DNA of 64,000 nucleotides, from positions 627,243 through 691,242 of the forward strand of contig CAJNDS010000446.1 in the NCBI GenBank assembly GCA_905221605.1, written 5' to 3'. The DNA is from Symbiodinium natans. Its lineage: Eukaryota; Sar; Dinophyceae; Suessiales; Symbiodiniaceae. Shown here one piece after another: positions 1-64,000 of this stretch (positions are counted from its first letter, which is position 1; every line of letters begins with the position of its first letter). The translations under genes were made by a program, and so were the position numbers. The notes beneath the pieces were generated by a model that was not told where the DNA came from, searched no databases, and worked only from the letters and a program-made list of their open reading frames with translations.

Positions 1-130
1 TGGTACTTACTAACCAATTACAACTGTACTTATAACCCACTTATGAGCCCCTTAAGCGCCCTAATATGCTTATACCGTACTTTGTAAGTGCAGTTATAAT
101 TGGTTAATAAGGACCATGAACCTCCAAGTA
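1..130. mobile_element. Family A inverted-repeat element (MITE-like), cut by the window edge
   Basis: Left arm 'tggtacttactaaccaatta' and right arm 'taattggttaataaggacca' are near-perfect inverted copies; the ends in full copies read TACTTGGAGGTTCATGGTAC. Centre 'cccacttatgagccccttaa'. Other copies at 498, 13951 and 15174. Confidence 0.65.
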
Positions 131-497
131 GACCCCAAACCCTAAACCCTAAACCCTAAACCCTAAACCCTAAACCCTAAACCCTAAACCCTAAACCCTA
201 AACCCTAAACCTCCAAGTAGGGGTTTTGGGGCCTGAGGCGAACAGGCAGAGCCTTCAGCCGCGTTTTGGGGTTCAGGGGCCCCTGTTGGTTTGAGGCGCA
301 AGGGTGGTGGATGGCACCCTAATCCCTAAACCCTAAACCCTAAACCCTACACCCTAAACCCTACACCCTAAACCCGAAACCCGAAAGAAGCCATGCAGGA
401 ACGACTGGGGCTCCAAGTAAGGTTCTGCCCTACACTTCGGGGATCAGAACCTGCTACGTTCATGGGGTTTGTCAGTTACGGGCAAACCCCAAAACCC

Positions 498-568
498 TAC
501 TTGGAAGTTCATGGTGCTTGCTAACCAATTATAACTGTGCAGTTGTAATTGGTTACCATGAACCTCTA
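498..568. mobile_element. Family A element, short copy
   Basis: TACTTGGAAGTTCATGGTGC ... GGTTACCATGAACCTCTAA: almost only the two arms with a minimal centre, a deleted version of the family. Confidence 0.6.
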
Positions 569-1580
569 AACCCGTCGGCCAAGGATTGGGGTGCGGAGCT
601 GAGACAACGCCCCGCCTGAGTTGGACCCACTTTCGGGGAATGGCGGTGGTGACTCTTGGAAATTTCCCGGCTTGAGTTTTCGCAATGTGAGATCAACCCT
701 AGACCATAAACCCTAAACCCTAAACCCTAAACCCTTAAGGGTTTATCGGGTTTGGGGCTTAGGGTTTCGGGGCCCGTAGTAAGTCCACGGTTGTTGTTCT
801 CGCGCCCTGTGTGGTTCAAATTCAGGTGGTGCAAGCCCGGGGCCTACTCGGCAAAAGGCGAGACCAGAGTTTCTGGTTCAGGGGTTTAGGGTTTAGGGCT
901 TAGGGTTTAGGGTTCAGGGTTTAGGGTTTAGGGTTACTCACTCACACCCTAAGAGTAAGTGGACGACTGACTAAACGTGACGGCGGCCCAGCCGCACAAG
1001 GATGCCGCTTCTTGCAGTGCTGTTTCGTCGTGCAGGAAGCAAGCCGAAGTGCTAAACTTGGTAGGCTCTTGAAGATATCGCACATGTTCCCTTGATTATA
1101 TTGCGTTTGAGTTTCTCCTAAACCCTAAACCCTAAACCCTAAACCTTAAACCCTAAACCCTAAACCCTGAACCCTGAACTCTGAACCCTGACCCTGAACC
1201 CTAACCCTAAACCGTAGGAGGGTTTCAAGGCCCAACCCAGTAAACCTAATCTGGCACCATCTGGCCAAGGTGGATTGCTCTGGGAGCAGTTCTCCTCAGA
1301 GGGTACTGGCCTGCACGTCTATCCCCTGGGAAGGCCGCTAAGGGTTGAGGGTTTAGGGTTTAGGGTTTAGGGTTTAGGGTTTTAGGGTTTTTGGGTTTTT
1401 GGGTTTTAGGGCTTTTGGGTTTTAGGGTTTTAGGGTTTTTGGGTTTTTGGGGTTTTGGGGTTTTGGGGTTTTGGGGTTTTAGGGTTTAGGGTTTAGGGTT
1501 GCGGGCTTAGGGGGTGTTGGTTGTAAACATCTCGACTTGGCATCCCATCTTGGTCCTTGGTTTCTTCTGGATCTCTATAA

Positions 1581-1717
1581 GGGTAGTTCTATGGGCCCTT
1601 CAGATGGTCCCATAATATGGTCCCTTGCCTCCTTGAAGTGCGGGCCCTTGGGTTGAAAAGGGGATATAAGGGCTATAGAAGGGGTAGGGCTCATACTAAG
1701 GGACCATGTAACTACCA
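1581..1717. mobile_element. Family C inverted-repeat element
   Basis: Starts GGGTAGTTCTATGGGCCCTT and ends AAGGGACCATGTAACTACC; centre 'ggggatataagggctataga'. Other copies near 14161, 39722 and 56660. Confidence 0.6.
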
Positions 1718-2430
1718 CCAAGAGGAGGGGAAAGCCCTATTTCTTATTTTTCCGGACGTAGGTTCGTGTTTTTGGGGGTTTAGGGTTTAGGGTTTAGGGT
1801 TTAGGGTTTAGGGTTTAAGGTTTGGGAGCTCCATATTATGATCAGCAAGTGCCATCAGGGGAAATCATTCAGGGAGGCCATGCCATGCCACGTTGGGTGT
1901 TATGTACCTAATTCGCCCCTAAGTGACATCTTCTTTAACCCCTACGGTCCCTCCCTCCTTTAGTCCTTTGATAGCAAGGCATGCGGTTTCAGTGCCTATA
2001 AGCTTGATATTTTGGGCGTTTGGGCTTTAGGGTTCTCAGGGCGCAGCCTAATCCAAGACCCCAAGCCCAAAACCCCACGCGTCGACAACTGAACCCTGAC
2101 CTCCAAACCCTAAACGCGAACCCTAAACCCTAAACCCCCAGTCTTTCAGCTTCCACACCCGACTTCTCAGCCAACCCTTCTAAGAACCCCGGCTGGTTGC
2201 GCGGAGCCACGAGCACGGGGGGAGAGAGGGGGGGCGAGAGCTTTCAGGTTTGTCCAAACCTCGGCACTCCAACACACCAGCAATACCGGGTTAGGGTTTA
2301 GGGTTTAGGGTTTAGGGTTTAGGGTTTAGGGTTCAGGGTTCAGGGTTCAGGGTTTAGGGTTCAGCGTTTAGGGTTTGAAGGCGGGTTTTGGATGGAGTTT
2401 CAAACGCCTCGAAGCCTCTCAACCCAAGAT

Positions 2431-2500
2431 GTCACCCCGCAAGGGCCGCTTGCAGCATCATGGACATGAAGACGTGCTTCAACGAGACTGGTGCCTGGGT
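2431..2500 (+). CDS. Possible upstream exon of the phosphatase gene
   Basis: A short non-repeat stretch between telomeric tracts reads MDMKTCFNETGAW after an AG acceptor and ends at a GT donor in phase 0, the phase needed by the GGGIPY exon at 5653. It could be part of the missing N-terminus, but it carries no family motif and the GDxG exon that should lie between is not identified. Could also be chance. Confidence 0.25.
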
Positions 2501-3984
2501 AGGTTTAGGGTTAGGGTTTATAGGGTTTAGGGTTTAGGGTTTAGGGTCCAGGGTCCAGGGTCTAGGGTCTAGGGTCTAGGGTCTAGGGTCTAGGGTTTGG
2601 GGTTTAGGGTTTAGGGTTTAGGGTTTAGACTGTCGGGCTGAGGATGGTTTGCGATTTGTCGGTCTAAATTTGTGACCAACCGTAGTCCCTCACAATGTCC
2701 AGATATGGGGGGGGGGTTCCGACAATAATTAGGGGACTTCCCTGGCTCTACGCCACTTACTTCCGCCCTCTATACTTGGTGTCGCCGAACAAAAAGTATT
2801 GAAACTTTTTGCCTCGAGTCTTACAACCGCAAACAGTCGGGTAGCCACAGGCTCGATTATCGATACCCGACAGGATTACCGATGCTTCGATTCACTCTGT
2901 GGGATTTCTGCTTGCCGTCATGAACCTGAATCTTCATGCGTCAGTCTACTGCTTCTGAGATGCATTCCTCCCAACCCTCGACAAACATTTTCTTTATCAC
3001 GTAATGCCTTAGGCTTGTGAACTCCGCCCCCAAAATCCAAGTGGCATCAGCCCTGCCTGGGACAGTGGAGACCTACCTATGTCACCTCCGTGACACGCCG
3101 GTCTCCAAAACCTAAACCCTAAACCGTGATCATGCCTGACAAGCTCAGTATAAGACTTGTAGGCTCCAAAAATCCTTGCCCCCAAACCCCCACTGATTCA
3201 ACTAAATCCAACACATTCCTTACACCCATGATACCCAACACAACCGATAAGTCCGATGAAACGGATAAACCCAGCATGTCTACTCAATCCAGGATTTTTA
3301 GTTTTTTTCAAGAAGCGACCGTGCAGGGCGCCGTTAAAAACACTAGCAGCTCAACGAACGCCGCGCGACTCAGCGCAATTCAACGCATTTGAAGCAACGC
3401 AATGCGCTCGGCGCAGTGCGGTGCATCCGTCACATAATAGCAGCGAAATGGGGGGGGGGGGGGTATTCGGCGCAATGCAGAGCAAGTGGTTCGTTCGATG
3501 CGAGACGAACTCTTTGAGCCCGCGTCCGACGCCCTCCCGAAACGTCAAGTCTGTAGGTTTTATGGGAGGTTTCAATACCCTTAAACCCTCAATCCCATAA
3601 GTATGTAGGGAAGAGAATAGCAAGACTAGGACCCCTTTCGGGGTACCTTGCGCCCCCGCATAATGCTTATTCAGGCCTCGGTTGGTTTCTAAACCCCAGT
3701 ACAGAAATCAAAACCCAAGGTTTAGGGCTTACGTAGGGCTTAGGGTACACGGGGAACCTCCAAAAAAACAAGGAGCGAAGAAACCCTGAAGCAGACTGAG
3801 GTGATTCAGCTCCGAATTCATGCAAGCAGGCGCGTGCCCCAAAACCTGAAACCCTGCACCCAAAACCCTAAGCCCTCGACCGTAAAACTTGAAGCCTATA
3901 CGCCCTGGCATTTTCCTTTAAGTTGGCGTGGTAGGCCTTGATGAGAAAAGGCAAAGTCAGTGTATCTTCTGCATACATATAAAG

Positions 3985-4150
3985 ACGAGATATGTGTGTG
4001 TGTGTGTGCGTGTATGTACGCACGTACGTATGTATGTATTTATGCATGTGCACAGAGAGAACGCGAGAGAGACAGAGAGAGAGAGAGAGAGAGAAAAAAC
4101 AAAAACACACACACACACACACAAAGAGAGAGGGAGGGAGGGAGGGAAGA
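3985..4150. repeat. Compound microsatellite (TG)n, (GTAT)n, (GA)n, (CA)n, (GGGA)n
   Basis: A run of different simple repeats back to back. All ORFs over it on both strands are low-complexity artefacts. Confidence 0.9.
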
Positions 4151-5330
4151 GAGTGTACCCCAAAGCCTAGATACTATCAACCCCACGGACCTTCTAAGCC
4201 AAACACGAGGCTGCCCTAAGCCTCAAACCCTAAACCCTAGACCCTTAAACCCTTAAACCCTTAAGCTTGTAAACCCTGAAACCCTTAAACCCTTAAGCCT
4301 TTAAACCCTTAAACCCTTGAACCCTTAGACGCTTGAACCCAAAGCTTTTCACGCTTCCCTGAAACCCTAGACCACAAAAGCCTAAACCTGGAACACCCGA
4401 ACCGGCCCCAGACGTGCGGCTTTGTGTCTGGCGTCGACGACCACGCGCAGGTGGGTTCAGGGTTCTCAATAGCCTCTCTCCCACTGTTGGCGTTTAGGGT
4501 TTAGGGTTTAGGGTTCCGGGTTCAGGGTTTAGGGTTTAGGGTTTAGGCTTGTTTCAATGATCCGGAAACATCGCAGCTGGCTCCTTCGAAACTACATAAT
4601 ATAGGGGTCGGCAGAATTACGAATAATTTTCCCTTACGGTCCCTTTGTAAATATTCGAGAATAACTCCAAAACACTGATTCTAATTATTCAGGCCCCTAT
4701 ATGTGAAGCTCACGCCTGCTTACTCCTTCTGCAAAAGGTGATGTTTGGGTTTACGATGATGCATAGGACAGGGCTTCTAAGTCTTGATCATTGAACCCTG
4801 CGCCCTGCCTTAAGTGAACAGCTTGTGTTCTTGCAGGTTTCTTAAGAGTCAGCTTAGACCTGCAGCAAAGCAGGCTTGGGGCTCTTCAGGCCAGTCCGAA
4901 AAAATTGCTTTCCAGTAAAGGTTTTTTTAACTTGCCCCCAAGACCACAACTAAAAGCGCAAGCGCGCCAGGAAACTCATAGTATGCCATCACAATTCTTA
5001 AACCATAAACTTGTACCTTACAAGCACCCGCCGACAAATGCCTAAACCCGAATTATCAGATGAATCCATCCTCAAGCACCCAAACCCAACACCCTGAACC
5101 CTAAACCCATTTTGCAAAAGGGAGAGCTGATCTAGGATACCCAGGAGTGCCCCTAATCCCGAGTTTTTTAGGGTGAAGGCTCCCCATATACCTAAATAAG
5201 CCAAAAACCGTCACCTTGTTGGAGTGTCTTGGGAAAACCAAAGCCCTGAACCCTAAAACAACCAGGTGTAAAAAAAACAGCAACAAAACAACAAAAAAAA
5301 TGCCCTATGAACACTGTACTCGGAGTCTTA

Positions 5331-5442
5331 CTAGGACCCAAAGTAGGCCCTCATTCCCTTTTTTAGGGTTCGGGATCCCTCATATACCAATCTTAAACCA
5401 AAGAGGCACCTTTTCTTATTCCTGGCTTACTCTTGGGTCTAG
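5331..5442. mobile_element. Family D inverted-repeat element
   Basis: Starts CTAGGACCCAAAGTAGGCCC and ends TTACTCTTGGGTCTAG, with the family body 'accaaagaggcacc' in between. Reference-like copy of a family also seen at about 7643, 21286, 22684, 25866, 44284, 52954 and 60321. Confidence 0.65.
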
Positions 5443-5652
5443 TATCCGAAACCCTAAAGCCTAAACCCTAAACCCTAAACCCTAAACATCGCCTAAACCC
5501 TAAACAGTAAACCCTAAATACCCTAAACCCAACTGTTCTAGGAGGCTTCGGTGCCGTACCAAAAAAAGGGGAGGGTTTAGGGTATAGGGTTTAGGGTGTA
5601 GGGTTTAGGGTTGAGGATTGAGGGTTGTGGGTTTAGGGTTTAGGGCTTAGAG

Positions 5653-8600
5653 GGCGGCGGAATCCCGTACATGGAAGCCCTTTTGGACTTCGTAGGCAGG
5701 GTGGGTAAGGTGGGCTAAAAGAGGGTTTCTAGGGGATAGTCAGTAGGCATACTAAGTCTAAAGAGCTTCCAAGTAAGCCCTTATGCAGAGGCTTTGCGCA
5801 GACTAGGGTTTGGGGTTGAGGGAGTTTTGGGTTTAGGGTTGGTTTGTGGGGTTTTAGGGGCTAGGGGCTTGAGGAGGTTAACGGGAATTAGGGTTTTGGG
5901 GGTCGTGTGTGCGTGTTAGGGCTTTGCGGGGTGTAGGGTTAGTTTGGCATTTAGGTGGTTTGGGCTTCGGGAGTGTAAGGTTTACGCAAACCCGAAGACC
6001 CAAAGCCGAAATCTCAGGTGGTGGTCGCGGAGCAGATGAAGAAGCGAGCGGAGAAGACCGGCTTTTCCTTCGCCTTTGAGTCGAGTTTGTATCCTAAACC
6101 TAAACCCCAAACCCATATACCCTACACCCTATGCCCTATACCCTATTCCCCTCACCCGAAGGTGCATGCACCCTGGCAGTGCTGGGGGGTACCCCTAAAC
6201 CCGCTTGAGCCTCTATCCCGACAAACCTTATGAACCTTCCCAACCTGAAAACGCTTTAAGACCCTGCAAACCCTGCAAACCTTTCAAAAGAACCCCTTTA
6301 AAACCGTTTTCAAACCCCGTAAGACCCCATATATAAAACCCTATGAAACTCAGATCAAACGTTATAACACCCTGTAAAACCCCTACGAGATCCTGCAAAC
6401 CCCGGTATGGCCTACACTCTGTTATAACCTAAACCCGAAACCCCAAACCCTAAGCCCTAAACCCTAAACCCGAAACCCTAAACCCTATAGACGCTAAACC
6501 CTATAAACCCTAAACCCTATACCCTATAAACCCTATAAGCCCTAAACCCTAAACCCTAAGCCAGGAGGGTTTCAAAGGTTTCCGCATGCCCTGTAAGGCT
6601 CGAGGAGTTTTGCGGGTATTGGCGGTTCTTGACAGGGTTCATAGGGTTTAGGGTTTAGGGTTTAGGGTTAGGGTTTAGGGTTTAGGGTTTATGGTTTAGG
6701 GTTTAGGACTAGCTTGGAACGCAACCAGTGAACCAGCTCATGTTCAAATGCCTCGGAGACAACATGCAACGTGCAACCCTAAACCCTAATGTCCCGCAAC
6801 CCTCCCTAAAGCCTTAATCCCCAAGCAGTAAACTGTCCAGGGGTAGCTCTGAGCATCTTGTTGTATATTTATTTACCCTTAATCCCCTTTGTAAAGCCAG
6901 AACAACTGCAAATGTTCCCCTCAAACCTATCCCAGTTTCCCTCAGCCCTAAACCCTACCTACAAGGCGGCGCCCCCCCCTACTTTTCTTAGTATAGTTGA
7001 GGGATTTATAACCTAACTTAGGATCCTTCTAACCCAATTAGGGTCCAAAACCCTAAACCCGAAACCTTAAGCCCTAAACCCTGAAGCCTAAACCCTAAAC
7101 CCTAAACCCTAAACCCTCTCCTTGCGTCCTTCACCCGTGGCGCGAGCAGCGGAATCGGCAGGACCGGCCTCCAGTACATCTTGAACGTCGGCGACAACTT
7201 CTATCCGCAGGACCGGCCTGCTAGAACTAGGAATTAGGAGTTTTTTGAGCGGGATTTGGGGTTTAGGGTTTAGGGTTTGGGGTTTTGGAGCTTCCGCCTG
7301 CCCTATCAAGCCGAATGAACCCCTGAAAATTCGTAAACCCTAAACCCTACACCCTAAAAACTACAGCCTAAACCCCGCAATCCGCGGTCGCAGGGCATGA
7401 ACACGGGCTGTGGTAGCCCGATGAACCAGATCAAGGAGGCCACGAAGATCCAGTTTGAGAAGGCCGGGTTCGAGGGTTGGGGTTTGGGGCTTAGGGTTGA
7501 ATTAGGGTTTCGGGTGTGAGGTTTGGGTTTAGGGTTTAGGGTTTAGGGTTTAGGGGAATGCTGAAGGTCATGCGTGTGGCTTAGGCAATGTCACTGCGTG
7601 CTGTCGCAGGCCGGCTCAGGCGCTCACACGTTGTGACTATGACTAGGACCCAAAGTAGGCCCTTATTTCAGGGGGTTTAGGGTTTAGGGTTTAGGGTTTA
7701 GGGTTTAGGGTTTAGGGTTTAGGGTTTAGGGTTTAGGGTTTAGGGTTTAGGGTTAGGGTTTAGGGTTTAGGGTTTATGGTCTCGGGTTACTCTTGGGTCT
7801 AGGTGATCGGAAAGCCTGCAAAGTCCGTGTTTGCAGTTGCAGTTGCAATGCTGCCTGGCCTTGCTCAAACTTCCGTTCCCAGGATGAGAGCGACATGATC
7901 AGCATTATAGCAGCACGGACAGGGGAACAACATATAAGGCGGCCCTGAAATATTTCGGGTATGTACCCCCAAAAGGGACCATAATTTCCAGTATGTACCC
8001 CCCCCAACAGGGACCATAATTTAGAGTATATACCCCCCAAAAGGGACCATAACTTAGAGTATATACTCCCCCCAAAAGAAAACATAGTTTAGAGAACTGA
8101 GCAGATGTACTGACACCATGGTCAGAGCCCGCACTGTTTCAGCGCTTCGAAGCAGCAGCAGGACCAGCAGGCGTTTGCTTGCATGTTGGTGCCATGTGCC
8201 TGAAGGTGCTATAGTACCAGCTTTTAGGGTTTAGGGTTTAGGATTAGGGTTTAGGGTTTAGGGTTTAGGGTTTGGGGTTTCGGGTTTAGGGCTGTCCGCA
8301 GGATGATCCGATGCTCAGCAGCTGCCCCACGGGTTTGAGACGCTTGCATGGAGTCATGGGTTTGACTGGCTCCAGAAGCATATCCTCCGAGTCATGCAAC
8401 TTAGGGATTCCTGGGAGTATTTTCTAAGTTTTTTGGGTTTTTTTGTAAGTCCTAAGAAGCGACTAAAGTTACAATTTTTGCTAGGGTTCCACGTTCCGTA
8501 TAGGCAAGACACCGCAGCGCACCTTGCGCCACTGGCCGGCAAGGGCTGTGAGTCCGACTACCCAGCTGCCTGCTCTGCTTCCTGCTTGGGGCCTCCTTGC

Positions 8601-11600
8601 CGTAGCAGCATTCATGGCAATGGGCCTGCCTGTGTTGGTGGTCGCAACGAAGTAGCCGCACTGCGTTTAGCAGCTCGATTTCGGGGTTGTTTTGCTTAAG
8701 AAGCTGTGTGCCAGCATTCTTAAAAAACTTGTGGCCTTCCTGTACAGCAGTGCGCCGGGGTCATGTCAGGAGACGGACGCCCACAATGGCGAGCAAATCT
8801 TCCGAGCGTGAAGGCTTGTCTTCAGCCTGGCGTATCGCTTCGCGATTGACCTTTGGGAGTGCCCGCTCGCGAAGGTCATTCATTCTCATCGTGCTTCTTT
8901 TCATCTCGCTTGCTCTGGCAAACACTGCAGCTGTAGCCCAGTCTTTTGCCCAGCGAGACTACATGACAGCCTTGTCGCAAAAGCAAGCGGCGCTTTTCTT
9001 CAATAAGCTCGGATTGGCAATGGTCTTGCTCGCCGCCACGATGCCTTTCCGATCGCTGGCTGAATTTGCAGCGGGCGGACTAACTATCGTCTGGAGGGAT
9101 GCGCTCACTGACGGGCTGCTTCGAGACTATTTTCGCCCGAAGGTCGTCTATTGGTTGCGGCACGAGTCTCTTGGTAGCCCCATGGTACCTTCATATGGTT
9201 GCAAGGGACTTCTTGGCCCTAAGAGGTTGAGAAGCTGAACCCATGGTACCCTTTTGCCCCTGTTTTTCGGTTCAAGGTACCCCAAAAAAGTAACCAACCC
9301 CAAATTCGGGTACCCTTTGTTACCGTATGGATACTGGGCACCCTAAACCCTAAACCCTAAACCCTAAACCCTAGACCCTTGTTATAGTTTTGTTACTGCG
9401 CTACCAAGGTCTAATGTTCCAGACCCCGACATGAGGATAGCCGTGGAGGCTGGGCATTTCGCGGACATGCTGGTCCTGATGATCCGTGACTCGCATGCCC
9501 AGCAGTGCCCTAATTTCCCTTTTAGGGTTTCGGGTTACAGGTTTGGGTGTAGGGTTTAGGGTTTAGGGTTTGGGGTTTGGGGTTTAGGGTTTGGGGTTTG
9601 GGGTTTAGGGTTTAGGGTTTCTTTTTTGGGGGGATTGGGTTCCCTTATAAAACCCCTTTCAGCCCCCAATGTTTAAGCCCCAAACTCTTCCATTTTAATC
9701 GTTTCAGTAGGTTATTGGGCAGCCTAGGTGATGTCTTCGAGAATGTCCTGAAACTGTCAGGATTCCTCGGGGTCATGTACAGCATCTCCCCTCTACTCTG
9801 TCTCGTGATGGCCTCTTATGCTGCAGTGGGCGCGCTGGCGACGGTGAAGTTTTTTGGAGCACCGCTGGTCCGAATAGACCGGAGCATCAAGTCGCAGGAG
9901 TTAGCGGGTCCTTAAGGGAGGGAAGGGGGGCTATGTAACCCAAGGTTCCCTAATACTCCCTGATACCCCCTAAGGCCCCCTAAGCTTCCCGCAAGGTGCC
10001 TAGGTACCTACCCCCCTAAACCCTAAACCCTAAACCCTAAACCCTAAACCCTAAACCTTAAACCCTAAACCCTAAACCCTAACCCCCCCTCCCTTAAGAC
10101 CCCTGTAAAGGAGGCAGCCTTTCGTAAGTCCATCGCTCGATGTTTGGACCGCGCTGAGCCCCTTTGCCTCTGCGGTGGCGAGCCTTCAGAAAGCACCCGG
10201 GCGGCAACCCTAAACCCGAAACCCCAAACCCTAAACCCTAAACCCTAAACCCTAAACCCTAAACCCTAAACCCTAAACCCTAAACCTTTGCTGAGGTGCC
10301 GAGTCCCGAGGCCGGTACCTTAAGCTGCAGCAGCAGCAGTGGGCCCGGACGTTCTGGAGGACCAGCCTTGGAAACTGGGTAGGCCCTTGGGATATTTGGT
10401 TTAGGGTTTAGGGTTTAGGGTTTAGGGTTTAGGGTTTAGGGTTTAGGGTTTAGGGTTTAGGGTTTAGGGTTTAGGGTTTAGGGTTTAGGATTCCATCTAG
10501 GAAGATGTTTTTTTTCAGAGGTGTGTAAGGGGCCCAACCGAGGAACCTTCCGGGAATTCTTCAGCTGGGCTGCTTACTTGCTCCCTGTTGCAATTGTGTC
10601 TTGGACCCAGGGGGTTTATGGTTTAGGGTTTAGGGTTTAGGGTTTAGGGTTTAGGGTTTAGGAGTTGGGGTTCAGGGTAATTGTGTCTTGGACCCAGAGT
10701 AGGCCCTTGTTCCGCTTCTTGTTTGTTGCTTTATAGGTTCCCTTGTAAACCCGAAACCAAACCAGGTGCCCTTGTTCCACTCTGAGGGAAAAGTTGTGGT
10801 TCCCTTATGTTCCCTTATAAAACCCCTTTGACACCTAAAAAAGAGGGTGCCCTCTTCTTTTATGGGTTCCCCTACTACCCCCCCCCCCCCCCCCCCCTTT
10901 GTGGTACCCCCCCCCTAGGTTTAGGCTAGCTAGGGATAGGTAAGCCTAATTAAGGCTATTTAAGGGGGGAACCTAGGGGTATATAGTGTGGAGGGTGTAG
11001 TAGGGAGACCCTAAACACTAAACCCTAGACCCTAAACCCTAAACCCTAAACCCTAAACCCTAAACATATTCCTCTTGGCTGCTCTTGGGCCTAGGTGTCT
11101 CCTCTCTGGCTTCAGGACAAGGTGCCTTTTGGAACTGTGCCACAAGCCATCATGGCCTTCCAGGTGTCGCTGGGCGCGCTGACCGTGGTTGTTCGGAAGT
11201 TCCGTTCCCTAGTAGTAGATTAGGTAACCTTTAACCTTTTTGGGGTAGTAGATTAGGTAACCTTTAACCTTTTTTGGGGTAATGTTAACGTCGCTTTAAT
11301 AAACCCCCCCCCCCCCCCCAAATCTTGTTTTGGTCCCCGGGGTTTGGACGGGTCAAAAAAAAGAGAGGGTGTCAATAATGAGGATTCTGGGGTCTGGGGT
11401 CTGCGGCCTGGGGGTCTAAAGGTTTTAAGTAAGGAAACCTGGCTTTGAGATCTCTCGCGGCTTCCTGAATTCCAGGACCCGAAGGCTGAAGTCTTAAGCT
11501 TCAGGGATTCTTGCCTTGAGACTTGGACCAGGACCCGAAGCCTGAAGTCTTGAGCTTAAGGGTTCTTGTCTTGAGACTTAAAGGCAGCCATTTAAACTTG

Positions 11601-14600
11601 AGGCTTCCTTGGTTCCCCCCCCCTCGCCGAAATTATTATTGCCACCCATTTACTATTGTCATTTTGGAGGCCCATAAGGGGTACCCTTTCCGGACTTGTT
11701 TTCGAGCCCCGGGGGATAAGATTTTAGTAAAGAAACCTTGCTTTCAGACCTCTGGCGGTTTCCTGAATTCCAAGACCCGAAGGCTGAAGTCTTCAGCTTC
11801 AGGGACTCTTATCTGAAGCCTTAGAGGAAGACCTGCTCCTCTGAAGAAAGAGGCCTGAAGCAGTTTCTCGCAGCTCTGGAGCTGCAGCAATCTCAAGAGG
11901 CACCTGCTTCTCTGAAGAAACAGGCCTGAAGCAGCAGTTTCTCGCAGCTCTGGAGCTGCAGCAAATCTCAAGAGGCACCTGCTTCTCTGAAGAAACAGGC
12001 CTGAAGCAGCAGTTTCTCGCAGCTCTGGAGCTGCAGCAATCTCAAGAGGCACCTGCTTCTCTGAAGAAACAGGCCTGAAGCAGCAGTTTCTCGCAGCTCT
12101 GGAGCTGCAGCAATCTCACAAGACAAGCAATCTCAAACGAGATCTGCTTCTCTAGAGCCTCGGAGCTCGAAAAGTCTTCTCTGCAAGTAAAATTTCTGAT
12201 TCCTGGCCGGCCAAATATTACTGTTGTCACCCCATTATTATTTTCACCGGACCCCCCTATATAGACTTGTTTACACACATCGGCCCGAAAACCTCCCGTA
12301 ATGGAAAGTAGTCTTCGGCTGAGCCCCTCTGGCCCGGCGAATATTACAGTTGCCACCCCAATTATAGATGTGAGGTTAACATTAGTATAGCCCCCTTCTA
12401 TCCCTAAAGGTTGACCTTTAGCTCCCCCAGGCTTCTGGACAACTAAGGTTCCGTGTCCGCGTTGATTGCCGAGGGTAGCCGCCTGGAAGGGCTGGTTCAG
12501 GCACTGGCGGCGGCCTCGCGGCGTGCACAGAACCCACTCCCAGCGCCTGAGATCAGCAAAGCGGCCGTTGAAGTGGATGGGCTGTCGCTCAGTTTGCCTG
12601 ACGGATCTTTTCTCTACAGGCAACTCTCCTTTCAGCTGAAGCCGGGGGAGAGCCTGGTGGTGTTCGGGCCATCTGGTGCAGGCAAGACCACGCTGATTCG
12701 TGCCTTGGCTGGCTTGTGGGCAGGGGGTTCCGGGAGTCTCCGGCACACAAGGCCGGTGGCTTTTCTGCCACAGGATCCCTACATGCCCGAGGGTTCACTG
12801 CGTCGCGTGCTGTCATTTCCCTTGGCCGAGCACACGCTCCGGGATGAAGACATTCTGGCAGCTGCCCAGCGCCTTGGGGACCAAATGAACCCTCAAAGGG
12901 TTTATGATCCATATGCCTGAACAGGAATTATAGTAGCAAAGGGTATATGCCCCCCCCTAAACCCTAAACCCTAAACCCTAAACCCCAATTTTAAGGTTCA
13001 TTTCGTCCCCCAGGTGCTCCTGCCTGGGTGATGTCATCGCGCGGCATGGAGAGGACTTGGAGGTCGTTGCTGATTGGGAGGCCGTGCTTTCGAGAGGCGA
13101 GCGGCAGCTGAGATGCCCAGTAGTGCCCTCATTGTTTTTGTGTTTTTTTTGTTGGGGGGAGGGGGGGGAGTAGGGTTTGGGGTTTGAGGTTACGGGTTTA
13201 GGGTTAAGGGTTTAGGTTCCCACATGAACCCCTTTAAGAAGAGAAGGGTTCAACCTTTTCTATTCCTTGGTTACTGGGCAACCGAGGCAGCGATGTGCAT
13301 TTTGTCGACTGCTTCTGCTGCGGCCCAACCTGGCAATCCTGGATGAAGCAACTTCTGCCCTGGACGAGCCAACGGAGGAAGCCCTCTACCAGCAACTGCT
13401 GAGCCTGTGCGCCGGGATGAGCTTCTTAGTAGCTGAGTGAGTACACTTTACACATTTTGGGATACTATAACAATCCCCTATAAATCTGAAAGTGTGCACT
13501 TTTTAGGGGCTTATGAACTCAGCAAGTAAGGCTTTGTCTCCATCACACATCGCCCGGCCTTGCAGCGATTCCACACGCACGTGCTTCGCTTTGAGGTGGA
13601 TGAGTCTGGCGAAGCATCTGGGAAATTTGAAGTGAACACTGCTGCTACGCCATGAGAAGCACTTGGTGGATTGCTTTCAGATGCCTTGGGCACCAAACAA
13701 ACCCTAGAAGGGTCTTAGGCCTCAGAATACCTTGCAAGGGATGGTAAGTAGCTGCAAGAGGAAGGGTACATGACCCCAATTATAGGGTTCAGAATACCTT
13801 AATCGGGCTTATCGCTGTATAGGGTACATGACCCCAATGATAGGGTTCTTTCGGTCCCCAAGGTGTGCCAAGGAGAAGAAAAAAATTGACTCTGGGGCCC
13901 AGCGCGGGGCTTCAGAACCTCCCAACAGAGCCTGCGCCCACACACAAGCTTACTTGGAGGTTCATGGTACTTAGTAGAACCAAGTATAACTGTACTTATG
14001 GCCCGCATATAAGCCCCTTAAGTGCCCTAATATGGTTATAACAAGTACAATTATGGGTACAGTTATAACTGGTTAATAAGTACCATGAACCTCTAAGCAG
14101 AGCCTGCGCCCAGACATAGGCTTAGTTGCCATACTAAGGGTAACGGCACGACTTCTGGAGGGTAGTTTCATGGGCCCTGATTATGGTCCCTTAATATGTA
14201 GAGGGTGCATGAGGGGTATGGGCCACATTGTTGGCTCTAGGAACCTAAAAAAAACTAGGTAGGCCCTGAAGGGACATTGCTCGTACTTTCTCTTCTTGGG
14301 TTTCGCAGGATTCTAGTTAGGAATATTCGCTTGAACTCCCATGTTCTCCCTATCCTTACTCGGTTTCCAAACCCTAAACCCTAAACCCGAAACCCGAAAC
14401 CCTAAACCCTAAACCCTAAACCCTAAACCCTAAACCCTAAACCCTAAACCCTAAACCCTAAACCCTACACCCCCTAAACCCTAAACCCTAAACCCTAAAC
14501 CCTAAACCCTAAACCCTAAACCCTAAACCCTAAACCCTAAACCCTAAACCCTAAACCCTAAACCCTAAACCCTAAACCCTAACCCTAAACCCTAAACCCT

Positions 14601-17600
14601 AAACCCTAGCCTGGAACCTCAAGCGCAAGGCCTTTAACTGGGTCTACTCCGGGGCCCTGGCTGGAAAGCCCTGGCTCTCTGTTTTGGGGAACCACGACTA
14701 TGGCCTCCCGCCTGAGGTTTAGGGTTTAGGGTCTAGGGTCTAGGGTTTAGGGTCTAGGGTCATCATGGTTTAGTCCTATGTGGGGGTTTCGCCCGGGATT
14801 GGGGCATTTGTGTTTGGATGTTTTCGTTCTGTTGGGGGAAGTGTGGTTTAGGGTTCGATTTCATTTTTTTGTTTCGGCGGTGGCGTGGGTTTGGTTGTAG
14901 TGGTCCTTGCCACTCGGCTTGAGGTCTTTTGGTCAGGAGGAACAGACTGAACCCTAAACCCTAAACCCATTCTAGGGGTCCGAGGGTTCAGGGTGGCTGG
15001 GTGGATTGCCGGACTGAGCGCACATGGTTGAACATGTAGAGTTTACAATTGAAAAGTGGGATGTTCCTCTTATACTAACTGTCCTACAAGGGGATTATAG
15101 TACGCCCTATGATCATCCCTATTAAGGACTGTTAGTTTAAGGTGCAGCACCCCAAATTGACAACTTGAAGTTCACTTGGAGGTTCATGGCACTTCTTAAC
15201 CAATTTTACCTGTACTTACAACCCACTTCTAAGCCCCTAAAACGTGCCCTAATATGGTTTTAAGTACAGTTGTCAGTAAACCCACTTATAACCCACTTAT
15301 AAGCCCCTAAAAGGCGCCCCTATATGGTGATAAGTACAGTTATGACCGGTTAACTGTGCTTATAACCACTTATAACCCACTTATGAGCCCCCAAAAAGTA
15401 CCCAAATATGTGGTAACAATTACAGTTTTTAGTATAGTTACGTAGTTATAAGTGGTTAATACGTACCATGAAGCTCCAAGTAGGGATCCTTTGGAGTTTA
15501 GGGTTAGGGTTTAGGGTTTAGGGTTCGGGTTTAGGGAAACCCTAACCCTAAACCCTAAACCCTAAACCCTAAACCCTAAACCCCTGGTTAGCTACTTCAT
15601 CGGGTGCACGCGCATGATCCCGAGCCCCAAGCGACCATGCAACCCAGCTTCCGCCATGGGGCCCCAAAGCTTCCAGGAGAACCGGAACCCCACTTTGGTT
15701 GAGGGTTTAGGGTTTAGGGTTTAGGGTTTAGGGTTTAGGGTTTAGGGCTTAGGGTTTAGGGTTTAGGGTTTAGGGTTTAGGGTTTAGGGCTCAGGGTTTA
15801 GGGTTTAGGGTTTAGGGTTTAGGGTTTACAAGGTTTAGGGTTTAGGGTTTATAAGGATAAGGGTGCACAGGCACGGAAGCCCCAAATCCCTACACCCTAC
15901 ACGCCCTACACCTCAAGCCTTGAACCCCTGTTGCTGTTTGAGGTGCACGCCAGTTCAACTACGCCTGGGACCAGCAGGCACCAACAGCCTATAGTGCCTA
16001 AATTCTACTTTAGGGTTTAGGGTTTAGGGTGGCCCAAAGCCCAAATCTGAACCACGAATCCTACATCCTAAGCCTTACAGCCCGGAGCACTACCTGAACC
16101 CTACCTACACCCCACAGGCCCTACAGCCCTGAACCCAAGCCATGCTCGAACCAAAGATCCAGACCCCTGATTTTAGGGCTTGGGGGGTTCAGGGTTTAGG
16201 GTTTAGGGTCAAGGGTCTAAGGTCTAGGGTCTAGGGTTTAGTGGGTTCAATGGGTACAGTTTTTAGATGTTTAATATTCGGGCGCTTAAGGTTTCTAGGG
16301 TTCGAGGGCTTAGAAGTTTAGAGTTTAGCCGAAGCCCTAAACCCTAAACCCTAAACCCTAAACCCTAAATCCTAAATCCAAGGCTTTAGGGTGTGAGGTT
16401 TCTTCCAGATCTTCTGCTCAGATCCTTGCGCCTTGCGGCAGGTGGCGTACACTTGGGCCAGCGCAGGGTCCTGAGATTGCGCTCGGCAAGGCTTTGAGAC
16501 TTCAAGGTACTGTAGGGGTGTAGAGTGTAGGGTTTAGGCTTTAGGCTTTAGGGTTTAGGGTTTAGGGTTTAGGTTCAGGGTTTAGGTGCAGGGCTCAGGG
16601 TTCAGGGTTCAGGGTTCAGGGTTCAGGGTTCAGGGTTCAGGGTTTAGGCATTCAACTTGAAACCCTCCAGCTTCTCAGGACCATGACGCTGATGTCCAGA
16701 GTTTTTTGGTGCTTTTGCAGGGTGAGAGGTGGCTTTCTGCTTTGCTGTTTCAGGGGGTTCGACATCTGAGTTGTCCATGCTCAATGCGCCTTAAATCCCT
16801 ACCCCCAACCCTAAACCTTGAAGCCCAACCAAGTCTTGAAACTCGAAAGCCTGGAGCCGTATGCTGGGCCAGCCCACTCGACGCCCTATGCCCTGAACCT
16901 TAAATCTCCTAAGACTCTGTACCCTAAACCCGAAACCCTAAACCCTAAACATTATCCACACAAAAACAGTAATTACTCGAGGACCGGTGGGTGATGCCGG
17001 CGCTGTACTTCAGCCAGCACGTGCGCTATCCTGCCGCAGCCCCACAGCTCTGGTTGAGGGTTTTGGGGTTTCGGTTTAGGGATTAGGCGCTTAGGGTTTA
17101 GGGTTCAGGGTTTGGGGTTCAGGGTTTAGGGTTTGGAGTGTCGGGTTTAGGGTTTTAGGGACAGCCCGGCGGCTCTAGCATGAGGGTTTCACCTCAAAAC
17201 CGCTGCAGTCCTCGCCTTCGCTTGCTCATGCAGCTTGCCGCCTTCCTCTTGCTGCAGCTGGAGCCGGGCCTTCTTCCTGGTGCTGCAGCTGTCAGAAGCG
17301 GTCATGATAAGCAAGACGAAGCCACAGCGAAAGCGAGAAGCTGAGGCTGCCCATGGGGTTCCTGACAGAACGCAACGCCAGGCACGTGGCGCGGCAGTGG
17401 CAAGTGCTCTGGGATATCACTGAAGCCGAGAACCTCTGCACTGGCTACAAGAAGGCGCAGGCCTGGTACCCATTCGGCCGGTAGTGTATGGGAGTACTAT
17501 ACTTGAATGTTTTTTTTTGACAGCTCTGGTATAGGGTTTAGGGTTTTGGGGTGGGGTACGGGCTTAGGGGCTTAGAGGTTTAAGGGTTTTGGGGTTTAGG

Positions 17601-20600
17601 GTTGTAGGGGTTTAGGGCGTTTAGGGGCTCTTGTGGTTTCGGGTTCAGGGTCTTGGCGTGTAGGGTTCAGGGATTATAGGAGGGTCTCGGGTTTAGCATT
17701 ACGGGCCCTCTTGCTACACGAACTAGACTCTTTTGGCCCACCTATAAGAAGCCAAGTCATGGTGTGGAATGCTGTACTTTTGACCTTGCTTAGGGTCCTT
17801 AAACCCCCAGATGATGTATAATTCAAACCCTAAACCCTAAACCCTAAACCCCATAAATAATTTCAACTCGGGCCTGCAAAGCTCTACTGAGGGCCGAATT
17901 TGGCGCCCGAAGGAGTTTAGGGTTTAGGGTTTAGGGTTTAGGGTTTAGGGTTTAGGGGTATTCCCTTGCGGTACCTCTTTAATTATACTATTCTATTTGA
18001 GGACGGGAGTCCCTCTGTCTGTATGCGTTGCGGGCTCGAGAGCGTGGGGTTTAGGACTTGGGGTTTTGGGTTTTCTAAACCCAGAGGAAGGGCTTGTTGG
18101 GTTCTGAAGGGAGGGGGGTTCAAGGGGGTTACAACCTGAAAAAAGCTCGCGAAGTATTAGGGAACCTTGGGTTATATACCCCCCTTGTACCCCCCCCCCC
18201 CTCCCTTAAGAGCCCTATAGTAACTACGAATTGCTTACGAACCCCGTTCTTCCTTACGAAGGGTAATATGGGGATTCTTATTCTTTGTTTAGTCTTTTGG
18301 GGTTCTTAAGCAAATAGTAGGTACGGGCTTGTCAGACCCTAAACCCAAACCCTAAACCCTAAATCCTAAACCCTAAACCCTAAACCCTCAACCCTAAACC
18401 CTAAGCCCTAAACCCCAATCCCTAACCCCAATCCCTAAACCCTAAACCCTAAACCCTAAACCCTAGACTCTATGATAAGGGCTTGTTGGGTCTGTGTAGC
18501 CGGCCCAGGACCTGGGTTTTGAGGTGGACATCTTCATGCTGGACTCCAACGTCCCGGCCCCGGTTTAGGGTTTAGGGTTTAGGGTTTAGGGTTTAGGGTT
18601 TAGGGTTTAGGGTTTAGGGTTTAGGGTTTAGGGTTTAGGGTTTAGGGTTTAGTGGGGAGGGGGGGTGTTGGGTTTAGGGCTTAGGGTTTAGGAGGGGGCG
18701 CCCCCTAGTTACAAGTAGAGTCTTAATGACCCTCAATTGGGTGAAAAGGACCCTAGCTCAGGTTACAAGTTATAAGTCCCTTCAGTTGGTATAGTAAGCG
18801 GGCCTCAGGGTTTGGGGTCTTGGTCCTGCTCTCAACGAAGGGGCGTATTCTAAATCCAAAAGAAACGTCGTGTAAGGCCCTGAGCCCGAAAGACCAAACA
18901 CCCTGAACACCCTAAACCCTAAGCCCCTAAACCCTAATCCCCCCATACCCTAACCACTCCGCGAAGCCCTAAACGCTCAAGGTATGTCCCCTCCCAAAGC
19001 TCGGCTGCCCCAAGCAAGATCGTATGGGGATGTGGGTCCTAAAGGTTAGGAGCTTTTGGGCTTTTGGGGTTTGGGTTGAGGATTTTCGGTCTCGGGGAGG
19101 TTGGTGCAGGGCTATAAGATCCCGCCTCCCTACATTTGCAGTTTACAAGTCTACGTACTCTACGTCAAAGACTTCAGTATGTTATACAGTATGTGACCGC
19201 ATGTTCTCGTATTGTCTGCTATAGCAGCTCCACTGCATCACCTTGTGGAATGTTTGTGACTAGAGTTGGGGAGGACGGTGGAATACACGAAGCCCTAAGC
19301 CCAAACCCGCATCCCTAAACTGGCCCTAAACAATATGGAGGGGGGAATTTGCTAGAGGGGAGTTGTGTGCAAGGACGCAAGAGGATGATGCAAGATCTGT
19401 ATCCCCAACCCAAACTCGAGCAACGCGGTACCAAAATACAACCTCGAGAGCTTCAGGGCTTAGGGCCTTTTGGATTTCAGGCTTTAGGGTTTTAGGGTTT
19501 GGGGCTTTGGGCTGTTAGGGTCTTAGGGTTGTGGGCCCACAAGTGTTGTTGGACGTTGGTTTGCACGCTGCTGCTCATCAAATTCATCCCAATGAGGCCC
19601 TGGTTGCGAAGGCCCACGGCCCCGAAATACAAAGGCCGTCAAGAAGCACCGCGCCGCAAACGCTGAAACCTTAGATTCCATCGCACAACACGAAACCCTG
19701 CCCCTAAACCATAGAACCTAACACTGAAACCCTTAACCCCTAAACCTGAAGCCCTGAAGCCTAAAACCCTACACCCTGAACCCTAAACCCTAAGCCCAAA
19801 ACCCTAAAATCCCTAGAAAGCCCTGCACCCAATCGCATCCAGGTTGAAGATGCCCAGGACGTCAACGTGGCGACCTCGGGAACGCTTAGGTATTTAGGGT
19901 TTAGGGTTTAGGGTTTAGGGTTTTCCGGGTTTCCGGGTTTCGGGGTTCCGGGTTTCGGGTTCGCAGGGTTCAGGCCTCGACGAGCCGGTTGGCGGGTTTG
20001 GACGGGGGGAGGAGGGGGGTGGGCGGCGGGCAGGGGTTGGGGGTTGGGTGCGGGGCTGCCTCCAAAATCTAAGGTTCCCCATCGATTGGTGCCCAAGTCC
20101 TAGCTTTGCCTACGCCGTTACCGCCAAACCCTATACACCCTCTAAACCCGATAAGCCATGTAAACCCTATAAACCCTTCGTATAAGCCCTAACAACCCCT
20201 AAACTGCATCATGGCGCCCCGAGACCCAAATCAAAGCCGCAGCGCCCTAAACATAAGTAGTTGCGGTTTGGGCATTTTAGGTTTTTAGGGTGTTATGGTT
20301 TATGGGGCCCAGCCTTATTCCCATGTTGTTTATGGCCAGCTTCCCCTAAACCCTAAACCCTAAACCCTAAGCCTAAGCCCTAAACCCTAAACCCTAAGCC
20401 AGCAAAAAGGTTTAGGGTTCAGGGTTTAGGGTCTAGGGCTCAGGGCTTAGGGCTTAGGGCTTAGGGCTTAGGGCTAAACACCCTGAGAACTCAGGACTTT
20501 CAACACCCTCGGCGTCAACGCTCTGTTCACCCTGACCACCCGATCCATAATTCAGCACACTGAGCCCAAATGTTTAGGGTTTAGGGTTTAGGGTTTAGGG

Positions 20601-23600
20601 TTTAGGGTTTAGAATTTAGGGCAACTTCGACACTCCCATAGACCTAGGATCGAGACAATCAACTCAACCTTCAAACCCTAAACCCTAAACCCTAAACCCT
20701 AAACCCTAAACCCTAAACCCTCAACCCTAAACCCTAAACCCTAAACCCTAAACCCTAAACCCTAAACCCTCAAACCTAAACCTCAAAATTCCTAGGCCCT
20801 AAACCCCCCAGTGAGCCCGGGGGAGTGAGGCCCGGCCGGGATCCAACCTATGCCACCGCCACTTCAATGGCCAGGTGGGGGATGGCTTAGGGTTTAGGGT
20901 TTAGGGTTTAGGGTTTAGGGTTTAGGGTTTAGGGTTTAGGGTTTAGGGTTTAGGGTTTAGGGTTTAGGGTTTAGGGTTTAGGGTTTAGGGTTTGATGGTT
21001 TTGGGTTAAGGGTTCTGGGATTTTCGTTGTGGTGCCAGCTTGTTTAGACAAGCAACTTCCAAAAAATCATACTGATGCAGCATGCAATTTCTTTAATCCT
21101 GGTTTTGAGGGTTGAGGGTTTTGATACTCACGGCGCTACGGAGTTTTTATGAGGGGTTTCAGGGCTCAGGGCTTGGCTTGTTGTTGACGTCCCTTCCCGC
21201 AGGCTTCTGAGTGGGGGATCATCCAAACGGGATCGCAAGTTCGAGAACTGCACAGCTGAGCCTAGGTGCGGTTTAGGGGTTTAGGCTAGGATGTACCCTT
21301 ATTCCCTTTTTGGTAGCTTTACGTTCCCTTATAAACCCCTTTAAGCAAAAAAGGGCACCCTTTTTCATCCTAGGTTACTGGGCAACCTAGTAGGGCTGTA
21401 GGGTTTCTAGGGTTTTGAAGCGCTTCAGAGTCTGAGGGTTCTAGGGGTCTTGTTACTTTTTGACCGTGAAAGCCAAGGTGCCAACTGTTGTTGCAGAAGG
21501 CTTAGCCCCAAACCCTAAACCCTAAACCCTAAACCCCAAACCCCAAACCCTAAACCCTAAACCCCTGAACCCCACGTTTGCATAACCCTAAACCCTGAAT
21601 CTCATCGGTGACCAGTTGTCGCCATTCGTTGGGACACTGGCATGCGTCGTTGGGGTGCACGTTGTCCCCTCCGCCGTCAATCCAAGACGTCAAGTACATG
21701 CCGAGGGTTTGCCGGTGCCCGAACTGCGGCGTGCAGAAATGGGGCCTTTCACGCCGACCTGTGACCAGCTGAGGCTAGCTGGCGAGAATGCCTGGCGAGC
21801 TGGAAGGATACAACTGGCTGAGCTTCCAATGCTGATGATTGACCTTTTGCCAATGGTCGGGAAAATGCCTGGGTACGGGCAGGAGTGTTCCAACAGCTGT
21901 ACAGGACGGGGAATGCCTCGGGGTTTGCTATGTTAGGGATAGGGTTGTCGGGTTTTACCCAGGCCGTCAACCCTAAACTCAAACCCCTAAATTTAAGAGC
22001 CTCCGGCTCAAGCCGCCGACCCCGCTGGAGCATAGTTGAAAGGTTTAAACGCGCTCGTCAGCTCAAAGGATGCCAAAAGTTGATTTGCTTGAGCCTCTGT
22101 GAAACGTGGGGGGGGGGGGGGGTAGGGGGTAGGCCAGGACCCATCAATTCAAGCAACAACCCAAAAAAGGGGGGGGGGGGGGCAAGGGGAGGGGGGGGGG
22201 GGAGGGGTGGGGGGGTAAGGCGCGGGGGTGGGGTGGGTTTTTCTCAAAGGGAAAGAGGGAGGTTTTCACCTCCTTTTCCCATCCAACACGCCGCCAGGGT
22301 CGGCGGACCCCGTTTACGACACTATAAGACCCTACCTAAGCCCCTAATTGAACCCCATAAGCCCGTAATTTCACCCTGAACCATTGCACCCCCCCCAAGC
22401 CTAAACCCTGCAAAGACAGAAATCCCTACTTCAACCCTGAACCATATACCGCCAATGAAGCCCTCACCCTTGAATCGGAAACACCTGATCAGACCATAAG
22501 CCTTGAAACGCTGATCGCCCAAACCCTGAATCTAAGGTAGTTGAACCCTGAACATGGGGTTTACGAGAATGGGGGACTCCCAAGATAGACCCCAGGTACC
22601 CTTAAAAACGTAAAACCCCATGTGGTCCCTCACCTTCTTGACAGGGTTCTGAAGTATGGGCCAAGGGCTTGACAGAGGCTAAGACCGGGAGTAGGGCCCT
22701 TTTTTCCTTTTTTTCGGGTTGGGGTTCCCTTAAATACTCCCCTTAAAACCCAAAAAGGGTACCCTTTTATTCCTAGGTGACTCCCGGGCCTAGGAGTACA
22801 TACGGGGCATTTGCAGAATCCCGCAGTTACGGGCAAATACTAAGGATTTAGGGTTTTAGGGGTTTAGGGTTTAGGGTTTAGGGTTTAGGGGTTTGGGGGC
22901 CCTTGTAAGCTACCCTAAGGCTTGAACCTTGAGCTCTAAACCCTCAACTCTTAGCACCGAATGAAAGCCCCAAGACCCAAACCCTAAACCCTTAACCCGT
23001 AGCCTTAAACCCTGAACCCTAAACCCTAAACCCTAAACCCCATAAACCTTAGACACCTAATGCAACTCTTCAGCCCCAAACCCAAGCGAGGCCTCTTGCT
23101 CGGCTACCGGGGGCCCCGCCTCCCCGGAGCAGTGCAAATCCTGGTTCTGGGACCTCTTCGGCAGGCCTGCGGGTGTAGGGGTGTAGGGGTGTAGGGGTGT
23201 AGGGGTGTAGGGCAGTTTAGGGCAGTTTAGGGCAGTTTAGGGTTTAGCGTTTAGGGTATAAATGACCACTTATATACCTTCCTAGAAAAGTAGGTAGTCA
23301 AGGCCATCGCACAAGAATACTCCTTTTTTACACAAATAGGATTTGTACTAAGCAAAGTATTACTTAAATACTCTCTGAAAAGTCCGCTGAAATATCTTAT
23401 GTTTACATATTCATGAAGTTTTGTTTCTTTTGAAATAATCATTCTATGCGAATTTGTCTACTAGAGTGTGTTGTTAAGTAAATAGCCCTATTTGACTCAA
23501 GTGAATACTACTTAAAGGACCGTACTCAACCAAAAAGCGAAATAAACACTAACAGCAGTAGAAGCGATTCTACTTGCATAACAATGAAGTCTTTGAGTAT

Positions 23601-26600
23601 TTCATGAAGACCACTTATATACTATGTCCGAAGGGCACATTTTGCATAAGCAAGCTTAAAAATGCACAATCTTCTTAGGAAAGTTCTTAGTGAAGGCCAT
23701 ACACAAGCAAATTCGGAAATACAAAACACACTTAAAAATGCGTAGTTATTGCCTCGTGAAGGCGAACCAAAAACCAAAATACCAAAAAACTAATAGAAAT
23801 ATCAATACAAACAATTTTCCGGAACTCTTGGAGAAGCCTCGTAGGGATTCCTGAGAGTTCCGGATTTCGTTTTTTGTTTTTTGGTTGTTTTTTGTTTTGT
23901 TTTGTTATTTTGGTTTTGATGTTTTTGGTTTTTTTTACTGTCCCGTGCATTTTCTGAATCTCAGGGTGGGTCCATTTCAGAAAACGCTGGCAAAACCAGC
24001 CTTTTCCGAGATTCTATTGTTTTCAGGAAACCTGATGGGCCGTAAACTGCAAGAAGAGGATGGGTCTGGCCCCTCAGCACAGAAAAGAAAGAAAAGGCAT
24101 AGGTCAATGGGGAGGGGTACCATATTCATATACCATATTAAAACCCTAAACCCTAAACCCTAAACCCTAAACCCTAAACCCTAAACCCTAAACCCTAAAC
24201 CCTAAACCCTAAACCCTAAACCCTAAACCCTAGCCCGAAAGCGCGGAATGGCAGAATGGCAGGCAGGCGAAGTGGATGGAAGTGCCGCGCCCAGCCCAGG
24301 GCTGCTTGTTGCGACTTCCGTGACCCTTTTAGGCTCTTGGGGGTTTAGGGTTTAGGGTTTCGGGTTTAGGCTTTAGGGTTTAGGGGTTTGGCACTTGTAG
24401 TGTTCAGGGCTTCTAGGCCTTTTAGTGTTTAGGGCCTTAGGGTCTTTAAGGGCTTAGGGCTTTTAGCGCCTTGTAGGCTGTTGGGGGTTTGGCGCTTCTA
24501 GTGTTTAGGGAATTTAGGGCCTTTTAGGGTTTGGGCCGGTTTGGGGCTTTAGGGTCTTTTCAGGGTTTAGGGCTTTTAGGGTTCAGGTTAGGGTGTAGTT
24601 AGGGTTTGGGGCACAGGGTTTAAGGGTTTGGGGCCCAGGGTTTAAGGGTTTAGCGTTAAATGTTTGGGGCTTGCATGATCAAGATCGTGGTTTTGAAGCC
24701 CTCAACCCTAGACCCTAAACCCTAAACCCTAAACCCTAGACCCTAAACCCTAGTAACCTAGTAGGGTTCTCACGCCCACCCTTCTGAGGAGAAGGTCAGC
24801 TCGTCCAAAGCAGACTGGCAGGCCGGGGGAGGGTTGCGTTGGCCCTAAACCCTGAACCCTAAACCCGAAACCCTAAACCCCTAAACCCCAATCCCTAAGC
24901 CCAGGGCTCAGCTCCAAGGCCCAGAACCCGCAACCTTGGCAAACAAAACGCACGAGCTTCTTCACTCTCAGCCACCCTAAACTCTAAACCCTAAACCCTA
25001 AACTCTAAAAACTAAACCCTAAACCCTAAACTGTGGCGCAGACCTGCGCGACATTGCCAGGTCAGGACAGTGCAGCATGCTATGGGTGACATGTGGCCAT
25101 GAGTAGTGACAAGGTATGGGTTGGGCACAGATATTTCTGCAGACGTTCCAAAGCAGCACCTCTGCTTCGTGCATTAGGGCATGTTTGTCCAGCATTTCGG
25201 GTGCGGTCCAGCGCTGAAACAGGTTTGTTTGTGGTCCATCTAGACCCACGAAAATAGGGCACATTCGTTCCCAGGGCTCATTTCATTCCCAAGCAACGCT
25301 AGACCCTAACACAAAGCCTTCGTGAGACCTGCCTTAGAGAGCCCCTAATGAGTTTCATGCCCGAATCGTGAGGCAGGAGCCTACTAACGTCCGGGTTAGG
25401 GTTGAAAGCTTGGGATGTTCCCCCCTATACTAACAGTCCTAAAGAGGGATGATAGTACCCTAAACCCTCAAACCCTAAAACCCTAAACCCCAAACCCTAA
25501 ACCCTAAACCCTAAACCTAAACCCTAAACCCTAAACCCTAAACCCTAAACCCAATCATAATCCCATAAGGACTGTTAGAATCATGGGGAACATCTCAAGT
25601 TGAAGCCTCAGACTCCCAAAATCCCGACTCCCATGCTTTTCCAGCCCTCCAGCCTCATCGGTTTAGGGTTTAGGGTTTAGGGTTTTTGGTTTAGGGTAGT
25701 CCCTGGCCTGCGCAGATTGCCGTCACGCACTTCCCATGCGGGCATCAGGCGCAAAGATGTCGGGACGGATGTACGGAGGGGATTTAGTCTGGGTTCTGAA
25801 TTTAAGGAACCCAAACAGGGTTAAGGGTTAAATGTTTAGGGATTAGGGTTTTGGGTTTTGGGGATACTGGGACCCGGAGTAGGCCCTGATTTCCCTTTTT
25901 TAGGGTTGGGGTTCCTTTATCATCCCCTTTAAACCAATAAGGGGACCGGCCCCATTGATTCCCAGGTTGTAACCTGGATCTAGTAAACTCAGCTAGGACA
26001 ATAAGGGCAGCAAAAGGGTACTACGCTTGCAAAACCCACCGCCCGAGTGATTGCGCAGATTTGAGGAGGCAGGAGGCGAGCATCATGAGCTTCAGCTGGG
26101 CTGTTTTCCCGCTCACATGGCCTGCCAAGCTCCAGACGCTTGCAAAACCCACCGCCCGAGTGATTGCGCAGATTTGAGGAGGCAGGAGGCGAGCATCATG
26201 AGCATCAGCTGGGCTGTTTTCCCGCTCACATGGCCTGCCAAGCTCCAAACCACAGGCGGTTTCGCACAGGACATCGGGCCCCTACCCCCCCCCCTCCCCC
26301 CACCCCCCCTACCCCCCCCCCCCCACCCCCCCCCTAACCCCCCCCCACCCCCCCCCGACCCCCCCCCTACCCCCCCTACCCCCCCCCTACCCCGCCCTAC
26401 CCCCCCCCTACCCCCCCTACCCCCCCCCCCCCACCCCCCCCCCCTACCCCCCTACCCCCCCCCCCCACACATTGTTCGATATAGGGACCTAATAAACTGA
26501 GTAGGTGGCTCTTGGTACCCCCAAGGTTTGTGGGTAAGGAGGGGGCATGGGGACATGCTGGGTGATTGTGTTGAGGTGCAGAGCTTCGGAACTTAAGGAC

Positions 26601-29600
26601 GTTCCACATCCGCATCTGGCGAGGGGTTTGGGCCATCTCTCAGAATGCCTGTAAGCCTCCATCCTCCCCAAAGAGGCCCCAAGCCACCCCAAACCCGAAG
26701 CCTCCCAAAACCCTAAAACCTAGAGCTATCAAGCCAAAGCCAGCCCAAAAGAAAAACCTTTCTCTCTTCATGGGCTTCCCGACTACCCCTCTCTTTTCTA
26801 CCCTCCTAGGTTCCCTCCTTAAACACCCTTAGTTAGGCTTAATGATCCTAAGTGGCCTTAGTTGTGGGGGGGTACCTAGCGGGGGTAGTATAGAGGGGGC
26901 TACTACACCTAAACCCTCAACCTTACAGCCTAAACCCTAAACCCTAAACGCTAAACCCCAAAACCCTAAACCCGAAACCCTAAACCCTAAACCCTAAACC
27001 CTAAACCCTAAACCCTATCAAGCCAAAGAATGTCTCTCCTCAGCGCGACTGGTACGCGAAGCTTCGGGACCTGGGCCTTGATCTCCTTGTGACGGGCCAC
27101 ATCCACGAGCAGCCGGGAGCCCAGGGGTTTAGGGTTTAGGGTTTAGGGTTTAGGGTTTAGGGTTTAGGGGTTTCGGGAGCTTCTGCATGCTTGACTTAGG
27201 GCCAAGGGTTGAGGGTTAAGGGAGCTGTTTGGATTTTAGGTTGTGGGTTTCGGGTTTTAGGGTTTTGGGGGACTGGGAGGTTTTGGTTTGCGGGGTGGCT
27301 TTCTGACTTAGGGTTTCGGGCGTAAGGTTTTTTTTTTTGACTGAGGTTGTGGAGCTGTAGGGTTTAGGGTTTCGAGGGGCTTCTGGGATATCAGAGTGTA
27401 GGGTCTAGGGCGTACGCTTTTGTGCATTGATAGTACCTCAAAATGGGTCATGTGGGCGGATCCCCAAGTGCAATTGCAAGCAATAGGGGCATCAAGGGCC
27501 AGTGGTCTAAACCCTAAACCCTAAACCCTAAACCCTAAACCCTAAACCCTAAACCCGATTTCTGAAACTGAAGACTCATCTACCTGGCTCGAGAGCCCCG
27601 AGTGGCTATAGGGACTGGGTAGGCAACCTTAGCCTTTTTGGTTATATAGAATCCTACTATATATTAGGGGTTTAGGGTTCAGGGTTTAGGGTTTAGGGAG
27701 AGGTTAGACTTTTTTGGGGGCTAGGGTGTTCAGCCTCTAAGGTTGTTTGGTGGTCTAGGAGGAGGAAAGGTGCCAGGGGGATGACTGCCCACGGCCTTCA
27801 AAAGTCTGCATCGCCAGGGTTTAGGGTTTAGGGCTAGGGTTTAGGGTTTAGGGTTTAGGGCTAGGGCTTAGGGTTTAGGGTTTAGGGGTTTAGGGGTTTA
27901 GGGGTTTAGGGGTAGCCATGGTGGCCGGCCACCTGGCCAACTCTGGCTGGCTCACCCTCGCTGGCACGGCCCTGAGCGGCCTGGGCTCCACGCTCAGCGG
28001 GCTCAGCACGCTGCGCCTTCGGCGGAGGGGGGGTTTGTTTAGGGTTTAGGGTTTAGGGTTTAGGGTTTAGGGTTTAGGGTTTAGGGTTTAGGGTTTAGGG
28101 TTTAGGGTTTAGGGTTTAGGGTTTAGGGTTTAGGGTTTAGGGTTTAGGGTAGTTTATAGAGGGCTTAAAGAGGGTTTTGTAGAGGGCGAACGAGCGGGTT
28201 TCGAGGGCTTGTCTGCTTAGATCCTTCTTGGGTTGTACTTAGACTCTTCCTGGGTTTATAGGGCTTGTCTGGTAGGATTATTCTTCTTCTTCTTCTGAGG
28301 GTGCATTGGGCTTGTTTGCTTAGATTAACTGTTTTTTCTTCTTATTCTTCTTCTTCTTCTGCTTTCGGGGGGCCTTGGGGGTTTTTAGCAAGTTTATAAT
28401 GCTGGTAACTACACTTATAACCCTATCTAGGGCACATATGTCCCTGCTTGCAGTTACCCATGGGCCTCCAAGTAAGGTTTTGAGGGTTTATAGGGGCCGC
28501 ATCTTAGGTTTTTGTGATGTTTTTTTTTTTTACGGGACTGGAGGACAGCCTTTCTTTTTGAGGATATGCTGAGGTTTGGGGTTTAGGGTTTAGGGTTTAG
28601 GGTCCCTAAACCCTAAACCCCTAAGCCCTAGACCTTTTGATCCCTTGACTAGGACCCAGAGCTCCGATCCCTTTTGTTAGGGGTCAGGGGATTCCAGTCT
28701 AGTGAGGGTCAGCTTTTGGTGGAGATGTTCTTGCTCAGGTCCCGTGTACTTCTAGTAGCCTTGAAGAAGCCACCCTATAAACCCTCAACCCTAACCCCAA
28801 ACCCCAAACCCTAAACCCTAAACCCCAAACCCGAAACCCTAAACCCTAAACCCTAAACCGCAAACCCCAAACCCGAAACCCTAAACCCTAAACCCCAAAC
28901 CCGAAACCCCAAACCCTAAACCCTAAACCCCAAACCCTAAACCCCAAACCCCAGGTATGGCCTCTCCGCGCAGATGCCCCAGTCTCTCGCCGATCTGGCC
29001 GTCGGGGGCGCGGCCGCCCTGGGTGCCAAAGCACACCTCGGCGTGCACCCTGCCCTTGCTGTTCAGTTTGGGATTAGGGTTTAGGGTTGAGGGTGGGTTT
29101 CGGGTTTAGGCTTAGTTTAGGGTTACCCTAAACCCCAAACCCTAAACCCCAAACCCTAAACCCTAAACCCTATTGGGCTCCAGGGTGCAGGGTGTCCTAG
29201 GTCTTGGGGTTTATAGGTTTGCGGGTATTCGGTTTGGGACTTAGTTTAGGGTTTAGGGTTCAGGCGTCAGGGTTTAGGGTTTGTGGCTGTACTGTTGGAA
29301 GGCTGATAGTTAGGGATGTTCTTCAGGGTTGAGAGATACCTTTGTCACAACTTGAATAAGTTATGGACAATGCTGCTAAGTGCCCTAACTAAACCCCAAA
29401 CCGCCAAACCCCCCAAACCCCCCAACATCACCCCAATCCAACAAGCGTCCGAGAGCTGCAACCCCAAACCCCAAACCCCAAACCCCAAACCCAAACCCCA
29501 AACCCCAAACCCCAAACCCCAACCCTAACCCCTCACCGCCCATCCATAACTCCTAACCCCTAACCCCTATACCCCCAGTTAACCCCCCAGCATCTGAGGC

Positions 29601-32600
29601 TAAGCCCTAAACCCTTAACCCTCAGCCCTCAACCCCCAACATCTGAGGCTGGTGAGTGCCAAAGCCTTCAGCCTCAGCACTGTGAGCGTGGGCGCTGGCT
29701 GCGTCTACGCCTCGCTGGGCGCGCCTTGCCCAGGATTTCTTGCGGTTTAGGGTTTCGGGTTTGTAGGGTTTGTAGGGTTTAGGATTTCGGGTTTAGGGCA
29801 ACCCTAAACCCTTTAATTGCTACTATTACTTGCTCAGGAGCCAACCAAAAAAAATCCTGCCTTTTAAGGGCAAGACAGGCATTGCTTTTGTGTTTTTGGA
29901 GGTTCTTGAGCAAATCGTAGATTGGTGTTTTGTGTTTGGGGTTTGCTGCTTCGGGATAAGCAAGGTTTAGGGTTGAAGGTTTCAGTGTTGAGGATTACAA
30001 GCTCGTAGGTTAGACACCCTAGACCCTAAACCCTAAACCCTAAACCCTAATTAAGCCCTTAGACAATATATACGAGGTTCTTGAGGATGGACCCCAAACC
30101 AGCGAAAGCCCTAAAAGCCTCAGTCCGAAAGCCTAAAACCCAAAAGCCCTAAACCCTAATTAAGCCCTTAGCCCCAAACCTAAACACCCAAAGAACCGAA
30201 CCCCAAAACCCGAAACCCGAAACCCGAAGCCCGAAGCCCGAAGCCCGAAACCCGACATCCCAGATAGTCCACTTTCTCCGGACGCTGGCGCAGCTTAGCG
30301 GGGCGCGGCCGCCTCTGCATGCACCCGCCCTGGAGAACGAGGCTGTGAAGCAAGCTAAACCCCGTAAAAGGGTTCAGGGTTTAAGGTCTTAGGGGTTTAC
30401 ATAGGGTCTAGGGTTGTGGACCCTTTTGAAAATTTTAGGATGTAGGGTTGTTTTAGGGGTGTAGGTTTTAGGGTTTACATTGGGTTTAGGGTTTGGGGCT
30501 TCAGAGTTCCTGGGTTTAGGGTTTAGCCCATGAGCCCCAGAACCCCGAACCCTAAACCCCTCAGCCCACCCACACCTGAAAGTGTTTAGGGTTTAGGGTT
30601 TAGGGTTACCCTCTAGAAGCCCCCCCCCCCCCCTGTTTAGGGTTAGGGTCCCTACCTGCTGATATTGGCCACTCTGACTCTACGTAGTTGTTCGACAAGT
30701 TTTATGTGGCATTCGATATTGACTACCCGAGTGTAGTTTCGTTAAGCTTATATGGAGTTCTTGTACTAGACCTAGAGGGTACCATAAACCGTAAACCCTA
30801 ACCCCTAAACCCGAACCCTAAACCCTAAACTATAGGGTTAGTATTAGGGGGAGGGGATCACTCAGTTTAGTGGCAGCAGGTTTGAAGGGTTTAGGGTCTT
30901 GAGAGCCAGGGTTGATAGGGCTTTGGGGTTTAGGGTTCAGGGCTAGGGTTTAGGGTTAGGGGGGCTTAGGGCTTAGGGCTTAGGGCTTAGGGCTTAGGGC
31001 TTAGGGCTTAGGGCTAGGGGCTTAGGGTCTCTGAGCCCAAAATCCCGAAGCAGACCCCAATAAACGCCCGCTTGAGGCAGATTCGTCCTTTCCCTTGCCT
31101 CGGTGGCCCCTTGGCTCAAGGGATATTCCATATCTTCCCATCTTGGAATTTAGGGTTTAGGGTTTCGAGTTTCGTCAGAAAAAGGCCTTATAGGGGGGGG
31201 GGGGGGGGAGGGCAACCCAAAAATTGATGTCTTGGTCAGGTTGTCAGGTTTTCGGGAATTAAGGGGTTTGAGAAAGGGGTCGGAAAAGTCACTCATAGTA
31301 TTTCCCTGTATGCTCCCTTGATTTAGTACACTATAACAACCCCCCCCCCCCCCAAGACCCTCTATTCTCATTATGAAGGCCCCTATACTAGGGTGCTCGC
31401 TAGGTGCATGGAGTCATGGGGGTTCTGCCTGGACCCCCAAGGTTGTACCCTTGGGTTTGGGGAGGGACCCTTTTGTACTCCTCTAAGGGAATATAAGCGC
31501 CATGTGAGGCGTATACGAAGGGAACCTCTTAGTTGTACCTCTACCCCAAACCCTAAACCCGAAAAACCCTATTCCCAATATCCTGACAGAGAATGGTCTT
31601 CGGCCAGAGAGCCTCAAGGCAAAGCATCGTTTGGGGCCCTAGAACTACTGTAAGTTCAAACAGCCCTAACCCCATGTAGGGCTCCGAATTAGCCCAAGGT
31701 AGGTACTCTTTGTAGACTGTAGGGGGCGCACCCGAAACCTTGGGATGTTCCCCCTTACTACCAACAGAATTAATAGGGATTATAGTACCCCGTACCATAA
31801 TTTAAGAGCCTCCGGCTCAAGCCGCCGACTCCGCTGGAGCATAGTTGAAAGGTTTAAACGCGCTCGTCAACAAAGGATGCCGAAAGTTGATTTGCTTGAG
31901 CCTCTCTGAAAACGTTGGCGGGGGGGGGGGGGGGGGGGGTAGGGGTAGCCACCAAACAGGAGCTGAAGCCAGCTTGAAGCCTACCAAGGGAAAAGTAGGG
32001 GGTAGGGGGGGGGGGGGTAGGGGGGGTTAGGGGGCCCTAAACCTTAAAACCCTAATCCCTACTAAACCCTAAACCCTAAACCCTAAACCCTAAACCCTAA
32101 ACCCTAAACCCTAAACCCTAAACCCTAAACCCTAAACCCTAAACCCTAAACCCTAAACCCTAAACCCTAAACATGAACGAAAGGCTCAGCTGGCGCGTGC
32201 TGAACTGGGCGGTGATTGGCCCCTGCGGATCCGGGAAGTCCACGCTGATCAATTCACTGCGCGGGCTTTCCGGCGATTTCTTTTCTTAGGGTTTAGGTGT
32301 TCAGCTTTTTTTCTGGGGGGGGAGGTAGATAGTACATGCTCGTGATATTAGTAGACAACAGGTATAGCTACATCCCCTCAACCCTCAGACCCTAAGACCC
32401 TAGGACGCAAGACCCTCAGACCCTAAGACCCTAAACCTAAGACCCCAAACCCTAAACCCTAAACCCCAAACCCCAAACCCTAAACCCTAAACCCTAAACC
32501 CTAAACCCTAAACCCTAAACCCTAAACCCTGGCAAGACAAGGCTCAAGCCGCGAAGTCCCGGAGCCGCCCCGGTGGGGAACACGGCCAAGCCCAGCGAGC

Positions 32601-35600
32601 CGAAGGCTCCGGGTTGGGTTTAGGGTTTAGGGTTTAGGGTTTAGGGTTTAGGGTTTAGGGTTTAGGGTTTAGGGTTTAGGGTTTAGGGTTTAGGGTTTAG
32701 GGTTTAGGGTTTAGGGTTTAGGGTTTAGGGTTTAGGGTTAGTTTAGGGTTTAGGGTTTAAGGGTTTTTAGGGTTTAGGGTTTAGGGTTTAGGGTTTAGGG
32801 TTTAGGGTTTAGGGTTTAGGGTTTAGGGTTTAGGGTTTAGGGTTTAGGGTTTAGGGTTTAGGGTTTAGGGTTTAGGGTTTAGGGTTTAGGGTTTAGGGTG
32901 TTTAGGTTTAGGGTTTAGGGTTAGGGTTTAGGTTTTAGGGGTTTAGGGTGTAGGGTTTAGGTTTAGGGTTTAGGGTTTAGGGTTTAGGGTTTAGGGTTTA
33001 GGGTTTAGGGTTTAGGGTTTAGGGTTTAGGGTTTAGGGTTTAGGGTTTAGGGTTTAGGGTTTAGGGTTTAGGGTTTAGGGCTAGGGTTTAGGGCTAGGGT
33101 TCAGGGCTAGGTTTTAGGGCGAGGGTTTAGGGGCTAAGGTTCAGGGCTAGGGCTTAGGGGCTAGGGTTTAGGTGCGAGGGTTTAGGGGCGAGGGTTTCGG
33201 GCTAGGGTTGAGGGTTTAGGCTGGGTAATTGGGAGTCTTGAGCTGGCTTTAGAGGTTTGCGGGTTTAGGTCTTAGGGTTTGGGCTAGGGTTTTGGCGTTT
33301 ACGGTCTGGGGTTGGGGGTTTAGGGGTTTAGGGCAATAGGTTTTAGGGTTTAGGGTGTTAGGGTTATAAAAGAGGGTTTAGGGTCCAGGGGTGTTCAGTG
33401 AGGGTGTTTAAGGGTTTTTTGTTGGGGGCTCATGGGCTTTTAGGGGTGCTTGAGTTCTTTTGTTCAGGGGCTCAGGGTTTCAGGTCTCAACCTTAAACCG
33501 TAAGCCCTAAACCCTAAACCCGACATGTGTGTGTGGTTTAGGGTTCAGGGTTTAGGGCCGGTTTAGGGTATAGGGTTTAGGGTTTAGGGTGAGACCTGTG
33601 GCTGATCGGGCTGCATGTTGCGAAGACAGGGCTTCATGCCACTCAAGGGCCTGCAAAGGATGCAGTGGGAAGACGCTATGGCATATGCAGTCTGGTGGAG
33701 CGGCTCGTGGGGGACAGTTGCGGTCCTCCATTGCGTTTCTAACTTGCCCTGCTTTGCCTCGTCGCAGGCTTGCTGCGAGATACAGCATGCGCAGGTATTC
33801 GGAACAAGACCCATTCTTGACTGCTTGCTGTGTCTGCAGCCAAGGAGCGACAATAAACCCCAACATAAACCCCCTAAACCCTAAACCCGAAGACTCCAAA
33901 ACTCTAAAACTCTAAAACTCTAAAACTCTAAAACTCTAAAACTCTAAAACTCTAAACTCCCTTAACCATAAACTTTCTGAACCCTAAACCCGAAACCTTA
34001 AACTCCCTAAGGCTCCCTAAAATCAGGGTCTAGGGTTTTCGGGTTTTTTGGTTTAGGGTTTTGGGGTTTTGGGGTTTAGGGTTTTAGGGTTTAAGGCTTA
34101 AGCGCACATCCCAAGCTGCAAGGCGTACATGTTCCAGGGGGACCTGGCACGCTTCACGCGCATGGCGAGGCCTGCCGAGACCCAGCCCTCAACCAACGAG
34201 GGTTTTAGGGTTTAGGGTTTATGGTTGAGGGTTCAAGTTAGGGTCTTAGGGTTTTCGGGTTGAGGGTTTAGGGTCTTCGGGTTTTAGGGTGTTAGAGTTC
34301 AGGGTTTAGGGTCTTCGCGTTTTAAGGTTTTTGGGATTGCAGGGTTTTAGGGTTTTAGGGTCTTTGAGCATTTAAAGTTTTTGGTTCTTGGGGTCTGAGG
34401 GTTATAGGCTTTTCGGGTTCAGGAAGTTTATGGTTGAGCATGTGGAAGTTTAGGGTTCAGGGTCTAGGATTCAGGATTTCTAAGCTATGCAGTGAGTCCT
34501 CGATAGGAAGAAGTTACATATGCCTACACCAAAATCCAAAGCCTCATACCTCAAAATCCCAAACCCAAGAACCCTAAACCTAAATCCTGATCTCCAAACC
34601 CTAAGCCCTAAATCCTCATACAAGGAACTCGGAATTCAACGCAGTGAATGTGCCAAGGGCCAACGTTTAGGGTTTCAGGGTCTTAGTTGTTTTTGCTTTA
34701 AGGGCAACGGTTTAGGATATTTTAGGGCTGTACGGTTTTAGGGTTTATGTTGCCCAAGAACTTCCCTTGCATGTGCCTGAAAGCCCCCGAAACCGCATAG
34801 GAACCCTCAGTCCCTCAGCCCGAAGCGGGTTTAGGGTTTAGGGTTTAGGGTTTAGGGTTTAGGGTTTAGGGTTTAGGGTTTAGGGTTTAGGGTTTAGGGT
34901 TTAGGGTTTAGGGCCCTTAACATTTTCAGAACAAAGGATCTCGAGATCAACCCACAGGAGGCTTCGGGCTTACTCTAAGCCCGAGACCCTTCTTGAGACC
35001 TCCTGACGTTTGCTCAGACCCAAGCTTGTCGAGCCACATTGGACTCAAGGTGGACTGTTAAATGTCGTCGCTGACGAATGACCTAACGCTTGCGCTGGAA
35101 GTGGACTCGGGAGATGGATGGAAACCTCTTTACCCAGGTCAAACCTTGGGCTTTGCATGGCAAGAAATACCAGTAAGAGTCGTGGTCCGATTGCGTGAGG
35201 AGCAGGGCATTGCCACTTGCTTCCATCTTCCTGGAAGTTCCTGCTCGCAGACGATGGCTTCGCGCGATCTGGGGCAATTCGGAGAGCAGGTGCAGGCACT
35301 GGCTGATCAAGAGGAACAGTCAATCTCCAAGCACGCAAAACTTCTCGCTCTACGGAAGGGCCGGCTTGAGGCGAAGAGAGACAGTCGGGAATTCCGAGTC
35401 TTCGTTGGGACGAGTTTTGTTTCCGCTTTGATTTTCTGGATACCGTCTTACCTGCTAGTTTTCCATTTACTTGATGATCAGTTCACGTGGTGGAATTCAG
35501 ACTATCAGCTTTGGAAGCTCTGGCTTGCATGTTTTTGCCTGGCGAGCTCGATCGTTATGGGAGTCGTGCAGCTAGTCAGCTTGTATGGCTTGGGAGAGTC

Positions 35601-38600
35601 TGACGTGTGGAGGGCGCTCATGTGTTGCGAGACGACACGGCTTGACAAGATTTGGCCCCGACGCAGCAGATTGCAACTCGTATGCGCTGCTGCATTAGCG
35701 GCAGTGACCTGCCTCAGCCTGCTTGCTGCTTACGTGCACATTGCCCAGCCCGATGATTTTTATTGCCCTTGCGGTGAAGGATGTGTGATTTTATTCGTAT
35801 GCAGTTTTCAAAACTATGTTGTGTTGTTTGCATTTTTGCCCGCTGAAGTGGCCATCCTCATTGTTTTCACGGTTTGGGCTGGTCTTCTGCTCAGGCGACA
35901 GCAGCTGCAGCGAGCTCTGGAAAAGACTATCTCATTCCACGGCCGAGTTCTGCAACAGTCTGGCCAGCCGTGCATTTGCTCTTGGCCAGGGAAGTACGCA
36001 ACTGAGTGGGACAGGCTAGTGGAAAGCAGCCAGTCTGGCGAGATAAGTGCTGCCGTCGTGTTCTTACCCGAAGGCACCAGGCAGTTCGGAATCCACGACA
36101 CCATCCCTGCTAGCCAAGGCTTGAAGGGCGAGTGCTGGTGTATCCAACTTTATGGTGAGAAGAAGAAATGGGGATGCCGATGGTGGAGCAAGTGGATGGA
36201 GAACGTCGAGAAGGCACAGCAGTCCGGTCAGGAGCTTCACGTCTACTTCTTTGCCGGCATGTGTGGACGAGGCAAGGTGGAGAGTTTTTCCACGGCCGGG
36301 GAGGAACATCAGCGGCGTGACGAATTGTTCGAGACCAAGATGTCAGAATTTGAGAAATCCAGCGAATACCAAAACGCAGAAACAGCTGGGCTTGGCAACC
36401 TTTCCAGGAAGAAGCGCGAAGATGGCACATCCCAGTACAGTCGAGAGAAGGAACGGCTCTGGTTGGCTTGGCTTCCTGATGGGGACCGACAGTTTTTGGA
36501 ACGATCGGTCGGTTTAGGCAACTCACAGAAAGCTGAGGTAGCCTGGCTCGAAAAGAAGGGTTACTTGTACAAAGAGATGGACATATCCCGGTGGTTACAA
36601 GATGAGGCTAAAGAGCCTGCACCTGAAGAGCTCGGTGCGTCCCGTTTGCAGCTCTAATCCTCCAACGTAGTCGCAGCCATTTTAAAAGTACGTGTGTGTG
36701 TGTGTGAAATGCAGGCTCCAAAGGAGCAGGTATATCCGCTTGGATCTTAGGGTTCAGGGATAACACTTAGGGCAAACAATGCTAAGCACGGACGCTAAAT
36801 GCAGAAGCTTGTGCTTCCGCAGTCTCACAAGTTCTGACATCGTGCTATCCCTTCAGCTCAATCTGCGCAAGGGTGCTCCCCACCTCTGTATCGAAATAGC
36901 ATCAAAGGCACGTCGTCAATAGTTTCTTCAGGAATTCTGCTTCAAAACGGTTGTGTTTGCATAAAACCCAATGCTGTTTGGGCTGCACACATGAGCCTTG
37001 GGCTCATCTTTAAGTTTCTCAGCACCCTTAGCCCGAAGGGGAGGGAAAAGGGATGCGTGCTGTCAAGGTCTTAGGGCTTCAGGTTCCGCAGTGGCTTGGG
37101 CACCCTAATTCCCTGAAGCCCTACGTTTATGCCACAGAAAAAAGCAGAAAGTCACAACAAGCATGACATCAAGAAGGCTAAGCGTAATGAGGGTCGTACG
37201 GAGATCACAGTCGAAGTTTAGCTCTTAAGCAACAAGAAGCCGTACACCCCGACTGTCCACCTCCAAAAAAGACTCAACCCCCCAAACCTACAAAACGATA
37301 TAAGCCGTATGCATATATATATATGCACATACATATACATATATATATATATATATGTACGTACCTATGTATATATATATATATACATATATGCATATAT
37401 ATATACATATATGTATAATCTGCTCCAGGAGTCGCGAGCTAAAACAATTGACGAGCGATGGGAAGTGAATCATTCTCCACAGATCTTGGACCACAAGCGA
37501 TCCACCAAACATGAGACTGTAAGCGGAGTGTCACAGCAGATAAGGGGGTCTTTGTGATGATATTAGTACTGTGATACAAAACCAAAGCAACAAACATTTG
37601 GACGTGTATTATTATCTTCAATTTGGTCTTTTGGCCCCAGTCAATGATAGTGCGCTTTCGGAAGATATGGGGCCTGACGGCGCGGCCGGCAGTCGTTCTT
37701 TTATGTGAGGGCCAACGCATCGAATTGTGATATCGTGAATGACGTGAACCCCACAAGACGGATGTAAACAATAGTTTGCTTCTGGAGGCTCTGGGACCTG
37801 CCAGGCGCCGGGACCAAGCAGTGGCCCTGCGCCACCTACGCGCCTCGCCTCCGCGCGCGTCGTTGTTTCGCTTTCGGACCCTAGAAGATACCCCTCAAGG
37901 CCTTAAGGCTTGGTCGTGCAAGGCTTAGGTTTTGGGTTTTGGATTTAGGGTTGAGGCGAGGGGCAGCTCTGGGTTGAGTTGTGAGTTTTGGGGTCCTTAG
38001 GGTTCTGGGCTTTTGCAGGAGTTTGGGTTCAGGGCTTTTACGGGGTGTGTTGCGAGCGTTTTGTGAGGGCTTTTGTTGGGGTGTGTGAGAGCTTTGGGGG
38101 TTTGGGGCCCCGTGTTTTCTGAGCTCCAGCCCTTTGATGTTTTGAGAGGGTTGGCCCTGAACCCTGATCTGCGGGGGGAAGTATCCCAAAACCCAAACGC
38201 CAAATCCCCAAATCCCTAACCTCCTAAACCTTAAGGACCTTCTGCCCTGAGTCCTGACCCTAAAGACATCCCATATGAGCCCTTATTATAGCTATGATTG
38301 TTGCTACAGTTACACTCGATATTTTTCAAGTCATTGTAATACTTACTATAGTTGGGTAAGTTAGTGTTGTAAGTACAGTCAGTAGAGTATAGCTCCTCCA
38401 AACCCTAAACCGCCTGAACCTTGAATCCCAAACCCTACACCCTACACCCTAAACTCTAAACCCTAAACCCCAAACCCACCCTAAAGCGCACAACTTTCAG
38501 GTGCGGGACGCGGGTCTCCGCCACTTCGACGGGGTCCTCATCGTCACCTCGGGCCCGATCTCCGAGTTCGAGGAGCCCTTTTAAAGGGTTTGTAGGGTTT

Positions 38601-41600
38601 AGGGTTTTGGGTTTTGGGTTTAGGGTGTTTCGAGCTTTTAAAGGGTTTGCTGGGTGTTTCGAGCTGTTAAAGGGTTTGTAGGGTTTTGTGGGGTTTTGTA
38701 GGGTTCTTCGGTTTCGGGTTTAGGGTTATCTCCGAGTTCGAGGAGCGGGCTTTTCGGGTTCGGCGAAGTCGAGGTGCTCTTAAAGGGTTTTGAGGGTTTA
38801 GGGTTTAGGGTTTAGCGTTGAAAAGGTTTAGGGTTTGTAGGGTTTAGGGTTCAGGAGTTTGGGGTCTGTGGGGTGTAGGGTTATGAGTTTAGGGTTTGTA
38901 GGGTTTGGGGTTCAGGTGATTAGGGTTTGTGGGTTTAGGACTTTAGGTTCTAGGGTTCAGGGCGCAGAGCTTGGGGTCTTTTGCTAAGGGTTTCGAGGGT
39001 TTGCAGCCTTAGGGTTTAGGGTTTAGGGTTTAGGGTTTAGGGTTTAGGGTTTAGGGTTTAGGGTTTAGGGTTTAGGGTTTAGGGTTTAGGGTGAAGAGCT
39101 TTTCGGGCTCTCCGAATTCCGAATCCGAGTTAGGTCTCAGGGTGTGGGCTTGAGGAGCCTAGGGTTGGTAGGATTTAGGGTTTAGGGTTTAGGGTTTAGG
39201 GTTTAGGGTTTAGGGTTTAGGGTTTAGGGTTTAGGGTTTAGGGTTTAGGGTGTGTTTCGTAGGGTCTTGTAGAGTTTGTGGGGTTTAGGGTAGAGGATGA
39301 TGCCCTCTTCGCAGGAGAACCTCATCAAAGAGCTCAAGGAGTTCGATGTCCCCTGCTACCTAGTGCGCAACAAGGCGGCTCATGCGCCCATCTCTAGGGT
39401 TTAGGGTTTAGGGATAGAGGGTTTCGGGTTTAGGGTTTCGCGACGTCCGAAAACCCTAAAACCCCCCCAATGCAATCTCGAGACGTTCAGCTTAACCTGC
39501 AACAAACAGCTGGTTTGGGGCTCACGGGACTCCAATCCCGACGTCTGAAGCTCTGTGGCCTAGGGACTTATATATATATATATATATATATATGTACATA
39601 TTTATTAATATATTGTTATTTATATTTATATTTATATATATATATGTATATATATATATATCGTTGCTATGCTTGGGGCTTCGAAGATAAATAACATACC
39701 CTAGGCTTTAAACCCTTTCGAGGTAGGTGGCCCCCTCAGTATGCAGGGACCCGTTTTGTACCCCTTATATGCCTCTACTACCCAAGGGCCCATACTTCAG
39801 AACCCTGTAAAGGGGTAAGGGACTATATGAAGGGACCATGTAGCTACGCTTAAAGAGGATACGTTAGAGGTGAATGGGCCCGCCCACCTCATTTTGGGGC
39901 TACGGGCTATGGGGCCCTTACCCTAAACCCTAAACCCTAAACCCTAAACCCTGTTGCGGCACATGGGCCCTCGTTTCAGGCGTTTAGGAGCTGGAATAGG
40001 GAAGGTAGGCCTTCTAAACAATGGCAAGGCGTGCCCCAAACCCTGAACCCCAAACCCTAAACCCTACACCATAAACCCTAAGAACTAAGCCCTAAGACCT
40101 CAACTGCATTTTAGGTTGTCTGTAGTTAAGGGCAGTTACTACGAAGCTGTAGGTTGGGTACATCGTCCTTTCTTGGGGTTTATGAAGGGTCTTAAGGGTC
40201 GAGGGTTTTGGGGCGCAATTAGGCGGCTTCGGGCTGTTTTGGGGTTTAGGGTTTAGGGTTTAGGGTTTAGGGTTAGGGTTAGGGTACCCTTCTCATGGCG
40301 CCCTCTCTCGGCGCGAGGAGGGAATACTGTATCGGGGCCTATACGCTACACCTCTTAGTAGGGAATGAGGGACTGAGGTAGCCTATAATATCCCTTAAGG
40401 GTATATATAGGGGATTATCAGGCTCCTACTTCCCTCATTCCCTACTAAGAACCAGGGGGATTAAAGCACTAAACCCTAACCCTAAACCCTGAACCAGCGG
40501 GGGGTCACCCTAAACTCCGAGATTGATATGCCCCCGGAAGAGCGGAATTGGGCAGGTAGACCAGGACGTGATGAACAACGCGCAGGACGTAGGGTTTAGG
40601 GTTCAGGGTTTGGGGTTTAGGGTTTAGGGTTAGGGTTTAGGGTTTTGGGTTTTGGGTTTTGGGTTTTGGGGGTTTCAGGGCGTCATGGGAAACCAGGATC
40701 CTTACAACGAAGCAGACGGCATTGCAAGCTCTAAGTTGCAAGCCCGTAAGCCCCAAGCCCCTAAACCCCCTAAACTGCTGAAGCCCTTAAATCCCTAATG
40801 CCCCTAAACCCCTGAAGCCCTAAGACCCTTCACCCCGTAAACCCTAAAACCGCAAAAGACCTAAAGCCCCTATAGACCCCAAAACCCTTAAACCTTGCAA
40901 ACATTCGTACATCCCGAAAATCCCTAGAACCACTAAAACCCCTAAAGCCCTAAGCCCCAAAGCCTCAAAACCCCTGAAACGGAAAAACCCTGAAGGCCCT
41001 TAAAAAGCTCTAACCCCCCCCCCCCAAAAAAAAAAAAAAACAACAACAACAACAACAACCCTTAAGCCCTAAACCCTGAGCCCCCAAAGCCCTAAACCGA
41101 CCCCTAAAACCCCAAAGGCTCTAAGGTTGGAACCATGGGTTTAGGGTTTAGGGGGTTGTAAAAGGGATCCGAAGTATGGGCTCTTATTTTGTATGGTGTA
41201 CAAAAGGGCAAGGTGCCCAAAGTAAGCGCCCATACTTGGAACCATAAATAAGCCCGATAGCCCTAAACCCTCCCCGAAAACCCTTAAACCCTAAAGCCCG
41301 TACACCCCTCAAACCCCGAGGCTCCTAAGCCCCCAAAATCCCCTAAAACACGCCTAAAGCCCTTAGATAAATCCTAAACCCCTAAAACCTTCGAGAGGGG
41401 TTGGGCAAGAAATCTAGGCTTTGAGGCTCGCCGCTATGCTCTTCAGCGGACGAGCCTGTGACAATCCCCTGGTGCTCGGAGCGGCCAATATCTTTTCGGG
41501 GTCACGTTGCAGCCACTGGGTTCGGCCAGCGGTCTTTACGTGGACCGTGCCGGGGCAATCACAGGCGCCGTCGGAGGACGCGCCATGGCTGTGAAAGAAT

Positions 41601-44600
41601 CAGCTGAAACCGGAGCTACACCACGCAGACTCCAAGAAAATCATGCGCCGTTTGATCGAGATCGAGGACAAGATTTCTGCGGATTGGACAGGCAAGAAGT
41701 GCCCCACATGCTCTGGAGGAACTTTCTTGAAGTTGTTATTAGGACAAGGATGCCCGCAATGCCTGTACTCATTGAAGTGATTAGCTATTTAAGAATAGTA
41801 AGCGGTAGGGGTATCAGGGGGGGGGGAGCATGTTTACACATGCATGTATATATATATATATGTTCATATTTGTATATGCAGATGTGTTTTGATCTAAATG
41901 TATACGCCTGAGAATGAAGTTCTTTTTGCTGGGTCTGACTACTTGTTGTTTGTTCCGCACCTTGTAGACCAGGTGTACATCCGAACTTAATTTCGCGAAT
42001 CACTTATGGTGCTCCCTGATTAAACCCTAAACCCTAAACCCTACAAATGTGCCTAACCTGTCCTGGATACTCCCGGTAAGATGTGGAGAGACGTCTGCCC
42101 ACGCAGGACAACGAGATGTCGACGGAGGAGACGCTGAGAGTCTCTGGGCTGCGTTTAGGGTTTTAGGGTTTAGGGTTGAGGGTTTGGGGTTTAGGGTTTA
42201 GGGTTTAAATTTCCAGGATTTCTCATAATTACATAGGATAGTTTCCTAAGTCTGTTCTATCTTAAGCTTATAACATCCTATCGTTTACAGCCATATCAGG
42301 CCCTGTCTAGTCAGACCCTAAGATGGTTTTCTTTATCCTGGCAACTGAACCCTTAAGACCTGAAGACCTACTTGTTTGTAGGTTACACCTTAGAGTTTAG
42401 GGTTTAGGGTTTAGGGTTTAGGGTTTAGGGTTTAGGGCTAGAATCCTATAAAAGGGTTTTTTTAGAATCAGAGCCTACAAAAATGGCAGGTTGTTGCGGT
42501 TCGCAAGGATGGCTCGAAAGCCGAAAGCCCTGCCTTGGAAGCCTTTTTTAACTTCGTAAGTCTACTGGGTTCAGGGTTTAGGGTTTAGGGTTTAGGGATA
42601 CTAGGAACCAGGGTGGGCCCTTCTTTCTCTTTTTTTACGATGTAGGTTCGCTTATAAGCTAGTTATTCCTAGGTTACTCCCTAGAAAACTCTTATAGTCC
42701 CCATAGCCCACCTTACCAACCCTACTGACGAAGTCAAAAGGGCTTCCAAGTACACCCCTAAACCCTAAACCCTAAACCCTAAACCCTAAACCCTAAACCC
42801 TAAACCCAAGGGCTTCCGAGTACACCCAGGCTTTGCGACGCGAGCTGGCGCCCAATTCTGCGCCAGCGCGCGCCTTCCTCGTGTCTGCCAAGCACCCCGC
42901 GTCTTGCCAAAGGGCTTTGGGGCGGGGAGCCCTAAACCCTAAACCCTGAAACCCTGAACCCTGAACCCTGAACCCTAAGCCGGTGTACGAGGTTTGGGTT
43001 TTTTCGGCTCAGGGTTTACGGTTCGTAGGGCAGAGCTTGGGGGGCTCTCGGGGAGTTTGTTCCTGAGTCAGGGATGAGGCGAAAAAGGATGCCCAGACCA
43101 TTCTAGGTAGCATAAGGGGGACCCTCAAAAGGGAACCCTTCTGAACCCTCTTCTGGCTCTCTTAAACAGGGACCTTATTGAGAGGGTCTATAGCCCCAAG
43201 GGTCCCCCTAATCCTACCCCCTAGACTAGACTTGTTTTAAGAAAATGTGGGATCTGGGCCTCTATTTAGCGAGTTTCCTGCTGTTCAGGCTGCTTCCTCC
43301 TAGTCAATATACAAGGGTCAAACGGTGTTGACTGTTGACTGTATTTAGCAGCAACCTACAATCACGAGGCCGATGTTGTTTTCTACAACTCATTCATTAC
43401 CTGCAAAAAGCCGCTTTCCTGACTCAAGGGTTCTGGCAATCACCATCGGTTCCTGCAACAGAAAAGGGCCTTGGGATTCCACTTTTATTCAGCAAAAAGT
43501 GAAATATTGGCATCCGTTTGCTATTTTCCCGATGTTAGGGCATTCCTGCTTCAGCGATTCTTGCGGATGATCGGTGCCTGAAGCAGAAAAGAACCTAGAA
43601 ATTCGAAATTTCGAATTTCCATTTTCCCCGAAAGAAGAAAGTCAAATCCGGGCCTCCGTTTGCTGTTTTCCTGCTGCTCGCGCTGCTAAACCCTACACTC
43701 AATCGGAGGCAGGCAGATGTTGTCTTCGAGCAATCATTCATTACATGTAAGACCCCCCCCAAAAAAAAAACAACTTAGTTAACAGCTGTTTCTGACGCGT
43801 CGAATTGCTCACGCTTGTTCGAGCCCCTCTAAACCGAAAACCTGCGAACCGTGAACCTGAAACCCTAAATACCCAAAATCCCCAACCCTGGATTTAGGGT
43901 TTAGGGTTTAGAGTTTAGGGTTTAGGGTTTAGGGTTTAGGGTTTAGGGTTTAGGGTTTAGGGTCCCCCCAACCCTAAAGCCCTAAAAACCCCCCCAAGGA
44001 CTGCGCCAAGTTTGACTTCCAGAGCCTTCTCCGTGCCATGGCAGACGACGTGGCGGCACAGCGGGCCGAGGCAAGGCCTGTAGTTCAGTTGTTTTTTTTT
44101 TTTTTTTGGGAGGGTAGGGTTTAGGGTTTAGGGTTTAGGGTTTAGGGTTTAGGGTTTAGGGTTTAGGGTTTAGGGTTTAGGGTTTAGGGTTTAGGGTTTA
44201 GGGTTTAGGGTTCAGGGTTCAGGGTTCAGGGTTCAGGCTTCACGGCAAGGGTTTAGAGGGTTTAGGGTTTTAGTTTATAGGGTCTAGGACCCAGAGTAGG
44301 TCCTTGGTTCCTTTTGTTAGGGGCTTAGGTTCCCTTATAAGGCCCTTTAAACCAAAGAGGGCGCCCTGTTAGTCCGAGGTTAGGGTTTAGGGTTTAGGGT
44401 TTAGGGTTTAGGGTTTAGGGTTTAGGGTTTATGGTTTAGGGTGGGTCTAGGGGTTCAAGGTTTTAGTTTACAGGGTTTGAGGGTTTAACTTGGGTTTTAT
44501 GCTGTTTGTGGTCGAGTTAGGTGTTTCTTGGGGCCCTTTTGGATTTTTTTTTTGGGAGGGGGCGGGGGGCTTTTAGGGTTGAGGGCTTAGGGTGCGAACC

Positions 44601-47600
44601 CTAAACCCTGAACCCTGAACCCTAAACCCTAAACCCTAAACCCTAAACCCTAAACCCTAAACCTTAACCCGGCTTAAGGGTTTGGAGGGGATTGATTCGA
44701 CAGAACAGGTGGCCGCCAGGAAGGGCGAGGTCTTCCCTCTGGCTAGCCTTGTTGAAGGTTTAGGGTTTAGGGTTTAGGGTTTGGGGTTTAGGGTTTAGGG
44801 TTTAATTTTAGGGTTTAGGGTTTAGGGTTTAGGGTCGAGGGTTTAGGGTCTAGGGTTTAGAGTTCAGGCTTTAGGGTGTAAGGGTTCAGATTCGAAAGGT
44901 GCGTTCATGGAGGGATGGGGTCGACAGAAGAGCCGTGCAGGGAAGAGCCGGCGCTGAGATGTCTTCTGAGATGCAATGGTGCAAAGTCATGGTATTGGAG
45001 TTTAGAGTTTAGGGTTTAGGATTTAGGGTTTAGGGTTTAGGATTTAGGGTATTGGAGTTTAGGGTTTAGGGTTTAGGGTTTGTGGGCAGGGTCGTAGGGG
45101 GTTGAGCGTTTTTAGCATATTCTACTAAGGGTGCCCCTTCTTGGGGGTTGGTTTGCTTTTGCCAAAGCAATCCAACTGGACCCAGGGTTCAGGGTGGAGG
45201 GTTGAGGGTTTAGGGTTTAGGGATTAGGGTTTAGGGTTTAGAGCCATATGCATCCCAGACTCCTTGCTAACTGCTTCTTAGGCTTCGAAACGATTGTGGC
45301 CAGCGGGAGCACACAGTCTCCGGATGCCGTGCAAAGACTGCATCAAACCCTAAACCTTAAACCCGAAACCCCAAACCCCAAACCCCAAACCCCAAACCCT
45401 AAACCCTAAACCCTTCAATCCCTAAACCCCCCCACTCCCCATCCCAAATCCCACGGCCCAAGACCCAACCTCAGCCATGAATCAGGCGCCGGAGCTGCCA
45501 GATCAGCTCCCCGGAGTACCGATATACTGTAGGGTCGAGGGTTTAGGGTTTAGGGTTTAGGGTTTAATTTAGGGTTAGGGTTTAGGGTTCAGGGTTCAGG
45601 GTTTAGGATTTAGGGTTTAGGGTGCAGGGTTTCGGAGCCTTCTGGGATGTGAGGGCTAAGAGTCGCCATGGCACCGGTGTCCAAACACAGTAAGGCTAGA
45701 GAGTAGAGGGCTATCATGCCGATGCTACAAGTTTTGGACAGCCCTAAACCCTAAACCCTAAACCCTAAACCCTAAACCCTACAGCGGGTTCCGGGCTTAG
45801 GGTCCCAAGAGTGCTGGGTGCAGGGCTCAAGGTTGAGATTCACGGGGCTGCTACACCTCGACAAGCAGCCGGACATCCCAAAATTGGGTTTAGGGTTTCG
45901 GGTTTTGGGTTTAGGGTTTAGGGTTTAGGGTTAGGGTTTAGGGTTTAGGGTTTCGGGTTTTGGGTTTAGGGTTTAGGGTTCAGGGTTCCGGGATTTAGGG
46001 TTTAGGGTTTGGTCCTAACCTCTAAGCACCGCTCAACCTCTAGTATCCCAAAGCCAAAGATTTAGTTCCCCGAATACCCCCCTCAACCCCTCATCTTCCG
46101 ACTCCCTGGCCGCCCCGAATCCCAATCCCCAAGCCCTAAACCCTAACCCCCAAACCCCTAAACCCTAGACCCCTAAACCCCTAAAACCCTAAAACCCTAA
46201 AACCCAAACCCCAAACCCCAAACCCACCCCAAACCCTAAACCCTAAACCCCTAAACCCTAAACCCCTAAACCCTAAACCCCAAACCCCAAACCCTAAACC
46301 CTAAACCCCAGACCCTAAACCCCAATCCCTAAACCCCAAACCCCTAAACCCCAAACGGGCGCTCGAGGCTGGAAGGGCTTCCGGCGCGCGACCTCCTGTG
46401 CTTGGAGGGCCTTGGGTGTGACATGGGCCAGGCGCGGCTGCTCTTCGCTAGGGTTTAGGTAGGGTTTAGGGTTTAGGGTTTCGGGTTTAGGGTTTTGGTC
46501 TATTTAGGTTCAATTTTGGTCTTCGGGGAGCTCCAGGCTAGACTAAGCGTTTCCAGAATTATCCGAGATGCCCCCCCTGCATGGTACGATACACCCCCAG
46601 CCAGTCTGGCCTAAACTGTACACCCTGGACCCTAAACCCTCAACCCTACACACTAAACCCCCAAAATGTAAACCTCAAACCCTAAACCCCAAACCCTAAA
46701 CCCTAAACACAGGCAGCCGAGCCGGCCGCCCCGCCATCCTCCGCCGCCCCCACGCGCGACCCGGGGGCTGAGAGCCCGGAGCCGGCGAACACGTTTTTGT
46801 GGGCCGGCCGGGCCTGAAACTCTGGGGTTTAGGGTTTAGGGTTCAGGGTTCAGGGTTCAGGGTTTAGGAACTCGGACCCAGAGTAGGCCTCCTCTGTTGT
46901 TAGGGTTTCGGTTCCCGCTCCTTCCAACTAAAACGGGCGCCCGTTTTTTCCCCCCCCCCCCTTTTTTGTTCCGGGCGTAGTTGTAGCGCACGAGGTTGTG
47001 GGGCCTGCCTAAAGACATAAAGGTGGCTTAGGGTTGAGGGTTTAGAGTTTAGGGTAGCTCCTGTTGTGGTTCAGGGTGAAAGGGTTTACTTCCCCCGATG
47101 AGGGGATCTACGTTCCAGCCCTAAAACCCTAAACCCTGACCCCTGAACCCTCAAGCCCCAACATCCGAGTTGCTTTGGGCCGACCGGCCACTGACCCAGT
47201 TAGTGCCATGGGATCACAAGGAGAGCCCAGAGCCACTGAACCCCAAACCCTGAACCCTAAACCCCAAACCCCAAACCCTAAACCCTAAACCCTAAACCCT
47301 AAACCCTAAACCCTAAACCCTAAACCCTAAACCCCCAAACCCTAATCCCCAGAGTCAAGGCGTACTCAGGAGTCCTCCTTGGGATCCTATGCTATGTTAG
47401 TGCCTAGGAAATGTCCCGGCTGAGAGTATCCTGTGGTTTTCAGGCCCGGGGATTTTCGGGAGCTGACGTTCGTGTTTGAAGTCCACTGCAACTCCATTGC
47501 AGACCCAAGCCCAAAACCCTAACACCCCCCCCCCCCCCCCCCCCCGAAATGGGGTTTAGGGTTTAGGGTTTAGGGTTTCGGGTTGGTTTACGATTTAGGG

Positions 47601-50600
47601 TTTGGGATTTAGGATTTTGGGCCCAAGAGAGCAAGAGGGATACGGAACCAGGGGGACATGAATTAGCTCTGCTCTGATCCCGAAGGGTCCTTGCATCTTC
47701 AGGCGGAGGGTTTGGGTTAAAGATCGGGGTTAGAGTTCAGGATTAAGGGTAAATCCTAAACCCTTAACCCTAAAACCTAAACCCTAAACCCTAAACCCTA
47801 AACCCGCTCTACGAAGCCCCAAACTCCTAAGCCAGGGGCGTACCTGGCTCCCCACCTTGTTGCGGTTCACGGGTTCAGGTTGCTCAGTCAGAGTTCCAGA
47901 GAGGGTTTAGGGTTTGGGTTTAAGGGGTAAGGGTTAAGAGTTTAGGGTTCAGGGTTTAGGGTTTGGGGTTTAGGGTTTAGAGTTTAGGGTTCAGGGTTAA
48001 GGATTTGGGTTTAGGGGTTAAGGGTTTAGGGTTTAGGGTTTAGGGTTTAGGGCTTTAGGGTTTAGGGTTTAGGGTTCAGGGTTTAGGGTTTAAGGGTTAA
48101 GGGTTAAGGGTTTAGGGTTTAGGGTTCAGGGTTTAGGGTTTAGGGTTTAAGGGGTAAGGGTTAAGGGTTTAGGGTTTAGGGTTTGGGTTTGGGTTTAAGG
48201 GTTAAGGGTTAAGGGTTTAGAGTTTAGGGTTTAGGGTTTAAGGGTTTAGGGTTTAAGGGTTTAGGGTTTAGGGTTTAGGGTGCAGGGTTTAGGGTGCAGG
48301 GTTTTGGTTTTTGGGGTTCCAGAGATGAGGCTGTTGGGACCCTTCGGGTTAGTTTCGATGGGGACCCGCGCAAAAGTCGGTGCGAAGAAAAGGCTCCACT
48401 TGTCGACCCCCCCGCCCCCGGGTTTAGGCTTTAGGCTTTAGGGTTTGGGGTTTAGGTTCAGGGTTTAGGGTTTTGGGGTGTAGGGGTTCAACATGTTTTT
48501 AGGGTTCGAGGGTTTAGGGGTTCGAGGGTTCCAGCGGGTGCAAGTGTTGAGTGGGGGCTTAGGGTTTGAAATTTGCTGTTTAGGGCCTAAACCCTAAACC
48601 CTAAATCCTAAACCCTAAACCCTAAACCCTAAACCCCAAACCCTAAACCCTAAACCCTAAACCCTAAACCCTACTTATGGGGTCCCTTGGGGTTCAGGGT
48701 GTAGGTCAGGGTTTAGACCAAATCCCGGACCCTAAACCGCGGCAGCTCTGATTACAATGACGGAATCCCGAGTGGGTACCCCCACAACAGAGGCCTCGCA
48801 TTGTGGCAGAGGCTTGAAGTTTTGAAACCCTAAACCCTAAACCCTAAACCCTAAACCCTAAACCCGCTTCTTGAAGTTTTTGCCAGAGGGTAGTTCGGGT
48901 TGGATTCTACGTGCACGCCAACCGCCGTCTAGGTGTCCAGCAGAAGGACGCCTAGGAGACACGGTTGAGGGTTTAGGGTTTAGGGTTTAGGGGTTAGGGT
49001 TTAGGGTTTAGGGTTTAGGGTTTAGGGCCTAGGGCCGATTTGGGCTCCATTTTGGCTTAGTTGGCGCTTTTAATCTGGCGGTTGTTTTTGAAGGGCTGCC
49101 CCTGGAATTCTAGGACCACAGGCCCTGAAATTAGTGCCTTAGACGGTTTGGGACTGCTAGTTTAGGGTTTAAGACTTCAGTCCCAAGCCTCTTTCTTGGG
49201 TTTAAGGTTGAGGGTTGAGGGTTTAGGGTTTAGGGTTTAGGGTTTAGGGTTTAGGGTTTAGGGTTCCAGAAAGCGAGGGGTTGTGGTGGGCCAACTACAT
49301 CTCAAAATGGTCCCTCGGTGTAAGGTTTAAGGCTAAGGGTTTGGGGGCTCTAAACCCTAAACCCCACACCCTAAAGCCTAAACCCTTAACCCTAAAGCCT
49401 AAACCCTAAACCCCAAACCCTAAACCCTAACCCCTAAAGCCTAAACCCTAACACCAAGCAACGCGACTCGAGCTTGCTGTTCGCCGAGGCAACTTCAATT
49501 CCTGCAAGGCCAGCTGTGCTTGCCTCAGCATCCAATCCTAAGCCCTTAAACCCTAAACCCTAAACCCTAAACCCCCTAAGCCCCTAGATCCTAGGTCGCA
49601 AGCCCTAGACTCGCCCCCGCCAAACAGAGAGAGAAACAAATCTCAAACCCTGAGCCCTGAACCCTAGACCCTAAACGCGAAGCCTTAAACCCTCAACCCT
49701 GAACCCAATGGTTTAGGGTGTAGGGTTTCGGGTTTAGGGTTTAGGGTTTAGGGTTTAACCCTGAACCCTCAACCCAAAGCCCTAAACCCTCAACCCTAAC
49801 CCCTACACCCTGAACCGCAGCCGGGTCCCAAATGCCCGCGACCACAACGCAAGAAGGTTTCAGTTCCCTCGGCACGTACTAGAAGGGTCGGGACGATTCC
49901 TTAAAAAAAACACTTGCCTTATGGTCCCTCTATACTCGTGCTAATTTTTGGAGGCCCCTATGTTACCTCAACTAGGGCTCGGGTTTCATAAGAGTTGGGT
50001 TCAGGTTTTCAGGGTTCAGGGCTCAGGGTTAGATTTTTTCTTGAGGTCTCGGAATCATTTCTAATATATAGTCCCTTCTGGTCCCTCTATAGTTGTACCA
50101 TAATACCTCCCCCCCCCAAAAAAAAAAGAATCTAATTATTCTGGCCCCTACATTACCTCAACTAGGGCTCGGGTGTCATAAGGGTATGGTTTAGGGTTTC
50201 GGGTTTAGGGTTCAGGGTTTAGGGTTTTGGAGTTTAGGGCTTGGGGTTTTGTCGGCTACATTATCGGATTTAAGATTCAGGATGTTTAACGTCTCCAGCC
50301 GAGGACGTGTCTCGTGACGGGTGGCGGCGGTGGCATCACTTCTGAGAGGCCTGGGGCATTCGGAAGCACGAGCTCCAAACCTAAACCCTCAACCCTGAAA
50401 CCACATCTACACCCCAAAAAACTAAACCCCAAACCCTAAACTTTCCCTAAACCGTGCAAACCCGAAACCCCAAACCCCAAACCCCCAACCCCCAACCCCA
50501 AACCCTAACCTCCCGCTCCTGGAAGAGCCAGGAGCCCGCAAGGGGACGACAGCCGCGAGTACGGTGCCGTCCTCAAAGAACTAGGCTTAGGGTCTTAGGG

Positions 50601-52723
50601 TTAGGGTTTGGGGTTTGGGGTTTAGGGTTAAGGGTTTGGGAATTAAATCTTGGAGTTCAGGGTTTAGGGTGCACTTGGGGTTTAACCCTAAACCCTTTAA
50701 GTTCTCGAATAGTTAAAACCATTGAAGCCCTTTAAGCCCTAAACCTTAACCCTTAAAGAGTTAAGCCCTTGCCCCTGAACTCTTTCGGGGTAGGTCCTGT
50801 GCGGGGGTGAACCAAACCCCCTTCATCACCCTTCAGCCTTTACCCTTTAGAAGCTGCAGAAAAGCATCTGTGGAACGCCCTGTTGAGTCCCTCTCACAAG
50901 GGTTCACTCGTTGAGTCCGTACTCCGTTACAGCTTAGGTGAAGGGTTTCGGGTTTATACTTGCAATTCTAGCTACTACGAGCAGGAGTCCGTGCCTCTTT
51001 ATCTCTGCGGCCCCGGCGCGGCCCACGGATCCCCTACCACTGTTCTTTGGCATGGGGGGGGGGGGGGGTTCGAGTTCAGGGTGTTCCTGATACCCGAAAC
51101 CCTAAACCCTATAAACCCTAAAGCCTAAACCCTAAACCCTATAACAATCCCTAAAGCCTAATTATCCCTCAACCCTGTAGAGCTTAAACCCTGCAAACCT
51201 TAAACCCCATGAACCCTAATCCCATTCCAAAGCCGCTGGCTCTCCCTTGTGCATCCGCTGAACAAAGTGGCGCACCTTGCGTGCATCTTCAAGCGTCACA
51301 GATGAGACAAGGAAGCTGCTGAGACACAGCAGTGGACATCTTTGTTCCTGTGACTCTGTCTGGATTCCTGTGTATGTGGAGGCAAGCATCACGATTGCCG
51401 TACTTGTAGAAGTGCGGGACATTGGAGAATGCAGCCTCCATGGCCCCAAACATTGGAGAGAGCAGCCTCCATTGCCCCAAAGCCCTAAAGCCACCTTGCC
51501 TGGATGGGATTCCCAACAGGGGCATAGTCTGAGTTTTCAAGACGGGAATCAAACCCTAAACCCTAAACCCTGAACCCTGAACCCTAAACTCGAAACTTGA
51601 GAAGGGCAACGAGGTGGCAGCTGAGCTGAGAGCAGCTTTGGCAAGCTGCTGCGACAAGAGCCTTGCAGTGGCAAGCGCTTTTCTTGTGGACGCCAAGTCG
51701 AATTCCCATAGTCTTGGCGATGCTACCCTAGACCCTCATCCCTAAACCCTAGGCCCTAAGCCCTAGCCTGTTTTTGTTCCTTGGAGCAGAAGATAGTTTC
51801 AGACATGCATGGGTCCTGGGGCAAGTGAGTCCTGACAAGGACAGTGCGCTGCAGCTTACAGAGCAGCTAGAGATCCCCTGGAAACTTTTGAGCTCTGAAA
51901 AGGGTTTAGGGTTTAGGGTTTCGGGTTTAGGGTTCCTGCACGCGCTCTCAGTCCCACTTCCTTAACATAGCTCTATCTTAAATTCCCGTTACGGCCGTTT
52001 AAAGTAAAGCTATCAGCCAGTCTTTGTCAGGCTCAACAACCGCTAGAAGCCACATACGTAGCTTGTCTGCCTAAAAACAAAAAGACTCTTCCTTGTAATG
52101 GCAATATAGGGATAATTATCTTGCATTTTTGTTTGGGGGGGGGTTCTTAAGCAAATAGTTGCCCTAAACCCTAAACCCTAAGCCCTAAACCCTAAACCCT
52201 AAACCCTAAACCCTAAACCCTAAACCCTAAACCCTAAACCCTAAACCCTAAGCACATACTATGCCCCTGGTTGGGCTCAGGCTTCTTTGATTTGACGATG
52301 TCCAAGTCCAACATGAAGGCCGAACTGGTGAACTACAAGGGCAACGTCGTCACCTGGCTTGTTTGGGGGTGTAGGGTGTAGGGTTTAGGGTTTAGGGTCT
52401 AGGGTGTAGGGTGAAGGGTTTAGGGTCTAGAGCTTAGGGTTTAGGGTTTAGGGCCCATGTTCTTACATGGCCCGTCTCTAAGGTTGACCCTCTAGACCCT
52501 GAGAGGATCAAAAGTGCTATGGGTGCGGACTTGCCACTCTGATGTTTTGATCTTAGGGATTAGGATTTGTGGGCCTGAACCCGCCCCCCCCTTCCTGCCC
52601 CCCCCCCCCCCCCGCAGGCGCCCCCCCCCGCCCCCCCCCCCGACCCCCCCCCCCCCGCCACCCCCCCCCCGGCCCCCCCCCCCCCCCCCCCCGGCCCCCC
52701 CCCCCCGCCCCCCCCCCGGCCCG

Positions 52724-52754
<31 letters not shown>

Positions 52755-52914
52755 AAAAAACCTAAACCCTAAACCCTCAACCCTAAACTACCCTGCTTTT
52801 CGAAATCTGAGTTTGGACCACCACGCCAAGGTCTTGACCCAAAGCATTCAGCCATTCCAAGGCGGGCCGACAACTGGGACCGGGTCTTGGGGCTGTCAGA
52901 ACCCCAACCGGTGA
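5653..52914 (+). CDS. Purple acid phosphatase-like metallophosphoesterase, multi-exon, hosting two other genes
   Basis: Predicted binuclear-metal phosphoesterase that hydrolyses phosphate monoesters. Exons joined in phase: 5653-5673, 6018-6055, 7162-7210, 7394-7462, 14630-14702, 15943-15977, 16442-16462, 16982-17035, 18509-18556, 20830-20874, 23091-23164, 24263-24281, 24789-24821, 25716-25748, 27044-27111, 47444-47501, 50299-50345, 50532-50563, 52281-52360, 52831-52914 (stop TGA). Four of the five purple acid phosphatase metal motifs appear in the right order: GDNFY (exon 3), GNHD (exon 5), VTHF (exon 14), GHIH (exon 15). Other family-like pieces are FNYAWDQQ, VAYTWAS, RWVMPALYFSQ, a Gly-rich VTGGGGGITSE and a C-terminal FFDLTMSK. 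The start and the first metal motif (GDxG) lie upstream and were not found with certainty; GGGIPY at 5653 would follow it. Donors are GT, GC or GA, acceptors AG. Family assignment is strong; the first and last exons are less sure. Confidence 0.85.
7643..7802. mobile_element. Family D element with telomeric core
   Basis: Ends CTAGGACCCAAAGTAGGCCC and TTACTCTTGGGTCTAG are kept, but the body is replaced by about fifteen TTTAGGG units (7675-7776). Lies between phosphatase exon 4 and the nested ABC gene. Confidence 0.65.
7959..8090. repeat. Short tandem repeat, ~31-36 bp units
   Basis: Four units of 'tatgtacccccaaaagggac' plus 'cataatttagag', diverging slightly. Lies in the phosphatase intron upstream of the nested ABC gene; no gene seen over it. 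Confidence 0.8.
8786..13655 (+). CDS. ABC half-transporter, SbmA/BacA/YddA-like (ABC_membrane_2), ten exons
   Basis: Predicted membrane permease fused to its ATPase, ~560 residues, the usual size of this family. Exons: 8786-9165, 9409-9485, 9728-9903, 10111-10200, 10304-10378, 11095-11203, 12448-12886, 13014-13103, 13287-13420, 13531-13655 (stop TGA). The N-terminal half has hydrophobic helices and the family landmark PDPDMRI (usual NPDQRI), then EAAFRKSIARCLDRAEPLCL, like the EADFR..RENAE segment. The ATPase half shows Walker A GPSGAGKTT, the PEGSLR..LSFP segment, a signature-like SRGERQR, Walker B LAILDEATSALDE and the H-loop SITHRP. Start chosen at the ATG of MASKSSE; an in-frame ATG lies at 8687. 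The whole gene sits in one phosphatase intron on the same strand. Joins of exons 4/5 and 7/8 are the least certain. Substrate unknown. Confidence 0.9.
9166..9408 (+). mobile_element. Introner, family E (ABC intron 1)
   Basis: This intron is flanked by the direct repeat GTCT (9166-9169 and 9409-9412). Just inside lie inverted ends CTTGGTAGC and its complement GCTACCAAG. The left GTCT supplies the GT donor and the right end ...CCAAG the AG acceptor. Splicing restores HES-NVPDPDMRI in frame. A (CCCTAAA)n tract sits near the right end. Same family as the element at 53064. Confidence 0.8.
9486..9727 (+). mobile_element. Introner, family D-like (ABC intron 2)
   Basis: Direct repeat GTGA at both ends (9486-9489, 9728-9731). 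Inverted ends are CTCGCATGCCCA on the left and TGGGCAGCCTAG on the right. GT-AG splicing joins LMIRD-VFENVLKL. The middle is (TTTAGGG)n plus the 'ggttcccttataaa' body shared with other family D copies. Confidence 0.8.
9904..10110 (+). mobile_element. Introner with long inverted ends (ABC intron 3)
   Basis: Inverted ends GGGTCCTTAAGGGAGGG on the left and CCCTCCCTTAAGACCCC on the right differ at a single base. The intron is GC-AG and the middle is (CCCTAAA)n. Splicing joins KSQEL-EAAFRKS in frame. Flanking repeat is weak (TTA/TAA). Confidence 0.7.
10379..11094 (+). mobile_element. Introner, family D, expanded (ABC intron 5)
   Basis: GT-AG intron with inverted ends AGGCCCTTGGG and CTCTTGGGCCT, joining SLGNW-VSPLWLQD. 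Inside are at least two partial family D bodies (about 10600 and 10690), two telomeric arrays (10400-10490, 10618-10662) and a poly-C run (10874-10896). It looks like repeated insertion into one element. Confidence 0.6.
11826..12120. repeat. Tandem repeat, four ~75 bp units, in ABC intron 6
   Basis: Units contain 'cacctgcttctctgaagaaa', 'caggcctgaagcagcagttt' and 'ctcgcagctctggagctgca'; spacing is 75 and 74 bases between the later copies. The array makes an artefactual minus-strand repeat ORF. It lies between ABC exons 6 and 7. Confidence 0.85.
13104..13286 (+). mobile_element. Introner, family D-like (ABC intron 8)
   Basis: Direct repeat GCAG at 13104-13107 and 13287-13290. Inverted ends share TGCCCAGTA on the left and TACTGGGCA on the right. 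GC-AG splicing joins SRGE-RQRCAFCRLL in frame, across the ABC signature region. Confidence 0.8.
13421..13530 (+). mobile_element. Introner, compact (ABC intron 9)
   Basis: 110 bp intron with direct repeat GCTT (13421-13424, 13531-13534) and inverted ends CTTAGTAGCTGAGT / ACTCAGCAAGTAAG. GC-AG splicing joins CAGMSF-VSITHRP. No telomeric repeat inside, so it shows the element in a simple state. Confidence 0.85.
13951..14095. mobile_element. Family A element
   Basis: TACTTGGAGGTTCATGGTAC on the left and GTACCATGAACCTCTAAG on the right enclose a centre like that of the copy at position 1. It lies just 3' of the nested ABC gene, inside the phosphatase intron. Confidence 0.7.
14365..14609. repeat. 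Interstitial telomeric array, (CCCTAAA)n
   Basis: About 245 bases with few interruptions, reaching to within ~20 bases of the phosphatase exon at 14630, so it lies just upstream of an acceptor site. Confidence 0.95.
15056..15165. mobile_element. Family B inverted-repeat element
   Basis: Left 'gtgggatgttcctcttatac', right 'ggactgttagtttaaggtgc' with centre 'ggggattatagtacgcccta'. Family reference ends are GTTGGGATGTTCCCCCTTAT, seen intact at 57117. Confidence 0.55.
15174..15482. mobile_element. Family A element with repeated centre
   Basis: Outer arms ACTTGGAGGTTCATGGCAC and GTACCATGAAGCTCCAAGTA enclose three successive copies of the 'cttataacccacttat...' centre, so either three nested copies or a tandem expansion. 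Confidence 0.65.
17180..17484 (+). pseudogene. Frame-broken ORF with signal-peptide-like N-terminus
   Basis: An ATG opens a frame MRVSPQNRCSPRLRLL followed by a hydrophobic core (QLAAFLLLQ) and a small-residue cleavage-like site (PGAAA-V), a classical secretory signal. That frame hits TGA at about 17340. From there another frame continues cleanly with LRLPMGFLTERNARHV and WDITEAENLCTGYKKAQAWY to a TAG at 17482. The two frames differ by one base insertion or two deletions, so this looks like a decayed retrocopy, or a gene with a sequencing error. No family recognised. It lies in the phosphatase intron 17036-18508. Confidence 0.45.
20883..20991. repeat. Interstitial telomeric array, (TTTAGGG)n
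   Basis: Near-perfect units starting within ten bases of the donor of the NLCHRHFNGQ phosphatase exon. A (CCCTAAA)n array (20675-20770) lies on its other side. Confidence 0.95.
21601..21936 (+). pseudogene. Coding-like unique segment, family not recognised
   Basis: About 330 non-repeat, GC-balanced bases stay open in one + frame containing LAGENAWRAGRIQLAELPML and LLPMVGKMPGYGQEC. A second frame over the first half reads VKYMPRVCRCPNCGVQKWG, ending at a TGA. Two good overlapping frames suggest a decayed gene copy, or only one real frame. It lies within the phosphatase intron 20875-23090 next to telomeric tracts. No function proposed. Confidence 0.3.
21988..22240. repeat. Dispersed repeat followed by poly-G, copy 1
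   Basis: About 125 bp starting 'aatttaagagcctccggctc' and ending 'gcttgagcctctgtgaaac' is followed by long G runs. The same unit occurs at 31799-31935, also followed by G runs. Copies are ~95% identical by eye, so duplication is recent. Confidence 0.7.
22684..22793. mobile_element. Family D element
   Basis: Copy with 'gggagtagggccctttt...' at the left, 'aaaaagggtacccttttatt' inside and 'gactcccgggcctag' at the right, in a phosphatase intron. Inverted ends are diverged. Confidence 0.5.
23255..23950. other. AT-rich island
   Basis: About 700 bases markedly richer in A/T than the rest, with no telomeric repeat. Related phrases recur about 355 bases apart ('gaccacttatata' at 23266 and 23611; 'gtcaaggccatcgcacaag' near 23297 and 'gtgaaggccatacacaagca' near 23690). 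A hairpin-like pair 'ccggaactcttggag'/'cctgagagttccgg' lies at 23819-23863. It looks like inserted foreign or mobile sequence with an internal duplication. No convincing ORF. Confidence 0.5.
25019..25264 (-). pseudogene. Minus-strand coding-like fragment
   Basis: A frame of ~80 residues is open on the minus strand, with GLDGPQTNLFQRWTAPEMLD near its start. The WTAPEM string recalls a kinase activation-segment APE motif, but no other kinase motif is present, so this is no more than a resemblance. Flanked by (CCCTAAA)n within the phosphatase intron 24822-25715. A gene fragment is possible. Confidence 0.25.
25409..25601. mobile_element. Family B element split by telomeric repeats
   Basis: The left half ('cttgggatgttcccccctat' to 'gatgatagtacc') and the right half ('aatcataatcccataaggac' to 'aacatctcaagttg') are separated by about 100 bases of (CCCTAAA)n. 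Telomeric sequence has entered exactly at the element's centre. Confidence 0.65.
25866..25983. mobile_element. Family D element
   Basis: Left end 'gggacccggagtaggccct', body 'ggggttcctttatcatcccc', right end 'ccaggttgtaacctggatctag'. Located in the phosphatase intron after the VTHF exon. Confidence 0.5.
26026..26250. repeat. Two-copy tandem duplication, ~112 bp
   Basis: 'acgcttgcaaaacccaccgc' to 'ggcctgccaagctccaga' occurs twice in succession with one or two differences. The poly-C tract 26283-26466 follows. Phosphatase intron. Confidence 0.85.
26283..26466. repeat. Poly-C tract
   Basis: About 185 bases of C broken by single T, A or G. The Pro-rich and Gly-rich open frames over it are artefacts. 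Confidence 0.95.
27918..46817 (+). CDS. IRG-like (immunity-related GTPase family) GTPase, ~20 exons
   Basis: Predicted dynamin-superfamily-like GTPase. Exons: 27918-28024, 28955-29065, 29648-29744, 30264-30349, 32184-32272, 32565-32605, 34123-34157, 37788-37839, 38501-38572, 39315-39374, 40556-40585, 42107-42139, 42830-42898, 43999-44079, 44709-44750, about 45282-45340, about 45496-45530, about 45832-45887, 46368-46446, 46713-46817 (stop TGA). All joins through 44750 and the last join keep phase. G-motifs: G1 GPCGSGKST, G3 LWDLPGAGT, G4 RNKVD, G5 VSAK. VRDAGLRHFDGVLIV and EENLIKELKEFDVPCYLV match the IRG core. The first four exons encode an Ala/Leu/Gly-rich N-terminal region of ~130 residues that I do not recognise; the C-terminus is Pro/Ala-rich and ends NTFLWAGRA. 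The gene lies in a single phosphatase intron and hosts the 531-residue gene. Exons between 45.2 and 46.0 kb are tentative. Confidence 0.8.
28036..28149. repeat. Interstitial telomeric array, (TTTAGGG)n
   Basis: Sixteen near-perfect units immediately after the first recognised IRG exon. Confidence 0.95.
31799..32036. repeat. Dispersed repeat followed by poly-G, copy 2
   Basis: Second copy of the 21988 unit. It abuts the left half of a family B element (31739-31798), which it seems to interrupt, and is again followed by G runs broken by short unique phrases. Confidence 0.7.
32056..32172. repeat. Interstitial telomeric array, (CCCTAAA)n
   Basis: Near-perfect units ending 11 bases before the IRG exon with the GTP-binding G1 motif. 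The opposite-orientation array at 32611 lies past the next exon, so the exon pair sits between inverted arrays. Confidence 0.95.
32611..33081. repeat. Longest interstitial telomeric array, (TTTAGGG)n
   Basis: About 470 bases of near-perfect heptamers with a few broken units near 32740-32775 and 32900-32960. It lies in the IRG intron between the G1-side exon and the KAYMFQ exon. It is not a chromosome end: coding sequence continues on both sides. Confidence 0.95.
33585..33880 (+). other. Unique coding-like segment, strand uncertain
   Basis: About 290 bases of non-repeat sequence are open in two + frames and one - frame at once. The + frames include PLKGLQRMQWEDAMAYAVWW and LTACCVCSQG. No motif favours any frame. 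It lies in the IRG intron 32606-34122 between a long telomeric tract and a CTAAAA-type short repeat at 33895-33955. Probably a gene remnant. Confidence 0.25.
35030..35049 (+). promoter_or_regulatory. Degenerate spliced-leader (DinoSL) relic
   Basis: The 20 bases CGAGCCACATTGGACTCAAG closely follow the 3' part of the dinoflagellate spliced leader (known core AGCCATTTTGGCTCAAG): AGCCA, TTGG and CTCAAG are kept, with two substitutions and one inserted base within the core. It stands immediately 5' of the intronless ORF, where a leader would be copied in when a processed mRNA is reverse-transcribed and reinserted. Relict leaders of this type are known in dinoflagellates. A chance match is possible but unlikely at this position. 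Confidence 0.6.
35062..36657 (+). CDS. Intronless four-helix membrane protein of unknown function (retrogene)
   Basis: A 531-residue open frame with no intron, in sharp contrast to its surroundings, and no telomeric repeats inside. A hydrophilic N-terminus (~1-110, with a basic/acidic helical stretch at 75-110) is followed by four hydrophobic segments at about 113-137, 153-177, 204-227 and 241-277, then a ~250-residue soluble, Trp- and Lys/Glu-rich tail. A Cys cluster (CPCGEGC) lies near 235-241. I do not recognise the family. It sits inside the IRG intron 34158-37787, same strand. A spliced-leader-like relic lies 12 bases before the ATG, which implies it returned to the genome from a trans-spliced mRNA. 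The frame is intact, so it may be functional. Confidence 0.85.
   Translation: MSSLTNDLTLALEVDSGDGWKPLYPGQTLGFAWQEIPVRVVVRLREEQGIATCFHLPGSSCSQTMASRDLGQFGEQVQALADQEEQSISKHAKLLALRKGRLEAKRDSREFRVFVGTSFVSALIFWIPSYLLVFHLLDDQFTWWNSDYQLWKLWLACFCLASSIVMGVVQLVSLYGLGESDVWRALMCCETTRLDKIWPRRSRLQLVCAAALAAVTCLSLLAAYVHIAQPDDFYCPCGEGCVILFVCSFQNYVVLFAFLPAEVAILIVFTVWAGLLLRRQQLQRALEKTISFHGRVLQQSGQPCICSWPGKYATEWDRLVESSQSGEISAAVVFLPEGTRQFGIHDTIPASQGLKGECWCIQLYGEKKKWGCRWWSKWMENVEKAQQSGQELHVYFFAGMCGRGKVESFSTAGEEHQRRDELFETKMSEFEKSSEYQNAETAGLGNLSRKKREDGTSQYSREKERLWLAWLPDGDRQFLERSVGLGNSQKAEVAWLEKKGYLYKEMDISRWLQDEAKEPAPEELGASRLQL
37313..37420. repeat. TA-rich microsatellite
   Basis: (TA)n with interspersed TGCATA/TACATA, in the IRG intron downstream of the 531-residue gene. 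Similar tracts are at 39569-39661, 41849-41880, 55967-55985 and 56915-56942. Confidence 0.9.
39722..39849. mobile_element. Family C element
   Basis: GTAGGTGGCCCCCTCAGTAT at the left and GAAGGGACCATGTAGCTAC at the right. It lies in the IRG intron 39375-40555 next to a TA microsatellite. Confidence 0.5.
40353..40452. mobile_element. Family G inverted-repeat element
   Basis: TCTTAGTAGGGAATGAGGGA at the left and TCCCTCATTCCCTACTAAGA at the right, centre 'cccttaagggtatatatagg'. A second copy is at 60841-60940. IRG intron. Confidence 0.65.
41490..41780 (+). pseudogene. Zinc-ribbon-like ORF with a one-base frameshift
   Basis: Up to about 41593 one frame reads QPLGSASGLYVDRAGAITGA; after an A-run (GTGAAAGAAT) the sense frame becomes NQLKPELHHADSKKIMRRL and continues through a C-x2-C / C-x2-C pair (CPTCSGG...GCPQC, 13 residues apart) to a stop at 41778. 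Skipping one A joins the frames, giving ~95 residues. The paired cysteines suggest a small zinc ribbon. It sits in the IRG intron 40586-42106 and has no intron of its own, so a decayed processed copy is the likeliest reading. Upstream start unclear. Confidence 0.45.
42536..42751. mobile_element. Family F element with a nested family D body
   Basis: Ends TTGGAAGCCTTTTTTAACTT and AAGTCAAAAGGGCTTCCAA are inverted copies; between them lie TTTAGGG units and a family D-like body (about 42597-42690). A second family F copy, 5672-5772, begins at the donor site of the GGGIPY exon. Confidence 0.6.
43250..43760. repeat. Internally duplicated unique segment
   Basis: 'gggcctct/ccgtttgctgtttt' and 'gatgttgt..ttc' followed by 'caatcattcattac' occur twice about 380-395 bases apart. 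An 'aaattcgaaatttcgaattt' inverted stretch lies between. In the IRG intron 42899-43998. No coding frame I would support. Confidence 0.5.
44284..44380. mobile_element. Family D element, right end lost
   Basis: CTAGGACCCAGAGTAGGTCC is followed by the family body 'ggttcccttataaggccc', then the right end runs into (TTTAGGG)n. IRG intron. Confidence 0.5.
47502..50298. other. Phosphatase intron, repeats only
   Basis: Telomere-like tracts (47880-48300 is a long TTTAGGG/TTAAGGG mixture), a poly-C run at 47525-47545 and short unique islands at 48350-48420, 48880-48965 and 49450-49530. The islands have open frames in more than one phase and I see no gene in them. Confidence 0.5.
49890..50180. repeat. 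Two diverged direct copies of an intron element
   Basis: Two ~100-150 bp copies share 'ggtccctctata' and 'acctcaactagggctcgggt' (about 49920-49985 and 50070-50175). A third relative is at 4600-4710 ('acggtccctttgtaa', 'ctaattattcaggcccctat'). Likely another short mobile family. Confidence 0.5.
51216..51494 (-). pseudogene. Minus-strand coding-like fragment
   Basis: Open minus-strand frame of ~92 residues whose last part, SSVTLEDARKVRHFVQRM, looks like real soluble protein. No family recognised. Lies in the phosphatase intron 50564-52280, opposite in strand to the host gene. A near repeat of the phrase 'gagcagcctccattgcccca' occurs twice at its outer end (about 51425 and 51465). Confidence 0.3.
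51597..51910 (+). other. Coding-like pieces inside a phosphatase intron
   Basis: Two open stretches separated by a short CCCTAAA-like gap: 51597-51726 reads KGNEVAAELRAALASCCDKS and FLVDAKSNSHSLGDA; 51775-51905 reads FLGAEDSFRHAWVLGQVS and LQLTEQLEIPWKLLSSEKG. Composition is that of soluble protein. They may be exons of a further nested gene or remnants; no start, stop or family could be set. Confidence 0.3.
52584..52758. repeat. Poly-C tract with trailing poly-A
   Basis: C runs with scattered G, then about fifteen A. It lies between the FFDLTMSK exon and the last phosphatase exon. Pro-rich ORFs over it are artefacts. Confidence 0.95.
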
Positions 52915-53063
52915 GGTTGAGGGTTTAGGGTTTAGGGTTTAGAGTTTAGGGTTTAGGACCCAGGCTGCCCTTACAAGCCCCCCTTTACACCAAAAAGGGT
53001 GCCGTTTTTATTCCCAGGCTACTCTTTGGGTCTAGACTACAACATTCCGAAGGGGTGCAATGA

Positions 53064-53187
53064 CTTGGTAGCCTAGTGGTACCGGTACCCTTTACCCCTT
53101 TTTTTCGTTTTGGTTATGGGTTCCTCTGTGAAATTTCCAACCCCAAAACGGCTGCCCTTATCAACATATGGCTACTGGGTTACCAAG
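53064..53187. mobile_element. Family E element with ATGA target duplication
   Basis: A 124 bp element starts CTTGGTAGCC and ends GGTTACCAAG, inverted copies of each other, and is bounded by ATGA on both sides (53060-53063 and 53188-53191). It matches the ends of ABC intron 1. No telomeric repeat inside. The duplicated ATGA offers no usual G-start donor, so this copy may not be a spliced intron. Confidence 0.75.
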
Positions 53188-53191
53188 ATGA

Positions 53192-53505
53192 ACAAGCAAG
53201 CTAGATTGTGCAATGCGAAGTCCTTGCTTACTCCCGTGGTGTCTTTTGCACTTCGCTATCTTCTCGTCCAATCTTGTTCTGCCCGAGTGACCAATGTTTA
53301 TCCCTACGCCTCCGACGCCCTAAATCCCAAACCTAGACGGCAGAAGTATCAATGTCTGTTTTTGCAGGTCTCTACTACGGGGCTTAGGGTTAAGGGTTTA
53401 GGGTCTTGCAATAACATTGAAGGTTTCAGTTCTTATGGTAGCAAGTCGACTCCTGCGATATTCCTAAGTCCTGCCCCCTGCCAGGGCGTCCTCTTGCTGA
53501 TGTGA
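53192..53505 (+). other. Open unique segment after an insertion element
   Basis: Downstream of the element at 53064-53187 the frame MNKQARLCNAKSLLTPVVSF, ALRYLLVQSCSARVTN stays open to 53505 and, with the element removed, also runs on upstream (FRRGAMNKQ). The second half contains telomere-like sequence, so only 53192-53330 looks coding. Function unknown. Confidence 0.25.
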
Positions 53506-54003
53506 AGGCTCAGGCAAGCTGGCTTGGGCTTCGGGATCTAGGGTTGATGTTTACGTGTCAAGGGTTTAGGGTTTAGGGTTTAGGGGTAAGGGTTAGGGTG
53601 GCAAAGCAATCAGGAATAGCCTCTAGCCTTTAGGGTTCAGGGTTCAGGGTTCAGGGTTCAGGTTTCAGGGTTCAGGGTTTAGGTTGCAGACGGCATTCAT
53701 TGGGGGCATGTCATTGTGTAGAGCCTGTAAGAGCCCTGCCTGTTGGGCTTGAACCCCCTCCACCCTAAACCCTAAGGCTCTAAGGCTCTAAGGACTCTGA
53801 ATTTAGGGCCCTTTTTGGGCCTAAAGGCCTTCTCATACAAGGTCTTGGGGCTGTTTTGAGCCTAAGGGTAAGCCCTAAACTCTACTTACATAGTATGTAT
53901 GGCCAGTGCTTCAAAGAACTCGTAAACCCTAAAGCCTAAACCCTAAACCCTAAAGCCGAAACCCTAATAAACCCTAAACCCTAAACCCTAAACCAACCAA
54001 AGA

Positions 54004-54060
54004 GGCCCACCTGAGAGAGCTAAGTGGCAGCAGCATCCCTGTGAGCACGCTGAGCTCAAG
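54004..54060 (+). CDS. Possible exon of an unassigned gene
   Basis: Bases after an AG acceptor read AHLRELSGSSIPVSTLSS and stop at a GT donor. One of a series of short coding-like islands between telomeric tracts from 53 to 63 kb that resemble the exons worked out elsewhere in the window, but no family motif ties them together. Confidence 0.25.
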
Positions 54061-54957
54061 GTTTCAGGCTTTTTAAGGCCTAGAGGGATAGGGTTTAGGG
54101 TTTAGGGTTTAGGGGTTAGGGGTTAGGGGTTAGGGGTTAGGGATTTAGGGGTTAGGGGTTAGGGGTTAGGGGTTTAGGGCCTAGGGGGGATAGGGTTTAG
54201 ACGCAGCTGAGAGGCCGCGGCAAATTACCATCCGGCGCCGCAGCAGAAGGCGGGATTCATCGACCATTGGGAGCTAGAAGCCTAAACCCCTAAACCCTAA
54301 ACCCTAGAACCCTAAACCCTAAACCCCAAACCCTAGACTCCCCAAACCTTGGGCAGCAACTGCCGAGTCGGGGGCCTGAAAAACCCCAGGATAGAGTCTT
54401 CGTATTCTACGGTTTAGAGTTTAGGGTTTAGGGTTTAGGGTTTAGGGTTTAGGGTTTAGGGCTTAGGGTTTAGGGTTTAGGGTTACCATTTGGGTTGAAG
54501 GATTTAAGAGGTAGGCCTTCCCATTGGGGTGAGGATCCCTTATAATGACCTACTCATGCAAAGAGGTTATCCCGCAGCCCCATTCGCAGCAGCCTACAAA
54601 CCCTCCCTGAACCCTAAAGCCTCCCTGAAACCTTTCAAGCCTACACATCCTACTATAAGCCTGATAAACCCTATAAACTCTAGGAACCCTACAAGCCCTC
54701 AACCCTAAACCCTTCCTAGACCCCTGGCAGGATCCAGAAAGCAGATCCCCTTAAGGGTTCCTAAGAATGCCCCGATAGTGGTATAGCGTACTTTGTGGGG
54801 ACTCTACTTTTTGGATCCTCGCAGTGGTTTTCGCCTAAGTCGTGAGCCCTTAACCCTCAAGAAGGCCCTCAGAAAGCCCCGTACGACTTTGGGAATGATA
54901 TGGGGATGATTCTACGGTTGCATGGACCAGTGGGAGAAGAATCCCTTAAATGGTACC

Positions 54958-55086
54958 CCTAAACCCTAAACCCTAAACCCAAAGGCTAAACCCTAAACCC
55001 TAAACCCTAAACCCTAAACCCTAAACCCTAAACCCTAAACCCTAAACCCTAAACCCTAAACCCTAAACCCTAAACCCTAAACCCTG
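54958..55086. repeat. Interstitial telomeric array, (CCCTAAA)n
   Basis: About 130 bases of near-perfect units in the right part of the window. Confidence 0.95.
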
Positions 55087-56237
55087 TACTGGTTCTCTCC
55101 TAGAGTCGAGACTAGTCCAGTCTCAGCGGGTTCGGCTGTTTCGCAGGCGGAGCACGCCGGAGGTCAGCAGCACCTTGGGCTGAAGTTTAGGGTTTAGGGT
55201 TTAGGGTTTAGGCTTCAGGGTTCAGGGTTCAGGGTTGAGGGTTCGGTTTAGGGTTTAGGTCTTCTTTGGGAGGGCTAAAGGAACCGTAAAACTGGGGTCA
55301 TCTACCCTATATAATTATCATTCTTTTTCAATAGTTGCGGATTTCTTTGGGGGCCAAATGAACCCTAAAACAAGGGTCACACTATACCACTACGAGGACG
55401 AGTCCTATTAAGGTAATATGAACCATAAACTGACCATAAACCCTAAACCCTAAATCCTAAACCCTAAACCCGTTATTAAGGTTCATTTGGTCCCCTAGGT
55501 TGGCCTGTACAATTTTCAGGCGTTGTAAGCTTAGAGTTTAGAGTTTAGGGGTTTGGGTTTAGTCTTCCCTAAACCCTACACCCAAAACCTTAAACCCTAA
55601 ACCTTAAACCCTGAGGGTATGCCCAAGGGGTACGTTGAAAGTTTCTTAAGCCAAAAGCACATGGAGGCTGAAGGGGTTTAGGGCATACGTTTTTTTTGTC
55701 GTTTTGTGGTTGAGGGCTTAAGGGACGAAGAAAAGGTTCCTTGCCGCCAAGCTCGCCCTTGTCAGAAGTAGCCAGTCCGCAGAGTTTGTATCTGTAGTTA
55801 GGGGTCTTGTGCTTTTTTTCCATTCCGCAACCCCCAACCCTTTTATTGTGTACATTGTGGGGGGGTTAGGGTTCAGGGTAACCTGCAAAGCGTTGCGGGT
55901 TTCTCAGGTCATAGGTGTCCTCTTGGTAGATGACTAGGTAGAGCCTGTAACCTTTTGGGGTATATACTTAGTATATATATATATTATACACTCCTACCAC
56001 CATTGAAAGGTTAACCTCTTCTGGCCCAGGATACTCAGCAAAAAGGCTTGTAGATCTCAAGCTACGAAGAACCGGTGCCAAAAGTCCTCGCGCACGCACG
56101 AGTTGCTCGGTGGGCTTCTTCTGGGAGATTCGTGGCGTCGGGGCCATACTCAAGGCATCATTTCATATGCCATCGTGGAACTCGTGCCTAAACCCTAAAC
56201 CCTAAACCCTAAACCCTAAACCCTAAACCCAGACAAC

Positions 56238-56381
56238 ATGAGGGATGTCAGCCCTCGTGCAGCTTGGCGGGCAGAGACGTGGAGCGATGCCGAGCTCTTG
56301 GCAGAAATGTTGGAGTTACATGGGCATGTACTCGCCAATTTTCGAGGCACCCTTCGTGGACATCCATGCTTCCTGCATTGA
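56238..56381 (+). CDS. Small ORF or gene fragment
   Basis: ATG-started frame of 47 codons reading MRDVSPRAAWRAETW, SDAELLAEMLELHGHVLANF and ending at TGA. Acidic, helical, protein-like. A minus-strand frame (56248-56457) overlaps it and is also open. No family recognised. It follows directly after a (CCCTAAA)n tract, so it may be a last exon rather than a complete gene. Confidence 0.3.
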   Translation: MRDVSPRAAWRAETWSDAELLAEMLELHGHVLANFRGTLRGHPCFLH

Positions 56382-56659
56382 CTGGCTGCACTGCTGTGAC
56401 CTTGCTGTGAATGGCACCACGCTGTAGAACCCGGAGAGCATCACTCTCCAGAACCATGAATCCCTAAAGCCACAGACAACATCTTGTACCCTAAGCCCTA
56501 AACCCTAAACCCGAAGCCCCTGCATGGGCCCGAATCATAAGGTCCGGCGGAAAAGACAAGCGGTGCAGCAGCCCACTGCTCAGTTCTGGGCGGCCTTCCT
56601 AAGGGTTTAGGGTTTAGGGTTTGGGGTTTAGGGTTTGTGGTTTAGGGTTTAGGGTTTAG

Positions 56660-56803
56660 GGGTAGTTACACGGGCCCTTAATATGGTTCCTTACCTCCCT
56701 TAAAGGGTTCTGACGTATGGGCCCTTGGGTTGTTTTGGGTATACGGGGGGGTATATAAGGGGTGCCCTGGTAAGGGCCCATACCAAGGGACCATGTAACT
56801 ACC
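56660..56803. mobile_element. Family C element, best-kept copy
   Basis: GGTAGTTACACGGGCCCTTA at the left, AAGGGACCATGTAACTACC at the right, with 'ggtatataaggggtgccctg' inside. 144 bp. Confidence 0.65.
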
Positions 56804-57116
56804 CTAGCCTTACCAGCCCAAAGCCCTAGACCCGAAGCCCTCGTTCCTGTAGATGTAAAAAATTAGACTTCGTAGAGTTCAGGTTTCTCAAGCATGTATA
56901 TAAAAAATGTATGTACATATATATATATATATATATATATAGATGTACACACTAGCAGAATACATTTTCGCACTATGTAGTAAAGTATACTGAAACGAAA
57001 TACGAAACGATATAGTATAATATCATATCGAATACATGCATACATTGACAAGCATGCATATTGCTTAAGAACACCCCTCACAAAGTAAAGATAAGAATGC
57101 CTATATTACCCTGATA

Positions 57117-57219
57117 AGTTGGGATGTTCCCCCTTATACCAAGTCCTTCATGGGATTGTAGTACCCCGTGTTACAATCCCTACTAAGAACTGATAGTATA
57201 AGGGGGAACATCCCAACTT
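57117..57219. mobile_element. Family B element, best-kept copy
   Basis: 103 bp palindrome-like element: AAGTTGGGATGTTCCCCCTT at the left and its near-exact inverse AAGGGGGAACATCCCAACTT at the right, centre 'gtaccccgtgttacaatccc'. A further right half lies at 57283-57322. Confidence 0.75.
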
Positions 57220-57223
57220 CTGA

Positions 57224-57490
57224 ACCCTAAACCCCAAACCCTAAGCCCGTAAGAACATGTCTTGGGGTTTGGGGTCCCAAGCCCCTACTAAGAACTGTTA
57301 GTATAAGGGGGAACATCCCAACTTATGAACCCTAAACCCCAAACCCTAAGCCCCTAAGAACATGTCTTGGGGTTGGGGGTCCCCTAAACCCCAAACCCTA
57401 AGCCCCTAAGAACATGTCTTGGGGTTTGGGGTCCCCTAAACCCCAAACCCTAAGCCTGTAAGAACATGTCTTGGGGTTTGGGGTCCCAAG
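57224..57490. repeat. Tandem array of palindromic ~60 bp units
   Basis: 'aaccccaaaccctaagccc' then 'gtaagaacatgtcttggggt' then 'ttggggtccc' repeats four times. Each unit can fold on itself (CCCCAAACCC against GGGTTTGGGG). A family B right half is embedded at 57283-57322. Confidence 0.8.
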
Positions 57491-57907
57491 CTTGGCCCAA
57501 AGACCAAATTGTAGAAGGCCTCGCGTGGGGTCTCAGGGTTGTGAACCCTAAACCCTGGAGCCTAAGAGGGGTGTAGGGTTTTTAGGGTATAGGGTTTTAA
57601 GGTTTAGTTTAGGGTTTAGGGTTTAGGGTTTAGGGTTTAGGGTTTAGGGTTTAGGGTTTAGGGTTTAGGGTTTAGGGTATAGGGTTTCAGGTTTAGTTGG
57701 GGTTTAGGGTTTGGGGTTTGGGGTTTAGGGTCCTTCACCCTGGAAGCGCTATAAACCGGTTGGGCACGTTTGCGTTTCGTCTCGTTTTGAACGTCTTGGT
57801 TACACACCAAGGCCTTCTGCTCATCATAACCCCAAACCCTAAACCCTAAACCCTAAACCCTAAACCCTAAACCCTAAACCCTAAACCCTAAACCCAAAGT
57901 CTCCATG

Positions 57908-57978
57908 AGCATCCCAGCACCCCGAACCCCCGGCTGAACTCCTTGGTGCGCGAAGATGTGGAAAAGTTTGGAGTTTAG
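57908..57978 (+). CDS. Possible exon of an unassigned gene
   Basis: The island reads HEHPSTPNPRLNSLVRED and VEKFG, protein-like and flanked on both sides by telomeric repeats. Frame chosen by composition only. No family recognised. Confidence 0.25.
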
Positions 57979-59035
57979 GGTTTGGGGTTTTGCGTTTGGG
58001 GTTTGACTTGGAGTCTCAGGATTTGGGGCTTAGGACCCTTCGGGGTTAGGGTTTGGGGTTTAGCGTTTGGAGTTTAAAGATGTAGCCTTAGGGCTTATGA
58101 CCCTGAACCCTGAACCCAAGTCCTTCCGCGGCAATCGCTTCCCAACCCTAAGCATTAACCCCTAAACCCTAAACCCTACACCCTAAACCCAAGGCGATTC
58201 CAGTAAAAAAAAACACCCTAAACCCTTAACCCTAAACCCTAAATCTCAGGCCACCCCGCTTGTCAGAAGCTGCACCTGCACGGGGACTGCTGTCCCACAC
58301 CCTCAGGTGGGTCCCATCGCCTGCTTAGGGTTTAGGGTTTGGGTTTAGGGTTTAGGGTTCAGGGTTCAGGGTTCAGGGTTCAGGGTTCAGGGTTTAGGGT
58401 TTAGGGTTTAGGGTTTAGGGTTTAGGGTTCCGGGTTTAGGGAACCGGGTTTAGGGTTTAGGGTTTTGGGTTTTCACAATTACGTGCTGCGAACTGGATTG
58501 TGCATTTACCGGGTGGGCGTGCTTAACTATACGTTTAAATTAGGCCCCACAAGCCTTGTGCCCTAAGCTCCCCGAAGCCTGGCTCACTGAATGCTAGGCG
58601 CCGGAATGTTTTACATCCCTTCGCCCGATGCCCTAAACCCTAAACCCTAAACCCTAAACCCTGAGCCCTGAGCAGGCCAACATCCCTTAGCCCGAAGCCC
58701 TCAACCCTAGAATGCACCCGCCCCCTCGCCGCCCCCCAACCCTCCTTGAGCAGAATCCCGCAAGGAGGTCCACCTAAACCCTAAACCCTAACCCTAAACC
58801 CTAAATCCTACCCCCCTAGACCCTAAGCCCTAAACCCAAAGGTTTGGGATTGCGGGTTTAGGGTTCAGGGTTCAGGGAAGGGGCCCAAAGCTGCCCGCCT
58901 TGCGTGGGTCCTGTAAGGCCTCGTGCCGGACATGCGGCACCTTAAGCTAACCCTAAACCCTAAACCCTGAGCCCTAAACCCTAAACCCTAAGCCCTAAGC
59001 CCTAAACCCTAAACCCTAAACCCTAAACCTCGCCA

Positions 59036-59130
59036 GGTGCGATGCTGGGATGCTGCCCGGGCCTCGCAGACTTGCGGCCTGAAAAAACCCTCCGAAGCTT
59101 ACGGATCCCACAAGCATCAGGGCTTCAAGT
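59036..59130 (+). CDS. Possible exon of an unassigned gene
   Basis: After AG at 59034-59035 the sequence is open as VRCWDAARASQTCGLKKPSE and AYGSHKHQGFK; a second frame (GAMLGCCPGLADLRPEK) is equally open. Short GC-rich island between telomeric tracts. The frame is not settled. Confidence 0.2.
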
Positions 59131-59260
59131 TTACCTAAACCGCATAAACCCTAAACCCTAAAACCTAAACCCCCAACCCTACAACTAAACCTTCCCCCAA
59201 GCGCTCCGAGGCTAGCTCCTCAATCGCTGCCGCGTGAGAACGCTCAAATCCTCATCCAGA

Positions 59261-59350
59261 CTTGGTTGGGATGTCCTTAATGGGGGTAGAATAGGGGGTA
59301 CTATACTCCCTATTAAGGGCTATTAGTATAAGGGGGAACATCCGAAAGAC
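59261..59350. mobile_element. Family B element
   Basis: Left arm 'ttgggatgtccttaatggg' shortened, right arm 'ctattagtataagggggaac' complete. Confidence 0.55.
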
Positions 59351-60840
59351 TTGGGTTTTTATTAGTATGGGTGCGGTCGGTTAGCTTTCCGCATAAGCAC
59401 CGCCAGAAACCGTATGGGCTCTAAATCGGTTATGCGGGAAGCCCTTGAAGGCCCAAGTATATACTACATAGCACCCTCAACCCTGGTTTAGGGTTAAGGG
59501 TTTAGGATTTAGGGTTGAGGGTTTTGGTTTGTGCCGTATAGAGTGCTTAGAGCTTGGGGTCATAAGAGGGTCTAGGGTTCAGGGTTTCAAACGTTGAGGT
59601 GTTTAGGGTCTAGGGTTCGGGCAGCTCTGTGTGTGTGTGTTTAGGATTCAGGGTTTAGGGTTTAGGGTTTAGGGTTTCGGGTTTTTTGTTTTATTGTTTT
59701 GAAGTGATCACCTAAGTAACCCCTATAGGGTTTAGGGTTAAGGGCGAGCAAGCCTCCTCAAACCCTAAACCCAAGATTCCGAAACCCCAAGCCCTAAACC
59801 CAAGCTTCCTAAAACCTTAGCCCTAAACCCCGAGAGCCCTGAACCCTAGACTCCCTAGACAAGCCTTGGATCTTCAGGGTTTAAGGTTCAAGGCTTAGGG
59901 TTTATGGCTTGGGGCTTAGGGTACGGTTTCTGTGGTTTAGGGCCTAGTCGTTGGGTTTGGGGGGGCCCGGCAGTCCAAACGCCCTGGCGGCAGATAACCC
60001 TGAACACGTAGAGGTGCACGACTGTTTGCTTCAGAACCCACCAGAAATAAAACACATTATCTGTCTTGATTTTTTTTGGGCGGGGGTTCTTCAGCAATTA
60101 GTAGCCCTAAACCCTAAGCCCTAAACCCTAAACCCCAAACCCCAAACCCTAAACCCTAAAACCCTAAGCACGTTCAGAGTTGAGGGTACTTAGAACCTTA
60201 GATGCCAGAGCCTGCAGATGTCGGGCGTGGCAACTTGTGATTTTTGTTTTCCTGCCTCGAGCTCGCTGCTGAAGACTGGAGGCCCTGTAAAGCCCAATTG
60301 AGGGTTGAGGGTTCAGGGTTAAGGACCCAGAGCCGACCCTCATTCCCTTTCTTTGAAGTTTGGGCTCCCTTAGAAGCTCCTTCAAACCAAGAAGGGTACC
60401 CCCTAAACCCTAAAGCCTAAACCCAGGTTCTTGCTGGGTCGAGATGACTGAAACATTAGGTTGATCTTTAAGCAGAGCTTGGCGGGTTCGGGGTTTCGGG
60501 CTTCTTTAGGGCTTTAAGGCTTTAGGGCATTGGGGCTTTAGGGCTTTGGGGCTTAGGGCTTAGGGCTTTAGGGCTTTAGGGCTTTAGGGCTTTAGGGCTA
60601 AGGGCTTCTGGTTTAGGGTTTAGGGTTCTATCAATAAGCCGTTCAGCCCCAGAGCTCATGAAGCCCTTCACCCTAAGCCTTCAGCCCTAAACCCTAAGCC
60701 CTAAGCCCTAAGCCCTAAACCCTAAGCCCTACACCCTAAACCCTAAACCCTAAGCCCTAAACCCTAAACCCTAAACCCTAAAACAAACAAAAAGAAAGGC
60801 CAACCTTTCTTGGGCCAGGGTATTCAGCGCCTTACTGTAG

Positions 60841-60940
60841 GTTCTTAGTAGGGAATGAGGGGATGAGGTTCCCTATATAATCCTTGAAAGGGTATATATA
60901 GGGCCCTACTGTACTTCCCTTGTTCCCTGCTAAGAACCAG
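60841..60940. mobile_element. Family G inverted-repeat element
   Basis: GTTCTTAGTAGGGAATGAGG ... TGTTCCCTGCTAAGAACCAG with centre 'ccttgaaagggtatatatag', matching the copy at 40353. Confidence 0.65.
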
Positions 60941-61052
60941 GGGTCGTACTGTAGGTTCTCGTCCAGAAACTCCCTCCAGGATCCCTAAACCCTAAACCCT
61001 AAACCCTAAGCCCTGAACCCTAAACCCTAAACCCTAAACCCTACACCCTAGA

Positions 61053-61113
61053 CCTGCACGAAAGTAGGCTTCAGGCTCTTGAGCCTGACTTCCTCCTTGG
61101 GGTCCTGCAGTTT
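61053..61113 (+). CDS. Possible exon of an unassigned gene
   Basis: Reads LHESRLQALEPDFLLGVLQF between a CCCTAAA tract and a TTTAGGG tract. Amphipathic helical look; no family motif. Might belong with the island at 62512. Confidence 0.2.
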
Positions 61114-62155
61114 GGGCTTAGGGTTTAGAGTTTAGGGTTTAGGGTTCAGGGTTCAGGGTTCAGGGTTTAGTTCCTGGATACCCTCAACCCTACAAACCCT
61201 GAACCCTATAAGACTTAGACCCTAAACCCCAATCCTAGAACCCTAAACCCAATCAATAAGCCCGAGGCCCAGCCCTAAACCCCAATCCCTAATCCCTAAA
61301 CCCTAAACCCTAAACCCTAAACCCTACCCAGCAGCTGGGCGTCCACGAGCACGCTGCGGGGACTCGCTTACCGTAGTCTGACGGCCAGGGGCCTCCGGTC
61401 CAAAAAACATTTAGGGTGTTGGGATTGGGGTTTAGGGCTTAGGGTTTAGGGTTTAGGGTTTAGGGCTTGGGGCTTAGGGCTTAGGGTTTAGGGTTTCGGG
61501 TTTAAGGCGTCAAGCTTCTGAGGTTGGGTTGCAGTTGTGATTTTACGGTTTCGGTATTAGCATTTGGGGCTTAGGAGTTAGCCTAGGAATATAAATGTTT
61601 TGGGCTAAGGGCTTAATCGGGTAACGAAAAACAAATTAGGATGCAGGGCTTCTGTTCTGAAGGCGTTGCAAATTTTCAAGAACCCTAAACCCCAAACCCT
61701 AAACCCGAAACCCTAAACTCTAAACCCTAAACTCCAGCAGGAGACATATCTATCAACCAGGACAGGCCTGGGTGATCCTCAATATACACCCCCGGCCCTG
61801 GTTTAGGGGTTGAAGGGTTCCTACACGGTAGGCTGCAACCCTAAACCCTAAACCCTAAATTCTAAACCCCAAACCCTAAACCCTAAACCCGAGTTGGGCT
61901 CTGACCATATGCCCTAAACCCTAAACGCCAGCCCTAAACCCTCAACCCTAAACGTGAACACCAAACCCCTAAAGCTCGGACCCTTAGTACGCTTTGCATC
62001 GTCCGAAACCCGAACTAACACCCCCAAGCCATCTAAAACACGACGCCCTTAAACCCCAAACCCCAATCCTAAACCCTAAACCCTAGAAACCCTAAACCCT
62101 ATAAGCCCAATCCCTATAAAACCTGCTTCAACTACAAACCCTAAACCCTGAACCC

Positions 62156-62487
62156 TGAACCTTAAACCCTAAACCCTCAACCCCCCGAGACCCTAAACCC
62201 TAAACCCTAAACCCTAAACCTAAACCCTAAACCCTACACCCTAAACCCTAAACCCTAAACCCCACACCTCGATCCGAAGCCCTTCACCTGAACCTCAAGC
62301 CCAGAGATGCCCGAAGCCCTGCACCCTAGCCCTAAACCCTAAACCCTAGACCATAAACCCTAAACCCCAAACCCCAAACCCCAAACCCTAAACCCTAAAC
62401 CCTAAACCCTCAACCCTCAACCCTAAACCCCAAACCCCAAACCCCAAACCCTAAACCCTAAACCCTAAACCCTAAACCCTAAACCCC
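62156..62487. repeat. Degenerate telomeric region, CCCTAAA/CCCCAAA mix
   Basis: About 330 bases dominated by CCCTAAA with CCCCAAA and CCCTCAA variants, ending just before the DVLDLRSAGW exon. Confidence 0.9.
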
Positions 62488-62511
62488 ACCACCTCGGCTC
62501 CTGGTCTACAG

Positions 62512-62578
62512 GACGTCCTCGACCTTCGGTCAGCGGGCTGGCTGGACAACAAGGTGGTGGACTGCTCAGACCCAGGGA
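62512..62578 (+). CDS. Possible exon of an unassigned gene
   Basis: After a clear acceptor (CTACAG) the frame reads DVLDLRSAGWLDNKVVDCSD, strongly protein-like, ending before a TTTAGGG tract. No family recognised. The best of the unassigned exons in the right part of the window. Confidence 0.35.
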
Positions 62579-62869
62579 TACTTAGGGTTTAGGGTTTAGG
62601 GTTTAGGGTTTAGGGTTTAGGATTCAGGAATCAGGGTTTAGGGCTTGAGGGTCTAGAGGTTTAGTTTTTTGTTTGATTGCGGGCCTGTTGCATCTTTAGT
62701 TCTTTAAAGCCTTTCTTTTCAGGCAGCATCAGGGCAGGTTCTGTTGGAGAGTTGGTGGGTTTTTGTTGTTGGCATTTTTGAGTTCTGATGTCGTGTAGGA
62801 GTTTAGGGTTCTTTAGGTTTCGTTTGGCGTTTACTTGGTGGCTGATAGGTAACCTTCAACCTTTTGGTG

Positions 62870-62971
62870 AATATGTTCCCCCTTGTACTACCAGTCCTTA
62901 ATAGGGATTTTAATCCGGGGTACTATAATTCCTATGAAGGACTGCTCGTATAGGGGGGAACATCCCAACCC
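62870..62971. mobile_element. Family B element
   Basis: 'atatgttcccccttgtacta' at the left and 'ataggggggaacatcccaac' at the right with the family centre 'ggggtactataattcctatg'. A further repeated phrase (AACCTTTCTGGGCCAGGGTA) follows at about 63024 and also occurs near 60806. Confidence 0.6.
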
Positions 62972-63295
62972 GTCCCAACCCTGAACCCCAAACCCTAAAC
63001 CCCAAACCCCAAACCCTAAACCCCAAACCTTTCTGGGCCAGGGTACTCAGCAACTGAGTTTGTCGGGACCCTGAGTCCACTAAAGCCCCCTGAGGAGCCT
63101 AGAGCTAGGGTTTAGGGTTTAGGGTGTGTTACGTTCTGGGTTGCTCGCTAGGCTCCGGGGCCTCACCTTATTTTTTATAACCGGCCCCTCTGCCCGGGTC
63201 GCTCGCAACATCGCGTGGCGGTAAGCCCACCCCAAGCCACCCGGCATATCTATTTTTAGGGTTTAGTTCCTAAAGTCTTGTTTTGCTTTTTCCAG

Positions 63296-63410
63296 CGAGG
63301 GCATGCTGTGCCCCTGCGCGCGCTGTTTCTGCACCGTCCCGATCTGAGCCTCGCTGAGGCAGGGCTGCAAAGATGTGAAGTTGTGGAAAACGCTGCCCCT
63401 AGGCTGTGAA
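63296..63410 (+). CDS. Possible terminal exon of an unassigned gene
   Basis: A pyrimidine-rich stretch ending TTTTTCCAG precedes an open frame RGHAVPLRALFLHRPDLSL, AEAGLQRCEVVENAAPRL, closed by TGA at 63408. This fits a last coding exon. It lies directly before the ~105 bp tandem array. No family recognised. Confidence 0.35.
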
Positions 63411-64000
63411 AGGTCGGGGGGATAGCCCTTCATCATCAAAGGTCTCACAGATTGGTTTGGGTTACCGTAGGGGTACCGTTGTCCCTCGACCTGGCCAGCG
63501 TCCCGACGTGCTTCTTTGCGGGCGTTTGGCATCCCTTGTCTGCGATCCTCGTTTGCCAGCGCGGAAACCATCGACACAAAGCAGTTGGGGTTAGCGCTGC
63601 CCCTCGACCGGGCCAGCGTCCCGATACGACTCTCCGATGACCAAGAAAAGGTCGTGGGGGTGGCTGATTGGTTTGGGTTACCGAAGAGCGCTGCCCCTCG
63701 ACCGGGCCAGCATCCGATACGACTCTCCCTTGACCAAGACAAGGCTGTGAAAAGGTCGTGGGGGTGGCTGATTGGTTTGGGTTACCGAAGAGCGCTGCCC
63801 CTCGACCGGGCCAGCGTCCCGATACGACTCTCCCTTGACCAAGACAAGCCTGTGAAAAGGTCGTGGGGGTGGATGATTGGTTTGGGTTACCGAAGGGGTA
63901 GCGCTGCCCCTCGACCGGGCCAGCGTCCCGATACGATCTCCCTTGACCAAGACAAGGCTGTGAAAATGTCGTGGGGTGGCTGATTGGTTTGGGTTACCGA
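63411..64000. repeat. Tandem array, ~105 bp units, running off the window end
   Basis: Units contain 'ggctgattggtttgggttac', 'gctgcccctcgaccgggcca' and 'ccttgaccaagacaaggctg'. Starts of successive units near 63651, 63755, 63860 and 63968 give spacings of 104, 105 and 108, so the unit is not kept to a multiple of three. Two diverged units precede (63411, 63541). Open frames run through on both strands, but the changing spacing argues against a coding repeat. Confidence 0.85.

Follow-up and report, generated by a model that had tools for sequence, protein, structure and literature searches.

Genes nested within one another on the same strand raise the question of how a cell makes both mRNAs. 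The locus analyzed here, a 64-kb stretch of DNA that we refer to as the window, holds a phosphatase gene, an ABC transporter gene, an immunity-related GTPase (IRG) gene and an open reading frame (ORF) of 531 codons, all on the + strand. We give a probability of about 70% to the reading that this is a one-way cluster of the dinoflagellate type, in which swollen phosphatase introns house the ABC and IRG genes and the IRG gene in turn houses an intronless gene. The direct observations behind this reading are the order of the exons, their common strand, a frame that stays joined across the ABC gene, inner coding sequences that are intact, and the direct repeats and oriented arrays. As a matter of logic, each inner gene must either be ignored by splicing or need separate transcripts.

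A phosphatase gene spread around an ABC transporter gene

The outer gene is of the tartrate-resistant or purple acid phosphatase type; its bacterial relatives are annotated as metallophosphoesterase or tartrate-resistant acid phosphatase type 5. Its pieces, together with the first inner gene, are as follows.

6021-6055, + strand: phosphatase exon VVAEQMKKRAEK, start not fixed (spliced profile alignment, frame join, junction letters)
7162-7210, + strand: phosphatase exon with metal-site GDNFYP (Pfam Metallophos; profile match of 46.0 half-bits)
7394-7462, + strand: phosphatase exon GMNTGCGSPMNQIKEATKIQFEK, the last before the ABC gene (frame join)
7463-14629, + strand: phosphatase intron holding the ABC gene (GC donor, AG acceptor, AAG/GCC at both ends)
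8786-13655, + strand: ABC half-transporter gene, complete, 11 exons (spliced alignment, Pfam, ATG and TGA)
8786-9165, 9409-9485, 9728-9897, 10111-10192, 10296-10370, 10543-10595, + strand: ABC exons 1-6
11095-11203, 12448-12914, 13054-13103, 13287-13408, 13531-13655, + strand: ABC exons 7-11
14630-14702, + strand: phosphatase exon AFNWVYSGALAGKPWLSVLGNHDY with metal-site GNHD (highest profile score in the window, 73.5 half-bits; frame join)
16982-17020, + strand: phosphatase exon DRWVMPALYFSQ, end approximate (profile match of 49.8 half-bits)
18509-18562, + strand: probable phosphatase exon GFEVDIFMLDSNVPAP (spliced alignment on array-bounded islands; weak alone)
27041-27111, + strand: phosphatase exon RDWYAKLRDLGLDLLVTGHIHE with metal-site GHxH, start approximate (spliced profile alignment)
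47444-47503, + strand: PGDFREL exon of the initial annotation, in phase with GHIHEQ, no independent support
52281-52348, + strand: C-terminal exon of the phosphatase, FFDLTMSKSNMKAELVNYKGNV, lying downstream of the IRG gene (53.4 half-bits, above all 150 nulls)

The phosphatase pieces lie on one strand in protein order. We scanned both strands, without gaps, with a profile of 302 columns made from 2 plasmid-borne and 80 genome-contig relatives (80 of the 106 found were kept, and all 80 used). The four top matches fall without exception on the + strand; they cover separate parts of the protein, and their positional order is that of the protein: 7175-7207 (46.0 half-bits), 14624-14701 (73.5), 16985-17017 (49.8) and 52277-52351 (53.4). 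The next-best match reaches 42.0 half-bits and the best on the - strand 41.4. Among 150 column-permuted profiles run against the + strand, the best score averaged 41.1 (sd 3.2) with a maximum of 50.8; 6.7% of them reached 46.0, 1.3% reached 49.8 and none reached 53.4 (n=150). Pfam Metallophos (PF00149) gives 27.2 and 26.1 bits at a cut-off of 21.5, with the GD, GNHD and GHxH metal sites present; the lower value belongs to the assembled pieces, which run from GDNFY to GHIH over profile positions 28-189 of 191. The GHIHE exon at 27041-27111 aligns with the GHEHD segment of our profile, and the Pfam match stops at GHxH.

The host exons join across the ABC gene. When 6021-6055, 7162-7210, 7394-7462 and 14630-14702 are put together they read VVAEQMKKRAEKTGLQYILNVGDNFYPQGMNTGCGSPMNQIKEATKIQFEKAFNWVYSGALAGKPWLSVLGNHDY, without a stop, through GDNFYP and GNHDY, while both other frames contain stops. 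The flanking exons are thus joined stop-free across 7463-14629, and the claim of the initial annotation that the phosphatase passes from 7462 to 14630 in one phase and in motif order is borne out. This intron carries a TTTAGGG array close to its start and a CCCTAAA array close to its end. The intron before it, 6056-7161, is of the GA-AG type with the direct repeat GACCGGC at each end.

Alternatively, no phosphatase mRNA may be made, the pieces being what is left of two genes or of a single gene that an insertion or rearrangement has broken. Spliced profile alignments found no convincing placement for the GDWG start, the surroundings of GHHP or about 40 profile columns after GHxH, and candidates for the GDW and GHH metal sites are at chance level only, as such decay would have it. 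Against this stand the order, single strand and lack of overlap of the pieces, the open frame kept by four joined exons, and a GNHD motif that occurs only once in the three + frames; we regard remnants as unlikely.

The phosphatase appears to continue past the IRG gene, as the C-terminal match at 52281-52348 indicates. The junction proposed in the initial annotation from GHIHEQ (27111) to PGDFREL (47444) fared less well: PGDFREL is absent from the profile matches above 36 half-bits, so phase is what joins the two.

A spliced profile alignment on islands bounded by arrays in C-to-G orientation within the first 54.5 kb (5901-6100 added by hand) scored 223, against 62-95 for nulls of one reversed and four permuted profiles at equal penalty. 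It is the total that serves as evidence, since individual pieces include chance ones (e.g., at 1308, 2214 and 32542). Another spliced alignment gave a longer form of the exon at 18509-18562. Spliced alignment over the whole window yielded many chance exons when the query was a single bacterial phosphatase or the intron penalty was low. We retained exons joined in frame and matches that ranked at, or close to, the top of the range of permuted profiles. A candidate at 31703-31837 was dropped for its overlap with a dispersed repeat (31804-31943 / 21995-22133), as was a match at 44286-44354, whose 42.0 half-bits equal the null level.

Relative to tartrate-resistant type 5 and purple acid phosphatases, the gene has the same GDNFYP, GNHDY, GHxH and C-terminal strand pair; it differs from the known ones in being spread over ~46 kb, with some conserved segments not located.

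The ABC gene inside this phosphatase is complete. Pfam assigns it ABC_membrane_2 and ABC_tran domains, and among solved structures its protein is nearest by sequence to ABCD-type transporters. Spliced alignment of the first 27 kb to two cyanobacterial homologues (L083 and L084, ABC transporter ATP-binding protein/permeases) scored 693 and 638, values that still count pieces we dropped, in which the first residues of the homologues had been aligned at 5675-5691, 794-830 and 4412-4454. The aligned exons span 8860 to 13607, and 8/10 introns are identical between the two alignments. Exon 10296-10370 is weak in both (scores 9 and 0), and the junctions after 10192, 12914 and 13408 are uncertain. An ATG at 8786 stands in the same frame 25 codons ahead of the aligned start, where L083 has 21 residues, and the frame terminates at the TGA at 13653-13655. 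The ABC coding sequence is therefore complete within the phosphatase intron.

An IRG core and an intronless ORF at the third level

The second inner gene resembles immunity-related GTPases, and an intact ORF lies in one of its introns.

32192-32265, + strand: IRG exon with P-loop GPCGSGKS, ends approximate (Pfam IIGP, IRG structures)
34122-34156, + strand: IRG exon KAYMFQGDLARFT, start approximate, followed by a GC donor (IRG structure alignment)
35031-35049, + strand: possible dinoflagellate spliced-leader relic, its end 12 nt upstream of the ATG that opens the 531-codon ORF
35062-36657, + strand: intact intronless ORF of 531 codons, inside IRG intron 34157-37787
37788-37830, + strand: IRG exon with G3 motif LWDLPGAGT, end approximate (motif search, IRG structure alignment)
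38500-38575, + strand: IRG exon VRDAGLRHFDGVLIVTSGPISEFEE, ends approximate (IRG structure alignment)
39300-39370, + strand: IRG exon ENLIKELKEFDVPCYLVRNK, ends approximate (IRG structure alignment)
43996-44080, + strand: probable IRG exon AKFDFQSLLRAMADDVAAQR, the last IRG piece recognized (weak match, 4.5 bits)

For comparison with known families, we joined six pieces from 32192-44080 in genomic order into a query of 125 residues. Against solved IRG proteins it reaches E 2.9e-8 overall, with no single stretch significant alone; in the best structure match the first two stretches give 12.1 and 16.2 bits and the last, which contains 43996-44080, gives 4.5 bits. Pfam IIGP (PF05049) scores 35.8 bits at a cut-off of 24 and keeps the order of the G motifs, the pieces having been joined genomically beforehand. 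The likeness to IRGs (IIGP, Irgb10, Tgtp2) lies in the P-loop, LWDLPGAGT and LVRNK-type segments and, weakly, in a KFDF helix; this gene differs from the known IRGs in its many small exons and in that its terminal parts were not found. Since none of the stretches is significant by itself and the match of the last piece is weak, we take the IRG core, as identified by homology, to be firm to 39370 and probable to 44080.

The IRG and phosphatase genes could instead be interleaved, with IRG starting before 27 kb or ending after 52 kb. Neither its start nor its stop was found; that the gene is fully nested is inferred from the core, and first or last exons beyond the recognized 32192-39370 (weakly 43996-44080) leave room for such an arrangement. 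Between the phosphatase exons the core alone is recognized; nevertheless, the recognized pieces, with most of the GTPase motifs, all sit within one phosphatase gap, and we consider interleaving distinctly improbable.

The third level is an ORF with its own ATG and stop. FT (ending at 34156) and LWDLPGAGT (from 37788) are adjacent in the IRG alignment, and the letters of the intron between them, 34157-37787, are compatible with GC-AG. The intronless gene that the initial annotation had placed between these two motifs is found there as the intact frame 35062-36657. It is unlikely to be a chance product, because 300 base shuffles of the intron gave no stop-free run above 253 codons (mean 108). 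A codon-usage model trained on the ABC exons gives the ORF 0.016 bits per codon, a weak score (one reverse frame has 0.039), so the case for a gene rests on its length. We detected no significant Pfam family for it and, in a scan of viral contigs, no relative; a single-sequence structure prediction was set aside for low confidence (pLDDT 40).

The stretch at 35031-35049 is suggestive, and only suggestive, of a spliced-leader relic. Its gapped score of 19 is matched by 2.0% of 200-nt windows, and matches equal to or above 19 also occur elsewhere in the window and in shuffles. An ungapped spliced-leader search of the window gave nothing convincing, and no clear relic stands ahead of the ABC or IRG exons, where 16% and 13% of the 400-nt windows score as high. 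Retrocopying is one possible origin of the 531-codon gene.

Homology, frame and order thus support three apparent levels on one strand, with the 531-codon ORF inside the IRG core and the IRG core inside the phosphatase. All five motifs that we searched from the initial annotation fell within a few bases of the positions it gave, on the + strand, and its anatomy is largely right. At the level of sequence the nesting appears to be real, with soft spots. A misjoin of different loci stitched through TTTAGGG arrays is very improbable, since, although window-wide telomere-like arrays are a repeat type where assemblers may err, the assembled sequence of the window holds no sign of misjoining and there is weak counterevidence in 0 N across its 64 kb, a steady GC content of 0.47-0.56 per 2-kb bin, the strand common to all four genes and the AAG/GCC common to both ends of the intron around the ABC gene.

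Expression of the nested genes and comparison with known nesting

Under the reading of a one-way cluster with housed genes, expression is most likely to proceed through separate RNA molecules. Each gene would have a transcript to itself, or a long one-way precursor would be made in separate copies, one serving each gene, so that no single RNA need yield both an outer and an inner mRNA. The 5' end of each mRNA would be set by spliced-leader trans-splicing at the gene's own first acceptor; a leader joined at the acceptor of an inner gene would free that molecule of the 5' part of the outer gene. For the trans-splicing step we rely on PMC7245778, whose accessible text presents leader trans-splicing in dinoflagellates as a proposed means of splitting polycistronic precursors.

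The same source indicates that nesting as such is common in these genomes. Its accessible text gives 4,898 (8.4%) and 3,359 (6.5%) intron-nested genes for two isolates of Polarella glacialis, with up to 18 and 24 nested genes per host gene, respectively; it states full-length transcript support and places 71-75% of the cases at one per host (PMC7245778). The initial annotation's three levels on one strand are supported, as set out above, whereas its description of them as unusual overstated their strangeness for such a genome, given these frequencies of 6.5-8.4%. The locus is a deep same-strand example of already known dinoflagellate nesting. It is like Polarella glacialis in its apparent dinoflagellate origin, in having genes within the introns of multi-exon hosts, sometimes several per host, and in the one-way gene clusters that are many there (PMC7245778). 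It differs in that both nested genes, ABC and IRG, have multiple exons and IRG holds a further gene; the accessible portion of PMC7245778 does not give the depth of nesting in Polarella. Within the literature searched, in which most subscription journals were outside the scope, neither dinoflagellate nesting to three levels nor telomere-like arrays oriented by splice site was reported, which is weak evidence of novelty. With three levels in ~47 kb, complete inner coding sequences and defined junctions, the locus is well suited to testing whether the mRNAs of dinoflagellates come from separate transcripts or are released by trans-splicing from one long precursor.

Repeats at intron ends and oriented telomere-like arrays

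Introns in the window tend to be flanked by direct repeats. We compared the first bases of each intron with the first bases of the next exon for 14 introns, comprising 4 from the phosphatase (one ending at the unsupported 47444 exon) and 10 from the ABC gene (three junctions uncertain). The repeats measure 1 to 7 nt, with at least 3 nt in 10/14 introns (e.g., GACCGGC, GTGTCT, GTTCC, GCAGC and GTCT). Summed over all 14 they reach 48 nt, against 21.3 (sd 4.0) after re-pairing, a value attained by 0/20,000 permutations; the ABC introns alone (n=10) sum to 34 against 15.5 (sd 3.0), again 0/20,000. The aligner preferred AG before and G after a junction and did not score repeats. Exon ends compared with intron ends have no repeat excess (P = 0.11). 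Terminal inverted repeats are in excess by summed score (P = 0.003), being strong in ABC introns 9166-9408 and 9898-10110 and absent in others. Donors are a mixture of GT, GC and GA; for Symbiodiniaceae, the accessible text of PMC11453091 gives GC/GA donors as 25-74%. This mixture, like the TTTAGGG arrays, suggests that the DNA is from a dinoflagellate.

These intron ends resemble those of introners, the direct repeats fitting short target-site duplications next to splice junctions. For dinoflagellate introners, the accessible parts of PMC7789003 and PMC11453091 describe both direct and inverted repeats where introns end. Direct repeats are common to our introns and to introners of Amoebophrya (PMC7789003) and those of Roy et al. 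2023 (via PMC11453091), and inverted repeats are shared with some of the short ABC introns, as far as those accessible parts extend. The introns here differ in having telomere-like arrays near the ends of the large ones and in that no copy family is shown; when the window was compared with itself, arrays masked, 31 pairs were obtained, many being local tandem repeats. As part of the one-way cluster reading, introns would begin as such transposon-like insertions, then gain telomere-like arrays and lengthen, and the enlarged introns would take in other genes, among them the 531-codon gene, perhaps as a retrocopy.

The telomere-like arrays are not oriented at random. Exact TTTAGGG occurs 685 times and exact CCCTAAA 597 times, in arrays spread over the whole window. 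Among arrays of at least 2 units, orientation flips in 131/204 steps, against 102.5 (sd 7.1) when shuffled (P = 0.00015); among those of at least 3 units it flips in 101/165 (P = 0.003). Within 70 nt of 25 exons (some with approximate ends, and the unsupported 47444 exon included), CCCTAAA precedes 14 and TTTAGGG follows 14. These 28/50 edges compare with 12.0 expected from 20,000 rotations (P = 0.0005), and the opposite orientation is found at 7/50 edges (12.1 expected).

The orientation differs in strength among the genes. Oriented edges number 13/16 for the phosphatase (P = 0.0003) and 7/12 for IRG (P = 0.014); for the ABC gene alone they number 8/22 against 5.3 expected, which is not significant (P = 0.16). 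In a stricter count, taking the nearest unit at any distance and requiring both sides to fit, 7/8 phosphatase exons agree (1.7 expected, P = 0.003), and IRG (2/6, P = 0.38) and ABC (3/11, P = 0.41) are at chance. Three of the six IRG exons have a TTTAGGG unit in the wrong orientation within 70 nt upstream, and the first phosphatase exon, 6021-6055, has arrays in the wrong orientation on both sides.

A possible, though doubtful, explanation is that the telomere-like repeats mark introns by their orientation and act as splice-defining signals, letting introns grow and hold genes. An inverted array pair, (TTTAGGG)n after donors and (CCCTAAA)n before acceptors, would then bound the large introns, the signals being G-runs downstream of the donor and a tract rich in C and U upstream of the acceptor. 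Introns could in this way reach tens of kilobases and three gene levels with the host mRNA kept. Intron looping brought about by hairpins between the arrays was also considered and rejected; it leaves the orientation unexplained, because the arrays flanking an exon would pair as well as those of an intron. Should the orientation of arrays at splice sites prove general across the genome, a single repeat would link the growth of introns to the nesting of genes.

The repeats carry some information on exon location, and the outer exons behave as exons of a + strand gene. This follows from the island alignment above (223 against 62-95) together with the gaps of 60-260 nt between units, where a known exon is held by 12/65 C-to-G gaps, 0/44 G-to-C, 3/39 G-to-G and 2/38 C-to-C. 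In the other 53 C-to-G gaps, the coding score is 6.84 on the + strand and 6.02 on the - strand (P = 0.017).

Orientation of telomere-like arrays

Telomere-like units occur in arrays throughout the window (1-64000), as TTTAGGG (n = 685) and its opposite orientation, CCCTAAA (n = 597). We found that array orientation across this span alternates more than expected by chance. We also found that the arrays are oriented relative to the edges of exons; this is clearest for the phosphatase gene, which encodes a tartrate-resistant-type acid phosphatase. A fragment of a group II intron was matched by Rfam at 31987-32085 (32.9 bits against a cut-off of 32; E = 0.0065); this match overlaps a CCCTAAA array and is probably due to chance.

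Introner-like introns and other repeats

Two introns of the ABC half-transporter gene (9166-9408 and 9898-10110) are short, with clear terminal inverted repeats and direct repeats of 3-4 nt at their splice sites. In these respects they resemble introners, the transposon-like introns described as carrying direct and inverted repeats at their ends. Three further repeats were found:

11831-12118: tandem repeat, 74 nt unit, 3.9 copies, within the largest ABC intron
21995-22133 and 31804-31943: dispersed repeat, two copies, 91.5% identity over 142 nt
63645-64000: tandem repeat, 105 nt unit, at the end of the window; open frames on each strand overlap it

Both dispersed copies lie in non-coding stretches of the phosphatase region. 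This repeat gave rise to a spurious phosphatase match.

Open frame and low-GC segment

One open frame lies between two exons of the immunity-related GTPase (IRG) gene:

41462-41905: open frame, 148 codons

Pfam returned no match above cut-off for this interval, which might represent a further nested gene. A zinc-ribbon-like CPTC...CPQC piece is also present there, in a different frame from the 148-codon one. Within the phosphatase region, a segment of ~1 kb (23201-24200) has a GC content of 0.33-0.43 per 200 nt, compared with 0.49-0.59 in flanking bins; it is perhaps a foreign or organelle-derived insert.
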